From NCBI RefSeq assembly GCF_963675165.1, contig NC_087377.1, positions 7,457,122 through 7,521,121 on the forward strand: DNA of 64,000 nucleotides. Reading direction: 5' to 3'. The notes under the pieces are model-generated. The model did not search any database, had not been told where the DNA came from, and was given only the letters and a program-made list of their open reading frames with translations. The position numbers and the translations under genes were made by a program. How positions within the stretch are numbered: position 1 is the stretch's first letter; each line of letters begins with the position of its first letter. This document shows positions 1-64,000 of the stretch, in pieces. This stretch comes from Halichondria panicea. Its lineage: Eukaryota > Porifera > Demospongiae > Suberitida > Halichondriidae.

Positions 1-1678
1 CAACTAGATATTACATGGCAATTCATGCCACAAACAGTTTATTGGCCCTTGTAGTAGATACTGATCTCGGGCCTAAAGGCCCTTGACCACAATCTACTAC
101 CGGGCCAATCAGAGGAGGTACGACACGGTCACATGACCAGCCAAAAGGATTATGAATATCATTAACTTGTGACGAAATCATTCAAGACTGCATGTGTACA
201 TGTACTTTGATAGTGGATTGGTTTGGCGTGTATCTTTCAAGAAATACCGTGACTTGATGTTTCTAAGATCAGGCTGGTTGATTGTTGGGCTTATGCTGAT
301 GTGAAACAGCTTTTCAACCAACCAACACTTAGATTTTGAGCAGGATCATACAGGGGGAAAGGGGGGATATCCCCCCTAGCCCCCCCCCCCCCTTTGAAGT
401 ACTAGTTGTATGACTAAGTGTCCATAGCTGGGTATTGAGTTGAACTTTTTTTTAGCAAAATTGTCTGGTTACTTTTCTCATTTCCCCCTCTACTTCAAAA
501 TCCTGTATGACACCCTGTTGAGATATTATTGTGTTTTAGTTGTAGTTTGAGTGTTTAATAAGTTTCGTGCCTGCATTCAGGAATCACTGCCAACATCTGA
601 GCCTTGATTCTTACAATAAACCTAACTGGTTGATTGTTGGGCTTATGCTGCATGCACACAAAATATAATCAGTATCTAAATTAACACTGAATGCACAAGC
701 AAGGTTACACTATATATATGTAATAGTTATTACATGGCTATGAGTGCCACAAGCTGTTTATTGGCCTGCAGAGGAGGTACAACACTCGGTTAAGCTCACG
801 TGGCTGCAATTTGTTGCTGGCTAGTAGCTAGAATTTTACAAATATAGATTTGTTGTAAGTATCAAGGCTCAGATGTTGGCAGTGATCCTATATCCTGAAT
901 GCAGGCACGGAACTTATTAAACACTCTAAAACAGAACTACACTAAAACAATAATATCTCAAAATCTAAGTGGTGCATGGTTGGTTGAAAAGCTATTTCAC
1001 ATCAGCCATGCACAGAGTGCTTTAACTTATTCCCAGACACCCAGGCTCCACTATATATAATAATGGCTATATAGTCTGTAAAAGGTGTACGTGTCAATGC
1101 ACTATTACTGCTTATATGCTGTATTTACTCACGTATATGCATGCCTCCATGGCAGGTTTGTATATAACATTTTTTTATCTGTACAATGTAAGTCACGTCT
1201 GTGAACTGTATGAAAGTAAATTTTGGGACTTGACACTACAAACTTGGCTATAGAAGTAGTCTGCAAGAATTTAATTAGCTAAAGGTCAATATGGCAAGTG
1301 GTTTCAACATATCTTATTCACAGCCACCTTAACATATTCGAGGCTAAGCTGCTACCACCAACTATAGGATAAGTAAGTTGCCGCCACTTTCGAGGTTAAG
1401 CCGCCACTACCAACTAAACACCGCTGCCTCTACATTTTGGCACTATTCACCCCTCAGACACAGTTGTATGATTGTGTACAATGTTAAAAATGAAAGTTAT
1501 GGTGTCGTATATTATTTTGATCTTTACCAGTCCCTATACACCATAATCATTGTTCATATAGGTGACTGCATTGTAGCTGTACTAGAGTCTATACAGTCAT
1601 ACTATAACTAGACTGTATTTTCTACTAGATCTATATACTAGCTTAATTGGCATGCACACCTAGTACTAGTATACTTTG
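1..1678. repeat. Nested direct and inverted repeats, no gene seen
   Basis: No coding exon is recognisable here. Positions 266-625 (gattgttgggcttatgctg; cctgcattcaggaatcactg) recur in inverted orientation at 840-1010, and the stretch around 10-125 (ttacatggca, tttattggcc, cagaggaggta) recurs directly at 725-785. This is the pattern of old transposon insertions nested in one another. A C-rich run lies near 370-392. Confidence 0.6.
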
Positions 1679-4600
1679 ATAGATGATTACACTAGTTTGA
1701 CATTCCTTCTGCTTGCAATTGCAGGGACATTCACTGTAGCTGTAAAAGGTAAGTTAGCTATGCATGGTCTATAGGCATTATTTTGCTATTCTGCAATTAG
1801 GTCCCAACATCACCTTGTGTTTGTAATGTTACCATAATTATTCAGAGATTGTGGCTGTAATAATAGTACCATAAAAACTCGATTTAAAGCGACACATATG
1901 TTTTGCAAAAGTAAAGTTTTAAAGTACACAAAAAATTATATGGTGCTAATAATTATGAGCGAAATGTCCAAGTGTCGCTTATTTAGAGGGTCGCCTTAAA
2001 TCGAGGTTTTACGGTACCGTATAGCGGGAAATTTTCATGGGGTGCAAAAATTTCCCGTTTTTCAAGGCAACTAAGTTAACGCGAAAATATACTGAGAGAC
2101 TCGATCTCCCACGCACCAATATATTTCACATGCAAAGCTCTTGGTGGGTGCATGCATGGGTTTCCTGGATTGAAACGCGAATATTAGAACCCATGAACAT
2201 TAATTTCTGCTGAGGTCTCTAGGGCCAAAATTATAGCGAAAATTTACACCAGCAAAATTTTCCCGCTATACGACAATGGCTCACAATTTGTGGCCAGTGT
2301 ATTATAGATACGTTACAATACCGTCTTTCTTCTAATTACAGTACCTAAGAAGCGCGCCACCAATTGAGCGGCAATGGAATTATATTTTGCTGGGGCTTAT
2401 ATTATGTAATTATTAAAGCGGCCTAAAATCAATAATCTCTACAAATTATAATTCATACATTTGACTCATTATAGCCTTGTTGCACGGCTACTATCACTCT
2501 ACATTCTAACGTCTAATTACACTAGCACCACTCCAATAAGTATAAGTGCCAAACTAGCTATTTGTGTGTGCCATGCACTGTAAAACCACAATTTTGTCGC
2601 TGCAATTAGAAGAAAAACGATAGATCTAGTTAGATCGTATAATATCAAAATAGATCTATTGTGCCTAAATGGACAACTGAAAGTAACACAGAAATTTGTT
2701 TATAATTATCATTTTACACTTAATAAGAAGACTATATTTACCCCTATCTAAGGTAGTGATTATAATGTACAGTATATAGGCACTTTCTGTCTGCCTAATA
2801 CCTTATAGTCTATAGTGTATATATACTGATCACACAGCCCAACAGTTTACAATTGAGCCTGAGTCAGTGGTACGAGCCGAGGGATTATTGGCAGAGTTTG
2901 AGTGCCTGTCTCCTGGAGCACTAGCTCACCCTTGGTTTGTGAATGGCATTGAGTCTACAAGCCCTAACAGTTCATCTGAAATCAGAGTAGCTGGAGGTAT
3001 TTCAGGTCGTCCCTCAGTGCTGACCATCCCAGCCAGTTTACAGTTCAACAACAGTGTCATGCATTCAGTGTCTCGCAGCTTCAGTGAGTAGTGTAGTGTT
3101 CTCAAGGAATGCAACATTGATAGTTGGTGAGTTGTTATAATTATTTGTAGAGAGTACACCTATAGACACGGTTGCCTTAATTTAATGAGGCCTTTTTTCA
3201 GAGCGTGTATCTATTGAAGTGGTGAATAGTGAAACCCACCTTGCTGTCTCTGTGACGAATAACTTCACTCTGAATAATGTTACCTATCGTGTGGACATCT
3301 CGCTTACTGCTCTGGGCACCAATGAGATGGTTGCACTTCCTCCTCTAAATGGGCGAACAAATCAAGCACAGTTTAATTTCGGATACCCTAACCACACTGT
3401 CTGTGATATATTCACCTTCATTGTGACTCCAATTAGTGAGTCAGGAATGAAAGGAAGAGATCCAGTGAACCTGCAGTCCCTGCATGGGTTTTTCCTACGA
3501 GTATAACAGGTACTGCAGTACATTTTGTATATTGATATTTTGCACTCAGCTCTGTGTTCTTCCACGTACAGGTGATAGCATTGCCCCACTCATCAGCCGG
3601 AATGAAGATGTGTTGATGAAAATTGTGACTTTCATTGATGCGGTAACTGGAACTTCACCATTATAGTATTAATGCTCCATTTTGCAGGTGCCTAACTGCC
3701 GCAACTTCACTCATTACCGAATAGACTCAGCTGCTTTGCCAAGTCCCATCACTGAGATCATACAATACCCACTGACTGTGCTGAGTTTCCCTCTTCCCTC
3801 TGACATAATAACCAATGTCACTGTCACACTTACTGCACTGGGGGGTGGAACTGATATTCCAAAACATAGCAATACGTACGCCATAATAATTATTGGAACA
3901 ATAATTATAATGGCTAATTGTGCATGTTTTATCCTTGTAGGAACAACTGATGTTCAAAATTTGACAGTGAACATTTGCCCTGAAGGAAACTGTATTAGTG
4001 TGAGCATTGTGTATGTTGAAGGTATACCCTCTCTCCCGGAGCTCTTGTCTGTGTGATACGTATCACTGATGGAGAGTTGGATTTTGGTAGCATAAAAGTA
4101 ATTACCATACCTCATAGCAGGAGTGACAATTTCACAATATTAGCTGTTCCCAGTGGAAACTGCAGAGTGATTACGAACGCAATTTTCTGCCGAGAATGCC
4201 CATCTCAATAGCAGCTAACAGCAGGGACATATCTGTTATGGTGTCCTCAGGAGATGGAGGTATTTCTGATCATGTGTATATTATAGTGTCACTTGTCCTA
4301 TTTATTTTGTATATAGGACAACCTCCCAGTTGTGAGGGCGTTTCTGTCACAAAGTTGCCAAATGGAGATGCACAAGTGACTTAATTGTGCTGACTCTGAT
4401 GTCGTTTGTCTTGTTTTGTTTCAGTCTACCATCAACAATCTCGACAGAATTTTAGTTGCTCTCATTGACTCATTTGCAAGTTCAACGACCTTCTTTGTCA
4501 GTGACACCTTTGCTAATGGCCATGTGATAGTCTACTCTTGGAATAGCTCACAATCCATCTTCGACGGGAAGGTATCAATCATTAGGCAACTCAATCCACC

Positions 4601-5192
4601 AACAAGTATAAGCGTATTTGGTAGCTCATTTTCATACTGTTTACTGTGTTGTGTATATACAGGTGCACCTTCTACTTTGTCTCCTACCGATCCCACACCT
4701 GTTACTGGGTCCCAATTTCCATTGCCCGGAGTAATAGCTGGTAAAGCGAATAGTATTAAATGTGTAGCTAAAATACACCTATATAATTTATAATAGGGAT
4801 AACTGTGGTGGTGATTCTGCTATTGCTTGTAGTCATTGTTGTTGGAGCAGGCATTGTAATTTGTATTATAAAAAAAAGAAAAAAGATGCAGAATGAAGGT
4901 AAATAATGTCAATGCACGTTGCTAGATACAAATACATTGACCTTGATAAGCAGTAACTATTCAAGCTCCCGAGTCAGATGGACAAGTGGATTGGTGCTCA
5001 ACGTTTCCAGGAATTGAGCAGCCCAACGAAGCTTATGCTCCAGTACTCAAAAAGAACATTGCTTATGAGCAAATAAATAAACCACGGAGACAGAGGATTG
5101 ATAATTCACAAGCCCCGGCAACAATAGAGGGAGAGTATGAGAGCATTGAGCCAGTTCATGAGTACGAGGATGTGCTCCCGAAAACTAATTAA
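1679..5192 (+). pseudogene. Receptor copy 1 (type 2 Ig/FN3 receptor), broken
   Basis: All ten exons of the family plan can be traced: signal exon to 1748, Ig 2838-3126, FN3-like 3202 to about 3513, 3572-3642, 3688 to about 3880, 3941-4259, 4317-4605, stalk 4663-4740, membrane 4797-4898, tail 4954-5192. The gene is damaged. The signal-exon start is ATA where copy 6 has ATG. The Ig exon has a 4-bp insertion at about 3061-3064, just before the second Ig cysteine, which runs the frame into a stop. The FN3 exon has extra bases at 3447-3488, the exon-5 donor is lost, exon 6 has a 2-bp insertion near 4022, and exon 7 has a 4-bp insertion giving TAA at 4382. The tail itself is open and keeps YAPV, YEQI, YESI and YEDV, but lacks the last YVNV motif. 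The membrane segment (VVVILLLLVVIVVGAGI) followed by a lysine/arginine stop-transfer run is intact. The C-terminal half is closest to copy 4. Confidence 0.85.
1871..2273. mobile_element. Two adjacent MITEs in intron 1 of copy 1
   Basis: The first (1871-2012) has inverted ends reading aaaaactcgatttaaagcg and cgccttaaatcgaggtttt. The second (2015-2273) begins taccgtatagcgggaaatt and ends aattttcccgctatacg. The second belongs to a family repeated many times in this window, often just after the receptor tail exon. Neither encodes protein. Confidence 0.7.
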
Positions 5193-5321
5193 TTTTATAT
5201 CTCAACAGTTTTGACTTTACAAAACTAGATTTAGATGGGCATGGCCCGTCCTCCATTATTAAGTTGCTTTATTCATTATTTTGTGGTCACAATCTTTTGT
5301 AGACAATTGCAAACCATGCAG

Positions 5322-5550
5322 GTACCGTATAGCGGGGAATTTTTGCCGGGGAAAGTTTTTTTGCTATTTTGGCTCCAGAGCCATCAGTAGAAATGTTCAT
5401 AGGATCTAATATTCGCGGTTCATTGCCAGGAGACCACACCCACCAATAAGCTTTGCATGTGAAATACCGGTGCGTGGGAGTTTATCCTAGTTTTAATTTT
5501 CTGCCCTCGAAAAACGAAAACCTTCCACCTCACGAAAATTTCTCGCATAT
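5322..5550. mobile_element. GTATAGCGGGAAATTTT-family MITE
   Basis: Starts ggtaccgtatagcggggaat and closes with the inverted form ending near 5550. The interior shares cacccaccaataagctttgc and gtgcgtgggagtttatcc with the copies at 2015, 11615, 19040, 30669 and 35800. It lies about 130 bp after the stop of copy 1. Confidence 0.65.
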
Positions 5551-6644
5551 GCATGGATAACTAGATAATACACTTATGAATAATTATAGTTCGAACAAAT
5601 TCGTAGATCGAGGCTAGAAGAGTGTATGAGCTTTGACTTCCTATATATACTTAATTCACCATGAGATATAATTATGCATGTACTATTAATACACAATACT
5701 CCAGCACTTTTAAAGCCTCTCGCCATGTTTTTGCTTTCACTCTGGCATTTGCTGAGCAGCTGTCATTTGTTGTGAAGTAACTTTTAAGTGCTGCCTTATA
5801 GGGAAGTGGGAGATGTTCATGCTTATATTTGTACATGTACTTTTGTACATGTACTCAAATAGGAATACATTCACTTTGTTGACACAAGGGTATGAGTACT
5901 AAAAGCTAACATTGTTGTCATACTTGCAATGTTATTGCATTCTAAAGTGTAGTACAGGAATGACCTCATGAGAAGAAGTGCGGCCTTGGATCAAGGCTAT
6001 ACATGTAGTTAATACGCTTCAACTGCATCCCATTGAATGCACTTCACAACAATAAAATCGCAAAACCTGCTGCACACGATCCTTGCCAGAACGCAAATAA
6101 TTAGATTGCAAAAGATCAATTTTTCTGCTGATTTGGCTCATTTGCAAAGGTTTTTTCACCAGCAAACATTTTAGTAATCGGTATAATTAATATGACCACT
6201 GCTTGTCTTTTCATTAGTTGACATAATTATGGCTATTTCTTTGTATCAATTCCTTTTTTAGTAACGGCAATAAAGCTGTTGTGTACGATGTTTGTTTTTA
6301 GTTTGACTAATTTATAGTCGTCCAAACTGAAGATGAATGTTTATACACATTCTCTATTGAGTGCACTTTTTCCATACATGATTGTGATTGTCATAGTAGT
6401 TTCGTAAACTGGTCAGCTAGAATGCATTCTTGTATTTGATGATACTGTCAATGACAACGTGCAATTACTGGACCGGATGTGATACGGGATTAATTGCTGT
6501 ACACTCTCCAGTCACTAATAGTACATCATACGATCATAGTAATAATGGATCAGCATACAGACAATTTTTACAATAATAATTACATTTTATGACATGGGAG
6601 GAGAGTGGGATAACGATAAACGTTCAGTTAACGAGCCGAGTCGT
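5551..6644. other. Intergenic, no gene seen
   Basis: AT-rich spacer without a convincing exon. Parts (for example tttgttgacacaagggtatgag, near 5876) recur at about 12.9 and 19.65 kb, so this is decayed duplicated flank of the receptor units. Confidence 0.5.
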
Positions 6645-7199
6645 CTTGTGATAATAAGATTATTACGCCAGTACAACCAATTTTGGATCTAGAGTGAGAG
6701 AGTCTAATGAGATAATTATTGGTACCATGCTACTCGTGAATGAGGTTGTGAGAAACCCAGTTTAATTTGGCAATTTTACTGACGATCGATTTTTTAAAAG
6801 TGGCACGTTAGAAAGGTTTTTTGCGGATTTAATTTTCGCGAATAGGAGCCGTTTTGCAGCAAGCATATGCGATATTAAATTCATTGGTGTAAGTACATGC
6901 ATGCTCAGCGAAATCACAAACGTTTATACCCTCGAATAACCTGCTATATATACAGTATATACATGACACGAAGATTTTGTGAGTATTACGATGAAAGATT
7001 TAATTCGGCGCGCCTCAGGTGTGGCTACTCTGCCACTTTAATATTGGTGGCTACTTTTAACATTAGTAAAATTTGCCAAATTAAACTAGGTTTCTCACAA
7101 TCTCATTCACGAGTAGCATGGTACCAATAATTATCTCATGCGACTCTCACTCTAGATCCAAAATTGGTTGTACTGACGTAATAATCTTATTATCACAAG
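6645..7199. mobile_element. Non-autonomous DNA transposon with long inverted ends
   Basis: The left end, cttgtgataataagattatt and onwards to about 6773, is repeated in reverse complement at 7074-7199 (ending aataatcttattatcacaag). The inverted repeats are about 125-150 bp with a few mismatches. No transposase is encoded. It abuts the boundary of the block duplicated at 25.57 kb, which begins ctgctctgac. Confidence 0.7.
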
Positions 7200-7200
7200 G

Positions 7201-8409
7201 CTGCTCTGACAAAACTACGCATGATATTTGGTTTCAGTATACGTGAATTAAAGAACATGCATATATACGAGCCTGGAGGGACCTTGCAGACCAATTATAT
7301 AATTATAATAGGCTAACTGCAGTACCAGCAATAATTATCGAGCACTGTGCTGCACAATAATTATACACGACTGCATGTATAGCTCCTTTATCTATTTTAG
7401 CCAGACACCTCAGTGTGTTTTCATAACTATGACAATTCTCCTACTATAACTGCAACAAACAGATCTTCCCTAGAATAATTATATTGCTACACACCTTATG
7501 CAGATATCACTATCCAAACTGTACACTGCACCTGCCGTGATAAGAGTCCTGCAGACACTTTGCCCATGCATGTATGGTGAATGGTAGTAAATTGCTACAC
7601 GGACAAACACATTGCATGAACAATCCAAGAGCGGAGAGGCACAAAAAGTATAGCAATGCAATGTGAGCTAAGAGATAAATAAAAAGATGGCATATGCATC
7701 AAAACAATGCACGTGCATACAATTAAAAACAACTGCCTTGGAAACAACACGCCTTTTTACAAGAACCAGAATATTAATTACGTATAGCAAATAGGTTGTT
7801 CAGTCTGAGTTTCATGCCCGGATGGTGGCACTGTAATGATTTAATCGACAAAATTATGTCACCTCAAGTCAGTTCCATCCGTGAGAAATGAGGAGAGACA
7901 GGTCTGGGATAGGGTACCCCGCCACGCTGGGGTAGATCTAGATCGGCATGCACACAATCTTGAATTGTATCCAAAGATAATACTAGACAGTGCATCTGGG
8001 ATATGATGGAGGGTAATACTTAATAACATTAAAGGGTGAAGAGGTGGCCTTGTTCCTTTAATTTCCTCTGAAATAGTTCTGCAAGACTACGATTGGTAAA
8101 GATCGCACTAGATAGTCACTAGACATCCAATCCTAGAACTCTTATAGATATAAATTATTGGGTTCTGTTGGCTGCATGGCTTTAATATATAAAAGTACTA
8201 AATATATCTACTGTCGTACAGTAAAGGTGAGTGATCTGAAGGGGGGTATGTGGGTGTAGATTGTGTCTAGCTGTTGCCATGCATAGATATGGCTAGATCT
8301 AGTCTAGACTGATCTCAGTATCAGGTATTAAACTAGATCTATGTATTAGAAATCATATCTATCATAAATCATATCTATGATTAAATCTTCCACATAGCTT
8401 CATGCTCTG
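7201..8409 (+). repeat. Duplicated 5' flank of copy 2 (matches 25565-26745)
   Basis: This upstream block is closely repeated before copy 5 (gcatgatatttggtttcag; cagacacctcagtgtgtttt; gtcagttccatccgtgagaa). The likeness continues through the signal exon and into intron 1. It marks copies 2 and 5 as products of one duplication that carried the upstream regulatory region. No other gene is seen here. Confidence 0.75.
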
Positions 8410-11400
8410 ATGGACAAGAGTTTGACATCTTTCACTTTTCTTTTCATGGCAGGGTCATTCATCATAGCTGTAAAAGGTAAGGCTATTGGCAATACACATT
8501 AATTTCAGAATACTGCTGCATACAAACAGAATAATGTTGCCACAAGAATACTATTCTACATGTAGATCGTATATACTGAGTTTCGAGTGCCTTAGTTATA
8601 GTCAATTGCGAACGACATTGCATGTATAAGCCTGAATACTATTGCAAATTGCACGTGAAGCATACTAATTGTATGCTCCTTGCGAGTCAGATCACTGTTT
8701 CCTTTGCAACTGCTATATATAATTATAATTATACGCAGCCAGAGATTGTGACTCATAATCATAGTCCAACATGTGATGCTCCTCTGCATGAGTACCACCA
8801 CTATTGGCACACTTTTGGATCCATTTTCAGTTAGTTACTGCTAGGAGTACCGTCTTATAGTTTTTGTCAGTGTGTGTGAGAGCCTATACTGAATTATTAT
8901 CTCCCCCACCTCAGAATAATTAAAATACATGTAGATCTGCACATATAAATTGTGTGCTGCCAAATTACTGGTGTGCATTGTACTTTTGAATAAACTACTG
9001 AAACACAGTTTACATGACTGTATTATTTTGTCTAATTTAGACAGTGATATCTAATTGACCTGATTTATAATAATGATTTTATAATTATTCTCGATTAAGG
9101 TAACCTATAACAACGTCTGCGTGCTAATACTTTCTTACAGCTCAGTTCACAATACAGCCAGTGTCAGTAGGGAGAGCCGAGGGACTGGAGGCAGTGTTCA
9201 GGTGCCAGTATCAAGCCGAGGGATTTACTAATAATTATATCTGGGCAATAAACAATGTTGTAGTGGGACAAGATACAGAAACTGTTAGAGCTCGTCGACC
9301 TTCATCCCCTGGTGGACCAACTACACTGACAATATTGGCCACTCCACAGCATAACAACTCTATTGTGTATTGTAGTGCTGTTATCATAAATGGCACTGAT
9401 ATTACTTTAGTAGATTCATCCACAGCATCTCTAGTTGTTCATGGTGAGTCAATATCTTGATTGTTTCAGCATAATTTTCTTTATTAGAGACGGTCCTCAC
9501 TCCGTTTGTTGTTGCACCAAATACCCTCACCGTGACGTGGAATGCTCTACCTCTCACTGAGTACTGTGTGGACATCACCAGGACAACTCTAGACTTCACT
9601 GAAACAGTTGTTATCGATTCTCTGTGTGGACTGACTAATGAGTACATCTTCATGTACTCTAATAACAGTGTGTGTGCTAGATTCACTGTGACTCCTACTG
9701 ATGGAGAGATGAGGGGAACAACCAGTGAATTATGTACCGGGTTATTTACGAGAGTAGAAGGTATGTTTATACTATAATAATAGTATTACACTTCTATAAT
9801 ATTATGCAGGTAGTGGAGAACAACATCGTATTCTTGAAACTAAAAGGAATAAATTAGTCAAATTTAGGGCAACTGTAAGTGATTTGATTTTAGTTGTTCG
9901 TTTCGTTGTTAAGAATGCATTTTAGTTTGTTGAGTTCTCTCATAAAATTCTAGGTTCCAAGTTGTACAAAGTTCACTCAGTATCGTGTGGACTCTGACCT
10001 ATTGACTACCTCCATCAACCTTCCAATCACGGACCCTCTTCTGTTTGATGGCACACTCAGTTTCTTCCTCTCCACTGACAAGATGACAGAATACAGTGTC
10101 ACACTGACTGATGAGAATGGAATAGATCTCGTGTTTGAGAACATTCCAATCAGTGAGTTCAATAGTACGTGTTCATTTGCTAATTATTTGATCCCCAGGT
10201 ACTTTTGACGTTCAAGACCTCCTAGTGTCTGAATGTCCTGGTGGTGGTGGTATTTGTGTGAGCATTGTGTATGTTGAAGGTACCCTCTCTTCCGGAGCTC
10301 TCGTCTGTGCAGTACGTAACATTGATGGAGTGTTTGATTTTGCTAACATGAAACTGGTTTCCATCCCTCGGAATTCTATTGAGAATTTCACCATTCCTGT
10401 TTCTAGTGGAGAATACCGAGTGATTGCTTTTGATCTGGAGAGCAACGATTTACCAAACATGCCCATCTCTATGGTAGCACTCAGTCAAGACATTATGAAA
10501 GTGAACGCTAGTGTTGAAGGTACCTGCTCTGTGTGTTATTGCTGTGCTATAATTATAGTCATTTACCGTAGACATTATCAGTCCACCACCAAGAGAGGGC
10601 ATTAGTGCATCCAATTTAACGAATGGAGATGTTAGTGTGACCTGCTCCAACTCTGCCCTGAATTGTCTAGTCTTGTTTCAATCCACCACCATCTTTGACA
10701 GAGTGATTGTCGGTTTCATTAACTCTTCTGAAGCCTCAACTGTCCTCTCTTTGAATGACACCTTTGGTGATGGCTATGTGATGGTGTACTCTTGGAATAG
10801 TTCACAGTCTATCTTTGAAGGGGAGGTATCGCTCATTATACAACTGGATCTACTCACCAGTAAGTGCCTCTGTAGATTATCATGCAGAGCTAACATCATT
10901 CATTGTTTTCTACACCTCCAACGTCTGATCCACAAACAGACCCACCTCCTCCTGATATTGAGTCCCTGCCAACATCAGTTATCACTGGTAGGTTTTAATG
11001 CTGTAAAGTATTATCATAATGATTCTATCCATTCACTGTCACAGCAGCAGCTATAGCTGGTAAGTCAATACCTACAGAGCACTGAATAATGTGTATGAAA
11101 TAGCATATAATTATTATTATTATGATAAACCATCAGTTTGTGAATATTTACCGTTTACTGGGTTAAGCTTTTAGGTTTAGTGATTCTGCTATTGCTTGTG
11201 GTCACCGCTGTTGGAACTGTCGTTGTGATTTTAAGGAAGCGGAGACAAAATGAAGGTACCTAAATCATTCGTTAACTTGTTTTGAACAATTGACATGCAG
11301 TTGAGGTTCCAGAGTCAGATGGAAGAGTGGATTGGTCATCAACATTTACAGGAATTGAGCAGCCCAACGAAGCTTATGCTCCAGTACTCAAGAGGAACAT

Positions 11401-11563
11401 TGCCTATGAGCAAACAAAGAAACCATGGGGACAGAGGATCGATGACTCACAAGCCCCGGCAACAACAGAGGGAGAGTATGAAAGCATTGAGCCAGTTCAT
11501 GAGTACGAGGATGTGTTGCCTCAGGGAAAAGCAAGTCGTGCAAATTATGTTAACGTTAACTGA
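8410..11563 (+). CDS. Receptor copy 2: type 1 Ig/FN3 transmembrane receptor with tyrosine-motif tail
   Basis: Eleven exons join in frame to about 640 aa: 8410-8476, 9141-9443, 9488-9760, 9810-9874, 9954-10152, 10199-10519, 10572-10859, 10940-10987, 11045-11059, 11175-11255, 11301-11563. The start is the ATG opening a typical signal peptide (MDKSLTSFTFLFMAG). Residues about 24-123 form an Ig-like domain with Cys in FRCQYQ, Trp in YIWAIN and Cys in VYCSAV. About 125-214 is FN3-like (TVTWNA, TVTPTDGE). Two or three further beta-rich extracellular modules follow, with several N-glycosylation sequons. The membrane helix is about 529-549, followed by RKRR. The 87-residue tail has Y579 (YAPV), Y589 (YEQT), Y613 (YESI), Y622 (YEDV) and Y636 (YVNV, a YxNx Grb2-type site). 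Exon 8 has lost the acceptor used in copy 5; the acceptor at 10937-10939 given here is a guess that keeps frame. Likely a cell-surface recognition receptor; ligand unknown. Confidence 0.8.
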
Positions 11564-11614
11564 TAGATTTACCCATTTATTTTTATCCCACACATTAATT
11601 TTGTATACTGCATG

Positions 11615-11966
11615 TGTATAGCGGGAAATTTTTCGCGGGTGCACATTTTCACTATTTGGCTCCAGAGCCCTCAGCATAAATGTTCGTGGGTTCTAGTATT
11701 CGCGGTTCAATATGCCAGGAAACCACACTCACCAATAGCTTTGCATGTGAAATACTGGTACGTGCGTGGGAGTTTATACTTTCAATTTTCTAGTATTCGC
11801 GGTTCAATGCCAGGAAACCACACCCACCAATAGCTTTGTATGTGAAATACCGGTACGTGCGTGGGAGTTTATCCCAGTTTAGTTTCAATTTTCGTTTTTC
11901 TTTCTGCTGTCGCATTTTTCCCTTGAGAAATACGAAATTTTGCACATTACGCCGCTGTACAGTATA
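11615..11966. mobile_element. GTATAGCGGGAAATTTT-family MITE with internal duplication
   Basis: Begins tatagcgggaaatttttcgc, 50 bp after the stop of copy 2, and closes with an inverted end near 11966. The segment tagtattcgcggttcaatgc to gtgcgtgggagtttat is present twice in a row (about 11694-11775 and 11791-11870), so the copy is longer than its relatives. Confidence 0.65.
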
Positions 11967-12146
11967 CGATTGTATAATGTACGATTCTATATATCAATTT
12001 GAAATTATACATGTGCATTTACCTGGATTCTTAGAGTGTCGTGGATTATGTATGATATTTACCAGTCCCTATATTTAAAGTCGCCTCTGATTTATAGGTG
12101 AGCTGTACTAAATTTTTTCTACATAGCTTGGCACACCTATGCTTTG

Positions 12147-12202
12147 ATGAGTGATTACACTAGACATTATTTTGTCTTCGGACATTCACCGTAGCTGTGA
12201 AG
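12147..12202 (+). pseudogene. Orphan, decayed signal-peptide exon (type 2)
   Basis: Resembles the signal exon of copy 6 (MDDYTSLTFLL...). It has ATG, GATTACACTAG and gacattcaccgtagctgtgaag followed by a GTACGT donor. Several bases are missing in the middle, so the frame hits a stop. It is not followed by an Ig exon; the next exon belongs to copy 3, which has its own type 1 signal exon. It is a relic of a deleted receptor unit. Confidence 0.65.
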
Positions 12203-12549
12203 GTACGTAGTATGAAGATAGATATGCACTGTCCAGGCAATAATTATTTGCTATCGTTATAATTATGCAATTGGGTCTAGAAAAACATGGTGATACCCTT
12301 GCTGTTTATAAGCTATGTAATGTTAACACAATTATCCGGAGATAGTGGGCCAGTGTAAATAATACCGTTTTTCAATCACAGCGCTTTTAAAGTCACTCCA
12401 ATTGAGCGCCAAGCGAAATTATTTTTTGCTGGCACTTAGGTTCAAGAAAGAAATTATAGTGTGGTCTGAAATCGAGGCTATACGTACAAATGATGACTCA
12501 GGTGGCCTTGTGGAACAGGTACTATTACTCTATTCCATAATTATAAGCG

Positions 12550-13560
12550 TACGTACCTCACCAGAATACAACTGAAACACACACACAATTTACACATTAA
12601 TAATAGAGGAGTACCGCTATCAAAGGCATACCCCTCCGGTAGTGATGTCAATAAAACTGTGTACTAGACCTATTACACAGTTCGAAGAGGCTGCAAGACA
12701 GACTTTCATCATACATATCATGTTACATGTACTACACTGCGTTTACGCAACCACACTCCAGCACTTCACTATTTTAGTGCATTTGCATGACTGCATGTGA
12801 ATAATGTGTTACTTTACTGAGTGATACCTTAAAAACATTGTTAGGGAGGTTGGAAGTGTCCATTCTATAATGTACTCAAATGGGAATGACTGATGCACTT
12901 TGTTGACACAAGAGTGAGTATTAAAAGCTAACATTCTTGGTTAATGACAGTATGTTTTGTTTCCATGTCAGCACAATGCACAATGCAATGCAATTGCGAT
13001 ACAGGAATGACCTCATACAAAACGTTGTGAACGATTGATTTGATGCTCTAGTTACATACCCTTAGACTGCGCATCGAATAGTGTGTAGGAGTTAATGCTT
13101 ATAATTATAGTTATGACCACATAAATCGACTGTTTGTTTTTGCCATTAGCCACTTTTAAAATCAATTTCTTTTATAGTCAAGGTTTAATAAAGCTGTTGT
13201 GATGTTTTTAGTTTGACTATTTATAGTTGTCCAAACTGAACATGAATGTTTATATAATGCGTGCACTTTTTCTATGTAATTATATAGTTGTGGTTGGGGT
13301 TGTCATGGTAGCGTTCCAGTAAACTTGTCGGCATTCTTGTATTCATGTACAAATCTAGATACAGGATTGGTAAAGATCACACTATGAATAGGACAGTTTC
13401 AGTATTAATGTCATGGTTTTAACCATTTCTATGTGTCAGTAAATAGGTGAGTATGTATGAAAGAGATTGTACATTGAATTTGTGTTGTAGCTCTATACTA
13501 CATAGATATGCATGGCTAAATCTTTTTCCACACAGCTTAGTACTTGTAGATCTACACTCA
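12550..13560 (+). repeat. Duplicated flank of copy 3 (matches about 19280-20640)
   Basis: Strings such as gtactagacctattacacag, agctaacattcttggttaatg, gttgtgaacgattgatttga and gtcagtaaataggtgagtat recur at 19.28-20.64 kb before copy 4. The two blocks flank equivalent signal exons, which supports tandem duplication. No other gene is visible. Confidence 0.7.
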
Positions 13561-13567
13561 TGACCTG

Positions 13568-16500
13568 ATGGACAAGAGCTTGACATCATTCACTTTCTTT
13601 TGTATGGTAGGTTCATTCATCATAGCTGTAAAAGGTAAGTTAATTTGGCAGTATAACTTATCAATATTTGGCCGTCTCTAAAAATCAGACGCTCACAAAA
13701 CAACCTGCTGCAACTCCAGACTTTTCAACTTTTGTGCATGTGAAGGCCTGCACCCGTCCTACATTCAAAAGACCCAGCTGCAGCAGATATAGCTACTAAA
13801 ATAGTCTAAAGTGTCGGCCGTTTACCTCATTGTCGGACGCAGTCATTTTTTGCTTACAGAGCGATATATACTGGCGTCTGTATAGCACCTACACATAGAG
13901 CCTAGCCTTTCTAATATAGTTTTTTTACAAAGTGATGTTGAACACATGGTAGTCAAGTTCTCAATATTGGGCGCCATTTGTGAAAAAACTACGAAGAGAT
14001 TCAATACGTACCCGCCTTGCCTCTTACGATGCTCAGAAGTGTATAAAACAAAGGAAAAAGGCTACGGCAAAATAGACTCAGGCTGAGTTAGCGTGATTAG
14101 ATTGCATCAGGTTTTTGTATCATAATGTAACAAATCATGCTAACTCAGCAGTTTAGCTTATTTTGCATGCTTTTGCCTTCGTTTTATACACTTCTGAGCA
14201 TCATATAATAGAATGAGGCATGGCTGGTACCCCATACGTCTCTAGCAAAGCTTATAGAAACTTTCACAGCTGTATAGTCGGCAATAGGGCAATAGGTTGA
14301 AAACATTGATTTGTTGAGTATTCAAACCACCGACTTAGCTACTGCTGTGCACGAGTAAAGCGACCGGATTACTACTTCTAATTGTGGTGGCACACTACCT
14401 GATCATTGTCTATTTTTGCATACAATGATACTATTAACTTTTTGTTCCTATCATAGGTAGTGATGTGCATATTCAATTGGCCTTCCCGTCTTCCTAGTAC
14501 TATACATTTATTGTGCATGTACACATTGGATTGACTGTGAGGCGTGGCTAACACCCACTTTAATAAATGATATTCATCGCTATTGGCTAGCACCCACATA
14601 GAATGAAAGATTTCATGATACTATTGCGTAACAGGCCAGAACAAAACTGTGGATAGGCTTGATTCCCGACCTCCTTCAAGGAGGGCGGCGGCGGCGCTCG
14701 ACTACATAGATACATGTACTATACAGTGGAACCTCCATAAAACCATGATAAACGAACACCATTGGGGAACAGCCTTTTGGCCATTATAGAGAGGTGGTCT
14801 TTAATGTTGAGAGGTTTCGATTGCCAACCACATGTATGCTCTGAGTCAATTCCTACTGCAGATGAATCTTGGAGTTTTGCTAACGCTCTTTAGCTCATAC
14901 ACGCTTTAAAAAGGCTGTAGGGACAAGCTACAGCTCGATGGTGTAAAATAATTCCATCTCAGCAATAATATTCTGCTAATTCTGGGTGTGGTTGCCCATT
15001 TTGGGAGATTTATTTTCTATATCTAAAAGCGGATTGGGGACTATAGAAAGCTGCTCGTTATACGGAGTAGAAAGGTGGCCACTTCACAGGCTCTCCTTTT
15101 TCTGTTGTTTACCACAATCGTTCAATAAGTGTATTATATAATCGTTCAATATAAAATACGGTATTAATTGGAGAAATAATTATATAGAGGTAGAGTTAGA
15201 AAAAAGGAGAGCCTGTATCAGGAAGTCACGTATAGAAGGGTGAAAATGAGCGTGGGCATGCAGTGCTAGAGATGTTGGACTGCCTACGTAGAGATCTATA
15301 TATGACTAATAAAACTGTGTCTGCAGCAAGCTAGGCTGGACATGGACTTGGATGGAAGTTTGCAAGCTGTTTATACCGCAAGCTAGCTAGCTATACCCAG
15401 TAGTCTAGATCGTGTGTACGTGTTTATAGATTCATTGTCTTGTGTCTTTGTAATAGCTTAGTCATCATTATCATGTAGCAGGTAGCTACTGTCACGTATA
15501 CCAACGCTGGTTCCCTGACTAGACTCAAAAAATATTTGGTCCCCTGAAATATTCAGTCCCCCCGGACCAAATATTTCATGAAAGCATTTGGTCCGGGGGG
15601 ACCGAATATTTCAGCTATCGCCTGTAATTATTTGGTCCCCCCAGTCCATTGACAGATAGCTATTGCAGTGGTCTGTTCAAAGTTATTATGGACATCTTCA
15701 TGCAGATTAAGCCTATATCTGCATGTCAAGGTAAAATCCCAAAATAAATAGCCTAGCTCAGTATTAACTTGTTGAAACAATTGCATGTTTTGCTGTAAAT
15801 AACAGCACGATATTGACTGAAATAATTTGTCCGGGGGGACGAAATATTTGGTCCCCCTGGACAAAATTCGGGTGGACCAAATCTTTTGTGACAGTACCTT
15901 GGCAGTGTCTCAGTACAGTCTTATTAATTAATTAACTCTGAATGCGTGGGAGAATCTTTCACGATTGTGGTGGGCTACATATCGCCCACGTTCATAAAAA
16001 TCCTTGTGGATCACGTGATTTCCCAAACCAGGCCTTACTTTTTCTTAACTGTACGCCCATTTCTTTCTTCGCTGCCTCATTTTGTCGATTCTTTTTTGCT
16101 ACTTTCTATTTATGGATGAACAATGACAACAGCAAGGCCTGGGAACGAGGCTAGCCGCTCCTGGGAGGTTGCTTTACATTGAAATCATTGTAGTTTCAAT
16201 TCGAACCTGAGCTCTTGGCCATTATATAATAGCGTGTGGTGGAACATTTCTTTTTATTTAGTGCTGGTGTTTAGCACACGAAAATTAAAACTACAAAGTT
16301 ATTCTACTGCACGTCACTATCCTGAGGTGTACGAATATTTAAGCAGTTCATACAAAAATGTGCACCAACGAAAATTACCTGCTATGCAGTACCTATTAAA
16401 ATTATTGATTTATGTGTACACAGCCCAGCAGTTTACAATTGAGCCCGAGTCAGTGGTACAAGCCGAGAGATTGTTGGCAGAGTTTGAGTGTTTGTCTCCT

Positions 16501-18998
16501 GGAGCACTCGCTCACCCTTGGTTTGTGAATGGCATAGCATCTACAAGCCTTACGTCTGAAATCATAGTGGTTGAAGGAAGTGAAGGTCGTCCCTCAGTGC
16601 TGATCATTCCAGCTAGCTCACAGTTCAACAACAGTGTCGTTCAGTGTCTTGCATCCTCAGTGAGTGGTGTAGTCTTCTCAAGAAATGCAACGTTGAAAGT
16701 TGGTGAGTGGTATAATTATTTGTAGAGAGCACACCTTAACACAGTTGCTTTCAATGAGGCCTTTTTTCTCAGAGCGTGTATCTATTGAAGTGCTGAATAG
16801 TGAAACCCACATTACCATCTCTGTGACCAATAACTTCACACTGGATATCCCTACCTACCATGCGGACATCTCTCTCACTACTCTGGGCACTAATGAGATG
16901 GTTGAACTTCCTCCTCTAAATGGGATTCAAAATCAAGTGCAGTTTAATTATCAACAACTTAAGAACCACACTGTCTGTGATATATTCTCCTTCACTGTAA
17001 CTCCAATTACTTGTGAGTTAGGAATGGAAGGAAGATCCAGTGAACCAGTCACTGGATTCTTTACAACAGTAACAGGTCTGTGAATGTTTTATTAAACGTG
17101 TTTTATGCTTAACAACTACCCCAGATAATAACAATGTCGCTCCCCTCATCAGTCAGGGAGGAAATGTGTCGAGGAAAATAGTACATCTTGGTGGCATGGT
17201 AAGAGACGTATTGACTGCATGTAGGACACACTTATTCAACTCACCTCTCAGGTACCCAACTGTACCAACTTCACCTCCTACCAAGTGATCTCTGACATAT
17301 CAGCACCCATTAACAAGACCATCAAAGACCCCCAAATGATAAATTTCTCTCTTCCCACTGACCAGATAATCAACATCTCTGTGATACTTAAATCAATCAC
17401 AGGTGTACGTCTCACATTCAAGGACACGCTAATCAGTAAGTTGTGTTATTCAGTATAATAGTTACAAAACTGATTTTATTTTCCACAGGAACAACTGATG
17501 TTCAAAATTTGATTGTGGACGTTTGCCCTAAAGAAAACTGTGCAAGTATTGAGTATGTTGAAGGTACCCTCTCTCCCGGAGCTCTTGTGTGTGTGATACG
17601 TATCACTGATGGAGAGTTGGATTTTCAAAACACAAGACTAGTGCCAATTCGACGGAATATGAGTGACAATTTTACCATCCCGGTGGCTGTTAGTGGAAAT
17701 TACACCGTGATTGCATTTGACCTTGAGAACAACAATATGAGTGTACCAAGAATGCCCATTTCTATAGTGGCCGACAATGAAACTATGTTTTTGAGCAATG
17801 GTGAGTAGTCGACAAGTGTTAGTCTATAGTCGCCGACGATCAATTTGAGCAATAGTAAGTCGACAATATTTAGTGTCAGTGTTGTATACGTGCATGATAC
17901 CCTAGTGGTTTATTTTCGCTGATTGACTTTGAACCTAGAATAATTGCTTAATTCCGGTATTGTAAGGGGTGTGGTCATTTAAACTTCTATCCTCAAATTA
18001 AAAACTGTAAAATGAAAAATTGAGCGCTATACCGACCGTATTATAGTATAATTATGAGCTTAAATCTAATTATTGTTGTTGGGTTCCCATTTCCTCAGAA
18101 TCTTCCACTGAACCAAATTCTCCACCTAATTCTGAGGACATCACTGTCACTAAACTATCAAATGGAAGTACTGAAGTGACCTGCACTACCACTGGTCAGA
18201 GTTGTCTAGCGTTGTTTCAATCTAAAACCTCTTCAACCTCTCTTGATCCGATGGTGGTTGGTTTTATTGAACCACCTAATGACAGAACCACTGTCACTCT
18301 TAGTACCACTTCCGATGTTTATGTGGTAGTCTACACTTGGAACAGTGATTCTGGTGGGACCATCTTTGATGGGAAGGTATCCTTCATTAGTCAATTGGAG
18401 CTACCAACTAGTAAGCCAGAGTTAGTTTCAGTTTCAGAATTGTGTGCACTCTAGCTGTTGCAGCTCCTCCTCCTACACAATCACCTCCTGATACTACTGG
18501 AACTCCAGTTCCATCGCCCATGATAGTACTAATAGCAGGTGAATGGTGGCAATTTATGGCTGGCTGCATGTGTACATTGTATTTTGTCTGTTATAAAGGT
18601 ATCATAACCGTGGTCGTGGTACTGCTTCTCCTGATAGTCACCGTAGCTATTGTTGTAGTCGTGGTTATTGTGAAGAGAAAACAAAGAGGTGATATCAATT
18701 AGTTTAAAAAAATTTTATGTCACTTCTCAACACAGTTGAGGTTCCAGAGTCAGATGGAATAGTGGATTGGTCATCAACATTTGCAGGAATTGAGCAGCCC
18801 AACGAAGCTTATGCTCCAGTACTGACGAGGAACATTGCTTATGAGCAGACAAAGAAACCACGGGGACAAGGGATCGATGACTCACAAGCCCCGGCAGCAA
18901 CAGAGGGACAGTATGAAAGCATTGAGCCAGTTCATGAATACGAGGATGTGTTGCCTCAGGGAAAAGCAAGTCGTGCAAATTATGTTAACGTTAACTGA
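13568..18998 (+). CDS. Receptor copy 3: type 2 Ig/FN3 transmembrane receptor with tyrosine-motif tail
   Basis: Ten exons give an open frame of 655 aa: 13568-13634, 16424-16702, 16773-17075, 17125-17198, 17252-17435, 17489-17800, 18099-18410, 18455-18538, 18599-18688, 18736-18998. The signal peptide (MDKSLTSFTFFCMVG) is of the type 1 kind although the ectodomain is type 2. The Ig-like domain (about 24-115) has Cys in FECLSP, Trp in HPWFVNG and Cys in VVQCLA. An FN3-like domain without the usual Trp follows (about 117-216), then modules coded by exons 4+5, 6 and 7. The stalk is Pro/Thr-rich (APPPTQSPPDTTG). The helix is about 541-562 (VVVVLLLLIVTVAIVVVVVI), then KRKQR. Tail tyrosines are Y594, Y604, Y628, Y637 and Y651, with the same motifs as copy 2. 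The exon 3 donor is a weak GTCTGT. Intron 1 is 2.8 kb and repeat-filled, so the link of signal exon to Ig exon is inferred from phase and family plan. Confidence 0.8.
14640..15235. repeat. Transposon debris in intron 1 of copy 3
   Basis: Contains acagtggaacctccataaaa near 14723 and the inverted pair aggctctcctttttctgttg (near 15090) / aaaaaaggagagcctgtatc (near 15200). No coding potential is recognised. Confidence 0.45.
15523..15885. mobile_element. Palindromic ATTTGGTCCCC repeat element
   Basis: Motifs atttggtccccc and its complement ggggggacc occur about seven times in both orientations, for example 15540, 15588, 15632, 15832 and 15852. The outer parts form an inverted repeat around a unique core of about 190 bp. 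It is MITE-like and has no protein coding. Confidence 0.6.
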
Positions 18999-19034
18999 CA
19001 GATTTCCACATTTATTTTTATCTCACACATTAAT

Positions 19035-19200
19035 TTGTATACCGTATAGCGGGAAATTTTCGCCGGTGCACATTTTCACAATTTGCATGGCTACAGAGCC
19101 CTCAGCAGAAAGTTTTATGGGTTTAACTTTTAGTATTCACGTTTCAATGCCAGGAAACTAGACCCACCAATAGCTTTCCATGTGAAATACCATTAATTGT
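19035..19200. mobile_element. GTATAGCGGGAAATTTT-family MITE, one end
   Basis: Begins ataccgtatagcgggaaatt, about 40 bp after the stop of copy 3, and carries the family interior (tcaatgccaggaaacta, acccaccaatagctttc). The closing inverted end is not clear, so it is probably truncated. Confidence 0.6.
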
Positions 19201-20026
19201 TAGTGGCCCTGGTATTAGAAGTAACTGTAACTGTATATGATCAAATGTGTATGGTTTAATCTACATGTATTGTGCATTGTACGTACTTCACCAGAATGGA
19301 CAACTGAAACACACACACAATAATATTTAATGATAAAGGAATACTATTTTTGCTATCAAAGGTATATACCCCACCGGTAGTGATGTCAATAAAAATGTGT
19401 ACTAGACCTATTATACAGTTCGAAGAGGCTACAAGACAGACTTTCATCATGCATATACATGTACTATACACTACGTTCACGCAACCTCACTCCAGCACTT
19501 CACTACTTTAGTGCATTTGCATAATCGTGAATAAGTATGTTACTTTACTGGGTGCTGCCTTAAAACATTTTAGGGAGGTTGTCCTTTTAAGAGGTGTCCA
19601 TGCTTATATTCTCATATAAAAATGATACGTATATACTCAAATGGGAATGCATATGCTCTTTGTTGACACAAGGATATGAGTACTAAAAAGCTAACATTCT
19701 TGGTTAATGGACTGCATGTTTTGTTTCCACGTCAGCACAATGCACAATGCAATGCAAGTGCAGTACAGGAATGACTTCATACAAAAGGTTGTGAACGATT
19801 GATTTGAGGCTCTAGTTACATACCCTTCAACTGCATCGAATAGTGTGTAGGAGTTAATGCAATGCATATACATGTATGACCACATGAATGTATGTTTTCC
19901 CATTTAGCCACTTTCAATCTTAAAATCTGTCATCTATTCTTTTTTTAGTCACGGTTTAATAAAGCTGTTGTGATGTTTTTAGTTTGACTATTCTATAGTT
20001 GTCCAAGCTGAACATGAATGTTTATT

Positions 20027-20353
20027 GGGGCGAGCGTAGCGAGCTTTAACTTAGTGACGACGGTAGGAAATTTCTCTGTATGTATGTAATGGTACGTTCG
20101 TACGGCCTGATAGCTGGTTTTTACACACGCGGTCCTTGCCAATTTCGTGTAGAAAAAGTTGCATAAAATGAATCCTGACAACAAACGCAAACAAGAAAGA
20201 CTTCGAATAAGGAGGGATCGAGAGAGACAAGCAAGAGCCCAAGAAACAGCTGAAGAGAAAGAAGTCAGGCTAAGTTCAAACAGGGTCTAACAACATGCAT
20301 CAAAACACCTGTACTGCTAACACGCTCGCCCCATGACACCTTGTGTCACCCTA
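20027..20353. mobile_element. Inserted element with basic Arg-rich ORF (20168-20290)
   Basis: Relative to the duplicate block at 13.2 kb, this segment is an insertion after tgaatgtttat. Its edges read ggggcgagcgtagcgagc and acacgctcgcccc, a short inverted pair. A 40-codon ORF from 20168 encodes a charged Arg/Glu-rich peptide (RLRIRRDRERQARAQETAEE). In my recollection similar peptides precede helicase-type ORFs of eukaryotic mobile elements, but this is only a fragment. No transposase is visible. Confidence 0.45.
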
Positions 20354-20642
20354 GTATAATTATAATGAGTGCACTTTGGGGTTGTCATGGTAGCGTTCCA
20401 GTAAACTTGTCGGCTTAAAATGCATTCTCATGTACAGATCTAGATACAGGATTGGTAAAGATTAATGTCAGTATTAAACCATTTATGTATGTGTCAGTAA
20501 ATAGGTGAGTATATAAATAGATCTACATATGGAAGAGATTGTACATGAATTTGTGTTGTAGCTGTACATAGATATGCATGGCTATATAAACTAAATCTTC
20601 TTCCACACAGCTTAGTACATGTAGATCTACACTCATGATCTG

Positions 20643-22316
20643 ATGGACAAGAGTTTGGTTCTTTATGTTACGAGGGCAGAAGGTGTGTACATGTAGATGT
20701 TGCAATCTGAGTACATTCACTATTGTTATTACAATTCTACAGCAGGTAGTGGAGAACAACATTGTATTCGTGACAATGGGGAGAAAAAATCAGTTGAATT
20801 TGAGGCCACCGTGAGTTCTTTTAACCTTTATAGTGCGAGTTACACATACATTAACCTTTTTTAGATTCCAAATTGTACAAGGTTCACTCGGTATCGTGTG
20901 GACTCTGACCTATTGACTCCCTCCATCAGCCGTTCAATCACGGACCCTCTTCTGTTTGATGGCTCACTCAGTTTCTCCCTCCTCACTGACAAGATTATAC
21001 AGAATACAGTGTCACACTGACTGATGAGAATGGACGTGTTTGAGAACATTAAAATCAGTGAGCGGCTCAACCTATCACGTGTATTTTGATGATAGAAGTA
21101 TTTTAATTATCTATCAGGTACATTTGACATTCAAGAAATCCTAGTGTCCTGGTGGTGTTTGTGTGAGCATTGAGCATGTTTAAGGTACTGTCTCTCCCGG
21201 AGCTCTTGTTTGTGTGATACATAATATCATTGATGGAGTGTTAGATTACTAACATAAAAGTACTAGAGTGACCATACCTCATAGCAGGAGTGACAATTTC
21301 ACAATATTAGCTATTCCCAGTGGAAACTACAGAGTGCATGATGACGTTTGATCTTGAATGCAATTCTCTGCCGAGAATGCCCATCTCAATTGCAGCTGAC
21401 AACGGGAATATATCTGTTACAGTGTCCTCGGGAGATGAGGGTATATTTTCTGTACATGCATGCATATAGTGTCACTTGTCTATTATTTAGTAGGACAATC
21501 TCCCAGTAGTGAGGGAATTTTTGCCACAAAGCTGCCAAACGGAGATGCACAAGTGACTTGTGCTGACTCTGATGTCGTTTGTCTTGTTTTGTTTCAGTCT
21601 ACCATCAATCTCGACAGAATTCTAGTTGCTCTCATTGACTCATTTGCAAGTTCAATGGCCTTCTCTGTCAGCGACACCTTTGCTAATGGCCATGTTATAG
21701 TCTACTCTTGGAATAGCTCAGTCCATTTTCGACGGGAAGGTATCACTCGATCATTAGGCAACTCAATCCACCAACAAGTGAGTGCATGTATTTGGTATCT
21801 TAAATGTTTATACAGTTTACTGTGTTGTGTACATGCAGGTGCACCTTCTACCTTGTCTCCTACCGACCCCCCACCTGTTTCTGGGTCCCAGTTTCCATTG
21901 GCCACACGAGTAATAGCCGGTAAAGCAAATAGTATTAAATGTTTAGCTAAAGTTACACATAATTATTATATTATAATAGGGATGGGATAACTGTGGTGGT
22001 GATTCTGCTATTGCTTGTAGTCATTGTTGTTGGAGCAGGCATTGCTGTTAGTCTAAAAAAAAAGTCAGAAGATGCAAAATGAAGTTAAATAATGAACCTT
22101 GTCATGTTCGCATCTATGTTACTTCGATATGCAGTAACTGAAGTTTCGAAGTCAGATGGAAGAATTGATTGGTGCTCAATGTTTCCAGGAATTGAGCAGC
22201 TCCAGTGCTCAAGATCAAGGGGAATATTATTTCCTTTGAGCAAACAAAGAAACCACAGATCGATGAAACACAAGCTCCAGCAACAACAGGGGAGAGTGTA
22301 CGAGAGCATTGACTAA
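20643..22316 (+). pseudogene. Receptor copy 4, chimeric and broken
   Basis: The signal exon start (ATG GAC AAG AGT TTG) is fused directly to the last codons of the type 1 FN3 exon (TRAEG, donor near 20680), so the Ig exon and most of FN3 are deleted. Exon 4 (from about 20744) and exon 5 (from about 20865) are type 1, but exon 5 is frameshifted near 20993 and again near 21034. Exon 6 has frameshifts and stops near 21170-21182. From about 21260 onward the sequence follows copy 1 instead, through exon 7 (from about 21494), the stalk (21839-21920), a frame-damaged membrane exon (about 21980-22080) and a degenerate tail exon (from about 22137) missing its central tyrosine motifs. This is a mosaic relic of a type 1 N-terminal half and a copy-1-like C-terminal half. 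Confidence 0.8.
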
Positions 22317-23253
22317 ACTATTTCTGGACAAATTGTTCATATCAAAAGTTAGACAATTAATTTTATTCAAGCTTACTCTGTGTAATTTTTGGACCTTAGC
22401 CGTAATCTTCTTCAAATCTCTCCCTAACCGTAACGGTACTAAAAACTATGAGTTTTGAGCACTGCGGAGGATGTGTAGATATTAATTTTAAGCAACATCG
22501 AACCATTCATTAGATGTTGTGGAAAGTCCCACACCTTAGCCGGAAACTGCTGGCCTTTTCTCTCCCTAACCGATTACCCACTATAACAATTGTTTACTGT
22601 TTTATTAATCACCACAAACCCTACCACCTTATGTTGTCATGGAAACACTTTTGGATATAATAATTCGATCTAGACAATGCATTTATGGTATCAGCAGATT
22701 TTCTTAGCTATCATAACATAATACTTACATTTAAGTACAACTACTCACACATTTTTGGTATTCTACTCTCTATAGACTGGATCGATGCACTGTAACTGCC
22801 ACATGCACTTAATTTGAACATAGATAAGGAATTAGAGAGGGATTGGAAATGGAAGCGTTCAATCTACGTGAATGCAGTCTACCCTCAATAAACATCCGCG
22901 CCTCGCCTAAATTGTGTCCGCAAAATGCCGGGAAAATACCTCCCTCTTATGTTTTTGAGTTTCCTCAGTATACTATGCATCTCCCTGAGTTTCTACGAAG
23001 CTTTCTTAGTATACTGAAGTGGTGTGTATCAAGTACAAAAAAAACAACAGTAAATTAAGGCTTCCAGCCTAGCTACATTGAATTTTAACGGGAACTACCT
23101 CTTAATGTACTCCCGACAATAATTATTATCATGCTACTTGTTATAATTATCTCCACACTGCGCCCTCGGGGAATACATAGAACTGCCCTTGGTAGTACAA
23201 ATCCAATACACACATATCCATGGTACAACTAGATTACTATTATAAGGAGTCTG
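22317..23253. other. Intergenic, no gene seen
   Basis: No exon with family similarity is found. A short open stretch at 22843-23058 on the plus strand has no recognisable features and no splice context, so it is not called. Confidence 0.4.
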
Positions 23254-25009
23254 ATGCTGATTTTGTCAATATTACTACTCAACAATGGTAAGTATTATTT
23301 TGTACAGTATAAGCAACAAGTAAAACAATTGCCTATAATAGACCAAGGCTATAGTGGTAATAATAATTATAGCTCTAATATACCTATTAGATATGCATGG
23401 ATCGATCCGTTTAGTCACTTTAATATAATACTCTGTTTTTCAGCAATTGCCCAAGGAGCTGCAAACAGCACAAACGTAACCACAGACTCAACTTCTGCAA
23501 TGAACTTGACAGTAACTACATCAAGTAAGTTCACACGATCACACACCACCTATAATTAGAGCATTACAAGTGCTAGACTAAGTATGAAGTGTACATAATT
23601 ATAATTATGGGGATTAGCAGCTATATAGTCTCTGAGGGCCGTTTGACATTTAAAATGAAAGTAGCAATACAGATCTTTATCACATAATTATAGTGATCTC
23701 ACATCCATTCAGCAGTGTGCTTTACTAAATTTTGATATTTTCACAGCTGACTTTCAAGTTGATGATGATGGCACCCATCCCACATACGTTTATGTTCTTA
23801 TAAGCTTTGGAGTGATAGCGCTACTTGTTCCCATAACTGTCCTAGTTGTTTTAACTCTCTACTGGGCAAAACGCTCAAGAAAAACTAAACGCTTACTCAA
23901 ATTGAAATTGAAAGTGCAGATATATCCCAGGACCACCTCGATGTATCATCTGGTTACGATGATATCCTCTCTGTTTCTGAAGTAATGAGAAAGAAATGTG
24001 TGAGTGACGAAGAAAGTAATAATGTCAAGTTGAATGAAGACATACCCACGAGTTGCAATGAGGCTTACGGTGTAGCGGGAGTGTCAGGGGCGGATCCAGG
24101 AAAAACAAAAGGGGGGGGCTAGACTAGCTAGAAAGGGGCGAAGCCCTGTACTGTACGAGGGCAGCCTCGCCGGAGGAGAATTTTTTTGCAAGATTTGACC
24201 TTTGAACTTTCATATTAATGAGTAGAATACGTTGACCTCTGCACTTACTTTTAATACTATGGTGATACTGTACTGATCAGATGTACGTACGTACGTACAG
24301 CTAGCTAGCTAGCTAGGTACGTCCAGCTAGCTACCCTAGATCCTTTATACTCCTAGTAGCTGTTGTCTAGCATCTCTCAAGTGATTTCAAGTGAGTCTAC
24401 AGATGCATAATTGGTGGCAAAATTGTTGTAGAGTCAGACTACAACATATGGTAGTTTTTTCAAAAGGGGGGGGCTTCAGCCCCTCAAAATCACCCCTGGA
24501 TCCGCCCCTGAGTGTGCAAAACACAAAATATTAATACTGTAGAGAACACAGAACAAAGCGAATGTGTCTATGCAATTATTGATAACAGTTCTCCACATGA
24601 GAGTAATAACACTCTCAATGGCTTTGGAAGCAGGCAGGAAGATAACAGAAGTCACGCAAACACGAAAGATAATACTCCTGATTATGAAAACATTGCACCT
24701 ATAAATGACCACAGTGCAGAAGGTGATGACGATGAGCCAGACTATGAGAATTTGGTGTCTCCAGATCATGTTTTTGGAGATTACGCAGTACCTGAGTTTG
24801 ATTTAACTTCAAGTTCAGCAAAAGTTCAGAACAGTTTCAATAATATTGAATACTCAAAGCTGAGAGGGTATCCAGAGTCTGGAAGCAGGATGAAGTCTTC
24901 GAGATCAATGCCACACAGTCTCGAAGAGGTGAAATCTGTACAGAACAAGCAAAACAAGGGTTGTAAAAAGTCACACAGTTTCAAAATCACTAACCCAATG
25001 CACAGTTGA
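23254..25009 (+). pseudogene. Transmembrane adaptor-like gene with multi-tyrosine tail, broken by frameshift and transposon
   Basis: Exon 1 (23254-23287) starts a hydrophobic leader (MLILSILLLNN). Exon 2 (23444-23524) is a short Ser/Thr/Asn-rich ectodomain. Exon 3 (from 23747) codes VDDDGTHPTY, a membrane helix (VYVLISFGVIALLVPITVLV) and a basic stop-transfer (KRSRKTKR). In the present frame a stop follows at 23983-23985, giving about 117 aa. A single-base shift near 23893-23900 opens a long acidic cytoplasmic frame that continues to 24084, is cut by a 426-bp DNA transposon, and resumes in the same frame at 24512-25009. That tail region contains YDDI, NEAYGV (like NEAYAPV of the receptors), YAII, YENI, YENL, YAVP and IEYSKL (a full ITIM consensus). 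The design, with almost no ectodomain and a long phosphotyrosine tail, resembles LAT/PAG-type adaptors or ITAM co-receptors. I recognise no specific ortholog. It could be intact in other alleles. Confidence 0.65.
24085..24510. mobile_element. Non-autonomous DNA transposon inserted in an exon
   Basis: It has perfect inverted ends caggggcggatccagg and cctggatccgcccctg. The direct repeat AGTGT flanks it (24080-24084 and 24511-24515). Inner edges carry aaaaggggggggct and its inverted relative near 24462-24475. The ends resemble hAT-type termini, but hAT elements make 8-bp duplications and only 5 bp match here, so the superfamily is left open. Removing the element and one repeat restores a continuous codon frame in the host exon. 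Confidence 0.8.
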
Positions 25010-25564
25010 GTTTAACTCACCATAATTGCCGAACATATATAAAGTATGAATGACATAGATAACTTTTTATAGTGTTATAATGCTTCTTATGCATGTGCGA
25101 TTTATTGATTTATTCATCAGAAACCTAGCTGACATAATAATCAATTAATGTAATAATAAACCACACAATTAGTCACCCAAATCGGGAAGAGGAAAATCAA
25201 ACTAGGAAGAGGAAAATAACAACAGTCAGAAACAGGATATGAGCCAGACAGTCACTGTAAATAATAAATTTGTCCTCTGATGTCTCACACTATAAACAAA
25301 ACATTGCAAACCTGTTCCTGATCAAAACATCCTGTGTTTACATCGTTATTACTATAGTTATTCTAGTTATTCTAGTTGCATAATTAAATGTCTCTATAAT
25401 TAAATGCACTAGCTAGCTAGTGGACACCCATAATTATACAGTGCAACCATTCATACAGTGCACTTTTTATGTTCTTAGACTATAACATGACAGGGTTCAT
25501 GACGACTTCATATTATAAAAATATTATACTGTAACAACAGAAACTGTATAAAACTATATAGACA
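25010..25564. other. Intergenic, no gene seen
   Basis: AT-rich spacer downstream of the adaptor-like gene, with agctagctag and taattataca runs and no supported exon. The duplicated flank of copy 5 begins at 25565. Confidence 0.45.
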
Positions 25565-26745
25565 CTGCTCTGACAAAGTACTACGCATGATATTTGGTTT
25601 CAGTATACGTGAATTAAAGAACATGCATATACGAGCCTGGAGGGACCTTGCAGACCAATTATAGGCTAACTGCAGTGTCAGCAATAATTATCGAGCACTG
25701 TGCTGCACAATAATTATACACGACTGTATAGCTCAAGGCTCTTTATCTATTTTAGCCAGACACCTCAGTGTGTTTTCATAACTATGACCAGGATGACAAT
25801 TCTCCCTACTATCACTGCAACAAACAGATCTTCCCTAGAATAATTATTGCTACACACCTTATGCAGATATCACTATCCAAACTGTACACTGCATCTGCCG
25901 TGATAAGAGTCTGGCCTGCAGACACTTCGCCCATGTATAGTGAATGGTAGTAAGTTGCTACATAGACAAACACATTGCATGAACAATCCAAGAGCGGAGA
26001 GGTACAAAATGTAGCAATGCAATGTGAGCTAAGAGATAAATAAAAAGATGGCATATGCATCAAAACAACTTGCATGTGCATACAATTAAAGACGACTGCC
26101 TTGGAAACACAAACATGCCTTTTTACAAGAGCCAGAAAATTAGCAAATAGGTTGTTCAGTCTGAGTTTCATGTCTGGGTGGTGGGGCTGTAATGATTTAA
26201 TCGACAAAATATATATGTATCACCTCAAGTCAGTTCCATCCGTGAGAAATGAGGAGAGTCAGGTCTGAGCTGGAATAGGGTAACACGTACACCTACGTAC
26301 TCAGTCTTGAATTGTATCCAAAAGATAATACTATACAGTGCACCTGGGATATGATGGAGGGTAATAGTTAATTAACATTAATTTTGTATACATTACTCAT
26401 GTTACTTGAACAGGTGAAGAGCTAGAGATAGATGGCCTTGTAGATATACGATTGGTAAAGATCACACTAGATCTAGAGCTATTAGTCAAGATCTAGTCAC
26501 TAGATCTAGACTAGTGTGATCTTTACCAATCCTATAACTCTAGTATTGGCTGGTCTGCTGTCATGTCTTGTACACTAAACAGTGAAGTAAAGGTGAGACT
26601 CAGAGTGATCTGAAGGGAGTATGGGTGTAGATTGTGTTGTAGCTTGTGTTGCCATTCATAGATATGGCTAGTAGATCTAGTAGCTATAATAATAGATCTA
26701 TTATGTAGATCTACAGTGACACAGCTTCATGCCGCGCGCTCTGAC
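25565..26745 (+). repeat. Duplicated 5' flank of copy 5 (matches 7201-8409)
   Basis: Second member of the upstream block described before copy 2. A local inverted repeat at about 26450-26533 (cgattggtaaagatcacactagatct, read back as agatctagactagtgtgatctttaccaatc) is more extended here than in the first member. Confidence 0.7.
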
Positions 26746-29700
26746 ATGATGGACAAGAGTTTGACAATGTTGACATCTTTCACTTTTCTTTTTATGGCAG
26801 GGTCATTCATCATAGCTGTAAAAGGTAAGGCTGTTATGTTACATTGGTAGTAAATACTGCTGCATACAAAGTAATGTTGCCACAATGGAATTTACTATTC
26901 TACATGTAGATCGTATACTGAGTTTCGAGTGCCTAATTAGACAATTGCGAACGACATTGTATAAGCCTGGATACTATTGGGAATTGCACGTGAAGCATGC
27001 TAATGTATGCTCCTTGCGAGTCAGATCACTCTTTCATTTGCAACCGCTATACATAACTATAATTATATGCAGCCAGAGATTGTGACTCATAATTATAGTC
27101 CAGCATGTGATGCTCCTCTGCATGCATCAGTACCACCACTATTGGCACACTTTTGATCCATTTACAGTTAGTTTCTGCTAGGGTACCTCAGCTTATAGTT
27201 TTTGTCGGTGTGTGTGCGAGCCTATACTGAATTATTATCTCCCCAGAATCTCTGTACACAAATCAAATTGTGTGCTACCAAATTACTGGTGTGCATTGTA
27301 CTTTTAAATTACCAATAAACTGCTGAACTACAATAGACCAGTTGCGCATAAGGCTGAGGAATTTAATTTACCGTGACGTCACGATTGGCCTGCTCCGGAA
27401 AATTCACTTTACTGGCAAATCAATGTAAAAATTGCACTGCATGCGCTTTTACCAGAGTTCATTGCATCGTAAAGATCTGTTTATCTATTTAAACAACGTA
27501 CAGCTAGAGAGTAAGAATTTCTACTGCATGTGGAGTTTGAAGTAGCTCTAGAAAGCAAGTTGAACTGGAGATATAAGCGGAATAAGCTAAATTCTGGAGT
27601 AAAGAGATGCCTGTAAAGAGATGCCTGGCAAGACCTGCTGCCTCCGTTTATAAGATGGGTCCCCAGATCTCTTTGTACTGCTTCTCAGGGAAGAGTAGAA
27701 AGTAGTTGGAAGTGTTAGAACGTCCAAGATTCGACTGGGTAGGTTTCTTTCATCACCAGAAGAAAGTGTCTTTAAAGACTCTCAAAGATGGTTTTACTTT
27801 ATGTTCTTGAAGTTCTAACACTTTCAACCACTCTATTACATGACTGTATTATTTTGTTGCTAATTTAGACAGTGATGTCTGATTGACCTGACTTATAATA
27901 AGGATTATACTCTTGATTTAGTACAGTAACCCATAACGATGTCCTTCCAATATTTTCTCACAGCTCAGTTCACAGTGCAGCCATTGTCAGTGGAGAGAGC
28001 CGAGGGACTGGAGGCTGTGTTCAGGTGTCAGTATCAAGCGGAGGGAGTGACTGTTACTTATGATTGGGTAATAAACAATACCATACTCGAAACAGATACA
28101 GAAACTGTTAGAGCACGTCGACCTTCATCTCCTGGTGGACCAGCCACACTGACAGTCTTGGCCACTCCAGAGCACAACAACTCTGTTGTTCAGTGTGTGG
28201 CTACAATCAGAAATGGCATTGTTACTGTAAGGTCTGAAGTATCGACCACAGCTACTCTAACTGTTCGTGGTGAGTTAGTAACTTTCTATACATGAGCATT
28301 GTTTAAGTATTGCACTATAGCAACAATCATCACTGATGTTCTGACTGCTCCAAACACCATCACCGTGATGTGGAATGCTCTACTTCTCACTAACTACTGT
28401 GTGAACATCAACAGGACAACTCTGAACTCAACTCAAACAGCTGTTCTTGATTCTGTGTGTGGATTGGCTAATGAGTACATCTTCACGTACTCCAACCCCA
28501 TCAGTGTGTGTGACAGATTCTCCTTCACTGTGACTCCTACTGAAGGAGAGATGAGGGGAACAACCAGTGAACCAGTTACTGGGTTCTTTACGAGGGCAGA
28601 AGGTGTGTTGTATTGTTACATACACACTTCATACACAATGTATACATAATATTGCAGGCAGTGGAGAACGACGTCGTATTCGTGAAAATGGAGGGAATAA
28701 GTTAGTTGAGTTTGAGGCCACTGTGAGTCATTGTATATATAGTATAAAAGATGCACATGTAACAAAGCTAACGTTCTCCAGATACCAAGTTGCACAAGGT
28801 TCACTCGGTATAGTGTGAACTCTGACCTATTGACTCCCTCAATCAGTCGTTCAATCACGGACCCTTTGTTTGATGGCTCACTCAGTTTCTCCCTCCCCAC
28901 TGACAAGATGATAGAATACAGTGTCACACTGACTGATGAGAATGGAATAGACCTCGTGTTTGGGAACATTTCAATCAGTGAGTTCAATGAGGCGTGTTCA
29001 GATGTTTATTACGACTCCCTTCTTAGGTACATTTGACGTTCAAGACCTGCTAGTGTCTGAATGTCCTGGTGGCGGTGGTATTTGTGTGAGCATTGAGTAT
29101 GTTGAAGGTACTATCTCTCCCGGAGCTCTCGTCTGTGCAGTTCATATCATTGATGAAATCCTTGATTTTGCTAACGTGAAACTGGTCACCATCCCTCGGA
29201 ATTCTATCGAGAATTTCACCATTCCTGTTCGTAGCGGAGAATACAAAGTGATTGCTTTTGATCTGGAGAATACCAAGTTACCAAGAATGCCCATCTCTAT
29301 GGTAGCACTGAGTCTGGACATTATAGTGAATTCGACTGGGGAAGGTATGTGCTCTGTGTGTAAATATGCTTTTCTAGTGACTATAGAAAATTTATAGGAA
29401 CAAGTCCACCACCCAGTGAAGTCGTTAGTGCAACCAACTTATCAAATGGAGATCTTGAGGTGACTTTCTCTGACTCTGCTCGGAATTGTCTAGTTCTGTT
29501 TCAACCCATTTTGGACAGAGTACTACGTGTAGTTGATTTTATCAACACATCTGAAAGCTCTACTGTCGTTGTTGTTCGGAAGGACACCTTTGGTGATGGC
29601 TATGTGGTGGTGTATTCTTGGAATAGTTCACAGTCCATCTTTGAAGGAGAAGTATCGCTCATTATACAACTGGATCCACCCACCTGTAAGTGCCTCTGTG

Positions 29701-30631
29701 GATCAGAGCTAACATCATTCATTGATTTTTCTTTTTTCTATTGCAGCTGCTCCCACTACACCTCCAACGTTTGATCCACAAACAGACCCACCTCCTCCTG
29801 ATATGGAGTCCCTGCCAACATCAGTTATCGCTGGTAGGTTTCTAGCGCTGTAAAAGTGTATCATAATGATTCTCTCCATTCACTGTCACAGCAGCAGCCA
29901 TAGCTGGTAAGTCAATGTACCTACAGAGCACTGACTAAGTCTATTTGTGTTGAGTTTGACCTTCATAAAGTTGTCATAACTTATGAAGCCATGATTGACC
30001 ACATAACTTCCGGGGTCGAACTCAACGCTTTTTATATGAGAATATAAGCATGGACACCTCTTAAAAAGGACAACCTCCATATACAATGTTTTAAGGCAGC
30101 ACTCAGTACAACAACACATTTATTCACCGCAATAGACTTTAGTTTGTAAAATAGCATAATTATTATGACGCAGTTTGTGAATATCTACAGTTTACTTTGA
30201 ATAGGATTCGTACACTCTAATAGTATGGATGCACATTTTTAGGTTTGGTGACTCTGCTATTGCTTGTGGTCACCGCTGTTGGAACTGTCGTTGTGATTTT
30301 AAGAAAACGGAGACAAAATGAAGGTACCTAAATTATTCGTTAACTTGTCTTGAACAATTGACATGCAGTTGAGGTTCCAGAGTCAGATGGAAGAGTGGAT
30401 TGGTCATCAACATTTCCAGGAATTGAGCAGCCTAACGAAGCTTATGCTCCAGTACTCAAGAAGAACATTGCCTATGAGCAGACAAAGAAACCACGGAGAC
30501 AGAGGATCGATGACTCACAAGCCCCGGCAACAACAGAGGGACAGTATGAAAGCATTGAGCCAGTTCATGAGTACGAGGATGTGTTGCCTCAGGGAAAAGC
30601 AAGTCGTGCAAATTATGTTAACGTTAACTGA
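26746..30631 (+). CDS. Receptor copy 5: type 1 Ig/FN3 transmembrane receptor with tyrosine-motif tail
   Basis: The most complete copy: eleven exons in one frame, 659 aa: 26746-26824, 27964-28269, 28321-28602, 28658-28722, 28782-28977, 29027-29344, 29398-29685, 29747-29833, 29892-29906, 30243-30323, 30369-30631. The start gives MMDKSLTMLTSFTFLFMAG; the next ATG, one codon later, is equally possible. The Ig-like domain (about 28-128) has Cys in FRCQYQ, Trp in YDWVIN and Cys in VVQCVA. The FN3-like domain (about 129-222) has VMWNA. Modules from exons 4+5, 6 and 7 carry many N-x-S/T sites. The stalk exon is proline-rich (DPQTDPPPPD), followed by a 15-nt microexon (AAIAG). The helix is about 548-568. 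Tail tyrosines are Y598, Y608, Y632, Y641 and Y655. All internal junctions are phase 1 except the exon 4/5 border (phase 0). Likely a surface recognition receptor signalling through SH2 proteins; this is inferred from motifs only. Confidence 0.85.
27332..27835. repeat. Insertion in intron 1 of copy 5
   Basis: Copy 2 intron 1 reads straight from aataaactactgaaacacag to ttacatgactgtattatttt. Copy 5 has about 500 extra bases at this point. They include the near-repeats gttggaagtgttagaacg and agttctaacactttcaacc (inverted, about 27708 and 27813). It is probably a transposon; no ends are proven. Confidence 0.5.
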
Positions 30632-30668
30632 CAAATTTACCCATTTATTTTTATCCCACACATTTCTA

Positions 30669-30890
30669 TACCGTATAGCGGGAAATTTTTGCGGTGCACA
30701 TTTTCACTATTTGGCTACAGAGCCCTCAGCAAAAATGTTCATGTGTTCTAGTATTTTGCGTTTCAATGCCAGGAAACCACACCCACCAATAGCTTTGCAT
30801 GTGAAATACCGATGCGTGGGAGTTTATCCCATTTTCGCGTCTTCTTTTTGCCCTCACCTCACGAAAATTTCCCGCTGTACGGTATGCGAT
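30669..30890. mobile_element. GTATAGCGGGAAATTTT-family MITE after copy 5
   Basis: Starts taccgtatagcgggaaattt and closes with cacgaaaatttcccgctgta near 30881. It sits about 40 bp after the stop of copy 5, in the same relative position as after copies 2 and 3. Confidence 0.7.
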
Positions 30891-32027
30891 TGTACAATGT
30901 ACCATTCTATCAATTTTTACAAAACTTACATTTACATATGTATTCTTAGTGTGGATTGTGTTATTATATGTAATATTTACCAGCCCCTCTGATTATAGAT
31001 GAGTGCATTGCTAATTTACTTCTACATAGCTTGGCACACCTATTCTTTGATAGGTAATTACACTAGTTTCCTCTGCATGAGTACCACTATTGGCACACCG
31101 TTACTGCCATGCTAGGGTACCGGCTTACAGTTTTAATTTGTCAGTATGTGTGTGTGAGCCTATACTGAATTATTATCTCCCCAGAATCTTGACCCCGGAA
31201 AATGTACCCATGTAAATCTGTACATAATAAATTGTGTGCTGTCAAATTACTGTACCTTTAAATTACCCTTACATTATATCTGAATGAACTGCTGAAACAC
31301 AATTTACATGTTGCTTAATTTAGACATAGGGATACAGTCATTTTAGTAAAACTTGCAATATTCTGATACCTTTCTGCAACCACAGTTGTAACCACATTGA
31401 TGAGTATGAATACCATTAAGCATGGAAAGTTCAAACATCTAACAGCAGCCAAGCACTAGTTTTTCTGCACTGCATGTACACTGTACACCATAATGACTTC
31501 GCACAGCCTCAGAGAACAGCTCAAACATGCCAATGAAGAGGATGTTCGTATAAGTGTCCAGGGTTCTCATAATTCGAATAACACTATAATTATATACATG
31601 TACATATACCCATGTAACTTATTTTCAGCATGCTGTAATGCATGTTGCTTCCCTTCTCCACTAGCCTACAACACGGACACTGCCACGTACCATAATTATA
31701 GGGAAACTCGCAAAATAAGTATAATTAGTATAAAATAACCATTCTCAACGAGTTTTATTGGCATATGAAGCTGTTTTCTGAGGCTGTGCTGAAGTCATTC
31801 AACGTATGCTTGCTGTTACATAACTGATATTTGACTTGGTCTTGCTGCTTACATGGTTTAATTATATTCATAATCATGTCCTTTCTGTGGTTACTACTGT
31901 GGTTGCAGCCAAATTACACAAAATATTGTTTTACTAAAATGACTGTATCTAGTAAAAAAGATAGGCTCGTACTCTTGATTAAGTACAGTAACCCATAACG
32001 ACGACTGGTGCTAATATTTTCTCACAG
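30891..32027 (+). other. Spacer with a truncated signal-exon relic (31043-31070)
   Basis: At 31043-31070, ctttgataggtaattacactagttt matches the start of a type 2 signal exon and then breaks into intron-like sequence shared with copy 2 (cctctgcatgagtaccac). A deletion has therefore joined a signal exon to intron 1 sequence of a type 1 unit. The open stretch at 31493-31738 has no family similarity. Confidence 0.5.
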
Positions 32028-32614
32028 CTCAGTTCACAGTACAGCCAGTGTCAGTAGAGAGAACCGAGTGACTGGAGGCAGTATTCAGGTGTCTGTATCA
32101 AGGGGAGGGATTGACTGTCACTTATGATTGGGCAATGAACAATTCCTTAGTCGGAGCAGATACTGAAACTGTTAGAGCTCGTCGACCTTCATCTCCTGGT
32201 GAACCAGCCACACTGACAATCTTGGACACTTCACAGCACAACAACTCTGTTGTTCAGTGCCGTGCTACAATTAGTAATGGCTTTGATACTGTAAGGCCAG
32301 AAGTATCGATCACAGAAACTCTAACTGTTCGTGGTTAGTCAATAATTATATTGATTGTCTTGGTATAATTTGTTTCTTTTATTACATTAGAGACGGTCCT
32401 CACTCATCTTATTGTTGCACCGAATACCATTACCGTGATGTGGAATGCTCAACCTCTCACTGAGTACTGTGTGGACATCAACACCGGTGTGGGAACTGTC
32501 GTTGTGATTTTAAGAAAACAGAGACAAAATGGAGGTACCTAAATCATTTGTCAACTTTTCATAAACAATTGGCATGCAGTTAAGGTTCCAGAGTCAGATG
32601 GAAGAGTGGATTGA

Positions 32615-32867
32615 TGTAACAGACTAGCCTCTCTAGCCTGTTAGTGAGGGAACTAGTGTTTCAATTGATATGACTTTTTAAGCAACAACAATTCTAGTCC
32701 TACTTTTATACACCAAATAAAAGAAACTTCTGGAATTGTCTTTCCAAGTATACTAAATTCTAGAATCATCCTGCACTACAACCACAAACCACTAAATTAC
32801 TGAACTTTAAACCATAGTAAATTCTAGAAGTATCCACCAGTTCTTGATAATTAATAAGTCCGTTACA
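32615..32867 (-). repeat. Left LTR (3' LTR of the element)
   Basis: 253 bp. Matches the right LTR apart from two missing segments (about 17 and 9 bp) and few substitutions. Termini TGTAAC...GTTACA. Confidence 0.85.
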
Positions 32868-33062
32868 TCCTTCAGTGTCAAATAGAGTTTGACGCAGCAC
32901 GTGAAAGGGCGTTACATCCTTCAGTGTCAAATAGAGTTTGACGCAGCACGTGAAAGGGCGTCTGCATTTCCATTTGCGGTTCCAACTCTGTGCAACACTT
33001 CAAATTGGTATGGTTGAAGAGATAGACTCCAGCGGGTGAGTCTTGAATTTTTATCCTTGAGT

Positions 33063-34314
33063 TTAAACGTTCAGCCACACAAAAGCTCGATGGTCAGTTT
33101 GAATCGTAAACTTCTTGCCTTCAAGATAAACTCGAAATGCTTGTATTCCTTGCTTAATGGCTAAGCACTCTTTCTCAACGGTGGAGTATCTTGGCAAAAG
33201 CTTCTTGCTGTAATATGCGACTGGGTGGTCTATCCCTTGCTCATCAAGTTGACTCAGTACAGCTCCTATTCCTCTGTCGGAAGCATCTGTCTGTAATATG
33301 AATTGTCTTGTAAAATCTGGACTTTTCAAAATTGGTGCAGCACATAAAAATTCCTTGAGGGCATCAAAACTCGATTCGGCATCTTGTGAGCAGTGTACCG
33401 TGTTTGGAGCCACCTTTCTTGTGAGATCTGTCAATGGGGCAGCAATCGTTGCATAGTTAGGTATAAACCGCCTATAATATCCGGTAAGGCCGAGAAATGT
33501 TCTGACTTGTTTCTTTGTGGTTGGTAGCGGAAACTCTTTTATAGCTTTGATCTTTGAATCTTCGGGTCTAACACATCCTTCACCGACAATGTGCCCCAAA
33601 TATTGGCAATTGTTTGTCCCAAATTGACATTTCTTGAGTTTTGCTGTTAATCCACTTTGTCCAAGCCTCTCAAGTACTTTTTCCAAATGAGTTAGGTGCT
33701 CGTCCCACGTCTTGCTGAATATGATCAAGTCATCCAAGTAGGCTGCTGCGAAGCCATCCAGTCCTATGAGTACATTGTCCATCAATCTCTGAAATGTAGC
33801 TGGTGCTCCTTGTAATCCAAACGGCATGACATTGAACTGAAACAGTCCAAATGGTGTGACAAATGCAGTCTTGTGACGGTCTTGCTCGGCTACGGGCACC
33901 TGCCAATATCCACGAGTCAAGTCCAATGTAGAGATAAACTTTGCGTTCCCCAATCTGTCAATTAGTTCGTCTACTCTTGGCATTGGGTATGCATCGGTCC
34001 GTGAACAACTGTTCAATCTTCTGTAATCCACACAGTCTCATGGTGCCGTCTTTCTTTTTAACCAACACAATGGGTGAACTCCACTCGCTGCTTGAATGTG
34101 AGATTAATCCTGCTGTCAGCATCTCATTCAAGTCTGTCTTGACTGTATCACGAAACACATGAGGTATCCTGTATGGTGGCAATCTCATTGGTCTTGCGTC
34201 ACCTGTCGGGATCTTGTGTTCGGCTAGCCTAGTATGGCCTGGTGTATCCTTGAAAAGCTGCTGTAACAGTCGTTTGAGCTGTTTTCCTTGGTTTTCTTCT
34301 AATTGTATCTTCAT
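33063..34314 (-). pseudogene. Pol fragment: reverse transcriptase plus RNase H start, frameshifted
   Basis: Minus-strand frames 34314-33958 and 34031-33063 together carry a gypsy-type reverse transcriptase: SSPIVLVKKKDGTMRLC, YPMPRVDELIDRLG, FISTLDLTRGYWQ, MPFGLQGAPATFQRLMD and the catalytic AAYLDDLIIFS. Then come FLGLTGYYRRFIPNY and RNase H motifs (LQTDASDRGIGAVLSQ, STVEKECLAI, QTDHRAF). One frame break falls between the two frames near 34.0 kb and a second near 33065, after which RNase H C-terminal sequence (ALSRAASNSI) can still be traced to the 3' LTR. It is not functional as read. Confidence 0.85.
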
Positions 34315-34792
34315 AGCGTCACTTTCAACTTCCTCGTTTTGTTCCAGTTTCCATTTTCCTCTTCTACTCCTTCCTGTGCAAATCCAACTGTCTGCTCGAA
34401 TACATAGAACTTCTTCAGGAGATTGACATGAAATACTCGCTTTCTCTTCTTCTTGTTATGCATGTCGATGAGGTAGTTAACTTTGCTCGTTTTTTTCACA
34501 ACTGCATATGGCCCTTGCCACTTGGCCAATAACTTTGAGCTGCTCGTCCTCCTTTAAGGTCTCTGTCTTTTGCCTTCTTGTCGTACCACTGTTTCTGCAA
34601 CTTCTCCATATTCTCTTTGACTAGTTCAGCCATAGATTCCAACCTTTCTCGAATGGTTAGCACATAAGAAATAACACTTTCGTCAGTGTTCTGAGAATTT
34701 TCCCAAGCATCCTTTAGAACATCAAGTGGCCCTCGAACTCTACGTCCATAGAGTGTGATCCTGGGTGAAAACTCGTCCTGATCTACATCCAA
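34311..34792 (-). pseudogene. Integrase C-terminal fragment upstream of RT
   Basis: Minus-strand frames 34792-34496 and 34529-34311 encode the C-terminal part of a gypsy-type integrase (ENMEKLQKQWYDKKAKDRD; AKWQGPYAVVKKTSKVNYL; RVFHVNLLKKF). It precedes the reverse transcriptase in the direction of transcription. The catalytic core (DDE) is absent, deleted between the 5' LTR region and this fragment. Confidence 0.75.
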
Positions 34793-34816
34793 TAGAAGTA
34801 TACCGCTGCCACCAAG

Positions 34817-35095
34817 TGTAACAGACTAGCCTCTCTAGCCTGTTAGTGAGGGAACTATCGGTGGATCTTTAACAGTGTTTCAATTGATACGACTTTTTAA
34901 GCAACAACAGTACAGATAATTCTAGTCCTACTTTTATACACCAAATAAAAGAAACTTCTGGAATTGTCTTTCCAAGTATACTAAATTCTAGAATCATCCT
35001 GCACTACAACCACAAACCACTAAATTACTGAACTTTAAACCATAGTAAATTCTAGAAGTATCCACCAGTTCTTGATAATTAATAAGTCCGTTACA
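34817..35095 (-). repeat. Right LTR (5' LTR of the element)
   Basis: 279 bp, full-length form of the LTR. It lies directly before the candidate primer-binding site in the direction of transcription. Confidence 0.85.
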
Positions 35096-35551
35096 ATAAT
35101 ATTGATCATCAACATTTGCAGGAATTGAGCAGCCCAACGAAGCTTATGCTCCAGTACTCAAGCTCAAGAAGAACATTGCCTATGAACAAACAAAGAAACC
35201 ACGGGGACAGAGGATCGATGGCTCACAAGTCCCGGTAACAACGGAGGGAGAGTATGCGATCATTGAGCCAGTTCATGTGTACGAGGATGTGTTGTCTGAG
35301 AGAAAAGCAAGTCGTGCAAATTATGTTAACATTAACTGAAACTTTCCCACACAGTTGTTTGACGGTATACAATGTATCTACCCATCTTTGTACAAAACTG
35401 AAAATGAAAGTTATAATTGTACACAGGAGTGCATCATAACATGATTCTAGTGTCTTACTATTGTGATCTTTAATTAAAATTTAATACTAAATCTAGAATG
35501 TGATTCATTTTTCTACTACATAGCTAGCTTGGCACACCTATATATGCTTTG

Positions 35552-38500
35552 ATGGATGATTACACTAGTTTGACATTTCTTCTATTTGTGGGGACGTTCA
35601 CCATAGCTGTAAAAGGTACGTAAGTAGCTATGCATGGTCTAGGCATAATTATTTTGCTATTCCTGGTCCAGAAATGCATGGTGATACTCTTGCTATTTTA
35701 TAGGCTATTGCTTTGTTTGTTACTACAATTATCCAGAGATTGGCTGCATGTATAATGTGTTTGACCGTATTATCTAATGGCTTACATTTGTGGTTAGTGT
35801 AGATACTGTATATAGCGGGAAATTTTCGTAGGTGCACAATTTTGCATTTTTTGAGGGCAGAGCAGTTACGCAAAAATTAAAACTGGGATAAATTCCCACG
35901 CACTGGTATTTCACATGCAAAGTTCTTGGTGGGTGCATGTGGTTTCCTGGCATTGAAATGATAATTATTAGAACCCACGAAAATTTCTGCTGAGGGCTCT
36001 GTAGCCAAATAGCAAAAAGGGTGCTAATATTTTCCCGAAAATTTCCCCGCTATAATTATATATACGGTACTGAATGGGGGCTCATATAGTTGTATTTCTC
36101 CACCCACACCACACCACACCACACACCTCACACACACACACACCCACATGTTACACTCACCGCCACTATATATACGGTAATACCGGTACCGTTTTTCTTC
36201 TGATTACAGTGAGAAAGTGCTCCAATTGAGCGGCAAGTAAAGTCTAATGGCGCGCTATTAGAAATAACAATAATAATAGCCTAAAATCAATCAACGCTAT
36301 AATTGATCCATTGCTACTATCATGCACTTTACGTTAATTCTTCCTAATGCTATAAGCGCCTGTTCTATTGGTGATTAGAAGAAAACGATAGTTGTGCAAA
36401 TTTACTGAATGGACGATAAAACATACACAATTAATGTAGAAGAGTATACTATTAATTTGTTGTTCCTATCAAAGGTATATAGTGATGTATATATACATAA
36501 TTATATTCAATTGGCCTTCCTGTCTTCCTAGTACCATACATTTATCATGTACACAGCCCAACAGTTTACAATTGAGCCTGAGTCAGTGGTACAAGCCGAG
36601 GGATTATTGGCAGAGTTTGAGTGCCTGTCTCCTGGAGCACTAACTCATCCTTGGTTTGTGAATGGCATTGAGTCTACAAGCCCTGACTTCTCATCTGAAA
36701 TCAAAGTAGCTGGAGGCACTTCAGGTCTTCCCTCAGTGTTAACTATCCCAGCTAGCTTACAGTTCAACAGCAGTGTCGTTCAGTGTGCAGCCGTTTCAGT
36801 GACTGGTGGAGTCTTATCAAGGAATGCAACGTTGAAAGTTGGTGAGTAGTATAATTACTTGCAGAGTATACATCTTGACACAGTTGCTTTCAATGAGGTT
36901 TTTTCTCTCAGAGCGTGTATCTATTGAAGTGCTGAATGATGAAACCATTACCGTCTCTGTGACCAATAACTTCACAATAAATATCCTCTCCTATCATGTG
37001 GACATCTTTCTCACTACTCTGGGCACCAATGAGATGGTTACACTCCCTCCTCTAAATGGGATTCAAAATCAAACACAGTTTAATTACGGGCAACCTGATA
37101 ACCACACTGTCTGTGATATATTCACCTTCACTGTGACTCCAATTAGCGAGTTAGGAATGGAAGGAAGATCCAGTGAACCAGTAATTTACTTCTTTACAGC
37201 AATTAGAGGTTCTGTGAATGTTTTATTGAACGTTTATGCTTGACAATTACCACAGATAATAACAATGTCACTTCCCTCATCAGTCAGGGAGGAAATGTGT
37301 TGATGAAAATAGTACATCTCAGTGGTATGGTAAGAGACGTATTGACTGTAGTAAGATACATTTATTCAGCACACCTCTATAGGTACCCAACTGTACCAAC
37401 TTCACCTCCTACCAATTGACCTCTGACATATTGGCACCCATCAATAAGACCATCGAAGACCCCCACATGATAAGTTTCTCTCTTCCCACTGACCAGATAA
37501 TCAACATCTCTGTGACACTTACTTCGATCACGGGTGTACGTCTCATATTCAAGGACATGCTAATCAGTAAGTCGTGTTATTCAGTAGTAAGTATTACATG
37601 CTGATTTTAACACAGGAACAACTGATGTTCAAAATTTGATTGTGGACGTTTGCCCTAAAGAAAACTGTGCAAATATTGAGTATGTTGAAGGTACCCTCTC
37701 TCCCGGAGCTCTTCTCTGTGTGATACGTATCATTGATGGAGAGTTGGATTTTCCAAGCACAAGACTAGTGCCAATTCGACGGAATATGAGTGACAATTTT
37801 ACCATCCCGGTGACTGTTAGTGGAAATTACAGTGTGGTTGCATTTGACCTTGAGAACAACAATTTGAGTGTACCAAGAATCCCCATTTCTATAGCGGCCA
37901 ACGATGAAACTATATTTTTGCTCAATAGTAAGTCGGCTATTATTATGTCAGTGTTGTACATATACTTTTTTGTGTGCTGTGCCATATCCTCCCAAAAAAT
38001 TGTACTCGCAGATAATTGGCATTAAAACCGCTTGCGAGTAATTGAAAAATTTAATTTCACAACTTGAGCAAGAATTTAATTTAATTAATTTTTAAGCTAA
38101 ATAGTGAAATCGCAAACAAATCAGGCTACCTGTGAAAATATGTCACCTTAAGGTAATCTCTCACGAGCGGACCTTCTGGATTCCGGACAGCGGACAATCT
38201 TTGTGCAAAACTTCCTCTTATAACGGACAAACAGAAAATTACACATGTATATTTTATGTCCATATGGTATTATGTTATTGCTATAAATCGTACTGCCATA
38301 CTGCAAAGCATGAAAGAATTATGCTTTATATCTTTGATTTTAGCAAGTTTCTTACTTATCGTACTTTTTGAACTAGAATTAGGGTCTAATTATAATTATA
38401 CATGAATACTATCTTGATATGGCAATTTGAATGAACCTTCAAAAAGAGACTAGGACAAACACTCTGCCTCCAAGTGTCCTTTATTCGGAGGTTCCATATA

Positions 38501-39454
38501 GTGCTTTCGCAGGTTGACCTCGAACCTCAAAAATTCTGTCATTTGAATTTCTATCGTCATATAATTATAACAACGCAATTTGTGAACATAATTATTTTTG
38601 CTAGATAGTACTGTGTTAATAAAGTTGTTGGGTTCCCTTTTCCTCAGAATCTTCCACTGAACCAAATTTTCCACCTAATTCTAAGGACATCACTGTCACT
38701 AAACTATCGAATGGGAGTGCTGAAGTAACCTGCACTATCACTGGCCAGAGTTGTCTAGCATTGTTTCAATCTACAAACTCTCCAACCTCTCTTGATCCGA
38801 TGGTGATGATTGGTTTTATTGAACCACCTAATGACAGAACCACTGTCACTCTTGATGCCACTTCCGATATTTATGTGGTAGTGTACACTTGGAACAGTGA
38901 TTCTAGTGAGACCATCTTTGATGGGAAGGTATCCTTCATCAGTAAGCCAAGAGTTAGTTTCAGTTTCAAAATTGTATGCGTTCTGTTCTTCCTCTTGCAG
39001 GTCCTCTCCCTACACGAGTACCTGACAGTACAGAGTTTGGATCTCTGCCCATACTAATAGCAGGTGAATGATGCAATTCACGGCTGTCTGTGTATATTTT
39101 TGTCTTTTAAAAGATATCATCACTGTGGCTGTGGTACTGCTTCTCCTGGTAGTCATTGTAACTATAGTAGCCGTAGTTATTGTGAAGAGAAAACGAAGCC
39201 GTTTTACAGAATCAAATGGGAGAGTGGATTGGTCATCAACATTTGCAGGAATTGAGCAGCCCAACGAAGCTTATGCTCCAGTACTCAAGAGGAACATTGC
39301 CTATGAGCAAACAAAGAAACCATGGGGACAGAGGATCGATGACTCACAAGCCCCGGCAACAACAGAGGGAGAGTATGCCAGCATTGAGCCAGTTCATGTG
39401 TACGAAGATGTGTTGCCTCAGGGAAAAGCAAGTCGTATTAACATTAACTTATAG
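35552..39454 (+). CDS. Receptor copy 6: type 2 Ig/FN3 transmembrane receptor, fused membrane/tail exon
   Basis: Nine exons join to 637 aa: 35552-35615, 36557-36841, 36912-37208, 37256-37329, 37383-37566, 37616-37927, 38648-38941, 39001-39063, 39114-39454. The signal peptide is MDDYTSLTFLLFVGTFTIAV. The Ig-like domain (about 23-116) has Cys in FECLSP, Trp in HPWFVNG and Cys in VVQCAA. An FN3-like domain and three more modules follow as in copy 3. Exon 7 is shorter than in copy 3 by 18 bases and lacks SQLELP before its splice site. The membrane exon (helix about 526-548) runs on into the tail without an intron, through RFTESNG instead of the usual EVPESDG. The tail keeps YAPV (Y578), YEQT (Y588), YASI (Y612) and YEDV (Y621), but a 10-bp deletion replaces the last YVNV motif with INL. 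All splice sites are GT-AG. Confidence 0.8.
35800..36070. mobile_element. GTATAGCGGGAAATTTT-family MITE in intron 1 of copy 6
   Basis: Left end tatagcgggaaattttcgta near 35811, right end aaaatttccccgctataatt near 36048. The interior is inverted relative to the copies that follow tail exons (cacgcactggtatttcacat). Confidence 0.65.
37928..38647. other. Intron 6 of copy 6 with old repeat
   Basis: This 720-bp intron holds an inverted pair (ctcacgagcggaccttctgg / ttattcggaggttccatat type sequence) typical of a decayed DNA transposon. No coding exon is seen. Confidence 0.4.
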
Positions 39455-40350
39455 TTTTGTACCAGATTTTACCCCTTATAACTATTAATTAACTTATAAT
39501 TTTGTCCCACACAGTTGTGTAATTGTACAATGTCAAGGGGATATGAAGAGAAGAGGGCATGCAAATCACTATTATAGTCTAACGTGCGAGCAAGAACTGG
39601 ATTCAATCTATCTGCACATGTACTTTACACAAAATCAAATAGATATTACTGTACTTTTCCAGTAAATTCCACCGCCCACAACAGTTTTTGCTCGCAAGCC
39701 CTCTTCTCTTCATACGCCCTTGACAATGTACGATTCTATCAATTTTGTACGCCAAACTTTTTCTTTTTCTATTTGTCCGCCACTGGCTAAGACAGTATAT
39801 ATAGTTAGATGATCACTGGACTGGACTACACTGCATGGACTCACCTTTGATCTTATGTAAATAAGAAAATGATTATGTACTTGGAGATGGAAGCATTAGA
39901 TGGTATTTAGCAAAGTAGTGCTGGAAAATCTACCTTTAGTTAGTACATCAGTCATGCATGCATACGGTCTGTTTGAAAATTAATGGTTGCACAAAAATTA
40001 ATGGGTCATTCGTACAAGAATTTGCACCAACAAAAATTACCCGCTATATAATTATACTGTATAATAATTATAATTATAATAGACCACTCTTAAAATCTAA
40101 GACTTATTTTTAGACTTGAACTTTTGGCATCGATCGTTTTTAACAACAATCATGGTTGATCATTACCCACTATTCGCATGCAGCAAAATTCATCACAATA
40201 ATTATAATCAATGTGTGTATAAAAGCTAGCTATTAGTAGTTTTATGTTATGTAGCTTTGGCACCTCCACCGAGGCATCAGCACCCGCGGTGCTTTCATTA
40301 TTATAATTATGGAATGGCATGAAAATGGTATACATGCATAAATGAATATT
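39455..40350. other. Intergenic, no gene seen
   Basis: Spacer between copy 6 and the large inverted repeat. A pair, gaagagaagagggcatgc near 39546 and aagccctcttctcttcatac near 39697, forms a short inverted repeat. No supported exon. Confidence 0.45.
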
Positions 40351-43300
40351 GTTCGTTGTTAACATTATTGTCTCAAACGCTTAAATTATAGTCAAACACT
40401 TAATACTACCGAAGACAACTTATGGAGCACCTCGCCACCTGCATGCATGAATACAGCAAACAATGTATTATAATCATATACACTTACTACTTTGACATTC
40501 ATTATAATTCTGTACACTTATACTGCTTGACATTCATTATGCCTCGGTGTGCATGTAACTTCCAGTATATCATACAGTCATGCGATGGTAAATTTAGCAC
40601 ACATGTTGTATAAATTATAGTTAGAAACATATAGTACTAATTGACTTCAAGTAGTATAATTTATACACGTATACCGTATACCGTGTTGTTTTCAAGGGTC
40701 CTCCACAAACATTACTAACAGCGGATGCAACGTGCATTGACATAACGTATAGCGTGAAATTTATGTTTTATAGGTAATTCCATGAAAGTTAAGTGCCTTG
40801 AAAATTTCGTGCATAAGAAGAGAAGAGTATCAAACTACTGATACCTCTACACAAAAACGGTGCACAAAGTAACATGACTCGCACGTGACGAAGTATTGTA
40901 AACTATATATACTAGTAATCTCCTAGTAAATGTTAACCATGACGTTTTAGGGGTGTGGCAATTGAACAATGACATCTGATTCTAGCTAGTCGTTCGCGTT
41001 CAACAATCAGAGCTGCTTACTGCACACTGATAAGACAATCTCTTCACAAAAATCATCTAAATAGAGACAATAGTCGGGTTGATCCTCTTCACTCTTTCCT
41101 CACTATTAACAAATTCTGTGCGTTGTGTAATTATGCGCAAACGTCATCAATTGCATGCGAGTTGCTCACGTGCAATTGACAGGACGTCACACGTTACTTT
41201 GTGCACAGTTTTTGTGTAGAGGTATCGATCAGTAGTTCGACACTCTTCTCGCATTCTTGGTATAGGTAGAATACAGAATACAAGTACAGTACTAGAGTAT
41301 AGAATCCCATAAACACATTTACTAAACAAGCGTTTATACAAGCAATGGCTCAATTCAATGGTGGAGCTCTTCTTGACCTTATACTGCTAGTATTAGTTAT
41401 TGCTTGCATGGCACGGGTACAATAATTATATTAATGCGGCCCTCGGACATTACATCACCAATAATTATTACACAAGACCCCGTCCAATGATACTTGCAGT
41501 GCATTGTATCATCATAATTATAACCATGCATCAACAAGGTCATACAGTCCCTCCCGTGCTATACATAGTGGGGACATAATTATAGGGGTGATATAAAACA
41601 CATATACCGTACCCTCGCGAAAATAAGCCCATCCCGTCTTTTGCTTCGAAGTTCTTGCAGGGTATTTTCTAGACTCGCAAGCCACTCCCTTTTCTCTGAT
41701 TGGACGGGGGCGGGAGAAAAGGGACTGGTGACTCTGGGCTACAGCTTGTGTAAATCAGGAATGCTATTAAATATTAATGTCACGTGCAAATTATCCAATT
41801 TATTCTGATGTGTCAAAAGCTAAAGACACACAGAAGACAAGTATACGGATCTATCTAGCCAGCCTTTTGATTTTATAGATCCTTGTACCAGTGTCTGTTG
41901 TGCCACAACTTGTGGATTAGCATGGAACAGCTGATGAACGTAGAAATCTTGGCAGTCCTTCTTTGAACCGAGGAGTGGCAGCGATTTAAGACAGCTTGTA
42001 CAAGTCTGACTACTCTCAATTCAACTGCTGCCCTCTGCCATTATCTGTCTTGTATTGTACAGGTTATTAAAAGCTTTAGGCAACCAATGACTTTCGGCTG
42101 CCAGTTCTCATCACGTAAAACTAAAACAAGCTAATCTCTGCTGGTGTCTTAGATGACTATACTCCTAGCTGAATGCCTGATGATGTTATTACTCCATCAT
42201 CTTCTCTTTTCTAGCACTAGCACTAGCATCCATTCTTAAACTGTAGCTAAGAAGCCCGCGATCACTTTTGCAGGCTACGCAATTCTACTTAACCTCACGC
42301 AATTTTTGGATCACGTGGAAAAATCAATGAATAATCTCTACCCAAATTCTGGTAGAGACACAAAATGTGTCCCAGAGTCACCAGTCCCTTTTCTCCCGCC
42401 CCCGTCCAATCAGAGAAAAGGGAGTGGCTTGCGAGTCTAGGTATTTTCATGCCCTCGATTATAAGCCCACCCAGAATGAAGAGTTTGAGCATGCGCAGTA
42501 GATAAATGCCACATGTTGACTATTAATTACCCCAGGCGTGAGTGGGCGGCCACGGGTATAGTAGTCTGTTGGTTTGTTTGTCACAGGTTATCTACTCACC
42601 TGGATGCCACAGCACTGCGTTTACAGCGCATGGATAGCCTTCACACAACAATATCTTGGTTTAAATAGTGACAGATTGTGATGTTATAAGGTTACGGTAA
42701 ACAGTTTGCTCATGAATATTCATTATAATGATTTTTGTGAAACTATAAATGCCATGATAAAAATTTGAAGCACACACATGATAAATATAATTGGTGTATC
42801 ATCCTGTATGACAAGTATCAGTCTTCAAAACATTTTCCAGTGGAAGCTCTCAGCGATCATCAAGTTACTAGAAACAACACAAACTAGTAGTCATTTTAAA
42901 CTTCCAAAAACACTTCTAGCTCTGTGTTCTTGCTCTTATAATGATGCTTCTTACCATTCAGGAGGGCGGGTCGAAGCGTTTTTTTCTTTCCAGGCCAACA
43001 AACTCTCACAAAATAATAATATGTAGACTAACTCCACTTAAAATGGCGGCCAGAGCCAAGGAAAACAGCCTCTTGTGAGCAAAGAAGCCTGGAGTCTCAG
43101 AGAAGTAGGGCTCCAGGTCCTACATGGAGTAGGATCCCAGTCAGCTAAAGCAAGCTTTCTACTTTAGTGACCCTGTTCCATTGTTCCTGGACCTGGTACA
43201 AGATCACTTCAGTTATAAGTAACGCATGTGCAAGTTCTGTTCAAGCTACATTTTGCTCGCTTTTATTAGACACCGAAGCTTTAACACCGAAAGCTGCCAC

Positions 43301-43430
43301 TATTAGAAGTACTGACTTATTGTGTGGAGGCTACCCATACTGTAAACGCAGTGCTAGAGCATCCAGGTAAGCAGACCCAGTCACAAGCTTCTTAGCTTTT
43401 GCTCGTTTTTATTTGACAACGAAGGTTTAA
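40351..43430. repeat. Arm A of giant inverted repeat
   Basis: Reads from gttcgttgttaacattattg to aacgaaggtttaa and returns in reverse complement as arm B (48308-51694). Without the transposons inside them both arms are about 2.3 kb. Sampled stretches are nearly identical, with scattered indels. The arm itself holds a shorter inverted pair (ctctacacaaaaacggtgca near 40848 / gtgcacagtttttgtgtagag near 41201). Minor ORFs shared by both arms are not convincing genes. Confidence 0.85.
41670..42439. mobile_element. Mutator-like non-autonomous element 1 (in arm A)
   Basis: 770 bp with perfect terminal inverted repeats of about 69 bp starting TAGACTCGCAAGCCACTCCC. It is flanked by the 9-bp duplication GGTATTTTC (41661-41669 and 42440-42448). 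Long inverted ends plus a 9-bp duplication fit the Mutator (MULE) superfamily. No transposase is present. Confidence 0.75.
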
Positions 43431-43545
43431 CATCAAATTCTGCCACTATTTAAAACTAATAACTTGTTGTATGAAGGCTATCCATGCCATATGCTGTGGC
43501 ATCCAGGTGAGTAGATTCACAAATTACAAACAAACCAGACGACTA
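43391..43545. repeat. Dispersed repeat (matches 43255-43380 and 57400-57600)
   Basis: Shares ttgacaacgaaggtttaaca, gaaggctatccatgc, gcatccaggtgagtag and tacaaacaaac with the adjacent end of arm A and with a copy at 57.4 kb. It is an interspersed element of unknown class. Confidence 0.5.
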
Positions 43546-43547
43546 CT

Positions 43548-43785
43548 ACCGTATAGCGCGAAATTTTCGAGGGGCTTAATTTTCGCTGATTTCGTGGGTT
43601 AGAATCTACACAAAAATTATGTCCACGAAAATTGTTGTTTAATTAGAATTACCTGCTATCATGCAAATATTTAAAGGCGTGGCTTCCGGTAAGCAGTCAT
43701 TCTGCAAACATTGTGCAACGAAATAGCTTTTAGAGGCCAATCCACGAAATATAAGTGCCTCGAAAATTTCGCGCTATACGGTATA
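43548..43785. mobile_element. MITE with GTATAGCGCGAAATTTTCG ends
   Basis: Left end taccgtatagcgcgaaattt, right end gaaaatttcgcgctatacgg. Related to, but distinct from, the MITEs following the receptor genes. It is followed by a repeated gtggccgcccacgcgcctcg motif (43790 and 43840). Confidence 0.65.
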
Positions 43786-45439
43786 ACCCGTGGCCGCCCA
43801 CGCGCCTCGGGTTAACAAACAAACAAACAGACTACTATACCTGTGGCCGCCCACGCGCGCCTCGGGTAAATATTCTAGTAATACGTTCAGTAGTGCGAAA
43901 TCGATGGGGCTTAATTTCTCCACGAAAATTAGGTCCATGAAATGCTTAGAGCTAACACAAGACGCAACTTCATTTAAATGACATTGCGTCTTATGTTAGC
44001 TATATATTTGGTCAAATTTTGACAAAATAGCGCAATATGATTTAAAATTTCGCGCTATTGTTAAAACCATGGCACCACTTTTGTTGTAGAGCTGCTTTTC
44101 AACCATTTAAGCTGCTATGTGGTGAACATAATCGAATCCATGAGATCAATACATTCCATACACCTTTCATGAATGTAGCTGGAATGCGACACCTTGTTGC
44201 CTCGTTTGCCTTTCTTCACTCGATACAGAATAACGATAACGATCGATGACAATATTAAACAATAACATAATTATAATTATAATTATTGCAATGATCAGAA
44301 TCAGAGTAACAACAATGACTGCAGAGAGAGAGAGAGGTCACGACTATTAATGCTAGCATGTAAAATAGGCAATGGAACGCAATCATATACCACACGTACT
44401 TGCTTACCTATTATTACTATGGGCGGTGGAGGTTGAGGTGAAGACAATGATGGAGATTCCGTACTGTCAAGAGGTGATTGTGTAGGGGGAGGACCTGCAA
44501 CATTAAGAATAGAGCACATTATAATTCTGAAACTGAAACTAACTCTGGGCTTACTGGTTCGTAGCTCCAATTGATCAATGAAGGATACCTTCCCATTAAA
44601 GATGGTCTCACCAGAATCACTGTTCCAAGTGTACACTACCACATAAACATCGGAAGTGCCATCAAGAGAGACAACAGTTCTGTCATTAGGTGGTTCAATA
44701 AAACCAACCACCACCATCAAATCAAGAGAGGTTTTAGATTGAAACAATGCTAGACAACTCTGGCCAGAGGTAGTGCAGGACACTTCAGCACTTCCATTTG
44801 ATAGTTTAGTGACAGTTCAGAATTAGGTGGAGAACTTGGTTCAGTGGAAGATTCTGAGGAAATAGGAACCCAACAAGTAAAATAGTTCGAGCTCAATCAT
44901 ACGGTCAAGGTGTGTGCACACGAGATCAACTTTCATGAGATCAACTCCCAAATTTCAGTGTAACGTACCCTATTTAATATAACAAACACGTTCAGAGGAA
45001 ATTTCAGGTCATTATACAAAGGCAGCCTTTGTGTTGAGGGGTTGCTTTTGTACTAACGATGACTTTTTTCATTATTAAAATATCGTTGTTGGTTCTGGGC
45101 TGATGTGATTGAAAGTGAATGTTTCCATTGATCCAAGTTAATTTGTACTACATGTAAGTGCATGAAATAGTCCACTAGCTCGTCAATGTCAAGCCAGGTT
45201 ATTAACAAATGTCAATGGACAAAATGCCACAGATACCATAAAAATGTACGTCTCGAATTTTCGTGTAGATACACCCCTCGAAGTCTTTCCTATAGCTCTT
45301 CAACTGTTCCTGAATTCTTGATGATTGAGCCATTGAGAATGAGTGTGCATTGTGCTAAATCTATAGGGGTTTTTTACTCAATACCTGTCCTTTGGCATGG
45401 GCGCATAGCTAAGAAAGTGAGGCCAACACCTTTAAAAAG

Positions 45440-45615
45440 TTAATTTCTGGATAACAAGATTAGAGTTGATTTGAGTTGATTTCAGGAGTTGAGTTGATCT
45501 TATGAAAAGTTGATTCTGTGAGAGTTGATCTATTGACAGTTGACCTCATGCAAAGTTGCTCTGGTAAGAATTGATCTCGTAGGAGTTGATCTCATGAAAG
45601 TTGATCTCGTGTGAG
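45440..45615. repeat. Degenerate GAGTTGATCTCATGAAA tandem repeat
   Basis: About eight imperfect units of 18-22 bp built on gagttgatct, lying in the intron between exons 6 and 7 of copy 7. An inverted piece (gagatcaactttcatgagatc) lies at about 44925. Confidence 0.65.
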
Positions 45616-46022
45616 GCAATCTATAAAACGCACACCACAAACGAATGTACATGTACAAGACTGACAGCCGACTCACCATTGCTCAAAACCGTACTTTCAT
45701 CGTCGGCCACTATAGAAATGGGCATTCTTGGTACACTCATATTGTTGTTCTCAAGGTCAAATGCAACCACGCTGTACTTTCCACTAACAGCCACCGGGAT
45801 GGTAAAATTGTTACTCATATTCCGTCGAATTGGCACTAATCTCATGCTTTGAAAATCCAACTCTCCATCAATGATACGTATCTCACACACAAGAGCTCCG
45901 GGAGAGAAGGAACCTTCAACATACTCAATACTTGCACAGTTTTCTTTAGGGCAAACGTCCACAATCAAGTTTTGAACATCAGTTGTTCCTGTGGAAATCA
46001 TTGTAAATCAAATCAGCATTGT

Positions 46023-46620
46023 AAAGCCCCGTTTACACAAGGCCTTTAATCTTGGTTGGAATCCAGATTAAACCTATCCGCGTTTGTGTAAACAGGCTCC
46101 GGATTAGCCAACCTACCTCTAAAGCAGAGGAGGTACCACACTTTCTTGGCTTCATGTATTGCTCAAGGTCTCTATGGCTAAGTACGTATATTGTTTCTCC
46201 AGCTGAGGTCCTCGTCAATATATTTATGAAGGGTGCAGCTAGTGCTCTCACCTCTTGTAGCAAGCATATCTCGTAACTGAATAGGGGTTCACTGGTGTTC
46301 AGCAAAGGAAACAGTTTGATCTAGGTCTAATCTATATACTACCCTTGACTTTGAAAAGCCTCAGTCACAGAATAATTAACGAGTTATTATGAGGAACACA
46401 CTACATTGAAAACTAAGATTGGAATACAATTAAAAGAGATATCACGAGATGTTGTCGTACCGCTTAGCTGTGAGTAAACACAAAGGGCTAATTCTGAGGT
46501 GTTGTTTATGTTTTTGCGCAAATGCAAGTAGTGGTCGTTTTACAATTTTACTATGCCCACTACTCAGACAAATCAGACCCGGATTTGACCCAGATTAGGC
46601 GTCGTGTAAACAGGGCTTTA
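46023..46620. mobile_element. MITE with AAAGCCC(C/T)GTTTACAC ends
   Basis: Begins aaagccccgtttacacaagg and ends cgtcgtgtaaacagggcttt, with inner inverted pairs (tccagattaa / gacccagattagg). It lies in an intron of copy 7 between exons 5 and 6. No ORF. Confidence 0.7.
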
Positions 46621-47694
46621 TACTACTACCAGGAGTGCTACTGAATAACATGACTTACTGATTAGCATGTCCTTGAATATGAGGCCCACACCCATGATCG
46701 AAGTAAGTGTCACAGAGATGTTGATTATCTGGTCAGTGGGAAGCAGGAAATTTATCATTTGGGGGTCTTCGATGGTCTTATTGATGGGTACCAATATGTC
46801 AGTGGTAACTTGGTAAGAGGTGAAGTTGGTACAGTTTGGTACCTGAGAGGTGAGCTGAATAAGTGTGTCTTACAGTCAATACGTTTCTTACCATACCACC
46901 GAGATGTACTATTTTCTTCAACACATTACTGATGAGAGGAATGACATTACTACCTGTGGTTTTTTTGTCAAGCATAATTATATAAACACATTAAAGATAA
47001 TATTCACAGTACCTGTTACTTGTGTAAAGAACCCAGTGACTGGTTCACTCTGATTTCCTTCCATTCTTGACTCAGAAGTAATTGGAGTTACAGTGAAGGA
47101 GAATATATCACAGACAGTGTGGTTCTTAAGTTGTTGATAATTAAACTGCACTTGATTTTGAATCCCATTTAGAGGAGGAAGTGCAACCATCTCATTGGTG
47201 ACCAGAGGCACCAGGGAGATGTCCACACGATAGGCGAGGTTATTCATAGTGAAATTATTCATTACGGAGACAGTAATTTTGGTTTCACCATTCAACACCT
47301 CAAGAATTACACGCTCTGAGAAAATAAGCACAGCAACACAAGGTATACTTTCTACAATACACCACTCACCAACTGTCAATATTGCAATCCTTGAGAACAA
47401 CACTGCACCACTCAGTGAAAATGCTGCACACTGAATGACACTGTTGTTGAACTGTGAGCTAGCTGGGATGGTCAGCACTGAGGGACGACCTGAAGTACCT
47501 CCAGCTACTTTGATTTCAGATGAAAAGTCAGGGCTTACAGACGGTGTGCCGTCCACGAACCAAGGATAACCTGATGCTCCAGGAGACAGGCACTCAAACT
47601 TTGCCAATAATCCCTCGGCTTGTATCACTGACTCGGGCTCAATTGTAAACTTTTGGGCTGTATTATTATGACGTACATGGCGGCGGTTTGTCAT

Positions 47695-47988
47695 TAGACT
47701 CGCAAGCCGTCACTGTTGCAGGCGAACAGTAGACTGGTCAAACTCCGTGTTGAGACTCGTGTAACGTTTGCCACGATATTTGTGGCAACTAACCGCATGC
47801 GGTTACCACAAGATCAATGATAGTGACGTTTCACTAGAAAATTCTACGTATCACATGCAGTATACTGACGTCACGAAAACCGCAGCCACTTAAAATATTT
47901 TCTGATATGCTGACTGTGCAACACGAGTCTCAACACGGAGTTTGACCAGTCTACTGTTTGCCTGCAACAGTGACGGCTTGCGAGTCTA
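47695..47988. mobile_element. Mutator-like MITE (element 4) in intron 1 of copy 7
   Basis: 294 bp, almost entirely two inverted repeats of about 68 bp plus a short core, starting TAGACTCGCAAGCCGTCACT. Flanked by the 9-bp duplication GTTTGTCAT (47686-47694 and 47989-47997). The first 14 terminal bases equal those of element 1. Confidence 0.8.
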
Positions 47989-48307
47989 GTTTGTCATTGC
48001 ATGTAAAATATTTATAGTGACACATGTATGTGTATCATACCTTCAATAACTGTGATTGTAAGAAATAGCCCAACTACAATGCACAAGGCAGTTGTCTGAC
48101 TTGCTATAGCTGCCACCAACTCCATCTACAAGAGCTACAATAAAAATAGTTTGACTCTAACTATGGGTTATAAAATTCATTACTAGCTTGTCGTCTGATA
48201 TCGGCTGTGGTCCTTGTAGATTCACGATCAGCTATAGCGCTAAATGTATAATAGCTAAATTAAGTCTTGCTATTCATAAAAATTAATAGTTAGCGTAGTC
48301 TACTTTC

Positions 48308-51300
48308 TTAAACCTTCGTTGTCAAATAAAAACGAGCAAAAGCTAAGAAGCTTGTGACTGGGTCTGCTTACCTGGATGCTCTAGCACTGCGTTTACAGTA
48401 TGGGTAGCCTCCACACAATAAGTCAGTACTTCTAATAGTGGCAGCTTTCGGTGTTAAAGCTTCGGTGTCTAATAAAAGCGAGCAAAATGTAGCTTGAACA
48501 GAACTTGCACATGCGTTACTTATAACTGAAGTGATCTTGTACCAGGTCCAGGAACAATGGAACAGGGTCACTAAAGTAGAAAGCTTGCTTTAGCTGACTG
48601 GGATCCTACTCCATGTAGGACCTGGAGCCCTACTTCTCTGAGACTCCAGGCTTCTTTGCTCACAAGAGGCTGTTTTCCTTGGCTCTGGCCGCCATTTTAA
48701 GTGGAGTTAGTCTACATATTATTATTTTGTGAGAGTTTGTTGGCCTGGAAAGAAAAAAACGCTTCGACCCGCCCTCCAGAATGGTAAGAAGCATCATATA
48801 AGAGCAAGAACACAGAGCTAGAAGTGTTTTTGGAAGTTTAAAATGACTACTAGTTTGTGTTGTTTCTAGTAACTTGATGATCGCTGAGAGCTTCCACTGG
48901 AAAATGTTTTGAAGACTGATACTTGTCATACAGGATGATACACCAATATATTTATCATGTGTGTGCTTCAAATTTTTATCATGGCATTTATAGTTTCACA
49001 AAAATCATTATAATGAATATTCATGAGCAAACTGTTTACCGTGACCTTATAACATCTGTCACAAGATATTGTTGTGTGAAGGCTATCCATGCGCTGTAAA
49101 CGCAGTGCTGTGGCATCCAGGTGAGTAGATAACCTGTGACAAACAAACCAACAGACTACTATACCCGTGGCCGCCCACTCACGCCTGGGGTAATTAATAG
49201 TCAACATGTGGCATTTATCTACTGCGCATGCTCAAACTCTTCATTCTGGGTGGGCTTATAATCGAGTGCATGAAAATACCTAGCCTCGATCCCAGGCCGA
49301 GTTTTCGCTTTTATAACGGTTAGGCGAACAACTGGGCCTGGTACTAGTTGTCTGCGCATGCGTCAAATTTTCATTGTATATTTGTGGTCGGCAAAAATAT
49401 TTAATAAATCAATAATGGAAATTTGTACACAGAAAATGCACAGAGTGAGTACACAAAAGATGCACATAGGGAGCTGCTTCACAAAGGCCTGGGGAGTTGC
49501 CAGTTGTGCTGCAGCACAATTACAGTGACCCAGGGCAACTTCAGGATGATTGAATGCCTTCAAATTACGTTTCAAAAAGATTTAGCAGGCTGCTGGACTT
49601 CTCTGATTCTAGGCCCCAACTCGTAACTCATTGCTTGAGAAAACGTAGATTCTCTTGATGTCTCTGAGCTACCCAGCAACGCTCGAATGAGCAGGTCATA
49701 CTCCAGTCCTGTGTCTGTGAGTATAGGACAATATTAAAAGAAACCAAAGACGGTTAAACCCTTACCTCAAACTGTCCAGTCTCGTCCGTTAGTATAGCCA
49801 AGAGGAGCACTGTTGGGATAGCTGGATATTAGCCATTGCTCCTGTACAGAGAAGTAGACATTTTAAATACGTGTAGATCTATACATATTAAATTTCTCGG
49901 TTATAGTGTCATTGTCGACGAGCTGATGATGGCAGCACCAAGTTCTCTAGCTCACACTCTTCACTTGATCCACCATATTAATGATGAAACTATAGTCTAC
50001 CTACATTCTTGCCAAACATGAACAAGACTTGATAGCATAGCCGGCCATAGGGCCCACACAAAAATATCTGACCTTAACAAGCTTGACAAAGCTTTATACC
50101 TCTTCCCTTGTTGTTCAGTCTTCAGAATAAGCTTCAGAGAAGAGAGAAGCTTCAGCTAAGAGCCATTCCAATCGATTCCAATAATGATAAAACGGGAACT
50201 GACTTCTAGTACACGATAGTACACGAATATAAATGTCACGAAAGTGAACGAGAATATCCATTCGTCAGAATCTGACGAACGACTGACACATGCGCAGACA
50301 ACTAGCAGGCCCAGTTGTTCGCCTAACCGTTATAAAAGCGAAAACTCGGCCTGGGATCGAGGCTAGAAAATACCCTGCAGAAACTTCGAAGCAAAAGACG
50401 GGATGGGCTTTTATTCAAGATGGGCTTATTTTCGCGAGGGTACGGTATATGTGTTTTATATCACCCCTATAATTATGTCCCCACTATGTATAGCACGGGA
50501 GGGACTGTATGACCTTGTTGATGCATGGTTATAATTATGATGATACAATGCACTGCAAGTATCATTGGACGGGGTCTTGTGTAATAATTATTGGTGATGT
50601 AATGTCCGAGGGCCGCATTAATATAATTATTGTACCCGTGCCATGCAAGCAATAACTAATACTAGCAGTATAAGGTCAAGAAGAGCTCCACCATTGAATT
50701 GAGCCATTGCTTGTATAAACGCTTGTTTAGTAAATGTGTTTATGGGATTCTATACTCTAGTACTGTACTTGTATTCTGTATTCTACCTATACCAAGAATG
50801 CGAGAAGAGTGTCAAACTACTGATCGATACCTCTACACAAAAACTGTGCACAAAGTAACGTGTGACGTCCTGTCAATTGCACGTGAGCAACTCGCATGCA
50901 ATTGATGACGTTTGCGCATAATTACACAACGCACAGAATTTGTTAATAGTGAGGAAAGAGTGAAGAGGATCAACCCGACTATTGTCTCTATTTAGATGAT
51001 TTTTGTGAAGAGATTGTCTTATCAGTGTGCAGTAAGCAGCTCTGATTGTTGAACGCGAACGACTAGCTAGAATCAGATGTCATTGTTCAATTGCCACACC
51101 CCTAAAACGTCATGGTTAACATTTACTAGGAGATTACTAGTATATATAGTTTACAATACTTCATCACGTGCGAGTCATGTTACTTTGTGCACCGTTTTTG
51201 TGTAGAGGTATCAGTAGTTTGATACTCTTCTCTTCTTATGCACGAAATTTTCAAGGCACTTAACTTTCATGGAATTACCTATAAAACATAAATTTCACGC

Positions 51301-51694
51301 TATACGTTATGTCAATGCACGTTGCATCCGCTGTTAGTAATGTTTGTGGAGGACCCTTGAAAACAACACGGTATACAGTATACGTGTATAAATTATACTA
51401 CTTGAAGTCAATTAGTACTATATGTTTCTAACTATAATTTATACAACATGTGTGCTAAATTTACCATCGCATGACTGTATGATATACTGGAAGTTACATG
51501 CACACCGAGGTATAATGAATGTCAAGCAGTAAGTGTACAGAATTATAATGAATGTCAAAGTAGTAAGTGTACAGAATTACAATACATTGTTTGCTGTATT
51601 CATGCATGCAGGTGGCAAGGTGCTCCGTTGTCTTCGGTAGTATAAGTGTTTGACTATAATTTAAGCGTTTGAGACAATAATGTTAACAACGAAC
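48308..51694. repeat. Arm B of giant inverted repeat
   Basis: Reverse complement of arm A, ending at gttaacaacgaac. Differences include a 17-bp local duplication near 50410 (atgggctt twice), small indels, and a different transposon at the shared insertion site. Confidence 0.85.
49281..50365. mobile_element. Mutator-like non-autonomous element 2 (in arm B)
   Basis: 1085 bp. Inverted ends of about 84 bp begin TAGCCTCGATCCCAGGCCGA. Flanked by GAAAATACC on both sides (49272-49280 and 50366-50374), the reverse complement of the target used by element 1 in arm A. The interior is nearly identical to element 3 in the opposite orientation. No transposase. Confidence 0.8.
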
Positions 51695-51770
51695 ACCCTA
51701 TGTTCAATTTTGACTATAATTTAAGCGTTTGAGACAATAATGTTAACAACGAACACCCTATGTTCAATTT
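51651..51770. repeat. Exact 60-bp tandem duplication at the outer edge of arm B
   Basis: Two consecutive identical 60-bp units starting tgactataatttaagcgttt and ending tatgttcaatt. Arm A has only one partial counterpart. Confidence 0.85.
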
Positions 51771-51796
51771 GAGTCACTCGTTATGTAGCCACGACT

Positions 51797-53577
51797 ATGT
51801 CTGATGGTGAGGATGACGTGTCTGGGATAGAAGTCAAAGGTATTTGATGTGCATATTTTTAAGCGAAATTCACACCCGGAATTTTCAGAGTCTAAGAGGA
51901 CACCCAGAAGAGGGGGTACACCAGCGCCCAAGATTGTAGGAGTCAAAGGTTAGTTTTTTTCCCAGTCCCTTCCCGTGTTGTGTTTATGTAGCAAATTTTC
52001 CAGCTACTGCTGACAAGACAAGATCTACCTCTACGTCTACACCAGCGTCCAAGATTGTAGGAGTCAATGGTTAGTTTTTTGCCCAGTCCCTTCCCGTGTT
52101 GTGTTTATGTAGCAAATTTTCCAGCTACTGCTGACAAGACAAGATCTACCTCTACGTCTACAAAGGGAATCACAGGTATCTGATTTCGAAATGTGCATTA
52201 TCGTGTACATAATATATATATGTGGCATGAACGTCTTACAATTGTGCAGAGCCCAAGAGAACGCTAAGAAGAAGGTGTCAAGCAATGCCCAAGGCTGCAG
52301 GTACACTGGGAGTCAAAGGTTTGTTTAATGACTACACTGTAAAAAAAAAAGTGCGGTGAGCACACTAAAACCGTCGCATATAGCACACTTTTTCAAAAAA
52401 GCGTACTATATGCGACGGTTTTAGTGTGTCCACCGCACTTTTTTTCAATCATTTTTTACAGTGTACCTAATACCTCCTTAGTGTTACGTCTGCGAAGGGT
52501 ATTACTATTAATGTCCCAATAATTATTTTACGCACATATATACGTGGCATACTGATACATGAAAGTCATACCATTTCCAGAGCCCAATATGACAATCGGA
52601 AGAGGGGGTACACCAGCGCCCAAGACTGTAGGAGTCAAAGGTTCATTGCCCAGTCCCATTCCAGCTACTCTTGACGAGACTAGAGGTGTTACGTCTGTTA
52701 AGAGCATCAAAGGTATCAGTGACGTGTATGCCAATACACGTGGCATAAAAGTCTTACAATTTTCAGAACCCAAGAGGACTCTCAGGCACACTGGGAGTCA
52801 AATGTTTGTTTATGTTGCTCAATCACATTATTCCAGCTACTTCTGCCGAGACGACCACCAATGGCACAGATCTTACATCTGCAAAAGGTATCGAATATGC
52901 CCATACGTATTGGTGTGAAGGTCATACAAATGTTCAGGGTCTAAAAGGCCAGCGCCCAAGGTTGAAGACACTCTGGGAGTCAAAAGAGGTTAGTTAAATT
53001 TCCAGTCACGTGCAGTGTTGTGGTTTTAATTAATCTATTTTAGCTACTTTTGACGAGACTACCTCCGCTGTCCAAGGCATTAATGAATGTGCTTATAATT
53101 ATGTGGCATAAAAATCATCCAATCTTTCAGGGTTCAAAATGAAACTCAGAGGAGAGAGTAAACCAGCGAGTAAACCAGCACCCAAGGTTGTAAGCACTCT
53201 GGAAGTCAAAGGTTAGTTTAAATTCCAGTCACAGTGTTGTGTTTTAATTTATTTATTCTAGCTGCTTCTGACGAGACTATTTCCGCTATCCACGGCATCA
53301 AAGGTATTATTGAACGTGGCTTGCACCCAGAACAATTTCGGGGTATACAAAAAGACACTGATTTTTATTATACACTCTACTCTGTTCACAATTATACAAA
53401 ATAATGGTACGTAACTAGAGTTACTTTGTATCGTACATGCAGAGCCAAAAAAGAGTGTGGATGAAGGAAAAAAGGTATTTCTGTCAATGTGTTATTCTCA
53501 GCAACATTTCTAGTATGATATATTTGTTTTTACAGTGTGGTTTCCGTTTGTATGAAGTCACAAGATCTGTTTGGTAG
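51797..53577 (+). CDS. Unrecognised gene built from alternating repeated small exons
   Basis: It opens with ATG at 51797 (MSDGEDDVSGIEVK). Two kinds of phase-1 exon then alternate. Type a (51889-51948, 52250-52318, 52581-52640, 52938-52988, 53131-53211) codes a basic Pro/Lys-rich unit such as RRGGTPAPKIVGVKG. Type b (52004-52069, 52125-52175, 52665-52712, 52837-52887, 53262-53303) codes an acidic/Thr-rich unit such as ATSDETISAIHGIKG. Exons 53443-53474 and 53536-53577 end the frame at TAG. Joined, these give about 231 aa. Two more units look decayed: an a-type at 52767 whose donor GGT is now TGT, and a b-type at 53044 without a donor. There is no signal peptide or membrane helix. The low-complexity charged sequence suggests a disordered intracellular or nuclear protein. 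I do not recognise a family, and expression is unproven. Confidence 0.5.
52334..52464. mobile_element. Near-perfect palindromic MITE
   Basis: acactgtaaaa...aagtgcggtg at the left and caccgcacttttttt...tttttacagtgt at the right, with ccgtcgcatatag mirrored in the centre. It lies in an intron of the repeat-exon gene. It could fold into a hairpin over most of its 131 bases. Confidence 0.75.
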
Positions 53578-53827
53578 TCAGGTAGATCAGAGTAAAACAC
53601 AAAACATTGAACATTGTTCATCATGATTGGTGTATACATTTTGTTTTATATATATAGAGTTAGACAGTTGAAGAAAAGTATGATGTGCAAAGTCTGATAG
53701 TATCTAGACATCCCTTTGAGCCCAGCAGCACTGGAAAAGTACAGTGTCCGGTTAATTGCTCATAACCGCAATGTCCGATTTATTGATCGAGATACCTTTA
53801 CCAGTTCAACTGAGCGTAGTGCAGAGC

Positions 53828-54915
53828 TAGCCTCGATCCCAGGCCGAGTTTTCGCTTTTATAACGGTTAGGCAAACAACTGGGCCTGGTACTAGTTGTCT
53901 GCGCATGCGTCAGTCGTTCGTCAGATTCTGACGAATGGATATTCTCGTTCACTTTCGTGACATTTATATTCGTGTACTATCGTGTACTAGAAGTCAGTTC
54001 CCGTTTTATCATTATTGGAATCGATTGGAATGGCTCTTAGCTGAAGCTTCTCTCTTCTCTGAAGCTTATTCTGAAGACTGAACAACAAGGGAAGAGGTAT
54101 AAAGCTTTGTCAAGCTTGTTAAGGTCAGATATTTTTGTGTGGGCCCTATGGCCGGCTATGCTATCAAGTCTTGTTCATGTTTGGCAAGAATGTAGGTAGA
54201 CTATAGTTTCATCATTAATATGGTGGATCAAGTGAAGAGTGTGAGCTAGAGAACTTGGTGCTGCCATCATCAGCTCGTCGACAATGACACTATAACCGAG
54301 AAATTTAATATGTATAGATCTACACGTATTTAAAATGTCTACTTCTCTGTACAGGAGCAATGGCTAATATCCAACTATCCCAACAGTGCTCCTCTTGGCT
54401 ATACTAACGGACGAGACTGGACAGTTTGAGGTAAGGGTTTAACCGTCTTTGGTTTCTTTTAATATTGTCCTATACTCACAGACACAGGACTGGAGTATGA
54501 CCTGCTCATTTGAGCGTTGCTGGGTAGCTCAGAGACATCAAGAGAATCTACGTTTTCTCAAGCAATGAGTTACGAGTTGGGGCCTAGAATCAGAGAAGTC
54601 CAGCAGCCTGCTAAATCTTTTTGAAACGTAATTTGAAGGCATTCAATCATCCTGAAGTTGCCCTGGGTCACTGTAATTGTGCTGCAGCACAACTGGCAAC
54701 TCCCCAGGACTTTGTGAAGCAGCTCCCTATGTGCATCTTTTGTGTACTCACTCTGTGCATTTTCTGTGTACAAATTTCCATTATTGATTTATTAAATATT
54801 TTTGCCGACCACAAATATACAATGAAAATTTGACGCATGCGCAGACAACTAGTACCAGGCCCAGTTGTTCGCCTAACCGTTATAAAAGCGAAAACTCGGC
54901 CTGGGATCGAGGCTA
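53828..54915. mobile_element. Mutator-like non-autonomous element 3
   Basis: 1088 bp, same family as element 2 but in opposite orientation and almost identical inside. Inverted ends TAGCCTCGATCCCAGGCC. Flanked by the 10-bp duplication AGTGCAGAGC (53818-53827 and 54916-54925). The ORFs shared with element 2 are short and do not resemble a transposase. Confidence 0.8.
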
Positions 54916-54925
54916 AGTGCAGAGC

Positions 54926-55640
54926 CTGATAGGAGTTTGAGCTTCATTTTTGGTCTGCAGCTAGCTAAAGAGTTCCGCTATAGTCCTCAATTTTCACATT
55001 TTCACAGGAGTCCTTACTGGTGAGAATATCAGCACTGTCCAAACTTACGTTGTTTTTGTTCGGCAATCGCTACCACCGGACAGCGTTTTCTTTCAGCTGT
55101 AAAACAAACAATTTTCACAGTATAGCTACACAATTTGGAGAATAGATAGCATAAGACATTAGCTTTAAAATGGTCTTTGAATGGTGTCTGTATCTTTTGT
55201 AGTTTTGACAATATCGGTGTCCGACATAATTATGATGACGTCCAGTGATTGATACTTTACTCTAGTTCCTGGTAAAATTAATACTAAGTACTGTACTGTG
55301 TCACAGTGTGTGGGAGGACAGATATTGCGGTTTACTCTTGGCCACGCTCAATTAAATTTGGCTACGTCAGTAGCAGATCACAAGACTTAGCGGGGCAGGC
55401 CTTCCTTTTTCTTAGTGGCTTCCTTTTTTCTTTCTTTGCTCCCTCCAATTATTCCCGTATGGTGTTAATATTGTGACAAACAACAGAAACAAAATTATAA
55501 CTGAAAAAGGAAGGCCTGCGAAGGAGGCTACAAACACGCTACTGTATATCAGACAATACAAATGTACAAAAGCAACAGACCAAAAGATAAGAGGGGGGGG
55601 CATACAGTTTAGCGGATACCATCCGCTGAAGGAGGTAAAG
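54926..55640. other. Intergenic, small inverted repeat 55388-55529
   Basis: No gene is seen. tagcggggcaggccttccttt and its inverted relative aaaggaaggcctgcgaagga bound a 142-bp element whose end (gaggcta) resembles the Mutator-like termini nearby, but no target duplication is visible. Confidence 0.45.
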
Positions 55641-56410
55641 TTTATTGGCGATGAAGCCACAGGCAGGCATTTCCTCTCCAAAGTGCAATGGCCAGGCGAT
55701 GAAACATATGCTTCAGTCTTGGTGGAGGATGAGGAATGTGTCATGGTTACTCTCCGATCGATGGCATTTCCTATGGCACCTATGATGTTGATTGCTTCTT
55801 CGCCTAGACCTCCTAGTGTTTCTGCCACAATGGGAATGAAGTTTACACCTATGGAGCGGCAGGCCTGTAGATGGGTGGTGAGTTTGCGCCTAACTCCAAC
55901 TTCTAGGGCGTGTCCAGGGGAGAAGGCAGCTTCATGAATGAGGGTTTGCTGGAGCGGTGAAATAACATGGACTTCCAAGGCAGCGGGCCTGCCACCTTGC
56001 CAAGTTGGGAGGAAGACGTCAGCGGGTCTTGACAGGGATTCTGGGATTAAACCTTGGGCCTCGCGAGATGGTCCAAGAGCTGCAGATTGAGCGGCTGAAA
56101 AAATGACATCTCTGACCGCATTGTGGCGGGTGATTCTGTCTCCATTTCCGCCACAGCCAACTTGATGGTCACCATACTCGTCTGCGGAGGTGCGACATGC
56201 TGGGCAGAGGTGGGGGGCACTGTGGAGAGGGATGCCGAGCCAATATTTCAAGCAGCTGTTGAATTCCTTGTCCTGCATGTGGAGGCCAAGCACATCTGAT
56301 GGCACCCCGTTCAACCGGTCTCCAGCATGGGGTAGAGCAGACGAGTTTGCCAAAGCACGAGCCCTGGTTGAAGGTGATGTGTCCAATAGCTTTTGGTACA
56401 TATACCAACC
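55640..56410 (-). pseudogene. Retrotransposon ORF fragment with CPxC zinc motif and nuclease-like motif
   Basis: A minus-strand frame open from 56620 to 55412 contains a conserved core from about 56410 to 55640. Features are VLGLHMQDKEFNSCLKYWLG, a zinc-type CPACRTSADEYGDHQVGC, RHNAVRD, RPADVFLPTWQGG followed by AALEVHVISPL, and ETLGGLGEEA. This block is known to me from C-terminal regions of non-LTR retrotransposon-type ORFs. The ADV...ALEV pair resembles a PD-(D/E)xK nuclease core. No reverse transcriptase palm is present, so this is a 5'-truncated fragment. The flanking parts of the open frame (for example the hydrophobic start) look fortuitous. Confidence 0.5.
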
Positions 56411-57808
56411 TATACCGTATACCTCGCTTGCGCATGCGCACCGAGGCATAATAAAATCAGCAAATCCAACTGCATGAAAAAATAGTACATCCAGTAATTC
56501 AAAGAGATTGTAAACTATAGAGCACAGAAGTGCTAACCCTCGGCTGTTGACATGAATAAATAGATCTATAAAAACCGAACTCAGGTGCATTAAGGACTGG
56601 GACCAACATAAAAAAGACATTTATAAGAGGCACTTCAACCTGCTGCTGTTTACTGTGTATATTAATCTGTGTAAAACTTTTATGATTAAATGAAACACTG
56701 GCTTCCATTCTCTAGGAAAATATTAAAATGAAGCCCCGCCCACTAATTGATCAGTGGGGGTGGTCCGTTTTGTCGAAGCACTATTTCACTTTTCTATTGA
56801 AAAATCGGCGTTTAATTAAACACTAAGGCTATACTAGCTATTGCTGCTGCTCATTATACTTAGTTCTATCTAAGCTAACAACTCACTCTAGCGCTTAGCC
56901 CTCCTGGTCTTTGCAAGGGAGAAATAACAGAAAGTTGTTTGATGTAGCAGTCTCATCTTGGATAGTAGGCTTCCCAGGGACACGGTCAACAATTTTTTGA
57001 CAAAGTACAAGGATAAATCAGCTAAGGAAGGCTTATGGAAGTCATCTATTGCCTCGCAAGCTTTACTAGAGGGTGTTTTAAACGCCGACTAAGTCACTTC
57101 TCTAAACTAGCTGAATTACTGCAAAATGAAAAGGGAGTGGTACGTTGAAGTAATGAACGCGTGGGCGGAACCATGGCGACCGTGTGGGCGGGGCTTATAA
57201 TTTGCAAATTCAGCAATAATTGAAGGTCCCAGTCCTTAATGCACCTGAGAAGGAATGTTCTAATAAAGAAGCAACAAACTAATAACTTTTAATAGAGATC
57301 GGTAAAGGATCACTTCAGCTGCAAATATGTAGATTTACCTCAAATAATGGTCGCGTGTATAGAGCTAGCCAACGTGCAAGTTAAGTTTTTTAGCTTTTAC
57401 TCGCTTATATATACGACAACGAAGTTTTAACATCGAAATCTGTTAAAACTATTGTATGAAGGCTACCCATGCTGTAAACGCAGAGCTATGGCATCCAGGT
57501 CAGCAGGCTCATAAATTACAAACAGACAGACAAACAAACAAACCAACGGACTACTATACCTGCTGGCCGCGGCACAGCCTCGGTTAACTTGAATCGATTT
57601 AGAGCATGCATGCATGCATAGACCACCCAGTTTCTACCGATATTCGATACAACCCATGAAAAGTCAAAGGAAATTTAAAGCAGCACTAACAGCATTATCA
57701 TCTACATGCCACAAGCAGCAGTGCAATGTACGTGTTAGTAAATTACATTTAATATAAAGAGGTGCATGTGCCTAATCTGCCGAGTAATTATATGAAGTTA
57801 TTATGTTC
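56411..57808. other. Repeat-rich spacer
   Basis: No gene recognised. The stretch at 57400-57600 is a further copy of the dispersed repeat at 43.4 kb (acgacaacgaagttttaaca, gctgtaaacgcagagctatg). The piece aggactgggaccaac near 56591 and its inverse ggtcccagtccttaatgcac near 57226 bound a possible inserted element of about 660 bp. Confidence 0.45.
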
Positions 57809-60800
57809 TCACACAGTTATTAAGGACGTCTCGTGGATGGGTGGTGGGGGTGGATGGCGTTGTCGTGGTGCAAGGGCTGGAGGGAGATATTGGTTGAAAA
57901 TAATAAACAGATGTATAGTACGTATAGTACGCTTCGCTTCCAAAGGACATATTAATTGACATATTTGCATTTTACCCGACGAAAATTACCCGCTATACGG
58001 TATTGTAGCATGTAAGTACTAACCACACACCTAGTGTCTTCTCTGTGTGTAGCTCCTCAGTGTTGGTGACAGGGCGTCGTGGTGGAAGAGCTGGAGAGGA
58101 GAGATAATGAAAGTTGTTTCATGGACTACAATTACCGGTCATACTACAATTGAACAGTGAATCTAAAAAGGACCAAATAAGGGAAAAATGTCCTCTAAGA
58201 AAACACAAGAATACAATTAACAGTAAACATCCACCGAATAAGAGAAACATTAATTTCCTCTAATATTATTCCATAGGAAACCTAATTATATAAATGTATG
58301 TTTCTTAGAGTCACAAGTAATGTTTTCAATATTACACTTGTACACACAATCATAAATCATAATGATACACCTGCATTGCATGAACTCTTGGGAATTAGTG
58401 TAATGTGGAACCAATCACCACATTGTATTAACTACCACTTGACGAACGACAGTGCCAACATTTAATTTCCCACAGTTTAAAGTGACTTACATTGTACAAT
58501 ACATACAAATTGTATTAGAAAACAAGACAATAATTTATGGGGTGTCCATGGCACTCTAAAAACTACTTCGTGTAAGTACCATAATTATAGCGGGTAATTT
58601 TCAGGGGGCAAAATGCTTCATTCGTGGGTAAAATATTCGTGGTAATGCAGACCTTCAACCACGAAAACCACGAATATTTTCCCCCATGTTTATTACCCGC
58701 TATAAGTATACTAACCACCCACCTAGTGTCTTCTCTGTGTGCAGCTCCTCAGTAGTGACAGGGCGTCGTGGTGGAAGAGCTGGAGAGGGGAGACAATGAA
58801 AGTTGTTTCATGGACTACAACTACCGGTCATACTACAACTGAACAACAGTGAATCTATAAAGCACCAAATAAGGGAAAAATGTCCTCTAAGAAAACATGC
58901 ACGAATACAATTACAATGTATAACAGTAAACATCCAATCACGTACCGAATAAGAGAAATATTTCCTTTAATATTGTATCTATAGGAAACCTTATTTATAT
59001 ACATGTATATGTGGAGGTAAATTTTCACCCCTGAAAGGATGACACTTGAATGCGGTAGGGAATATTGATATAATAACATTAGATCCCATTTGAGTGTATT
59101 TAGCAGGGAACTATGAGCTATAGTACCGGTATATAGATTGCTCTGGGCTACAAACTACAACATTGTACATTGTATTGTGATTTACAAGAAGATACACATG
59201 TATTAAATAACAATTATTGTAGCTAGATGCTTTGTCTAGTAATATAATAACAGAACTAGAATGAAAGAGAGAAGCTCTAGTTTCTTTTTTTGGCTTTGTT
59301 CGAGAGTAGTAGGAGACGCTCGTTTTTTGGGCCTGTGCTTTTTTGCTGCAAGGCTACATGCATGGGGGAGGAGTTGGATGTATGGAAGTGCTGGGATTCT
59401 AGCTTTGGCTTCTTCCTAAAGTTCTTTTCGCTTTGTTCAAGAGTAGTATAGGAGCCGCTCGTTTGCTGGGCTTGTTTGCTGCAAATTATAGCTTAGGTGT
59501 CTTCCTTTCGCTTTATGAGGAGTAGTACGAGCCGCTCGTTTCTTAGAAAGTGTGCTGGGCTTATTTGCTGCAAAACTGGGGGAGGAGCTGGATGTTTCCG
59601 TTTTATGGGTGGATCTAGGACTGTAATTTTGTCCATCAAACTGAGGTGGAGGAACAGGGTTGACTTGAATAGAGACCACAGATTTAGTAGAGACACAGAG
59701 ATGCCAACTTTAGATATTAGTTTTCAAAAGAATAATGATGCAGTTGCTAGGTTGGCTGTTTATATAGGTTGACTGTTGCTAAGCTAGTGCATTTCTAGTA
59801 GCCAATAGGTTTTGGGATCTAAATCAGTTAGAACATGTGCATTTGGTATCTATGGTTATAGTGTCCCTCATCCCTCGGGCTAAAGCCCTCGAGCTTTGGG
59901 ACACTATAACACATAGATACATCATGCCCATGTTCTAACTATAACTTATAAACACCCAAAACAACAATTTCAAGTAATTGTTGAACTAGAGGCGATAAAC
60001 TTGACTGGCTTTTGAGATTCATTTTCCGTTTAGTCGGCAGGTAAGGGAATGAGTAATGTGATAAAGACGCTCTAAAAAACAACAAACACTTCCAAAGATG
60101 GCTTTTGAGATTCATTTTCCGTTTAGTCGGCAGGTAGGATTAAGGGAATGAGTATTGTGATAAAGACGCTCTAAAAACAACAAACACTTCCAAAGAATAA
60201 GTAGGTAGGTAGGAACTAGGTCAGAAGGTATATTCAGAGTGGATAAGAGTGACGTACCTGGTGGGTCGTTCAGGTCGACTGGTTTCAGTTTGTCCTTGTC
60301 CACCTGGACATAGACGACCTTGGTGGAGTCCATCACCTTGGCATCACTGCTGGCTGGCCTGGTCTCCACCGGAATGTACTGCCTTTGTGCTTTGGCAACT
60401 ACAGGACAGGGCATAACACATGTACAAGTTATTGAGATGTCTGGCCTCTCATGATGAAAGTAGTCCAACTAGTTACGAAAACTACCAGCACAAAGTTTTG
60501 AAGTTACACTACATGTACACACATGAAACTGTCAACCGTCTCCACTTAGGGAATTAGCTGACACGTATATGTACTGTAGTAGTAAGCACTATCCCCAAAG
60601 TTTATTCTCCTACATAATTATAATAATTATAGTGAGTATATATATAGTATACATGTATATATGCTACTTATTGATACCTTTGCCAAAAAAATAATGTCTG
60701 CCTGAAACAATATTAATTAAATAGGTTATATATAATAGGTTATTGCTTTTTAATAAGTGCTGACATCAGCGTTTTACATTCAAATTGCACAGGAAGCGAC

Positions 60801-61867
60801 TCATCACCGACTGTGCAGATATTTTTCCATATTGCACACCCGGAAGTATTATTGCACACTTGTTATTGCACACTAGGAAGTGATTCTTATTTGGAATAAA
60901 ACGTTTTCAGCAGTGAGAGAACAAGAAAAACATAGTTTACACACTTATAATCATGCATTGCAATGTTTATCAGTCTCTTTTCTTGTTTTCTGATGCTCTG
61001 TATCACTTCTGTGCTCTTTTTGCAGTGAAGCTGAGGGTCAGGAGGTTGTCAGTATTCATATTTAATGCATCAAACAGGCATCAGTGTTGGGAGTGGGTGC
61101 TTTGAGCGGAGTATTGCACATGTAGAAGTGTACTGCACCACCATATAAGCCTGTTCAGGCTTGTATAAAGTCGTTTTGGCTTCAAAAACGGTTGTCACAC
61201 TTTTCTTCAGTTATAGCGGTGCATGTTTCCTCTTCTGATACACTGGAGCCACTGGAGCATGATAGAAAGCAAGCACATGCTGTTTATCCTTCAGAACTAT
61301 CCATTTTCAAAACGGGTTGCTGGTTGTCAACGTTTTTCTTGTCTGTTCTCTACAAAATCTTTAAGTAGCCTTCTGCAAGCTCTCTTGGTGTTCTAGAGTC
61401 TTATTTCTTTGTCTTTCTAGCTGTTTTCTTTCTCTTAAACTAGTCTTCAACTGGGAGAACTCAATCTTGTTGCTACGCATTCTTCTGGTTGATAAAGCAA
61501 CCGCATGTTGCGCATGCGCAGATTCAACCTGCATTTTGGTTGCCAAGCAATAAATGCATTATCCCATGGATACTGATGATTATCACTCGTCCGTGCCTAG
61601 TAACTGTCACTCGTGCCTTGCAGGCACTCGTGCAGTTACTGGCACAGACTCGTGATAATCTTCAGTATCCATAGGATAATATCATATTATCATTCAGGGG
61701 CTCCACTGTATACTGAACAAGTACCTGGTGGTGGGACGACTGGTACGAGTTTGTCCTTGTCCACCTCAGAGTAGATTACCTTGGATGAGTCCTTCACCTT
61801 GTCAGCACTACTGGCTGGCTTGGGAACCACCAGCGTGTACTGGTGCTGTGTGGGAGTGGGTTGGGTG
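57809..61867 (-). CDS. 3' exons of a protein with duplicated ITIM-type motifs (5' part not found)
   Basis: Five minus-strand exons join in one frame: 61867-61725, 60398-60258, 58779-58723, 58090-58031, 57876-57809 (stop TGA). The first two are paralogous. Each has a YxxV site (HQYTLV; RQYIPV), then PASS, a short linker and an ITIM-type site followed by VDKDKL (KVIYSEVDKDKL; KVVYVQVDKDKL). Both ITIM sites fit V-x-Y-x-x-V. Exons three and four are also duplicates (ALPPRRPVT...LHTEKTLG). The last is proline-rich (RQRHPPPPPIHE). All borders are phase 1 and GT-AG. No signal peptide or membrane segment was found between 61868 and 64000, so upstream exons probably lie beyond the window or were missed. 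It reads like the cytoplasmic end of an inhibitory-type receptor or scaffold. It could be another protein with SH2-binding sites. Confidence 0.6.
58575..58712. mobile_element. MITE with TATAGCGGGTAATTTTC ends
   Basis: attatagcgggtaattttca at the left, tgtttattacccgctataag at the right, and the pair ttcgtgggtaaaatattcgtgg / ccacgaatattttcccccat in the middle. It lies in the intron between the two duplicated small exons of the minus-strand gene. Confidence 0.65.
59270..59690 (-). repeat. Degenerate ~100-bp tandem repeats, possible alternative last exon
   Basis: The word agtag(t)a(t)aggagccgctcg with ctgggcttgtttgctgcaaa recurs three to four times. Read on the minus strand, 59679-59437 is open and basic/Pro-Ser-rich (VNPVPPPQFDG; SKKRAARTTPHKAKG), and the phase would fit as an alternative terminal exon of the ITIM gene. 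However, the acceptor (ttcaag) is weak. Confidence 0.35.
59830..59950. mobile_element. Palindromic MITE
   Basis: agttagaacatgtgcatttg...tatctatggttatagtgtcc is mirrored by gggacactataacacatagata...cccatgttctaact. Copies with similar ggttatagtg(t) design are not obvious elsewhere in the window. Confidence 0.6.
61555..61690. mobile_element. Palindromic MITE
   Basis: cattatcccatggatactga...ttatcactcgt is mirrored by actcgtgataatcttcagta...ccataggataat, with gtaactgtcactcgtgcc mirrored in the core. Confidence 0.65.
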
Positions 61868-64000
61868 CTAATAATTACTGTAAAGTCAATTTGCCAAAAA
61901 TATATTAACCGTTATTTAATGGCCGGTGTAAGTATAGGATAGACTACACCTAAGAGTAGAATATGCATCTATATATGTAACCTCCGCGGTTGCGGTTAGC
62001 CCGAGATGCAAAGCCGAGGGAATCTAACCGTAACCAAGGTGGTTACTAAGACGCATATTCTACGAGTGGGTGTGATCTATCTAACTTGAACTTCATTGCG
62101 CATGCGCGAGGTGTGGTTATAAAAAGCCAGGTTTGGTGCGTAGCAACAGAAATTGAATTTGTGCGAGCTGGACAAGCTGTGAGAGACACCAGTTTACAGA
62201 AAAAGACAAGAAGACGGCTTCAAAACAACGAAAACCTACAGTAAAACTTAGTAGAGCTTGTGAAACGCTTCTTGAAGATACTGGAAAGAACAGACAAGTA
62301 AAAAGACTGACTGCAACACTACAAGAAGAAGAATGAAGCTCTGTGGTGGAGTGGAGGGGGTATAGAGCAGACTGGACCGGCATGGAACCTTTAAAAATTC
62401 AATAGAAAGTGTCAAGCGATTGCTGAAGTGTTTTTGATGCTTCCTGGCCCCCCTGCCCATGCCCAACTGGAAAAAGCAATACAAAACAACAGTGGACATG
62501 GAAAGAATGGATATTGACTGAACAAACTATTGCTTTCTGTGTTTTTTATAATGTTTTTGTCATCTTCTTGTCACTTTCACTAAAAATTTCATTCCAACTT
62601 TTGAGAACTTCCTGCAAATTATTTGTCACTTCCTGTAGAATATGCGCCCATTTCCTGTAGAATATGTGTCCACTTTCTGTAGAATAGGCGCCCATTTCCT
62701 GTAGAATATGCGTCCACTTCCTGTAGAATAAGTACCTTCTTGTAGATTATGCTTCCATGTAATCTAATGTTTTTAGCCAATCAGATCAATTACAGATGAT
62801 GTAATGTAGTCTAATTAATTTTAGTAAACAATACTTCCTGTCTACTATAATTACACTGACACAACGCCTGTAACGTACGTACATGAATCCAGTCCTGAGG
62901 ACATTGGGACACAGACTGAGACTAGTAATATGTACTTTCCCACTAATATTATTACTATTACTATAAAATATGTTATAGTTATAACACGGGCACAAGGGAT
63001 GTATGGAATATATTGCACTGAAGCACGAGGGCGTAAGCCCCGAAGGCTGAGTGCAATATATGCCATGCATCCCGAGTGCACGTGTTATAACTAGTTTATA
63101 TCCCGAGGGCATAGCAACATAACACTGTCTTAGTAACACAATATAAACTGCACAAAAAGATGACAAAGACAACTCTAGACACAGCTCCATCTCTTCTCTC
63201 TTCTAGACGCCAGTATATGCAGCGTATTAGATTGGCATGACCGACGAATGGCTTGACACAAAATCCAACGCTGAAAGCACTCCAAAACAGCCCCACCCCC
63301 ACTACTGCTGCAAAGAAACAGCCCCACCCTACTTACTGCTGCGAAGAAACAGCCCCACCCCACTACTCAGTGTATTTTAAACTGCTGCTCGAACAGCCCT
63401 CCACTATCCTCGGCATCACAACCAAGCCAAAGAAGCTCGCCTCTACACTGCTGCAAAACAGCTCAAGCCCCCAGCAAAAAGAGCTGCTTCTAGTGCTATG
63501 GTGAAGCAGAATTGACATGCATCACAAAGTCAAGGACTATAGGTCTAGGAACACAGAATCTTCCACAAAATGAACCTTGGACAATTTTAAAACCTGCATG
63601 GTTGCAAAGAAACTCCAGTAGTGCTGAACATTCCTGCATTGCTGGACTTACTTTGATATATACTTGTTATTTCTCATGATACAATAATTGTCTGTCTAAT
63701 GCCGGAGGGGCGTTTTGTGGTTAGTGCATTATGACTTTGCGGTCAGTGCATTAATGACTTTCAGCAGTGCATTATGCTGCATAATGCACTTGGCAACAAC
63801 GTAGCAACGGGATATAAGTCATTGTATTCAAGCACGGAGGCTTCCGACATGTAGAGCTTCCTTCCCTGGAATCACTGTACAACTGCCAGACACTTGCTGA
63901 TACATGTAATCAAAGGCTTACACATTATGCACACAGCTGTACAATTTCTGACGTCCACATATTAAAGACATAAAGTACCCACAAAAAGGGACAAAGGGGA
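61868..64000. other. Palindromes and minisatellites, no gene seen
   Basis: Contains a palindromic element at about 61930-62085 (agagtagaatatgc / gcatattctacgag), five tandem units of about 21 bp at 62633-62735 (ttcctgtagaatatgcgccca), a palindrome at about 62945-63085 (tagttataacacg / cgtgttataacta), and three units of about 33 bp at 63280-63370 (acagccccacccc). The open frames here are explained by the repeats. Confidence 0.55.

Follow-up and report, generated by a model that had tools for sequence, protein, structure and literature searches.

In the mammalian KIR, LILR and CEACAM tandem clusters, the same kind of ectodomain is carried on different signalling tails and exons are exchanged. 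The Alr genes of Hydractinia symbiolongicarpus, which form its allorecognition complex (ARC), encode clustered single-pass Ig receptors with many pseudogenes, and the membrane-near domain of Alr, reportedly described by Huene in 2022, is said to have an FN3-like fold. Sponges are one of the earliest-branching animal phyla, and their graft rejection has, to our knowledge, been a phenotype only for decades. The FcoR proteins of the Botryllus schlosseri fuhc locus are arrayed type I Ig receptors with core Y-x-x-I/L/V motifs in their tails and with motif swapping (PMC12065747). FcoR proteins have sushi domains and canonical ITIM or hemITAM. In sponges, the named candidates for self/non-self recognition are the aggregation factors (PMC11999971; PMC12065747). 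These factors are components of secreted proteoglycans. It has been stated that the proteins proposed for allorecognition in sponges, in cnidarians and in ascidians have nothing in common, and that the cnidarian and ascidian systems converge on tyrosine-motif signalling (PMC12065747).

The 64-kb stretch of demosponge DNA analysed here (the window) contains a receptor array that invites comparison with these systems. A silicatein signature in the genome indicates that the source is a demosponge. tblastn of exon peptides finds eight paralogous units at 1679-48125, as counted in the initial annotation. U2, U3, U5 and U7 give full models, with GT/AG borders and a single unbroken frame through every exon, whereas U1, U4, U6 and U8 are unreadable; the proposed division into four readable and four broken units is therefore correct. 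The product of a readable unit starts with a signal peptide and an N-terminal Ig domain, continues with a divergent FN3-like domain, more beta-rich modules and a linker, and ends with a single helix followed by a tyrosine tail of ~86 aa; the signal peptide, Ig domain, further modules and single helix claimed earlier are all present. A conserved short exon (d3a), overlooked earlier, lies between the FN-like exon and module 4. Models with phase 1 at every exon border break at module 4, which this short exon explains.

U1 (1679..5183, + strand) has a type A ectodomain in which module 6 is of type B, and is broken: its signal exon (1679-1750) has ATA where relatives carry ATG, the frame breaks in the Ig exon, and module 5 contains a stop; its tail (4962-5183) is open. 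U2 (8410..11563, +) is type B with a complete model of 640 aa, composed of exons sp 8410-8476, Ig 9141-9443, FN3-like 9488-9760, d3a 9810-9874, d3b 9954-10152, m5 10199-10519, m6 10572-10859, linker 10940-10987, with an acceptor differing from that of its relatives, mini 11045-11059, TM 11175-11255 and tail 11301-11563. U3 (13568..18998, +; model of 630 aa) has a type A ectodomain and probably uses a type B-like signal exon at 13568-13636, 2.8 kb upstream of the rest (16424-18998), which comprises Ig 16424-16702, FN3-like 16773-17075, d3a 17125-17198, d3b 17252-17435, m5 17489-17800, m6 18099-18410, linker 18464-18538, TM 18599-18688 and tail 18736-18998. U4 (20862..22288, +) is a remnant of modules 4-6 and a damaged tail, with stops, and tblastn of exon peptides against the window found neither an Ig nor an FN-like exon for it.

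U5 (26749..30631, +) is again type B, with a complete model of 658 aa: sp 26749-26824, Ig 27964-28269, FN3-like 28321-28602, d3a 28658-28722, d3b 28782-28977, m5 29027-29344, m6 29398-29685, linker 29747-29833, mini 29892-29906, TM 30243-30323 and tail 30369-30631. U6 (32018..35336, +; type B, tail 35106-35336) is broken by a stop codon in its Ig exon and contains a minus-strand reverse-transcriptase retroelement fragment within 33063-34825, between the FN-like exon and the tail. U7 (35552..39454, +) is type A with a complete model of 637 aa, from sp 35552-35615 through Ig 36557-36841, FN3-like 36912-37208, d3a 37256-37329, d3b 37383-37566, m5 37616-37927, m6 38648-38941 and linker 39001-39063 to a fused TM and tail exon at 39114-39454. 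U8 is inverted (48125..about 44170, -); five exons of its type A ectodomain are open, a candidate signal exon lies at 48125 and an alternative (type 2) TM exon near 44337-44170, and neither a type 1 nor a type 2 tail was found for it anywhere in the window. The array continues beyond the window, a point unnoticed in the initial annotation.

On the genome scale, the family has 56 Ig exons and tails at 49 places across ~0.84 Mb (C1:6.91-7.75 Mb), so that the window covers one section of a larger C1 family extending far past both the window and the earlier description. A second array encodes receptors of the composition (Ig + FN3-like)x2, whose tail is related. There is a third locus on C8. Exon-level defects were found in 25/48 units examined, about half, and pseudogene-rich clustering, a feature of the Hydractinia Alr family, is thus present here; the models and this defect load bear out the earlier description of a sponge family of tandemly arranged type I membrane receptors that have Ig domains and multi-tyrosine tails and include many pseudogenes. 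No publication on such a sponge family was found in a literature search that was weak, most subscription journals being outside its coverage.

By sequence and structural comparison the N-terminal domain has an Ig fold, and the whole has the layout of a type I membrane protein. The domain aligns with NCAM2 Ig1 over 85 residues (VIA Z 10.5, rmsd 2.3), the core C21, W34 and C77 are invariant among 25 sequences, and Pfam Ig_3 matches 11/25 members, the first-listed member falling under the Pfam cut-off. The closest solved Ig folds are those of adhesion molecules such as NCAM2, which would fit ordinary adhesion or developmental receptors whose tandem duplication is incidental; Ig folds generally score similarly, however, and this explanation is unlikely, as such receptors rarely form arrays of at least 50 that exchange exons and have loops whose pN/pS exceeds 1. 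The FN3-like label, also proposed initially, failed in direct tests and gains tentative support through the second cluster. The exon had no match to FN3 profiles (hhalign 0.4%), its structure model has pLDDT mostly <50, and a Pfam fn3 search of the genome gave none in the window among 150 of 808 candidates scored. It aligns with the second-cluster domain at an hhalign probability of 95%, and that domain in turn reaches 47% to an FN3 of the same genome, with a Pfam fn3 E of 0.046, below cut-off. The model of module 5 weakly resembles FN3 (Foldseek E 0.045, mean pLDDT 56.5). Modules 5 and 6 look alike by eye, a likeness rejected by hhalign, which detected no homology between any of the Ig, FN-like, 4, 5 and 6 modules.

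The tail was initially described as having five tyrosines and was compared with the ITIM/ITAM-type tails of Alr. The count of five holds for U2, U3 and U5, and U7 has four. Motifs were counted in 29 of 41 type 1 tails, the other 12 having been dropped, some only for an out-of-frame reading start. A strict ITAM occurs in 0/29 and a strict ITIM in 4/29, compared with 17% in shuffled tails, so that the term 'ITIM/ITAM-type' misdescribes the tail; the strict ITAM, ITIM and ITSM readings were all rejected. Closely paired YxxI/L/V and the tyrosine motif HxYE[DE]V are both present in 29/29, and the other tyrosine motifs in 21-28/29. The family has two unrelated cytoplasmic tails, each found behind both type A and type B ectodomains; tail 2 lies behind type B in L034, L035, L037, L038 and L070 and behind type A in L068 and L069. 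From exon order and strand, we infer that either tail would be joined to its ectodomain by splicing.

Selection was assessed by pairwise pN/pS, in which gene conversion can distort the ratios, after exons with a stop or <85% coverage had been dropped. Pooled values are 0.94 for Ig B, 0.71 for Ig A, 0.47-0.63 for the other ectodomain exons, and 0.38 and 0.45 for the tail. In loop regions picked after a sliding-window pN/pS scan, the ratio is 1.33 in type B (bootstrap 1.14-1.61) versus 0.74 for the remainder of Ig B, and 0.90, not above 1, versus 0.60 for the remainder in Ig A. At the level of sequence comparison, these values show purifying selection on the tail and diversification focused on two loop regions of the Ig domain, C-C'-D and FG. 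The initial annotation had set in advance, as evidence against a recognition role, that every exon be under strict purifying selection; the Ig exons do not show this. Exon trees also conflict: in 12/12 comparisons between exon pairs the other exon's tree is rejected (AU p <=0.00095), which means that units exchange modules, and in 5/48 units a type A ectodomain contains a module 6 of type B. A tandem array rich in repeats that is for the most part decaying neutrally, with the high Ig pN/pS due to relaxed constraint, would also fit the frequent exon-level defects, the retroelement inserted in U6 and an Ig B ratio near 1 overall, but is very unlikely given the low ratios of the tail (0.38-0.45) and the Ig framework (0.60-0.74), the Ig B loops above 1, and the existence of complete, splice-consistent gene models.

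New here are an Ig B loop pN/pS >1, exon exchange, two alternative tails, and paired YxxI/L/V without an ITAM. The cluster looks like a recognition gene complex, immune or self/non-self, and on the best reading would, by analogy, work like the Alr, FcoR or KIR loci, each of which differs from it in part. Compared with Alr, the sponge tails lack a strict ITAM and carry a strict ITIM in 4/29, and one invariant tail is found in nearly all tail-bearing units beside the second, unrelated one. The FN3-like fold reported for Alr is membrane-near; in the sponge units the FN3-like exon follows the Ig domain, and the model of module 5 has a weak likeness to FN3. In place of the sushi domains of FcoR, the sponge family has FN3-like and unnamed modules, and its tail alternatives reside in different genes. 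Related ectodomains on alternative tails recall KIR, LILR and CEACAM, but no short tail with a charged helix residue was seen among those type 2 TM exons that were inspected by eye, whose hydrophobic core showed no charged residue.

It is rather probable from these features that the locus belongs to a family of type I receptors that is clustered and recombines, in which the Ig domain would bind variable ligands, either on cells of other individuals or on microbes or on both, and the tyrosine tail would report the binding. The receptors would be displayed on the surface, the paired YxxI/L/V tyrosines phosphorylated by a tyrosine kinase, and the phosphorylated tail would dock SH2 proteins; the two tail types may give different outputs from related heads in the manner of paired receptors. 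Duplication, substitutions in the loops and the exchange of exons among units would create new specificities, and old ones would decay into the many broken copies. The initial interpretation is supported in part, by functional constraint together with Ig-head diversification and by recombination among units, though not in its 'ITIM/ITAM-type' wording.

As to the ligands, a family of innate immune receptors directed at microbes or symbionts, having no link to fusion, is conceivable but less probable. The size of the germline family, its diversifying heads, its two tails and its many pseudogenes are consistent with it, and oyster Ig receptors with ITAM are described as binding bacteria (PMC11999971); the sequence, however, does not tell microbial from conspecific ligands. 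Tentatively, the cluster may instead be a histocompatibility complex in which fusion or rejection would depend on polymorphic Ig heads, since it resembles the Hydractinia complex (PMC11067881) and the Botryllus FcoR receptors (PMC12065747) as reported, in architecture, in clustering and number of pseudogenes, and in the exchange of exons and diversification of loops. Paralog diversification is equally expected of microbe-sensing receptors, however, and the sponge candidate discussed in published work is the aggregation factor (PMC11999971; Grice 2017 cited in PMC12065747). No aggregation-factor domain occurs in the receptor exons scanned. It is somewhat doubtful that this ~0.84-Mb complex of >50 Ig receptors, with exon exchange, loop selection and two interchangeable non-ITAM/non-ITIM tyrosine tails, forms the receptor side of demosponge allorecognition, in which case such Ig-plus-phosphotyrosine complexes would exist in sponges, cnidarians and ascidians. 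If true, it would carry the tyrosine-motif convergence, or a common origin, to sponges, and tie graft rejection to a genotypable, testable locus.

The genome contains 61 SH2 matches, which speaks for the receptor reading given above. Within the array lies a neighbour gene that is not a member of the family (23233..25009, +), encoding a Ser/Thr-rich stretch rich in N-glycosylation sites, one helix and a long tail (24512-25009) with other tyrosine motifs; a second good copy of it is located at C1:6989331.

Comparison across the genome identifies a family of predicted membrane receptors in which conserved cytoplasmic tails are joined to diversifying and recombining heads. The window (C1:7457122-7521121 of the 131-Mb assembly) holds eight units (U1-U8), which were all placed by their exon peptides. 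The initial annotation had called four of them readable and four broken, and this division holds: U2 (640 aa), U5 (658 aa), U7 (637 aa) and U3 (630 aa) give complete models in a single frame with GT/AG borders, and U1, U4, U6 and U8 are unreadable end to end. The exons of readable units run in the order signal, Ig, FN3-like, a module split over two exons (d3a and d3b), module 5, module 6, linker, TM and tail. A 15-nt exon is found between linker and TM in the two models of type B, one of two ectodomain types (A and B), TM and tail form a single fused exon in U7, and the signal exon of U3 lies 2.8 kb upstream of the remainder. Most exon borders in the readable models are in phase 1, so that exons are exchangeable with the frame kept. 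When each alignment of six exon pairs is tested on its partner's tree, 12 of 12 alternatives are rejected (AU p 0.00095 or less); 5 of 48 units combine type A exons with a type B module 6, and a type B-like signal exon precedes the type A ectodomain of U3.

Pooled pN/pS (Nei-Gojobori counting, bootstrap over units) is 0.94 (0.84-1.04) in type B and 0.71 (0.57-0.87) in type A for the Ig exon, and for types A and B, respectively, 0.63 and 0.55 in the FN3-like exon, 0.53 and 0.52 in module 4, 0.57 and 0.57 in module 5, 0.47 and 0.48 in module 6, and 0.38 (0.34-0.42) and 0.45 (0.36-0.58) in the tail. Sliding windows give two peaks in both Ig types, at C'-D and FG (strands taken from the model), where pN/pS is 1.33 (1.14-1.61) in type B versus 0.74 elsewhere in the domain, and 0.90 (0.71-1.15) in type A versus 0.60. 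Because these regions were fixed after the scan, the type B value above 1 is suggestive rather than a clean test.

The tail query has 78 matches in the genome: 55 (49 places) in the main cluster at C1:6.91-7.75 Mb, which includes the window, 20 (19 places) in a second array at C1:3.44-3.70 Mb, two on contig C2 and one at C1:8.72 Mb. In the main cluster, 26 places hold type A Ig exons, with a further one on C2; type B Ig exons occupy 30 places, and module 5 has 66 matches. These counts were made by hand from the listed rows, with fragments of the same place merged. To judge by sequence identity, the main cluster contains blocks that were duplicated recently: U7 matches two other units at 97.8% and 98.6% across about 3.2 kb. 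The two second-array units read each carry two Ig and two FN3-like domains (the latter with 38 matches), one helix and a related tail, and the five-exon ectodomain recurs at three loci on contig C8 with about 37-50% identity. Single Ig and FN3-like pairs outside the arrays (C1:6342443, 7778465-7779181, 7793265-7793930 and 7937800-7938521) are possibly older relatives.

The Ig assignment is secure, resting on an invariant Cys-Trp-Cys, Pfam matches among 25 members (Ig_3 in 11, I-set in 5) and the match of the model to NCAM2 Ig1 (Z 10.5; block pLDDT of the Ig part about 41-84, whole model 50.9). Profile comparisons, FN3 profiles included, give no direct match for the FN3-like exon, which is homologous to the domain of the second array (E 1e-7; profile comparison 95%); the latter domain leans towards an FN3 affinity. 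Pfam yields nothing noteworthy for modules 4 to 6, and the top four structural rows for a low-confidence model of module 5 are FN3 domains (best E 0.045, none under 0.001).

Tail motifs were counted in the 29 full-length readings obtained from 41 type 1 tails. In 29/29, two YxxI/L/V motifs lie 5-12 residues from each other (3% of shuffles), a pairing seen in 0/12 second-array tails; Y-x-N, a Grb2-type site, occurs in 20/29. ITIM/ITAM-type is not an apt label for the tail on strict motifs (ITAM in 0/29; ITIM in 4/29 versus 17% of shuffles). Units without tail 1 have a different TM exon and an unrelated tail 2, about 180-200 aa long, which carries the motifs YDVV and YETV along with a proline run and a PPxY-type site; this tail is found with type B units at loci L034, L035, L037, L038 and L070 and with type A units at L068 and L069; order, strand and distance suggest that these TM and tail exons are spliced to the ectodomain. 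A second related tail 2 exon often lies within about 0.8-2 kb (C1 7038-7039, 7057-7059, 7301-7303, 7521-7523, 7592-7595 and 7632-7634 kb), and tail 2 may have alternative or tandem forms.

In the proposed working, the Ig loops would bind ligand, either conspecific or microbial, and the tail tyrosines would be phosphorylated and then dock SH2 proteins (61 SH2 matches in the genome), with outputs that would differ between tails 1 and 2. By analogy, the cluster would work like Hydractinia Alr (PMC11067881, PMC13119343), Botryllus FcoR (PMC12065747) and mammalian paired receptors. The cluster is not assigned to any of the three, given that the ITAM/ITIM feature does not hold for its tails and that the likeness to Alr is one of working rather than a claim of descent. 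A weak SH2-like piece containing a stop (C1:6893767; E 2.5e-6) lies about 16 kb off the main cluster edge.

A separate gene (23233-25009, plus strand) encodes another ectodomain, Ser/Thr-rich and sequon-rich, one helix and a third kind of tyrosine tail (24512-25009; CVYAII, DYENI, DYENL, DYAVP and EYSKL); the main cluster has two good copies, the second at L071 4441-5630, and three partial ones. At L071 2713-3204, another single-helix reading has a tail that is acidic, contains tyrosine and terminates near SYVNVGV, which recalls the YVNV end of the type 1 tail. U6 contains a retroelement with reverse transcriptase and RNase H readings (33063-34825, minus strand). Three inverted repeat pairs are 100% identical (40521-41633/50419-51531, 49278-50305/53891-54918 and 42941-43430/48308-48797), and two of them flank U8; they may stem from mobile elements or from an inversion, in either case recent. 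A 402-aa open frame without Pfam match (55412-56620, minus strand) has a Cys/His pattern resembling, by eye, the end of a non-LTR retroelement. Silicateins mark demosponges, and three silicatein-type active-site motifs within 11 kb (C2:656915-667884; reversed control pattern 0), one in a reading that by eye closely matches solved silicatein alpha, point to a small silicatein cluster.
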